DNA from: Diplocarpon mali
Lineage: Eukaryota > Ascomycota > Leotiomycetes > Helotiales > Drepanopezizaceae
Reading direction: 5' to 3'
Length of the DNA stretch: 27,687 nucleotides
Assembly: GCA_024741835.1 (NCBI GenBank)
Contig: JAENRP010000431.1
Coordinates: 1-27,687, forward strand
The translations under genes and the position numbers were made by a program. This document shows positions 1-27,687 of the stretch, one piece after another; the first letter of the stretch is position 1; the number at the start of each line of letters is the position of its first letter. The notes under the pieces were generated by a model that was not told where the DNA came from, searched no databases, and saw nothing but the letters and a program-made list of their open reading frames with translations.

Positions 1-1440
1 AATTATTTAAGTAATTTAAAAGAATATTATTTATATACTGCTAGTAAGTACTAGGTCTATTATAAAGGCTAAATAAGAGAACCTTGCATTTATAGGATCT
101 ATACCTTATTCGAAAGGTAGTATATTCCTTTGATTTAAGGTCTATTTATATTTGATTAAAAGCAGCTTAAATATTTAGTTTTATAAAAATCTTAGCTTTA
201 GATACTTATTTTAAAAGCTTATCTATCCTTAGAATTAGGTAAGCGTCCTTTTAAGTTAATGCGTTTAGCTTTTAGTAGTCTATGCAAAATCGGAGGCTAC
301 CGTCGGCCTTCTTTACAAATAGTACTAGCGAAGCAAAGGGGCTAATACTTATCTTAATAAAGCCTTTATTTAAATTCTTAAGTAAGTACTCCTTTATAAC
401 CTTAAGCTCCTTAGTAGATTAATAGTAGAGGGGCAAATAGGCGTTAGGCAAAGGCCCTTTTAGCTATATCTTATAATTATAGTACCGATAGGAAGGGAGG
501 GTATCTATATCCCTTTTTAAAAAGACTTATCTTAAAGATTAGTACTATTTTAAGAGTTGATTATAAATTAGCTTTTCAATATTAGGATTCTTAAGCTTAT
601 ATCTTTCCTTTAGAATCCTATCTACTTTATAAATACTAGTTTAAAAGAACTCAGTCTCTTTACACTTTATATTATAATAAAAGGCATTAGTGCTAATTTC
701 GCAAATAAGAACTATAGCTTTAGGGCATTTGCAAATAGGGTTAGATTATAATTGATTTATATTAGACTATTTTCTTAGATCTGGCTTAGTTATAAGCAAA
801 GGCGCTAATTTAATAATAGTAATAGGGATCTTGCGCTTAGCTAGGACTATTAAATTAATATAAAACTATCTTCTATTAATCTATTAAGCTTTATCTATAG
901 CTATTTCCTATTCTTTACAATTGATATTAGCTTAGTGATTAGATCAGATTCAAAGTCCTTTAAAAGGGGGAAGACGAATAACAATTTCCTTTATAAATTA
1001 GAGAAATAAGAGGTAATATAAAGGCTATATGAATTAATTCTCCTTTAGATTAAGTTTAAATTAGAATCGGCGCATCTATTTAACTTTAATAATAGCTTTG
1101 CGCTAGCCTAAGTTAAGAATAACCTAAGGGCAGTTATAGATATGCCTTTTATTAATTATTAAATAAAAGCATATATAATGTATAGCTTGCGCGCAAATAG
1201 TATTTTAAAATCTATAGATAGGAATAAGGGCTAAAAGAAGAAGAATTTTAAAGCCAATTGCTTTTAAAAGATATATAGAAAGGAAACGATTTAAAAATAG
1301 GTAACTAAGGGCTTTAGTATCTACTAAAGCTAATAGTAATACTCTAAGTCCATTTATACTAATAGTATAAAAGGTTAGGAATTGCTTCCTTCCTATTAAA
1401 GAGTTAAGATCTAGCTTTAATAAGTTGCACTTTCGCAAGC
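1..1440 (-). pseudogene. Element A pol: retropepsin protease and N-terminal reverse transcriptase, RIP-decayed and partial
   Basis: The reading frame starts next to the end of gag in the -1 frame relative to it. An uninterrupted stretch at 1438-1205 is the protease: it reads ALVDTKALSYLF with the catalytic D at 1321-1319, where the family has D-T/S-G-A (the glycine has become K). The same frame continues with RIP-type stops into reverse transcriptase. At about 358-270 the peptide [20 protein letters not shown] is a typical Ty3/Gypsy RT stretch. At 37-26 the Y-x-D-D active site reads YINN, so both metal-binding aspartates are lost through G-to-A change. The protein is inactive as it stands. 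RNase H and integrase would lie beyond the window edge. Confidence 0.88.
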
Positions 1441-2781
1441 CTAAGTAGGAGTCTTTTCCTAAGCCTCTTCGTTTTCCTAATCTTCTTCTATTTTGCCCTT
1501 ATTCTTAGTTAAGTCTAAAGTTAGATTAGATTCCTTTATATCTTCTAAGGTATTAATCTTGCCTATAGAAGGGCACTTAGTCTTATAGTAACTAGTTTTG
1601 CTATAGGTCTAGTAGGTGGCTTATTTAAAAGGCAAAGCAGGAGAATTAGCCTTAGCTAGTATATTTTAGTAAAAAGGGGTAGTCGGCTTTAAGGCTAATT
1701 GCCTAGAAACTTAGGTAGTACTTCTAGCGCTTAAACCGTAAGCAGTCTTATTAAGGAGCAAATCGGATATCTTCTAGTATAATACTAAGGTCGCTTTGCT
1801 TTTAGTCAAAGGGTTAAGAAGTTGATTGCTTTAGCGTTTAGTATTAAGGGCGTTTAATTAGTTAATTATAATAATATAATCCTTCCCTTAAGAGGCCTTA
1901 GCTAAGGCGCAGGTAGCTTTAAGCTAGGGGGTAATCTTATTCTATATAAAGAAGAATTACTTAAATCTTAAGACCTTTCCTTAGATTATAGTAAATTAGA
2001 ATTAGGCTTAAAACTAAGGAAAAGTTTCTTTAAAATAATTAGTTTCCCTTATATAAAAGTAGTAGAAAGTAGATTAGAATAGGTTTACCTCTTAGCTAAT
2101 TAAAAAGTAATTGCTTAATAGTTTTACTATTTCTTAATAGTTCTAAAAGGGGTTAGTCTCTAAGAGGTACTAGGGTTTAAAGTACGTTTAGGCTTATCCT
2201 ATAGTAGATTCTTAAATAAGGGCTTAGCAAGCTCGCTTATTCGGATATAAGTTAGTATTAACTTGCAATCGGTCTTAGACTAAAGCTAACTATTACTTAT
2301 ATATTAAAGAGGTTCTATTATTAAAAGGGGTAATCTTTTCAATTAGTTGAATTTTTAGCTATTTTATATTTATATCGACTTCTAAAGGAGGCTAGGTCTT
2401 ACTTTATTAAGAGTAGGTGGATTCTCGCTTAATAGTCTAATATACGCGCTAAGCCGTTTCTTAGCTTTAATAAGCTAAGGTCTTTAGGCTAGCGATAGCC
2501 TAGGCAATCCTACTAATCTCGCTTTGCAATTATCAATTAGATTGATCTTAGCATTGCAAGGATTCCTTTAAACCTAAGACTATTCCTTATAAGACATTTA
2601 AGTTCGAAAAGTCTCGTTTATCTCAATTAGCTTAGCTATAGCATTATAGTCTCTTGCCCTTAGCGGCAAAAGAAGGTCCAGCCCTAGGGACTAGGGTAGG
2701 GGTACTTCTTATAAAAGCTAGTTCCTTAAACGAATTAGGTATATTTTATATTTGCTAACTTCCGGCTAGTAGGGAATTCAT
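1440..2781 (-). pseudogene. Element A gag: capsid/nucleocapsid protein with CCHC zinc knuckle, RIP-decayed
   Basis: The chosen start is the ATG at 2781-2779 (MNSLLAG), the first in-frame ATG after the leader. The frame runs about 445 codons, interrupted only by TAA/TAG codons that look like former Q or W. The middle (about 2280-1920) is the Gag capsid region with peptides such as ITPFNNRTSLIYK. Near the end, at 1614-1573, is a retroviral-type zinc knuckle with C-x2-C-x4-H-x4-C spacing. Its ligands now read Y, Y, Y and C, each explained by one transition. A lysine- and acid-rich tail leads to the frame change into protease near 1440. Gag would form the particle that packages the element's RNA. 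Confidence 0.82.
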
Positions 2782-3011
2782 TTTACCGATTTTAGTTTTA
2801 ATAGTAATTCAGTTAAAAAAGGGGTCCTATAGAAAAAGGGTTTCAGTAGCATAGTGCTCTCTTAACTTCTGCCTATAGTACTTTTATAAAAGGAGTAGTT
2901 AAGGAAATCCAGCTAATAAAAGCGTTCCTCAATTATACTAGTTAATAAACTATACTTAAGCTCCTAGTTTATCTAAGAGATCTTTAAGATCCTAACTCTA
3001 TTAAAAGTCGA
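2782..3011 (-). other. Element A untranslated leader
   Basis: This 230-base stretch lies between the probable 5' LTR and the gag start. It should hold the tRNA primer-binding site, but RIP has altered it and no clear complement to a tRNA 3' end can be picked out. No coding frame is recognisable. Confidence 0.45.
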
Positions 3012-3397
3012 AATAACTGCGAATCGATTTTTAAAAGGGGTAGGATATTATTAAAAGCCGTCCTTAGTAGAGAGGAACTTCTTTATTTAATATAATAATA
3101 TAAAACCGCCAAAGTATAAGATTAAGTATAGGAGTAAGAAGTAGTATAAAAGGCGTATTCTATAGGTCTAATACAAAGGAAACGAAGAAGTTAGAAAGCC
3201 CTCCTTAAGGGAGAGCCCTTCTTCCTTATATATATAAGCAGCTTAAGGCTCTTTGTCTATTTACGTAATATTATATAAGAATATCCTTTTACACCTTTAA
3301 GGTCGATTCGAGATAATCCTACGTCAAATCGAGATTGCAAAACCTTAAAACGCCGTACTCTTAGGTAATTGCACTAAGTGGAGGTGCAGCTGTTATA
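3012..3397 (-). repeat. Probable 5' long terminal repeat of element A
   Basis: On the minus strand this begins TATAACAGCTGCACC, which fits a decayed TGTAACAG LTR start, and it abuts element B at 3398. A TATA-like stretch lies about 160 bases inside. The inner end is uncertain: I placed it at GCAGTTAT (3019-3012), a possible decayed match to the inverted end. The second LTR lies outside the window, so identity between LTRs cannot be checked here. The outer boundary is better supported than the inner one. Confidence 0.5.
3225..3238 (-). promoter_or_regulatory. TATA-like box in the element A LTR
   Basis: The 14-base CTTATATATATAAG is a self-complementary TATA-rich stretch inside the probable LTR, about 440 bases before the gag ATG. 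Its place is right for the U3 promoter of an LTR retrotransposon. In such AT-rich DNA a chance match is also possible. Confidence 0.4.
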
Positions 3398-3398
3398 A

Positions 3399-5278
3399 GA
3401 ATTAAGGAACTTAAGACCCAATTTGCAAAACTCCGAATCTAAAGCTTAGAAACTAGGATTAATAATCTCTTATAGGAAAAATAGTATATTCTCTAATTTA
3501 GTAATAGGCAAAACTCGGCTACTATAAGCCAATATAATAGTTCTTATTACCAGACTCCTGCTTCTTATCATTCGGAACAACTAGCTAATATAAGAACTTA
3601 ATAGTTGATTAAAGAAGGAGAAATTAATCCTAACTAGCACTCTGCTAATATTAATACTATAGGATACTAAGGGAATAGTAATAGAAGACGACTAACCTGC
3701 AACTTTTGCAATAATAAAGAATTTAATTACGCTTTATATAAGTATTATAACAATTGCCCTCTTTTCTATTGTTTTATTAATACTAAGGTCATATATATTA
3801 ATAAGTATGAGATGCTTTATATTAGAGATCCTAGGCTAAAAGCTATCCCTATTAAAAAGTACTAGAATTACTTATAGTTATAGACTATTCGAATAATAAT
3901 ATATAGTATGAAATAGGATAAGAATTTAGTCGAACGATAGTATATTATAGATATAAATACTAAAATTCCAACTTATATATATATAGGTCCAATTAGCAAC
4001 CTACCTAAGGGAGTTCTTAAGGACCTATCTTCTGATTAAATAGCTATAGAAGTTAAAGGTATCTCTATCTTAGGATAGGTTAATAATAATATATCTATTA
4101 ATATTAATGCTGCTTCTGTATTTAGAAACCCTTAGAATACTTAGCATCCTTTTAGATCTACTACTCCTTTAATACTAATAAAACCAGCTAAAGTCCAGAA
4201 ATTAATATATGCAACTTAAGAATCTTAATATAGAGTTTAAATGCTAAAAGATACTTAATAATCTAAAACTGCAGTAGATAAGGATAAAGCTAATATAGCA
4301 AACGAATTGATCAGAGATATAATAGATAAAGATGGCTTTAAGCTTAAAGATTAAGAAGTTAAAGTTATTATATAAACCCTTAACCTTAAGTAAAAGAGAT
4401 AGATATTAAAATAGGAAAAATTCATTAATAAATATACTAATTTAACCACAATAGAGAAAGTTATAAAGAATATTATAGCTTAGTAAATTAACCTTATATT
4501 TAAAGACCTATTTAATTTAATTAAACGCTTTAATAAAGTGCTAGGAAAGCATATCTTAATTGCCTTTAAAGATTTGAATAATAATAAGGAAATAGAAATT
4601 ATAATATAAAAGAACTTTAAGAAGCACTTAGCCTTAATCAAATGTCTTTAAATTACAAAAGATAAAGGAACCCAAAGGTACTATAATATTATAGTAATAG
4701 CTTTAATATCTTAGAATATCAATTGAAATTATTTAGCAGTTGCAATAAAAAGCCCTATTATTATTTATTTAATAAAAGAATTAGTTAAAGTAAAGGCTCT
4801 AATCGATTATAGTTTAAAAGTTAATACAATAACTAGAAAAGTGGCAGAAATAGCTCAATTGACAATCATTAGCAATCGACTCCTTATTTATTCAACTATC
4901 TTTAGATTGAAATACAATTTTAATAAATAGGTGAAAAATATAAAGGTTAAAGTCAAAGGAATTATTAATTATACTAACTTTCTAATAATAGAGAATTCTT
5001 TAAATAATATTCTTTTAAGAATGCCCTTTATTTTAAAATCTTAGCTAATATTTAACTATCTTAAAGATAGTCTTATAAAAGCTAATCTTTAAAATATAAA
5101 TCGATCTTTAAAAGGACAAATAGTTATTATAGGAAATATAGCCGAATTTTAGAATAAAGTTTTAAAAAACGATTAGCTAGTATAAGGGCTAGGCTTAATA
5201 CTAATAAAGGAAGGCACTTAGCAAGGAGTTATAGCAAAAGAAAGGTAAGTTTGCCGATTTTAAATAATAGCAATTTAA
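3399..5278 (+). pseudogene. Element B copy 1 gag (C-terminal part) and retropepsin protease
   Basis: The frame opens in mid-protein at the element A junction (RIKELKTQFAKL) and matches codons from 14708 of copy 2. A cysteine cluster at 3698-3757 (CNFC, then CPLF) is a nucleocapsid-type zinc finger; comparison with copy 2 (15001-15075) shows more cysteines that have become tyrosines. Downstream at about 4799-4840 the peptide ALIDYSLKVNTITRKVAEIA is a retropepsin active site in which the expected D-S/T-G has become D-Y-S. Protease is therefore in the gag frame, and RT follows in the -1 frame. The gag-frame end is taken at the stop inside the palindrome at 5277 (TAA here, TGA in copy 2). Many TAA/TAG codons show RIP. 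Confidence 0.82.
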
Positions 5279-5301
5279 CTCGCAATCTTAAACTAAGAGT
5301 C
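5277..5301 (+). repeat. GC-rich palindrome, site 3 (start of pol, copy 1)
   Basis: A more decayed copy, arms AACTCGCAATCT and AACTAAGAGTC. In the pol frame it reads LTRNLKLRVK. The gag-protease frame meets a stop in it. Confidence 0.7.
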
Positions 5302-5438
5302 AAATCTAGAATTTTAAAAAATGGTATAATCGGCGTTTTATCAGATTAATAATTAAGAAAAAAGAAAAATAAGGTAGAGAAAAGGGTTTATTTTATAAAT
5401 TTCAATAATTCGCTAATCATTTTAAAAAACCTAAAAAC

Positions 5439-5463
5439 CACTTATAAGCCGGACCTACGAGTG
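5439..5463 (+). repeat. GC-rich palindrome, site 4 (pol linker, copy 1)
   Basis: Arms CACTTATAAGCC and GACCTACGAGTG. Pol frame reads TTYKPDLRVKN. It lies before the RT domain. Confidence 0.78.
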
Positions 5464-7405
5464 AAAAATAATAAAATTACTAATAACATTTCCATTTATA
5501 TACTTTAAATTAACAACTTAGAAAATCTTTTATTTATTTTTAAAAAGGAAAATTCGGACTATTTTATAAGATTTAATAAAAAAGGAAAGAAGTAAAGAAG
5601 TATAGTACTAGCTAATATTTAAACTATATATAAAAGCAAGGCCGATAAAGTACAACTAATAGATTAGGGAATCTCTAATAGCTTAAAACCTAGAGGATTA
5701 GATAATTGGTTTAAATAAGATAAGAAGCTTCGACCTCTAAAGCTAGGTAGCAAATTCGATAAGTTTATTATAAGCAGATTTTCTAATAAACCTATCGGAT
5801 ATTAGCTAATAAAAGAACGTTTTAATATATTAAAAATTAGAAAAGACTTAATAGAGTAAGAATGCAAACTACTTTATAAAACTTTAATAAATTAAAAGGC
5901 CGCCTTAGCTTTTAATTAAATAGAACTTAGCCAGATTTGAAAAGAGGTCACGCCTTATATTAAGATTAAGATAATACCTTATAAAGCCTAGTAAGAAAAA
6001 ACATTTAAAGTCCTTAAAGCTCTTTAAGAAAAGGTAATCGAAATATTAAAGGATAAGCTAAAGTAAGGTATTCTCAAGTTCTATAATAGCCCTTATAAGA
6101 ACAAATGGTTCTTAATTACTAAGAAAGAGAAGGGAACTTATAAACTAATAATAGTAGTAGTAGAGATGAACCGAGTAACTATTAAAGATACTAACGTTCT
6201 TTTAAATATAGATAAGTTCTTAAATGAATTTATAAAATTAACCTATAGCTCTCTTATTAACTTCTTCTTTAAATATAACCAATTTATTCTTAATATTAAA
6301 TTAAGAGATATAATAGCAATTCAAACTCCTCTTAAGCTACTTTAGATAATAAGATTACCTTAAGAGGCTATAAATTCGATTGCTCAATTTATTTAAATAA
6401 TCTATAAGATACTAATAGATTATATACCTAATATTACGCTCCCTTATATAAATAATATAAGAGTAAAAGGATTAAGATCATTCTATAACTATAAAGAAGT
6501 TCTTCCTAATATATAATAATTTATAATAGAATATATTTAAAATTTAGATTAAGTGCTTATATAATTCGAAAGGGCAAAAGCAATAGTTAGTCCGAAGTTA
6601 TAATACTATCTTCTATCGATAGAAATTGTTAGTTTTATTACTAATTCCAATAGCCGAAGTCCTTAAAAGGCTAAAGTACTTAAAATCGATAAATAGAAGA
6701 GGTATAATAATATAGCAAAAGCTCGCGCATTTATTAGCATTATAGTATACTATTACATTTAGATCAAGGATTTCGCTAAAAAGGCAGCACCTATTTACGT
6801 CTTATTTTAGAAAAAGGCTGAGTTTCAATAGGAAGAACCTTAAATAAAGGCTATAAAACAACTGAAGCAAGCGTTGCTTAAAGCGCTATATCTAATTAAA
6901 ATAGACTATAGAGTTAACGCTAGGCCAATTATACTAATAGTTAATATAAACTTAATTAAATAGAGTACTATCCTTTAATAAGCTAATAGCTAATAGAAAA
7001 GACATCTAGTTTGCTTTAAAAGTAGTCTTTAAAATCTAGTAAAGATAAAGTATAATACTACTAAATAGGAATACAAAGGAGCTTTAAAAGTAATAAAAAA
7101 GATAAGAAGCGACCTCTATAGCACTTACTTTATCTTTAAAACTAATACTAAAGTACTAATAGAATAATTAAATAGAGCTGCAAGCGATCTACCTAAAGCC
7201 TTATTAATAAAATGGATTACTTAAATAAGACTAATAGACTTTAAAGTTAAATATATTCTAAGAATGAAAAACACTATTACAAACGGCCTTTTAAAAAGAA
7301 CTTGCCCTTACTCCTTTAATTTAATTAAAGAAGATAAAATAGATATTAATAAGTAGGTAGAGAATAAAGTTAATTATTTATTAATATATTGCCTTAAAGG
7401 GACTT

Positions 7406-7430
7406 GACTCCTAGTCCTAGCCCGCGAGTC
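7406..7430 (+). repeat. GC-rich palindrome, site 5 (between RNase H and integrase, copy 1)
   Basis: Arms GACTCCTAGTCC and AGCCCGCGAGTC. The pol frame meets TGA at 7405-7407 and then reads LLVLARES. This is the second exception to the usual phase. Confidence 0.75.
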
Positions 7431-8840
7431 AAATAAGAGAATTTTATTACTTAACTACTTAAGTAACTTTAAAGAAATTACGAAATTTTTAATTACACTT
7501 AAATAACTAAAGATAGTTACTCTTAAGGATTTTCAGAAATTCAAAGTTAAAGCTTTGATTTATCTAGTATAAGAAAGACGATTATTTAAAAGGAATAATA
7601 ACTCATTTCTTATACAACTCTACTTAAATAATAAAAAACTAAAGGCTAAGGCTATTTAAGATATTTATAAGGAAATTAGCTATTAAAGAGCTAAGTCCAC
7701 CTATTACCAACTCTTAAGGAAATTCTTTTAAAAGGGTTCTTTTAAGGACTATAAAGCCTTTATGAAAAGTTATATCTCTTATTAGAAACGAAAACCTAAT
7801 TATAAAGAGAATCCTCTATTCTTAACTTAGCTATTAGGCCTTTTCTATAAAGTCATTCTTAATATTATATAAGTATTAATAATTGAAAATAGGATTATAT
7901 ATTTTATTCTAATAAAGGAAGACCTATTAAGATAGCTTAAAGGATAACTATTAAGATCTGCTAACTCTAAATCTATTGCAAAGTTCCTTTAAAAAGATAT
8001 AGTCTATTGCTATAGACTTTTTAGCAGACTAACTATTAATAAAGGCCTTAAAAATAAAGGAGTAGTTAAAGCTTTTTCGTAAAAATATAATATTAAATAG
8101 GTTCAAATCTTAGCGTATAACTTGAAAGCTAATAGAATAGTAAAGCGAGGATATTGCGATATTCTTAATAAGCTATTTAAAGTTACTTATAAAGGATTTA
8201 AGAATTAGATAAAATACTTTTATAAAATACTCTTTACTTATCGAATAATAATTTATAAACTAACTAAAGTTATACCATTTTTCCTTATCTATAGTAAAGA
8301 GGTATAGCTCCCTTTTGAATCCTAATAGCTTATTTAGAGATTGTTCGATTATAGTCAAATTTAGAACCGTTTCGATTTACTTATAATAAAATGCTAATAA
8401 CTTAAGCTTTAAAATATAAATAGAAAGGAAATCATTTTGCAAAAGAAATGATATTAGGAAAAAGCTAAAGAAGCATAGGCTGCTTCTAAAGTACTTAAAA
8501 TACACTTTATTTAAAAAGATAATCTCGTCTTAGTCTACAATATTATAAGAAATATTAATATATTAGTAGATACTAAACTTAACTATTAATAACTTAGTCT
8601 ATTTAAAGTTAAGTCTAAGTAGAAAGAAAAGGGATACTATTCTCTTTAGGAACTTAATAGAGTCGATATTAAAGGAACCTTTACAGCCAATTGATTAAAG
8701 CGCTTTTATCAATGCAACTAGACCTTATTCCCCTTAGAAGACAAATTAGAAATTGATATAACCTCCGGATCTTCTATAGGAACCGACGGCAATATAAGCA
8801 ATTTTAAACCCTTAAATAAAGATTAAGATTTTTCTAACTT

Positions 8841-8865
8841 GACTTATAAGCCGGTCCTACAAGTG
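8841..8865 (+). repeat. GC-rich palindrome, site 6 (pol C-terminal tail, copy 1)
   Basis: Arms GACTTATAAGCC and GTCCTACAAGTG. Pol frame reads LTYKPVLQVKN. Confidence 0.77.
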
Positions 8866-8946
8866 AAGAATATTAAAATACCTAATTAATCGCAACCTTA
8901 AGTTATTATTTTTAAAATATCCGAAGAATATAGATAGGAATATTAA

Positions 8947-9258
8947 ACGATTTCCTAGCCTATTAATTATCCTACCTTCCTCTAATCCTTATTTTTACAT
9001 TTTTAGCAAAGTCGCCTCTTTTATTATTTAAGATATAGATCTTTTAAGATCACTTTAAATTCTTACCTACTTTAATTTATTTTACATTTTTAATATTAGC
9101 CTTTAATTATAGCATTCCTATTACTTTCTTTAAATAATAAATAAAAAGTCCAATTTCCTTAATATATATATAGTAAACCTATTGCAGCTTATATGCCCTT
9201 TTAATTCTTGCACCCTATTGAACTTTCTTATTTATACTTCTTATTTTTTATAAGTAAT
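8947..9258 (+). other. Spacer between pol and ORF3, copy 1
   Basis: About 310 AT-rich bases with no recognisable coding. A TATA-like run (TATATATATA) lies near 9162, about 97 bases before the ORF3 start, and is kept in copy 2 at about 20470. It could serve as a separate ORF3 promoter. Confidence 0.4.
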
Positions 9259-10105
9259 ATACCTTTAAAGAACTTATAAATGGTTTTATCTATAACAATA
9301 GGAGATAAATAAGCATTAGTTATAAACTTCTCTTAGGATAGCAAAGCTATTATATTATTAAAGAACTTTAAATCGACCTACGCAGCCTTAGGAGATATAA
9401 AGTAATAAAAACTCCTTTTAGCTTATACAAATACTATTAATAACCTTTCAACCTAAGTAGCCTTTGGAATTCTCTAATTTAACGACTTTCTAACCGAAGA
9501 ATTAAAACTAAAGGGAATTTCTAAAGAGGAATTCTTAGCTGATATAGATTAATATATAACCTTAGCCAATACTTTCAAAATAGACTAAGATAAAAGGAAA
9601 GAATCTATTTAATAATTAGATAATTTAGCTATTAATAAGAGAGAGGACTCTTATTTTATTTACACTTCTTAATAAATATTGATTCTAATAATAGAAGGCA
9701 AGTATTATTAAAAATTCTTAAGGAGAACACTCCTATAGCCAGAGCTATATAGATTCTTAATTTCTTTATCATTTAAGAAGGAGTAGCAAAATTCTAAAGC
9801 AATCGAATTTGCAATCGCAGATTTATAGGCTTATTTAATGCAGTACTTATAGTAGCTAATAGGGCTATAAAAAGATCAAATTAGGCTATAGATATTACCC
9901 TACCTAATAGCACTATTATTAATATGCTAAGGCTCTACGCTTTTATTTATAGTTTGCTTATTTTAAAAGAGAATTAGATTCTTATACTAAGGTTTAAATA
10001 AGATTTCTTTAATAATAAAGAAGGAAATTAGTTATTTATAATTAAGCTTGCTTTAAAATTTGCTTTTTAACTTAAAGATATAATAAGTGCTAAACTATAT
10101 AATTT

Positions 10106-10130
10106 AACTCGCAGTCCTAGATTAAGAGTT
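10106..10130 (+). repeat. GC-rich palindrome, site 7 (ORF3, copy 1)
   Basis: Arms AACTCGCAGTCC and AGATTAAGAGTT. It reads LTRSPRLRVRN in the ORF3 phase used after the 2-bp insertion. Confidence 0.75.
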
Positions 10131-11491
10131 AGAAATAAGAATTTTAAAACTGGACCTAACTTGCCTCTTATTAAAATAATTCTAGAAACTGCTGCTAAAT
10201 AAACTGCCTAAATGCTTAGCGCAGCCTCTTTAGAATTTTCGGAATCTTTAAAGGACTCTCCTTTAGTTAAACGACCTATTTTAGCTTGACCTTTAAAAAG
10301 GATAGATTATTTAATAGCTACCTTAGCTAATTTGCAATTTAAAACTAAAGGATTGCGCGCTTACTTAGACTCCTTTCCTAATAACTTAAAGGAGCTAGTT
10401 CTTAACTTCTTTATATTTATATGCAACCGTTTTAGAAATGATAATATAAGGGAAGATCCTATTCCTATTACTCTAAAGACGACTAAGAGAGCTATTAAAT
10501 AAATTCAATAGCTTATCTTAAATGAGTTTGCCTTTATAAATATTATTTAATTCTTTAATAATTATAAAAGTTAAGAACCTAGTCTCTTAGATACTAAGCG
10601 AGACTATTTTATCTTATAAGAAAGAGAACGCAAAAAGGAATCTATTGATTAAGATATTTATAATTATAGCAATATGCCTTAATCGGTTATTCTTAACCTT
10701 AAGCTTAAAGAATAATATAATATTTAAGTATCCTTTATAATAAAGACTTGCTTTTGATAGTATCTTCTTAGTATAGGAATCGAAGGGAGAAGACTTTACG
10801 ACCTTTATATTCGCTCTCTTTTAATTTACTATAATCTTAATTATAAAGGATTTGATATTAATAAAACTATTAAATACTTCAAACTTCTTTATATAATAGA
10901 AGATATCGATCTTTTTCTAATCTACTTTAATAATCAGTTCTTTATCTCTTTAAAGATATGCAAATCTAACCTATTAATAATAGAGGCATCTCTAGGTGCT
11001 ATAAAATTCAAGGCTGATCTTAAAGCTTTAAAGGCGTTAAAGCCAATTGAATGGAATAATTCTTTCTTTTCAATATTATTAAGCAATAAATAGTAAGAGG
11101 AAATAGAAGAAGAAAGGTCAATTAGAATGCCTGAACCCTTCAGATACTGCTTTCTAACCGACAATTTTACTATTAATAATAGTGCTTTTATAAGTATATT
11201 CCTCTCTATTATAAGATAAGAAGTAGAGATATACCTTTATTACTTCTACCTTATGGATAATGTGACCTTTATATCTTCTTATTTTCTTTATAATATAATA
11301 TTCAATCTTACTTAATAAGTCCTTTAGATATATTATAGACTCTACCTCTTAACTATAATAGCGAAAAGTAGAGGAGCCTATTAGTTTATAGCCTACCCCG
11401 AACCTCCTTAATTGATTAGCCTTAGTCTTTATAATTAAGTTATTTCGATAAAAAGGGATATAAGTACTACTAATAAAGAAATTCCGATTTT

Positions 11492-11516
11492 CACTTACAG
11501 TCCTGGCCTATAAGTC
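11492..11516 (+). repeat. GC-rich palindrome, site 8 (ORF3, copy 1)
   Basis: Arms CACTTACAGTCC and GGCCTATAAGTC. It reads FTYSPGL-stop-VN in the ORF3 phase. Confidence 0.75.
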
Positions 11517-12376
11517 AATTTTATTAGAAAGCAAGTCTTAGATTATTAAATCCTATTGATCAGATAAGGGCTATCTTTTGAAAGCTTTAATAGGTAGGTC
11601 GGCTCTTAATCGAATATAAAACTCACTCTATTTATAAAGAAGATAAGTCGATAGACTTCTTAAGCACTTAGTTTAAAATCTTAGCTAGCTTATATAATTG
11701 TAAAAATAAAGTAAAAAGAGATCTTACAACCTATTATTAATAATAGTAACCCTATTATAGTAATAATAAAATAAGAGCACCTTTTTAAAATGCGCTTAGA
11801 CAAACTTTATAGAATTAGTAGCTTTATAGCCTTTTATAATAACTATATAGCTATTTGCAATAAGAATACCTTGGAAAATAAGACTCGAATCTCTAATCTT
11901 ATCTTTTCAGTCTCTGCTTTAAAGTAACTTTTAATACCTTAATAGATTAATATAAGTAGAACTACTATACCTTTTAAGGCAGCTTTTTATCTTAAGAACT
12001 ATAGTAGCCTTTTTAAAGCTATTATTAATCGGCACTCTTAGATAGATCCTTTTATTATAATCGAAGTATAGGAGTTGTTCCTTTTTAATAAGGACAAATT
12101 GAAAATCCACCTTATAGAATATAATTAAAAACTCTTTAACGCCCTTATTAAGGCCTAGACGAATATTATAAATACTAAGTCGCTTCTTTATAGACTTAAG
12201 TCTTAAGGATAATGCGATAAAGTAAATGCTATCTAAGAGCCTGATGTACTAATTGATAAAGGCCTTATTATAAGAAAATTTGGAAAAGAAACAAATTAAA
12301 ACGCTAGTATAATATCAGACCCTGATTTGGGAACTAATCCCCTGTTTTTACCCTTAAGCTTAGAAATGCTAAGACT

Positions 12377-12401
12377 GACTCGTAAGCCCAGCCTGCGAGT
12401 A
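12377..12401 (+). repeat. GC-rich palindrome, site 9 (ORF3 C-terminus, copy 1)
   Basis: Arms GACTCGTAAGCC and AGCCTGCGAGTA. One of the best-preserved copies, reading LTRKPSLRVRL in frame. Confidence 0.82.
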
Positions 12402-12578
12402 AGGTTAGACTCAGCTAGCTTTAGCCTATAAGATAGTTCGGATGAACTTCGGCCACTAAACCTAAGGGTATAAACAGAGGTTCCTTTAATAGAGACACCT
12501 AAATTAGAGAAATCGCCAAGAGGTAAGAACTAATACAAGAGAAGAAGACTTTAAAGTAATAATAGAACTGATAATTGA

Positions 12579-12735
12579 GTTAAGCAATTTAGAGAATCTA
12601 GCCTATTACAGTTGGAAAAGACCATTTGGAGAACTTACGAATTCGAGTTAAATCTTTTTTAAGGATTATCTACTTTCTATATACTAGCACCTCTTTATTC
12701 TCTATTTATTATTCTATTTTATATATATTCTTTAC
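12579..12735 (+). other. 3' region after ORF3 of element B copy 1
   Basis: These 157 bases are shared with 23885-24040 and form the right end of the B homology. They end in a pyrimidine- and AT-rich stretch. No LTR start or polypurine tract is obvious. Confidence 0.45.
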
Positions 12736-13273
12736 TCTACTATGGAGACCTAAGATGGATAGGTCTTGTGATATATATCATATGATTAGCGCAGGACAGT
12801 AGGAGGATAAAAGGGCCATCTTCTATATATAGAGATAGCGCGTATCGCTATAGTATTAAATATACCCTATACTTAGGACTTATTCCTAATATCTTATCTA
12901 AGAGAGCCCGCTTGTAGTGCTTCCTCCTTTTGTTTTTAGGTCTTCCCTTAGGCCTATTCTTATATTATTTCTCCTTTAAGTTTTATATTAGTGACCTATG
13001 CAAGGACCGATTTCTTAAGATTTCTATCCTTATACGACTTTATCGATCTCTTAGTTCGCAGATAAGAGACTGGCCTTTAAAATACGTCTTTGAAACACTT
13101 ATAGCATTTTAATCAACTTTAAAACCCTTATCCTTAATCGCCTAGTTACTTAGAACTATCGATTTTTATTTAGCAACTATTAACAACCTTAGATTTTCCC
13201 TTTTCGGCTCTGCTTTAAAAACCCTTATTTTCTTCCTTAACTTTAAGATTCTCGGAATTTTCGGCTTTTCAAT
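12736..13273 (+). other. Unique spacer before gag of copy 2; possible LTR or 5' region of element B
   Basis: This stretch has no match elsewhere in the window and keeps more C and G than its surroundings, with GCGC-type words intact. It contains a perfect 7-bp stem at 12746-12766 (AGACCTA / TAGGTCT), the palindrome TGATATATATCA at 12769-12780, a TATA-like CTATATATAG at 12823-12832 and a stem at 12835-12851 (ATAGCG / CGCTAT). The promoter-like make-up and the place just before gag fit a 5' LTR or leader. A TG...CA unit from about 12768 to 13107 is possible. No second copy exists after B copy 2, so LTR status is unproven. Confidence 0.4.
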
Positions 13274-13658
13274 ATGAAAAGTTTAATAAACCCTATAATA
13301 GTAATCTCAAATAGCGGTAGTTTTAAGTACTTAAGTAATACTAAGCGCAAACTCCAATAGGAAGTGCCTCTTTAGAATCTTTAGAAATCCGAATCTGATA
13401 ATTCAACCGCTTTAGCTTAATAGAACTTTAAAAATTGCCTTAAAATCGTCTTTAGAAACCCCTTTATTTTAAAGACTAATAGGAATTGGCCTAAAGGCTA
13501 AGAAGAATCTTAAATATAAACCTTATCTTAGAAATTAGTCTTAGATTAAGTAAACCTTATCTTATTGCAATTAGTTGCAATACTCTTATTAGCTATTTAA
13601 TACTCATTTAAAATCTTTTAATAAACTTAGATTAAACTTTTAATAGAATTCGGAATTC

Positions 13659-13683
13659 TACTCTTAGGCCTGGCCTATAAATG
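13659..13683 (+). repeat. GC-rich palindrome, site 1 (gag, copy 2)
   Basis: Arms TACTCTTAGGCC and GGCCTATAAATG around a central T. The gag frame reads it as LLLGLAYK and then meets a TGA at 13682. This is one of two sites not in the usual reading phase. The counterpart in copy 1 is outside the window. Confidence 0.7.
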
Positions 13684-14667
13684 AGAGGATAAAAAGACGT
13701 CCTTAAATAACTTAGGACTGCTACCTACTTTTTTAATATTAATACTTAAAAATACTAATAATAATAATAATTTTAAACTTTTCACTAACCCTTTATTCGA
13801 ATCTTTTTAAACTCGTCTTAATTACTTTAAGATTGACTCGGATTCTAAACGCTCTTTAAGCCCTTTTGAATTTCAAAGTACTCCTCTTAGTAATTAATCT
13901 CGCGATATCGAAGCTTTCCCTTTACCTCCTATAGATTCTATTAACCCAGACGGTTAGTATAAAACGATAATAGCCGCATTTAAGGCTATTACTAATCACT
14001 TTCTCCTCCTTAGTTCTCCTAGCGCTCTTCACTTTATAGGCGCTAATATTACTAATTTCCTTAAGCAATATAAGGAAACTTATTACGATTTTAGTATTAT
14101 ATAAAAGGATATGATTTCTTAACTTCCTTACTATTATAACTATATAAGTAAAGATATTATCAAATCCCTTCCCAAATGGAAAACGTATAGTTTATAAGAA
14201 CTCCTTATTAAGGCTTTTAAGTCTGAATTCCGAGAATTTGACAGATAGTAGATTTGCGATACCTTAGCTTTCTTAAAGGAATTTGTTTTAATCACTTATA
14301 CTCCTAAGGAATTTAAAAACTACTATCGGACTTTTACTTATATATTAAATACCTTAATCAATTAGAAAATACTTAGCGAAGTTGAAAGAGGCCGCCTTTT
14401 CTTACTTAGATTACCTACTGGCCTTTAAAATAAGATTATTAAGCATTTTAGGATTAATAAGCAAGACCTTATAACCTTTGCCTTATTTGAGGAATTCTCG
14501 GCCTTTGCTTTAAAATCAGATCTTAGTAAGAGAACCATTAATGCTATAGAGTAGGAAAAAGCCCTTACTCCCTCTTATACTAAAGACCTTAAGAGCCTGG
14601 TCCAAGAACATTCGAAAGCTTTAGAAGTTATAGAAGAGGTAAAAAAGAACCTAGTGGTTATACCTTT

Positions 14668-14692
14668 TACTCGTAGGCCCGACTTAAGAGTA
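14668..14692 (+). repeat. GC-rich palindrome, site 2 (gag, copy 2)
   Basis: Arms TACTCGTAGGCC and GACTTAAGAGTA around C. In the gag frame it reads FTRRPDLRVR. It lies a few bases left of the point where element A interrupts copy 1. Confidence 0.75.
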
Positions 14693-16583
14693 AGATCTAA
14701 CCTTAGAATTAAGGAACTTAAGACCTAATTTGCAAAACTCTAAATCTAGAGCTTAGAAACTAGGATTAATAATCTCTTATAAGAAAAATAGCATATTCCC
14801 TAGTTTGATAATAGATAAAACTCGGCTATTATAAGCCAACCTAGTGGTTCCTATTATTAGACTCCTACTTCTTATCATTTAAAATAACTAGCTAATATAA
14901 GAATGCAATAGCTGGCTAAAGAAGGAGGAATTGATCTTAACTAGCACTCTATTAATATTAATACTATAGGGTATTAAGGAAACGGCAATAGAAGATGACT
15001 AACCTATAACTTTTGCAATAATAAAGAACCTAATTGCGCTTTATATAAGTATTGCAACGATTGCCCTCTTTTCCTTCGTTTTATTAATACTAAGGTTATG
15101 CATATTAATAAGTATAGGATGCTTTATATTAAGGATCTTAGGCCAAAAGCTATCCTTATTAAAAAGCACTAGAATCGCTTATAGTTATAGACTATTTAAA
15201 TAATGATATATAGTATAAAATAGGATAAGAATTTAGTCGAACGATAGTATATTATAGATATAAACGCCAAAATTCCAACTTATATATATACTAGTCCAAT
15301 TAGCAACCTACCTAAGGGAGTTCTTAAGGACCTAGCTTCTAATCAAATAGCTATAGAAGTTAAAGGCATCTCTATCTTAAGATAGGTTAATAATAATATA
15401 TCTGCTAATATTAATGCTACTTCTATATTTAGAAACCTTTAAAATACTTAGCGTCCTTTTAGATCTACTACTCCTTTAATACTAATAAAACTAGCTAAAG
15501 TCTAGAAATCAACACGTATAACTTAGGAATCTTAATATAGAGTCCAAATATTAAAAGACATTTAATAATTTAAAACTATAATAGATAAGGATAAAGCTAA
15601 TATAATAGACAAATTAATCAAAGATATAATAAATAAAGATAGCTTTAAGCTTAAAGATTAAGAAGTTGAAGTTATTACGTAGACCCTTGACCTTAAGCGA
15701 AAGAGACAGATGTTAAAATAGGAGAAATTCATTAATAAATACGCTAGTTCAACCGCAATAGAGAAAGCTATAAAGAATATTATAGCTTAGCAAATTAACC
15801 TTACGTTTAAAGACCTATTTAATTTAATTAGACGCTTTAATAAAGTGCTAAGAAAGCATATCCTAGTTGCTTTTAAAAATTTGAATAATAATAAGGAAAT
15901 GGAAATTGTAATATAAAAGAACTCTAAGAAGCACTTAGCCTTAATCAAATATCTTTAGATTGCAAAAGATAAAGGAATCCAAAGGTACTATAATATTATA
16001 GTAATAGCTTTAATATCTTAGAATATTAATCGAAATTGTTTAGCAATTATAATAAAAAGCCCTATTATTATTTGTTTAATAGAAGAATTAGTTAAAGCAA
16101 AGGCTCTAATCGATTATAGTTCAAAAGTTAATATAATAATTAGAAAAGTGGCAGAAATAGCTCAATTGACAATTGTTAACGATCGACTCCTTATTTATTC
16201 GACTATCTTTAAATCGAAATACAATTTTAATAGATAGGTGAAAAACGTAAAGGTTAAAGTCGGAGGAATTATTAATTATACTAACTTTCTAATAATAGAG
16301 AATTCTTCAAACGATATTCTTTTAAAAATGCCCTTTATTTTAAAATCTCAACTAATATTTAACTATCTTAAAGATAGGCTTATAAAAGCTAGCCTTTAGA
16401 ATACGGATCGATCCTTAAAAGGATAAATAGTTATTATAAAAGATATAATCGAATTCTAAAATAAGGTTTTAAGAAACGATTAACTAGTATAAGGGCTAGG
16501 CTTAATACTAATAAAGGAAGGCACTTAGCAAGGAGTTATAGCAAAAGAAAGGTAAGTTTGTCGATTTTAAATAATAGTGATTT

Positions 16584-16608
16584 GACTCGCAGTCCTAGAC
16601 TAAGAGTC
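16584..16608 (+). repeat. GC-rich palindrome, site 3 (start of pol, copy 2)
   Basis: Arms GACTCGCAGTCC and AGACTAAGAGTC. Pol frame: LTRSPRLRVK. It supplies a TGA (16583) to the gag-protease frame. Confidence 0.78.
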
Positions 16609-16745
16609 AAATCTGGAATTTTGAAAAATAGTACAATCGGCGTTTTATTAGCTTAATAATTAAGAAAAAAGAAAAATAAAGTAGAAAAGAGAGTTCGTTT
16701 TATAAATTTCGATAATTTACTAATCATTTTAAAAAACCTAAAAAC

Positions 16746-16770
16746 CACTTATAAGCTAAACCTATAAGTG
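16746..16770 (+). repeat. GC-rich palindrome, site 4 (pol linker, copy 2)
   Basis: A strongly RIP-altered counterpart, arms CACTTATAAGCT and AACCTATAAGTG. It is in the same pol phase, with one TAA replacing the R codon. Confidence 0.7.
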
Positions 16771-18712
16771 AAAAATAATAAAATTACTAATAACATTTCC
16801 ATCTATACACTTTAAATTAATAACTTAGAAAATCTTTTAATTATTTTTAAAAAGGAAAATTCGAATCGTTTTATAGGATTTAATAAAAAAGGAAAGAAGC
16901 AAAGAAGTATAGTATTAGCTAATATTTGAACTATATATAAAAGCAAGGCTAATAAAGTACAACCAGTAGATTAGGGAATCTCTAATAGCTTAAAGCCTAG
17001 AGGATTGGATAATTAGTTTAAATAAGATAAGAAGCTTCGACTTCTAAAGCTAAGTGGCAAATTCGATAAGTTTATCATAAGCAGATTTTCTAATAAACCT
17101 ATTAGATATCGATTAATAAAAGAACGTTTCGATATGCTAAAAATTAAAGAAGACTTAATAAAGCAAGAACGCAAACTACTTTATAAAACCTTAATAAATC
17201 GAAAGGACGCCTTGGCTTTTAATTAAACGGAACTTAGTTAGATTTAAGAAGAGGTCACGCCTTATATTAAGATTAAGATAATACCCTACAAAGCCTAGCA
17301 AGAGAAAACATTCAGGGTCCTTAAAGCTCTTTAAGAAAAGGTAATCGAAATATTAAAGGATAAGCTAAAGCAAGGTATTCTCAAGTTCTATAATAGCCCT
17401 TATAAGAATAAATAGTTCCTAATTGCTAAGAAGGAAAAGGGAACTTATAAACTAATAATAGTAGTAGTAAAGATGAACCGAGTAACTATTAAAGATGCTA
17501 ACGTTCCTTCGAATATAGATGAGTTCTTAAATAAATTCGTAAGATTAACCTATAGCTCTCTTATTAACTTCTTCTTTAGATATAACCAATTCATTCTTAA
17601 TATTAAATCGAGAGATATAATAGCAATTTAAACCCCTCTTAAGCTACTTCAGATAATAAGATTACCTTAAAGGGCTATAAATTCGATCGCTTAATTTATC
17701 TAAGTAATTTATAAAATACTAGTAGATTGTATACCTAATATTGCGCTCCCTTATATAAACGATATAAGAGTAAAAGGATTAAGATCATTTTATAATTATA
17801 AAGAAGTTCTCCTTAGTATATAACGATTTATAATAAAATACATTTAAAACCTAGACTAGGTACTTATACGATTCGAAAGGGCAAGAGCAACAGTTAGTCC
17901 GAAGTTATAATACTATCTCCTATTAATAGAAATTATTAGTTTTATTACTGATTCTAATAGCCGAAGTCCTTAAAGGGCTAAAGTACTTAAAATCGACAAA
18001 TAGAAGAGGTATAATAATATAGCAGAAGCTCGCGCATTTATTAGAGTTATAGTATACTATTGCATTTGAATTAAGGATTTTACTAAAAAGGCAGTACCTA
18101 TTTACTCCTTATTTTAGAAAGGGGCTAAGTTTTAATAAGAGAAACCCTAAATAGAGGCTATAAAACAATTAAAGCAAGCGTTGCTTAAGGCGCCTTATCT
18201 AATCAAAATAGACTATAGAGCCGACGCTAGCCTAATTATACTAATAGTTAACGCAAGCTTAATTAGATAAGGTGCCGTCTTTTAATAAGTTGATAGCTAG
18301 TAGAAAAGACATCTAGCTTGCTTTAAAAGTGGTCTTTAGAATCTAGTAGAGATAAAGTATAATACTATTAAATAGGAATATAAAGGCGCTTTAAAGGCAA
18401 TGAAAAAGATAAGAAGCGACCTTTATAGCACTTATTTCATTCTTAAAACCGATGCTAAAGTACTAGTAAAACAATTAAATAGAGCTATAAGCGACCTATT
18501 AAAAGCCTTGCTAATAAAATGGATTACTTAGATAAGACTAATAGACTTTAAAGTCAAATACATTCTAAAAACGAAAAATACTACTACTAACGGCCTTTTA
18601 AAAAGAACTCAGCCCTACCCTTTTAATTTGATTAAAGAAGACGAAATAGACATTAATAAGTAGGTAGAAAACGAAGTTGGTTATCTATTGATATATTACC
18701 TTAAAGGGACTT

Positions 18713-18737
18713 GATTCGCAAGCCTAGTTTATAAGTT
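18713..18737 (+). repeat. GC-rich palindrome, site 5 (between RNase H and integrase, copy 2)
   Basis: Arms GATTCGCAAGCC and AGTTTATAAGTT. The same TGA is present at 18712-18714, so it predates the duplication of element B or arose twice. Confidence 0.72.
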
Positions 18738-20147
18738 AAATAAGAGAATTTTATTACCTAACTACTTAAGTGACTCTGAAGAAATCGCGAAGTTTTTAAT
18801 CATACTTAAATGATTAAAGACAGTTGCTCTTAAGGATTTTTAGAAATTTAAAGCTAAAGCTTTGATTTATTTAATATAAAGAAGACGATTATTTAAAAGG
18901 AGCAATAACTTATTCCTTATATAACTCTACTTAAATAATGAAAAACTAAGGGCTAAGGCTATCTAAGATATTTATAAGGAAACTGGCTACTAAGGAGCTA
19001 AGTCTACTTACTACTAACTTTTGAGAAAATTCTTTTAAAAAGGCTCTTTTAAAGACTATAAAGCTTTTGTAAAGAGTTGCATCCCTTATTAGAAACGAAA
19101 ACCTAGTTGTAAGGAAAATCCCTTATTCCTAACCTAGCTATTAGGCCTTTTCTATAAAGTCAGCCTTAATATTATATAAGTACTAACTACTAAGAATAGG
19201 ATAATATATTTTATTCTAGTAAAGGAAGACCTATTAGGATAGCCTAAAGGATAACCTTTAAGATCTACTAACTTTGAATCTATTGCAAAGTTCCTTTAAA
19301 AAGACGTAGTCTATCGCTATAGACTTTTTAGCAGATTAACTATTAATAGAGGCCTTAAAAACAAAGGAGTAATTAAAGCTTTCTTATAAAAATATAGTAT
19401 TAAACGGGTTCAAATCTCAGTATATAACTCGAAAGCTAATAGAGTAGTAAAACGAGGATATTATAACATTTTTAATAGTCTATCTAAAGTTATTCGTAAA
19501 GGATTAAAGGATTAGATAAAATGCTTTTATAGAATACTCTTTGCTTATCGAACGATAATCTATAAACCGACTGGAGTTATACTATTCTTCCTTATCTATA
19601 GTAGAGAGGCACAGCTCCCTCTTAAATCCTAATAGCCTATTTAGAGATTATTCGACTATAGTCAAATTCAAAACCGTTCCGATTTACTTATAATAAGATG
19701 CTAATAACTTAAGCTTTAAGATATAGATATAGAGGAAATCATTCTGCGAAAGAAACGATATTAGGAAAAAGCTAAGGAAGCGTAAGCTGCTTCTAAAGTA
19801 CTTAAAACGCACCCTATTTAAAAAGATGATCTTATCCTAGTCTACGATATTATAAGAAGTATTAATATATTAGTAGATACTAAACTTGACTATTAATAGC
19901 TTAGTCTATTTAAGGTTAAATCCGAGTAGAAAGAAAAGGGATACTATTCTCTTTAGGAACTTAATAGAGTCAATATTAAAGGAACCTTTGCAGCCAATCA
20001 ACTAAAGCGCTTTTATTAACGCAACTAGACCTTATTCCCTTTAAAAGACGAATTAGAAATTGATATAACCTTCGAATCCTCTATAGGAACCGACGGTAAT
20101 ATAAGTAATTTTAAACCCTTAGATAAAGACTAAGATTTTTCTAACTT

Positions 20148-20172
20148 AACCCGTAAGCCGGTCTTATAAGTA
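20148..20172 (+). repeat. GC-rich palindrome, site 6 (pol C-terminal tail, copy 2)
   Basis: Arms AACCCGTAAGCC and GTCTTATAAGTA. Pol frame reads LTRKPVL and then a TAA. Confidence 0.73.
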
Positions 20173-20253
20173 AAGAATATTAAAATACCTAACTAATCGC
20201 GACCTTAAGTTATTATTCCTAAAATATCCGAAGAATGCAGATTAGAATACTAA

Positions 20254-20566
20254 ACGATTTCCTAGCCTATTAATTATCTTACCTTCCTTTAATCCTTATT
20301 TTTACCTTTTTAGCAAGGATGCCTCCTTTATTATTTAGGATATAGATCTTTTAAGATTACTTTAAATTCTTGCCTACTCTAACTTATTTTACATTCTTAA
20401 TATTAGCCTTTAATTATAGCATTCCTATTACTTTCCTTGAATAATAAATTAAAAAGTCCAATTTCCTTAATATATATATAGCAAACCTATTATAGCTTAT
20501 ATGCCCTTTTAATTCTTATATCCTATTAAACTCTCTTATTTATACTCCCTATCTTTCATAAGCAAT
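20254..20566 (+). other. Spacer between pol and ORF3, copy 2
   Basis: AT-rich stretch matching 8947-9258, with no recognised coding. The TATATATATA run at about 20470-20480 lies some 90 bases before the ORF3 start and is a candidate core promoter. Confidence 0.4.
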
Positions 20567-21411
20567 ATACCTTTAAAGAACTTACAAATGGTTTTATCTA
20601 TTGCAATAGGGGATAAATAAACACTAGTTATAAACTTCTCTTAGGACGGTAGAGCTATTGTATCGTTGGAAAACTTCAAATCGACCTACGTAGCCTTAAG
20701 GGATATAGAGTAATAAAAACTCCTTTCAGCTTACGCGAATGCTATTAATAACCTTTTAACCTAAGTGGCCCTTAGAATTCTCTAATTTGATAACTTCTTA
20801 ATTAAAGAATTAAGACTAAAGGGAATCTCTAGAGAGGAATTCTTAGCTAACGCAGATTAATATATAACCTTAGCCGACACTTTTAGAATAGACTGAGATA
20901 AAAGAGAAGAATCTATTCGACGATTGGATAATTTAGCTATTAATAAAAGAGGACTCCTATTTCGTTCGCGCTTCTTAATAAATATTAATTCTAATAATAG
21001 AAGACAAGTGTTATTAAAAATTCTTAAGGAAAACACTCCTACCGCTAGAGCTATTTAGATTCTCAATTTCTTTATTATTTAAAAAGGAGTAGTAAAATTC
21101 TAAGGTAATCAAATTTGCAATCGCAGATTTATAGGCCTATCTAATGCAGTACTTATAGCAGCTGACAAAGCTATAAAAAGATCAAATTAAGCTGCAGATA
21201 TTACCTTACTTAATAGTACTATTATTAATATACTAAGGCTCCGCGCTTCTACTTATAGTTTGCTTATTTTAAGAGAGAACTGGACTCTTATAATAGGATT
21301 TAAACGAGATTTCTTTAATAATAAAGAAGGGAATTAGTTATTTATAATTAAGTCTACTTTGAAATTCGCTTCTTAATCTAAAGATATAATAAGTATTAAA
21401 CCATATGATCT

Positions 21412-21436
21412 AACTCGCGGTCTTAGATTAAGAGTT
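21412..21436 (+). repeat. GC-rich palindrome, site 7 (ORF3, copy 2)
   Basis: Arms AACTCGCGGTCT and AGATTAAGAGTT. It reads LTRGLRLRVRN at ORF3 codon 282, just after a conserved FFNNK region that also precedes the element C palindrome at 25332. Confidence 0.77.
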
Positions 21437-22797
21437 AGAAATGAGAATTTTAAAACTGGACCTAACCTGCCTTTTATTAAAATGATTCTAGAAACTGCTG
21501 CCGAATAAACTGCCTAAACGCTTAGCGCAGCCTCTTTAGAATTTTCAGAATCTTTAAAGGACTTTCCTTTAGCTAAATAACCTATTTTAACTTAACCTTT
21601 AAAAAGGATAGATCATTTAATAGCCACCTTAGCTGATTTGCGATTTAAAACTAAAGGATTGCGCGCTTGCTTAGACTCCTTCCTTAATAACTTAAAGGAG
21701 CTAGTTCTTGACTTCTTTATATCTATATACAACTATTTTAAAAATGATAATATAAGAGAAGACCCTATTCTTACTACTTTAAAGATAATTAAAAGAGCTA
21801 TTAGATAGATTTAATAGCTTATCTTAAATAAGTTTGCTTCTATAGATATTATTTAATTCTTTAATAATTATAGAAGTTAAGAACCTAGTCTCTCGGATGC
21901 TAAGCGAGACTATTTTATCTTATAAGAAAGAGAATATAAAGAGGAATCTATTAATTAGGATATTTGTAATTATAGTAACGTGCCTCAATCGGTTATTCTT
22001 AACCTTAAGCTTAAAGAACGATATAATATTTAAGTGTCCTCTATAATAAAGACTTGCTTTTAATAGTATCTTCTTAGCGCAGGAATCGAAGGGAGAAGAC
22101 TTTGCGACCTTTATATTCGCTCTCTTTTAATTTACTATAGTCTTAATTATAAAGGATTTAATATTAACGAAACTATTAAATACCTTAAACTTCTTTATAT
22201 AGTAAAAGATATTGATCTTTTTCTAATTTACCTTAATAATTAGTTCTTCGTCTCTTTAAGGATACGCAAATCCAACCTATTAATAATAGAGGCATCTTTA
22301 GGTACTATAAAATTTAGGGCTGATCCTAAAGCCTTAAAGGCATTAGAGCCGATTAAATGGAATAATTCTTTCTTTTTAATATTATTAAGCAATAAATAGC
22401 AAGAGGAAATAGAGGAAGAAGGGTCAATTGTAATGCTTGAACCCTTCGGATGCCGCTTCCTAACTGACAATTTTACTACTAATAACAGTGCTTTTATAAG
22501 TATATTCCTCTTTATTATAAGATAAGAAGTAGAGATATACCTTTATTACTTCTACCCTATGGATAACGCAACCTCTATACCTTCTTATTTTCTTTATAAT
22601 ATAATATTTAGCCTTATTTAATAAGTCCTTCGGATATATTATAAACTCTACCTCTTAATTATAATAGCGAAAAGTAGAGGAGCCTATCAGCTTATAGCCT
22701 ACCTTAAACCTTCCTAATTGATTGGCCTTAGTCTTTACAATTAAGTTGTTTTAATAAAAAGAGATATAAGTGCTATTAATAAAGAAATTCCGATTTT

Positions 22798-22822
22798 CAC
22801 TTGCGGTCCTAGCCTGCGAGTT
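22798..22822 (+). repeat. GC-rich palindrome, site 8 (ORF3, copy 2)
   Basis: Arms CACTTGCGGTCC and AGCCTGCGAGTT. It reads FTCGPSLRVN at ORF3 codon 744 and corresponds to element C site 26746. Confidence 0.8.
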
Positions 22823-23682
22823 AATTTTATTAGAAAGCAAGTCTTAGATTATCAGATCCTATCGATCGGATAAGGGCTAGCTTTTAAAAGCCTTAATAGG
22901 TAGGTCGGCTCTTAGTCGACTATAAAACTTACTCTATTTGCAAAGAAGACAAGTCGATAGACTTCTTAAGCACTTAGTTTAAAATCTTAACTAGCTCAAA
23001 TGACCGTAAAGTTAAAGCGAAAGGAGATCTTGCAACCTATTACTAATAATAGCAATCTAATTATAGTAATAATAAAATAGGGATACCTTTTTAAAATGCT
23101 TTCGGACAATTCTTATAAAACTAGTAGTTTTATAGCCTTTTATAATAACTATATAGCTGCCCTTAATAAGAATACCTTAGAAAATAAGACTCGAATCTCC
23201 GATTTTGTCTTTTTAGTCTCTGCTTTAAAGCAACCTCTAATACCTTGATAGATTAATGCAAGTAGAACTACTGCACCTTTTAAAGCAGCTTTTCATCTTA
23301 AGAACTATAGTAGCCTCTTTAAAGCTATTATTAATCGACGCTCTTAAATGGATCTATCGGTTATAATTAAGGTATAGGAGTTATTTCTTCTTAATAAAGA
23401 CGAATTGAAAATCCACTTTGCAAAATATAATCAAAAGCTCTTCAACGCCCTTATTAAGGCCTAGACGAATATTATAAACACTAAGTTGCTTCTTTATAGA
23501 CTTAAGTCTTAAGGATAGTATAATAAAGTAAATGCTATCCAAGAGCCTAATATACTAATTAATAAAGGCATTATTATAAGAAAATTCGGAAAAGAGACGA
23601 ACTGAGACTCTAGTATAGTATTAGACCCTAATTTGGGAACCAATCCCCTGTTTTTACCCTTAAGCTTAGAAATACTAAGACT

Positions 23683-23707
23683 GACTCGCGAGCCTAGCCT
23701 ATAAGTA
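23683..23707 (+). repeat. GC-rich palindrome, site 9 (ORF3 C-terminus, copy 2)
   Basis: Arms GACTCGCGAGCC and AGCCTATAAGTA. It reads LTREPSL-stop-VRL at ORF3 codon 1039 and corresponds to element C site 27568. Confidence 0.8.
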
Positions 23708-23884
23708 AGGTTGGACTCGGCTAGCTTAAACCTACGAGATAGTTCGGATGAACCTCGGTCACCAAACCTAGGGGTATAAATAGAGGTTCCTTTAATAGAG
23801 GTACCTGAATTAGAGAAATCGCTAAGAGGTAAGAACTAATATAAGAGAAGAAGACTCTAAAGTGATAATAGAACCGACAATTGA

Positions 23885-24040
23885 GTTAAGCAATCTAGGG
23901 AATCTAGCCTATTACCCTTAGAAAAGACCATTTAAAGGACTTACGAATTCGAATTAAATCTTTTTTAAGATTATCTACTTCCTAAATGCTAGCACCTCTT
24001 TATTCTCTATTTATTATTCTATTTTATATATATTCTTTAC
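23885..24040 (+). other. 3' region after ORF3 of element B copy 2
   Basis: Matches 12579-12735 and ends at the same TATTCTTTAC. Beyond 24040 the sequence is unrelated to what follows copy 1, so this marks the right end of the repeated unit or a junction with element C. Confidence 0.5.
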
Positions 24041-24444
24041 TTTATTTCATTCTTTATATAATCTATCCTTTAATTATTTCCTTTATATACAACTTTCTAA
24101 TGCTTACCTTTAAAATATCATCCTTACTTTTAATAATTGTTATTTACTAATTATAGGTCCTTATATATATTATACCCTACTTTTATTCCCACTTCCAAGC
24201 TCATTATACCTACTTTTCCTTTGTATACTAGTGCGATTCCAAACTCTATAAATAAGCCTCTTCCCGCATTACAATTTTACTTTTTTTTACTTTTTCTATA
24301 ACCCTACTAGACCTATAATACCAGTACTACTACTATTATCCGTCTATTATCAATCTTTTCTAGTATAAGCCTCTTATATCGATTAATCTTTCCTAATAAT
24401 CATCTACTCGTTTAGCTCTACATTTCTTAATAAGCTGATTCACT
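24041..24444 (+). other. Upstream region of the element C gene
   Basis: About 400 AT-rich, pyrimidine-biased bases without recognisable coding. It contains the TATA-like box at 24247. It shows no visible similarity to the region ahead of ORF3 in element B or to 12736-13273. Confidence 0.4.
24247..24254 (+). promoter_or_regulatory. TATA-like box upstream of element C gene
   Basis: TATAAATA, preceded by CTC and followed by GCCTCTTCCC, stands out from the surrounding run of T and C. It lies about 190 bases before the proposed start. This fits a fungal core promoter, but chance is possible in AT-rich DNA. Confidence 0.4.
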
Positions 24445-25331
24445 ATAGCGCCCCTGAACTCATCTAAGAAAGCCATACTTAAGAAGAGCATAGCAGTTAT
24501 TGCCTTAGGCAGCAAATCCCTAAGCACTCCTAATAATAAACTAATATTAGAAGGAGGATTTTCTTAAGATAGAAAAGCTCTAAGATCATTAAAAGATATA
24601 ATAACCACCTATAGAACGTTAGGCGAAATAGAATAATAGGTATTCTTAAACTCATCTATTAATATACTTAATTATAGGATTTCCGCTATAAAAGAAGGAT
24701 TTCTAAAGTTTAATAACTTCCTCGATAATAAACTCAAGATTAAAGGTATCAACTATAAGAAATTTTTATAAGACTACTAAAGGTATGCCAACTTAATGGA
24801 TTTATTTCGAAAGAACCGAGATAAGAAAGATAAATATATAAAGAAGCTAAGACAATTTATTAAAGGCACCTAAGGCATGCTTTTCCAAAGTCACTTCATA
24901 AATAACATCACCGCTAATAACGCCTTATAAGGGCTTAGTAAAATCTTTAAAACCTACTAACCTATAGCAAAGGCCATATAAGTATTAAACTATTTTATAA
25001 TATAAGAGGGTATAAAGAAACTCTAAGGAAATAGCATAAGAAGTAGAAAGTTCATAGGGTTCTTAAGCACTATTATATACTCTACTATTCAAACTATAAA
25101 AGATAATCCTTTATAGTATAATAATTTCGCACTTCTTAACTAAACTGTTCTAAATACCCTTAGCTTTTAATAATCATAATGCAGACTGCTTATTATAAAA
25201 GAAAAGATGATTTACTTAGCTAAGTATATAATAAACTTCTTTAATAATAAGTTAAAGAGATAGGAATTTGTTGTATCCGCCGCTCTAAAGCTGCTGCCAC
25301 CTCTAGTAGAATAGACTAACGAGGAAGATTT

Positions 25332-25356
25332 GACCTATAGGCCTGGCCTATAGGTA
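25332..25356 (+). repeat. GC-rich palindrome, element C site 1
   Basis: Arms GACCTATAGGCC and GGCCTATAGGTA around T. It reads LTYRPGL-stop-VEV at codon 296 of the element C gene. Confidence 0.78.
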
Positions 25357-25517
25357 GAAGTACTATATAAGGAGGAGGTCCTTAAGCATAAGGTACCTAT
25401 AATACTAAGAATACAAATTGCTAACTATCATAACCCTTATTCATTAGACTCAGATGAGTTTAAATCGCTATCCCTAGAAATGCCCCGAATACCTCGAATA
25501 CTAGTGGCAAAGAAATT

Positions 25518-25542
25518 AACTCGCGAGCCCGGCCTGCGGGTT
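25518..25542 (+). repeat. GC-rich palindrome, element C site 2
   Basis: Arms AACTCGCGAGCC and GGCCTGCGGGTT around C. This is the least decayed copy, reading LTREPGLRVNI in frame. No matching site was seen in ORF3 of element B. Confidence 0.85.
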
Positions 25543-26745
25543 AATATATATGATAATATAAACTTAGATAATGAAATATCAGATGAAGAAAGCAATACTA
25601 TCCTTAATATGCTAAAGATTTTTAATAATAATAAGAAAGATATTACTAATATTATACAATCCTTCCCTAAGGACCTGTAAAAATTCGTCTTAAAATTCTA
25701 TAAGTTAATAATAAAACATTTAAAGAAAGAAGGTTAGAGAGAAGTTTTATTAGCATAAGAGGGAATGGCAAAGGCTGTTAAATAGATTATAAAGTTATAG
25801 TAAGACGAATTCTCTATAGATAATATCATATAGTTCTTTATTAACTATAAGAAATTGAACGGTAACTATTATATTCTTAAAGAAAAGTCAAAAGATAGCA
25901 CGACTATTATCTTTATAGAATACTATCAAGTTCCCTTTAATATTAAGATAATACTATAATATGGCGATAGGTTCAAGATTGTAGTAATACTAGAAATGAA
26001 AACAAGACTCTCTAAATTTATAATAGAAACATTCGAGGACTTTAATTTTAATAAATTCTGCGCCCTTTATAAACGATAATACGCGCAGTACTATAGGCTG
26101 GCAATAACAGGCCTTAATAATAAAGATATGTCGTCTAATATCTATAAATTTTATACTACCCCTAACCTAAAGCTGTTTTTACTATACCTAAGGAATTATG
26201 CAATTATAGCTACTAGCAATAGAATAGCAAGCTAGGTTAAGAAAGATATATTATTAAGTTTCGCTAAGTTCAAAGTAGAGCCTAAAGCTTTAAAATTATT
26301 CTATAATATCGCCTAGACTTCTGTCTAATATAGTGCCATACTGGCTAGCGATAACTTAATATCACTTTATAGCAAAGGGTTTTTAAATATGCTTAAATTG
26401 TTCAGCTGCGCTTTCTTAAGTGCTATATATATATAGTCATAGTTCTTGCGTAAAGACTTCATTTTTAGCGTTAGCATAAGAAGAACTGGAAATATACAAA
26501 CATCATTTTCGAGTATCTAATAAGAAACTAGCACTTCTATCCGCATTTCTTTATAATATAACTTACAATCTGATATAATAAATGCTAAGAATGCACTATA
26601 GATTATATCTAGGTACTCTGCTAACTTATCATAATTCTTCATACAAGCTAGTAACGTACCTTAAGCTAGTACAGTTTATAAGGATTAACCACTATACAAA
26701 AGTAGTTTCCACTAAAATTAATGCTAATACGAGATTCGTTAAATT

Positions 26746-26770
26746 GACTCCTAGGCCCGGCTTACAAGTT
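26746..26770 (+). repeat. GC-rich palindrome, element C site 3
   Basis: Arms GACTCCTAGGCC and GGCTTACAAGTT around C. It reads LTPRPGLQVII in the intact stretch 26582-26902, at codon 767. Confidence 0.83.
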
Positions 26771-27567
26771 ATTATACCTAATAATAGGACTATCGATTAC
26801 TATATAATTCTAGCAGCCAAGCAGTCTATTAGACAATTTATAATATGGGAAAAGTCGCATAAGTTATTAATCCTTATACTACCTAGGCCTAAAAATGCTT
26901 AATAGGTCTTAATAAACCTAATACAAAGTACTAATTAATAAAAAGAACTAAGTACTAAATAAAGAACGCCTTTAGAGGAATATATTTCTAATAAGACCGT
27001 TCCATTTTTAATATTTATAAGATAAGGCACATTTGTTAACCTTAAGTCTAAATAGGAACTTAGCAAAGGCGGTTTTTTAATAATTAGTAATAACTATATT
27101 AAGGTAGTTGGAAATGGAGCACTTAAGAATGGCACCGACCTAGAGGATTTTATCATTAACTCTATTAATATAAAGCGACCTTAACTTATAAGATAGAACA
27201 TTATAGGTAAATCGTCTGCTAAGTTTCGTACAACCCTTAGTATAACAAAAGGTGGCCCCCTATTAGAGGCTCTTATAGGAAAGAGACCCTAGAGCGACCT
27301 ATTAGTAGTAATGACTATAAAGGATTTATTTGCGAAAGATATAACTTAGCTAATAGTATATTTGAAGAAGTATAAATAAGAACTTTTTAAAGATTTTATT
27401 AATACCTAAAAGCTAGTTCAATAGCTAAAGCTATAATTATATAGAGATAAGTCGTAGACTAAGATAAGAGGCTCTAATAATAATATTAAGGCTAATAATA
27501 TAATTAATAAGACGATTCTATTCGAGAAGTACAGCACTAAGAAACCCTATACAAAGACACCTAATAT

Positions 27568-27592
27568 GACTCCTGGGCCCGGCCCGCAACTT
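27568..27592 (+). repeat. GC-rich palindrome, element C site 4
   Basis: Arms GACTCCTGGGCC and GGCCCGCAACTT around C. It reads MTPGPGPQLNL at codon 1041, in the part of element C least touched by RIP. Confidence 0.78.
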
Positions 27593-27687
27593 AATCTAGC
27601 AAAGGGCAAGGCCAAGGAAGTGGTATCTGTAGAATCTCCCGCCTCCCCGCCCTTTAAAGAGAACCAAGGAAAATTGACATCTAGGTT

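Follow-up and report, generated by a model that had tools for sequence, protein, structure and literature searches.

A near-palindromic core of 27 bp, with consensus about Y-SACTC-S-YRGGCC-N-GGCCYR-S-GAGTS-R, recurs in LTR retrotransposons of Diplocarpon mali, mostly within open reading frames and in some places as part of a 45-bp tandem unit, and in the gene ORF4 it is better conserved than the sequence around it. The explanation favoured here, tentatively, is that of an ancient linker repeat that would have passed by copying from one retrotransposon to another and been maintained by selection.

Distribution of the palindrome and its carriers

The window (the whole stretch of DNA analysed, 27,687 nucleotides of contig JAENRP010000431.1) contains all 20 copies of the palindrome, at 13 distinct sites, that an earlier note had listed from the letters (Table 1). 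The sites are indeed distinct, but only about 11 of them are independent, because copy 1 of the Gypsy-1 retroelement repeats seven sites of copy 2 (the two are direct repeats, 86-93% alike) and the paralogues ORF3 and ORF4 share at least two. A strict 25-mer search with up to 3 mismatches finds 2 places in the window, against 0.00 expected from shuffles. Arm pairing spans 13-14 positions around one base and is near chance further out; base -1 is Y and base +1 is R in all 23 representatives from three element families, and the centre base takes all four letters over these 23 sites. The arms are asymmetric in both orientations (CC..CG and CG..GG), at different sites, each with examples read in phase 1.

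Table 1. Retroelements, ORF4 and palindrome copies in the window
Feature	Positions	Strand	Remarks
Gypsy-1 retroelement, copy 1 (without 5' part)	3398..12739	+	gag end, PR-RT-RNaseH-integrase, ORF3; repeats 14705-24044; frames read from L005, a less mutated copy
Gypsy-1 retroelement, copy 2	13260..24044 (start approximate)	+	with gag; heavily RIP-mutated
ORF4	24470..27687 (start approximate)	+	paralogue of ORF3; runs off window
Palindrome, PR-RT linker site 1, copy 1	5277..5301	.	
Palindrome, PR-RT linker site 2, copy 1	5439..5463	.	
Palindrome, RNaseH-integrase linker, copy 1	7406..7430	.	phase 2; left arm CCTAGT type
Palindrome, after integrase, copy 1	8841..8865	.	
Palindrome, ORF3 site a, copy 1	10106..10130	.	
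Palindrome, ORF3 site b, copy 1	11492..11516	.	
Palindrome, ORF3 site c, copy 1	12377..12401	.	
Palindrome, gag site A (gagA), copy 2	13659..13683	.	phase 2 by downstream stops
Palindrome, gag site B (gagB), copy 2	14668..14692	.	phase 1 upstream, other frame more open downstream
Palindrome, PR-RT linker site 1, copy 2	16584..16608	.	symmetric flanks GATTT / AAATC
Palindrome, PR-RT linker site 2, copy 2	16746..16770	.	
Palindrome, RNaseH-integrase linker, copy 2	18713..18737	.	phase 2
Palindrome, after integrase, copy 2	20148..20172	.	
Palindrome, ORF3 site a, copy 2	21412..21436	.	
Palindrome, ORF3 site b, copy 2	22798..22822	.	counterpart of ORF4 site c
Palindrome, ORF3 site c, copy 2	23683..23707	.	
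Palindrome, ORF4 site a	25332..25356	.	counterpart of ORF3 site a
Palindrome, ORF4 site b	25518..25542	.	opposite 20-aa gap in ORF3
Palindrome, ORF4 site c	26746..26770	.	counterpart of ORF3 site b
Palindrome, ORF4 site d	27568..27592	.	

The genome-wide search that the earlier note proposed finds many copies. The exact 23-mer ACTCNYRGGCCNGGCCYRNGAGT occurs at 315 places in the 49.4-Mb genome and the 25-mer with up to 3 mismatches at 593, with 0 for the reversed-pattern control in each case. The exact 23-base form turns up in 3 stretches in 257 Gb of prokaryotic genomes and in 1 stretch in IMG/VR. All of the 110 distinct exact places read (the first listed of the 315, a non-random sample) trace to three LTR-retrotransposon families, two Ty3/gypsy and one Ty1/copia. 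Both flanks assign 99 of them to named element sites, a level that 22 of 2000 random positions also reach, some being true sites. By eye, 8 more are additional units within arrays already identified, or identified sites displaced by an A run. The last 3 (L082, L086 and L113) go together by eye and are placed by a weaker link, through the 3' region of a Gypsy-1 relative; L082 matches L011 and L020 downstream of their ORF4 at 79-80% over 66-69 bases. Among these 110 of the 315 exact places, none traces to a host gene and none was traced outside the three families, so nothing suggests that the palindrome moves around the genome. Distinct non-coding sites number at least two, and the commonest site of all is one of these (44 of the 99 places assigned by both flanks).

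The carrier fits an LTR retrotransposon, a class read from its RT, RNaseH and integrase domains. Pfam calls RNaseH and integrase H2C2 in a Gypsy-1 piece (L005), RT not being called in that mutated copy. In P0001, a predicted D. coronariae protein that contains the motif, as does P0002, it finds RT, RNaseH and integrase together with chromodomain-like parts. No ORF3 homologue appears among 5245 candidates of limited length scored with a 380-residue query (X at stops). RIP resistance, suggested earlier as part of the reason these stretches stand out, does not describe the arms, where CGCG often reads TATA. The palindrome as a RIP artefact is ruled out, since sites and rates were scored in purine/pyrimidine coding, which RIP transitions do not affect, and since the predicted proteins P0001 and P0002 carry the motif.

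Reading phase and encoded peptide

The palindrome is read in one phase at 11 of the 13 window sites, which upholds the original count. Phase was called from stop density within 180 bp or less on each side, from protein reading, and from the ORF3/ORF4 alignment, on which the call for ORF3b rests, its stop counts being ambiguous. Nine sites (PR-RT1, PR-RT2, ORF3a-c and ORF4a-d) show phase 1 on both sides, while gagB and the after-integrase site show it upstream with a different frame more open downstream. The remaining two are in phase 2, the RNaseH-integrase site on both sides and gagA by its downstream stops, its upstream side being ambiguous. Across the three families, phase 1 is found at 13 of 15 independent coding loci, or at 11 of 15 under a strict count that requires it on both sides. 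Set against random expectation, as the earlier note had asked, this bias gives P 3e-5 for equal phases (strict, 0.0018) and 0.006 for a random pick among the stop-free phases of each site (strict, 0.10). Phases 0 and 2 contain stops in 12 of 23 representatives each, and phase 1 in 1 of 23. One phase prevails, but stops in the other phases largely explain the bias. The case for a selected phase is therefore weaker than the earlier note suggested, and the weakness of the bias once stops are allowed for lowers confidence in the favoured explanation.

The peptide, T-R/P-x-P-G-P/L-R-V, has 8-9 residues and is rich in Pro and Gly; the tandem unit measures 15 residues. The 2A "stop-go" peptides have the form D-x-E-x-N-P-G-P. 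Here PGP is frequent but comes without the N and without DxE ahead, and other sites read PGL, PGS, PD or PV, so a 2A peptide is rejected. Another possibility is that the peptide itself is the motif, serving several retrotransposons as a linker or as a site of polyprotein processing, with the palindrome a by-product of its codons. Such a motif would account for the dominance of one phase and for a position between domains where these are known (by Pfam, in the RNaseH-integrase part of Gypsy-1 and in P0001). The PR-RT linkers of other elements contain comparable peptides, namely STREPGPRV (P0060) and TTRDPGPPV (P0004), and in all 4 of 164 relatives have such a peptide (6 matches against about 1 expected from shuffled sets); P0060 has no relatives found in IMG/VR. 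This explanation is nonetheless unlikely, given that third codon positions of the ORF4 palindromes lack transversions (below), that the freely varying centre base is itself a third position in phase 1, that non-coding sites and flipped arms occur, and that two sites are read in phase 2.

Conservation, age and mode of spread

Ten copies of ORF4, whose changes show codon-position periodicity, have transversions in 1 of 100 palindrome columns and in 398 of 2893 columns of the surroundings (p 1.5e-5). The corresponding counts are 0/36 versus 280/1025 at third positions (L011 as reference), 0/18 versus 88/213 at four-fold positions, and 0/12 versus 51/113 with C/G in at least two copies. The ORF4 palindrome is conserved above its surroundings, synonymous positions included, among loci most of which were chosen for having a palindrome, a choice biased toward copies intact at one site each. 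An inert selfish insert would not behave in this way, and the pattern points to an element of long-standing common possession more than to a chance insertion. No excess conservation appears outside ORF4 (palindrome 7/2650, flanks 23/7420). The palindrome at the RNaseH-integrase site varies at 6 of 300 positions and its flanks at 0 of 840; gagA differs from a diverged relative at 2 of 25 palindrome positions versus 64 of 438 in flanks that lack codon periodicity.

Upkeep of a hairpin is not demonstrated, because covariation between the arms is lacking: across the 23 sites, shuffled partners pair equally well (74.9% vs 76.4%). At 7/21 a standard pair occurs in only 5 of the 23, and the folding of five sites is uneven, one being weaker than its shuffles (z +1.1). 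Concerted evolution, in which conversion among hundreds of copies, or quasi-palindrome correction during reverse transcription, would keep neutral palindromes uniform, is a poor prospect. The tandem 45-bp units accord with it, as does the RNaseH-integrase site, where two columns of the left arm carry six transversions (three of 12 copies each), together with transitions, beside identical flanks, as template switching would give; correction should however erase site-specific mismatches, and these persist in the copies compared (for example C-C at pair 7/21 of ORF4 sites c and d).

ORF3 and ORF4, compared in less mutated copies (L005 and L011), are 29% identical over 1063 aa (E 9e-100). In the same two copies ORF3b and ORF4c align exactly with the motifs masked (protein identity 31%), and their palindromes agree at 22 of 25 purine/pyrimidine positions. 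Judged from alignment, the palindrome is old, with two sites that predate the ORF3/ORF4 duplication. Support for the proposed in-frame insertion is limited. The site b palindrome of ORF4 lies opposite a 20-residue gap in its paralogue, and 45-bp units, present in 1 to 4 copies, are gained or lost in frame, but the RNaseH-integrase and PR-RT linkers show no clean or net gap, because motif-less relatives (56-60% identity) have linkers of about equal or greater length. Nor do the non-coding sites, the commonest site among them, fit in-frame insertion.

The flanks enclose 25 bp in 163 flank-found copies at 13 sites; among these, at loci chosen with bias, no clear empty site is seen, and no target duplication is seen at palindrome sites. 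The flanks lean toward AATTY / RAA-TC, symmetric and not duplicated, over 19 independent sites, and some copia sites have CAATTC on both sides. With symmetric flanks, and only element sites among the places read, a MITE or other DNA-transposon derivative is not indicated. Nor is it likely that the palindrome is a selfish element of the type found in Rickettsia (RPE), a self-mobile gene inserter living in retrotransposon genes and filtered by frame. Mobility of this kind would explain one short palindrome at many unrelated sites, in both arm orientations with phase-1 examples of each, at non-coding positions, opposite the ORF3 gap, and with a phase bias that is mostly what stops alone leave. 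It sits poorly with the tracing of all 110 places read to element families, with the results on empty sites and target duplications noted above, and with palindromes in ORF4 that are better conserved than their surroundings.

A putative signal and known coding palindromes

Under the favoured explanation of an ancient linker repeat, the palindrome would spread among elements while retrotransposons replicate, copied by template switching or by conversion between elements that share it; sequence sharing is what points to copying between families. Two features may make it tolerable: an added 27 bp amounts to nine flexible residues, and phase 1 is the most regularly stop-free. Selection would act on the nucleotide sequence itself, leaving the linker peptide as a by-product, and most simply the palindrome would be a putative recognition site for a protein of the element or the host. 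It is conceivable, if doubtful, that this is a cis-acting DNA or RNA signal that Ty1/copia and Ty3/gypsy elements have in common within one fungal lineage, repeated about 14 times in the largest element and embedded in coding linkers, in the phase that gives a harmless peptide, separate families having converged on or exchanged the recognition sequence for a common putative factor (in assembly, packaging, expression or escape from silencing). TGACTC is a Gcn4-like motif; that reading of the ends was dropped, the first base being G at only some sites.

Bacteria and organelles are known to have coding palindromes. For nuclear retrotransposons, full-text searches of one open library, which lacks most subscription papers, gave no report of one. 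Should the conservation of ORF4 at the nucleotide level extend to unmutated copies and to other sites, it would point to a signal common to two retrotransposon superfamilies; the 27-mer would then be a concrete means of finding its reading factor, and would show a DNA-level signal living inside coding sequence by way of a tolerant phase and linkers.

The peptide of RPEs has some 30-50 residues. The earlier comparison with RPEs is apt in that the palindrome works like a coding palindromic element, read in frame in unrelated protein genes with a recurring peptide, but it is not a member of that family. RPEs, in the part of PMC10969869 used here, are about 150 bp long and lie in bacterial host genes, and a section of PMC6649704 has them losing repeat identity over time. 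The fungal element, set against these partial accounts, differs in its 27-bp core, its arms of 13-14 positions, its restriction to retrotransposon carriers and its conservation in ORF4; it is mostly in frame, and none of the 110 places read was traced to a host gene.

The mitochondrial elements of Magnusiomyces capitatus are named "byps". Multiple palindromic elements interrupt protein genes there (PMC6649704, in part). Unlike those elements, which are untranslated and bypassed, the palindrome lies in nuclear retrotransposons and mostly in open frame, so ribosome skipping would be unnecessary at most sites. Coding palindromes of Nematomorpha mitochondria, with perfect arms up to 142 bp in the same partial source (PMC6649704), are likewise inverted repeats persisting inside coding sequence, whereas here one short, imperfect sequence is common to many sites. 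PARCEL, as far as a portion of PMC2996958 describes it, is a palindromic, coding, 25-residue amphipathic repeat in tandem arrays, often in membrane-targeted proteins and tied to mobile genes in some taxa. The tandem arrays and the link to mobile genes are shared with it, but the fungal peptide, in retrotransposon linkers, is shorter and Pro/Gly-rich, with a 15-residue tandem unit in place of 25 amphipathic residues, and is not a PARCEL. Bacterial REP sequences are, by an extract of PMC3733652, palindromes of 20-40 bp in many copies; unlike these extragenic, prokaryotic repeats, the fungal palindrome is mainly coding and resides in retrotransposons.

Distribution in the window and the genome

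The near-palindrome is genuine and dispersed, lies mostly in coding sequence and has one prevailing reading phase. Every one of the 20 copies at 13 sites listed in the earlier note was found in the window, which is one of the 676 contigs of a 49.4-Mb genome. The window is AT-rich and strongly marked by RIP (TpA/ApT 1.41, (CpA+TpG)/(ApC+GpT) 0.57), with no open frame of 150 aa or more anywhere in it. It holds two copies of Gypsy-1, a large gypsy-type element, whose repeats lie about 11,306 bp apart and are 86-93% alike, and also the start of ORF4. The last ORF3 palindrome precedes the first ORF4 palindrome by 1,644-1,659 bp in the window and at three other loci (L011, L015, L016). ORF3 and ORF4 are paralogues and belong to one large gypsy element, whose size is about 15 kb judging by spacing. 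The ORF3 piece matched no Pfam family at E 0.1, and no relative scored in a protein search. Sequence upstream of copy 1 seems by eye unrelated to copy 2 (3300-3400 compared with 14600-14705).

Features of the window, forward-strand coordinates
Feature	Position	Strand	Remark
Further AT-rich stretch	1-3300		0 copies in palindrome scans
Gypsy-1 copy 1	3398-12739	+	begins inside gag
RNaseH-integrase palindrome	7406
Gypsy-1 copy 2	about 13260 to 24044	+
ORF3	9300-12600, 20600-24000
ORF4	about 24470 to 27687 (runs off the window)	+

Genome-wide, 593 places match GACTCGCNRGCCNGGCYNGCGAGTC with at most 3 mismatches and 315 match ACTCNYRGGCCNGGCCYRNGAGT exactly, the reversed control giving 0 in each case; exact ACTCNYRGGCCNGGCCYRNGAGT occurs in 3 stretches of prokaryote genomes (257 Gb) and 1 of IMG/VR. 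Location was studied in 110 distinct exact places, the first-listed among the 315 (about one third) and not a random sample, by comparing flanks in a purine/pyrimidine code that RIP transitions leave unaltered. Both flanks assigned 99 of the 110 to element sites, a level that 22 of 2,000 random positions also reached, true sites among these. The remaining 11 comprise eight array units or known sites displaced by an A-run (by eye) and three places within the 3' region of an element related to Gypsy-1. At L082 and L086 this 3' region carries a pair of palindromes separated by about 120 bp; one of the pair is an additional site that the window lacks. L090, from a different gypsy family (1,650 bp, RT into integrase), has 0 palindromes.

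Element sites of the exact places assigned by both flanks
Site	Places (of 99)
copia 3' site	44
Gypsy-2 RNaseH-integrase	18
copia NC-PR	15
gag of Gypsy-1 relative	11
ORF4a	5
copia IN-RT	4
Gypsy-1 gagA	2

Anatomy and reading phase

Among 23 representatives (19 once repeat units of one array are left out), a pyrimidine invariably precedes the 25-mer and a purine invariably follows it, which extends the core to 27 bp. Flanks tend to AATTY and RAA-TC, position +7 tends to G (11 of 19), and all four letters occur at the centre. The arms occur in three main states, namely symmetric, with CC on the left and CG on the right, or with that arrangement reversed. The two asymmetric states look like one asymmetric form in both orientations, each of which has phase-1 sites. 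The symmetry is real though imperfect, with mismatches maintained site by site. Pairing falls to 24-39% when the partner is slid; arm covariation was not found (74.9% of cells pair, against 76.4% in shuffles), and RNA folding of five sequences gave -16.7 to -4.4 kcal/mol (z -5.5 to +1.1). Imperfect symmetry and site-specific mismatches are easier to reconcile with a protein site or with shared descent than with the upkeep of a hairpin.

In phase 1 the palindrome encodes T-[RP]-x-P-G-[PL]-R-V, often with D/N-[LSF] before and K/N-S after. Gypsy-1 uses this phase at 11 of 13 sites at least upstream and at 9 of 13 on both sides, the RNaseH-integrase and gagA sites being in phase 2. Two Gypsy-2 and two copia loci also fit phase 1 best, the Gypsy-2 PR-RT site being judged from the downstream side only, in 2 copies. 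The prevailing phase proposed earlier holds at 13 of 15 coding loci in three families (paralogous sites counted once), but the bias arises largely because the other phases contain stops, some of them made by RIP (phases 0 and 2 are each interrupted in 12 of the 23 representatives, phase 1 in one of them). A random draw among the open phases of each site would put 8.3 of 15 in phase 1 (P = 0.006 for 13 or more); if both sides are required, 11 of 15 loci qualify and P rises to 0.10. In P0001, a predicted Diplocarpon coronariae protein, the motifs (about 379-401) lie between the end of RNaseH at 321 and the integrase H2C2 start at 475, and the RNaseH-integrase motif of the Gypsy-1 piece likewise lies between these domains. 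At least two sites are non-coding, one downstream of ORF4 (cluster 11) and one past the end of copia pol, which matches the C-terminus of the homologue P0121.

Insertion and related proteins

Searching by flanks gave, among the matches listed, at least 163 copies, spread over 13 sites, in which 25 bp separate the two flanks; other gap lengths there were weak matches (one flank 0.80-0.89) or upstream-shifted anchors still spanning the palindrome. Most loci had been fetched for their palindromes, which biases this sample towards filled sites, so empty sites may exist elsewhere. ORF3 and ORF4 share 29% identity over 1063 aa. With all motifs masked, ORF3b falls exactly at ORF4c and ORF3a within 3 residues of ORF4a, ORF3c lies beyond the aligned part, and a 20-residue gap in ORF3 stands opposite ORF4b. 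The Gypsy-2 RNaseH-integrase site has one unit in 9 copies, two in 4, and three and four in one each, in exact 45-bp steps. The gap and the steps give limited support to the in-frame insertion that had been suggested, but motif-less RNaseH-integrase linkers are about as long or longer (P0003 95, P0004 115, P0005 100 and P0060 83 residues, whereas P0001, with its two units, has 85; lengths obtained for 65 of 120), and the PR-RT linkers of P0003 and P0060 align without a motif-sized gap. Both observations count against insertion. Tandem 45-bp units recur in two families (L047, L055, L092, L048) with 20-bp spacers partly similar by eye; the copia NC-PR step is 54 bp.

A 788-residue piece of Gypsy-2, a second gypsy family (L028, X at stops), had the D. 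coronariae proteins P0001 and P0002 as top hits among 675 relatives, at 76% identity despite RIP. The window's genome is therefore likely to be that of D. coronariae, a member of Helotiales, or of a near relative. The peptide pattern occurs in 4 of 164 returned proteins (6 matches; about 1.0 expected in shuffled sets): these two, and P0060 and P0004 (59% and 56% identity to the query), where it lies at protein level in the PR-RT linker. Since the Gypsy-2 PR-RT linker of the window's genome (L092) also has two units, this site may be common to more than one species. None of 44 relatives of the copia piece has the pattern.

Conservation of the nucleotide sequence

Ten ORF4 copies were compared (mean purine/pyrimidine identity 0.948). 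Three of the four palindromes are free of transversions, as are 3.2% of 3,232 windows, and the fourth is in the lowest 9.4%. Transversions affect 1/100 palindrome columns against 398/2,893 in the rest; with L011 as frame reference, the counts are 0/36 against 280/1,025 third positions, 0/18 against 88/213 four-fold sites, and 0/12 against 51/113 positions at which two or more copies carry C or G. Of the 54 outside windows that have 18 or more such C/G columns, none is free of transversions. By these counts, the nucleotide sequence of the ORF4 palindromes is conserved beyond the protein level.

The reading we consider most likely, at slightly less than an even chance, is an ancient linker repeat that retrotransposons have exchanged and that selection at the nucleotide level has kept. 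We infer that it would have moved by passing between retrotransposons and that some factor would read it. The likeness to Rickettsia palindromic elements drawn in the earlier note holds in that the palindrome works in a similar way to coding palindromic elements, but it fails defining tests of Rickettsia elements, as well as of MITEs and of PARCELs.

Outside ORF4 such conservation is not seen. In gagA, compared with a diverged relative, 2/25 palindrome columns (one being the centre) vary, against 64/438. Palindromes matched between paralogues agree in purine/pyrimidine code at 21, 22 and 22 of 25 positions and at 5, 7 and 7 of 8 third positions (the ORF3c/ORF4d pair being matched by order only); elsewhere ORF3 and ORF4 agree at 0.72, 0.77 and 0.62 of codon positions 1-3. 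Gypsy-1 outside ORF4 and gagA shows no excess conservation (palindromes 7/2,650, flanks 23/7,420), and at the RNaseH-integrase site it is the palindrome that varies (6/300 against 0/840 in the flanks). There the palindromes of the window, L016, L020 and L021 differ by transversions from copy to copy, with flanks that match in purine/pyrimidine code, as though one arm had been swapped for another.
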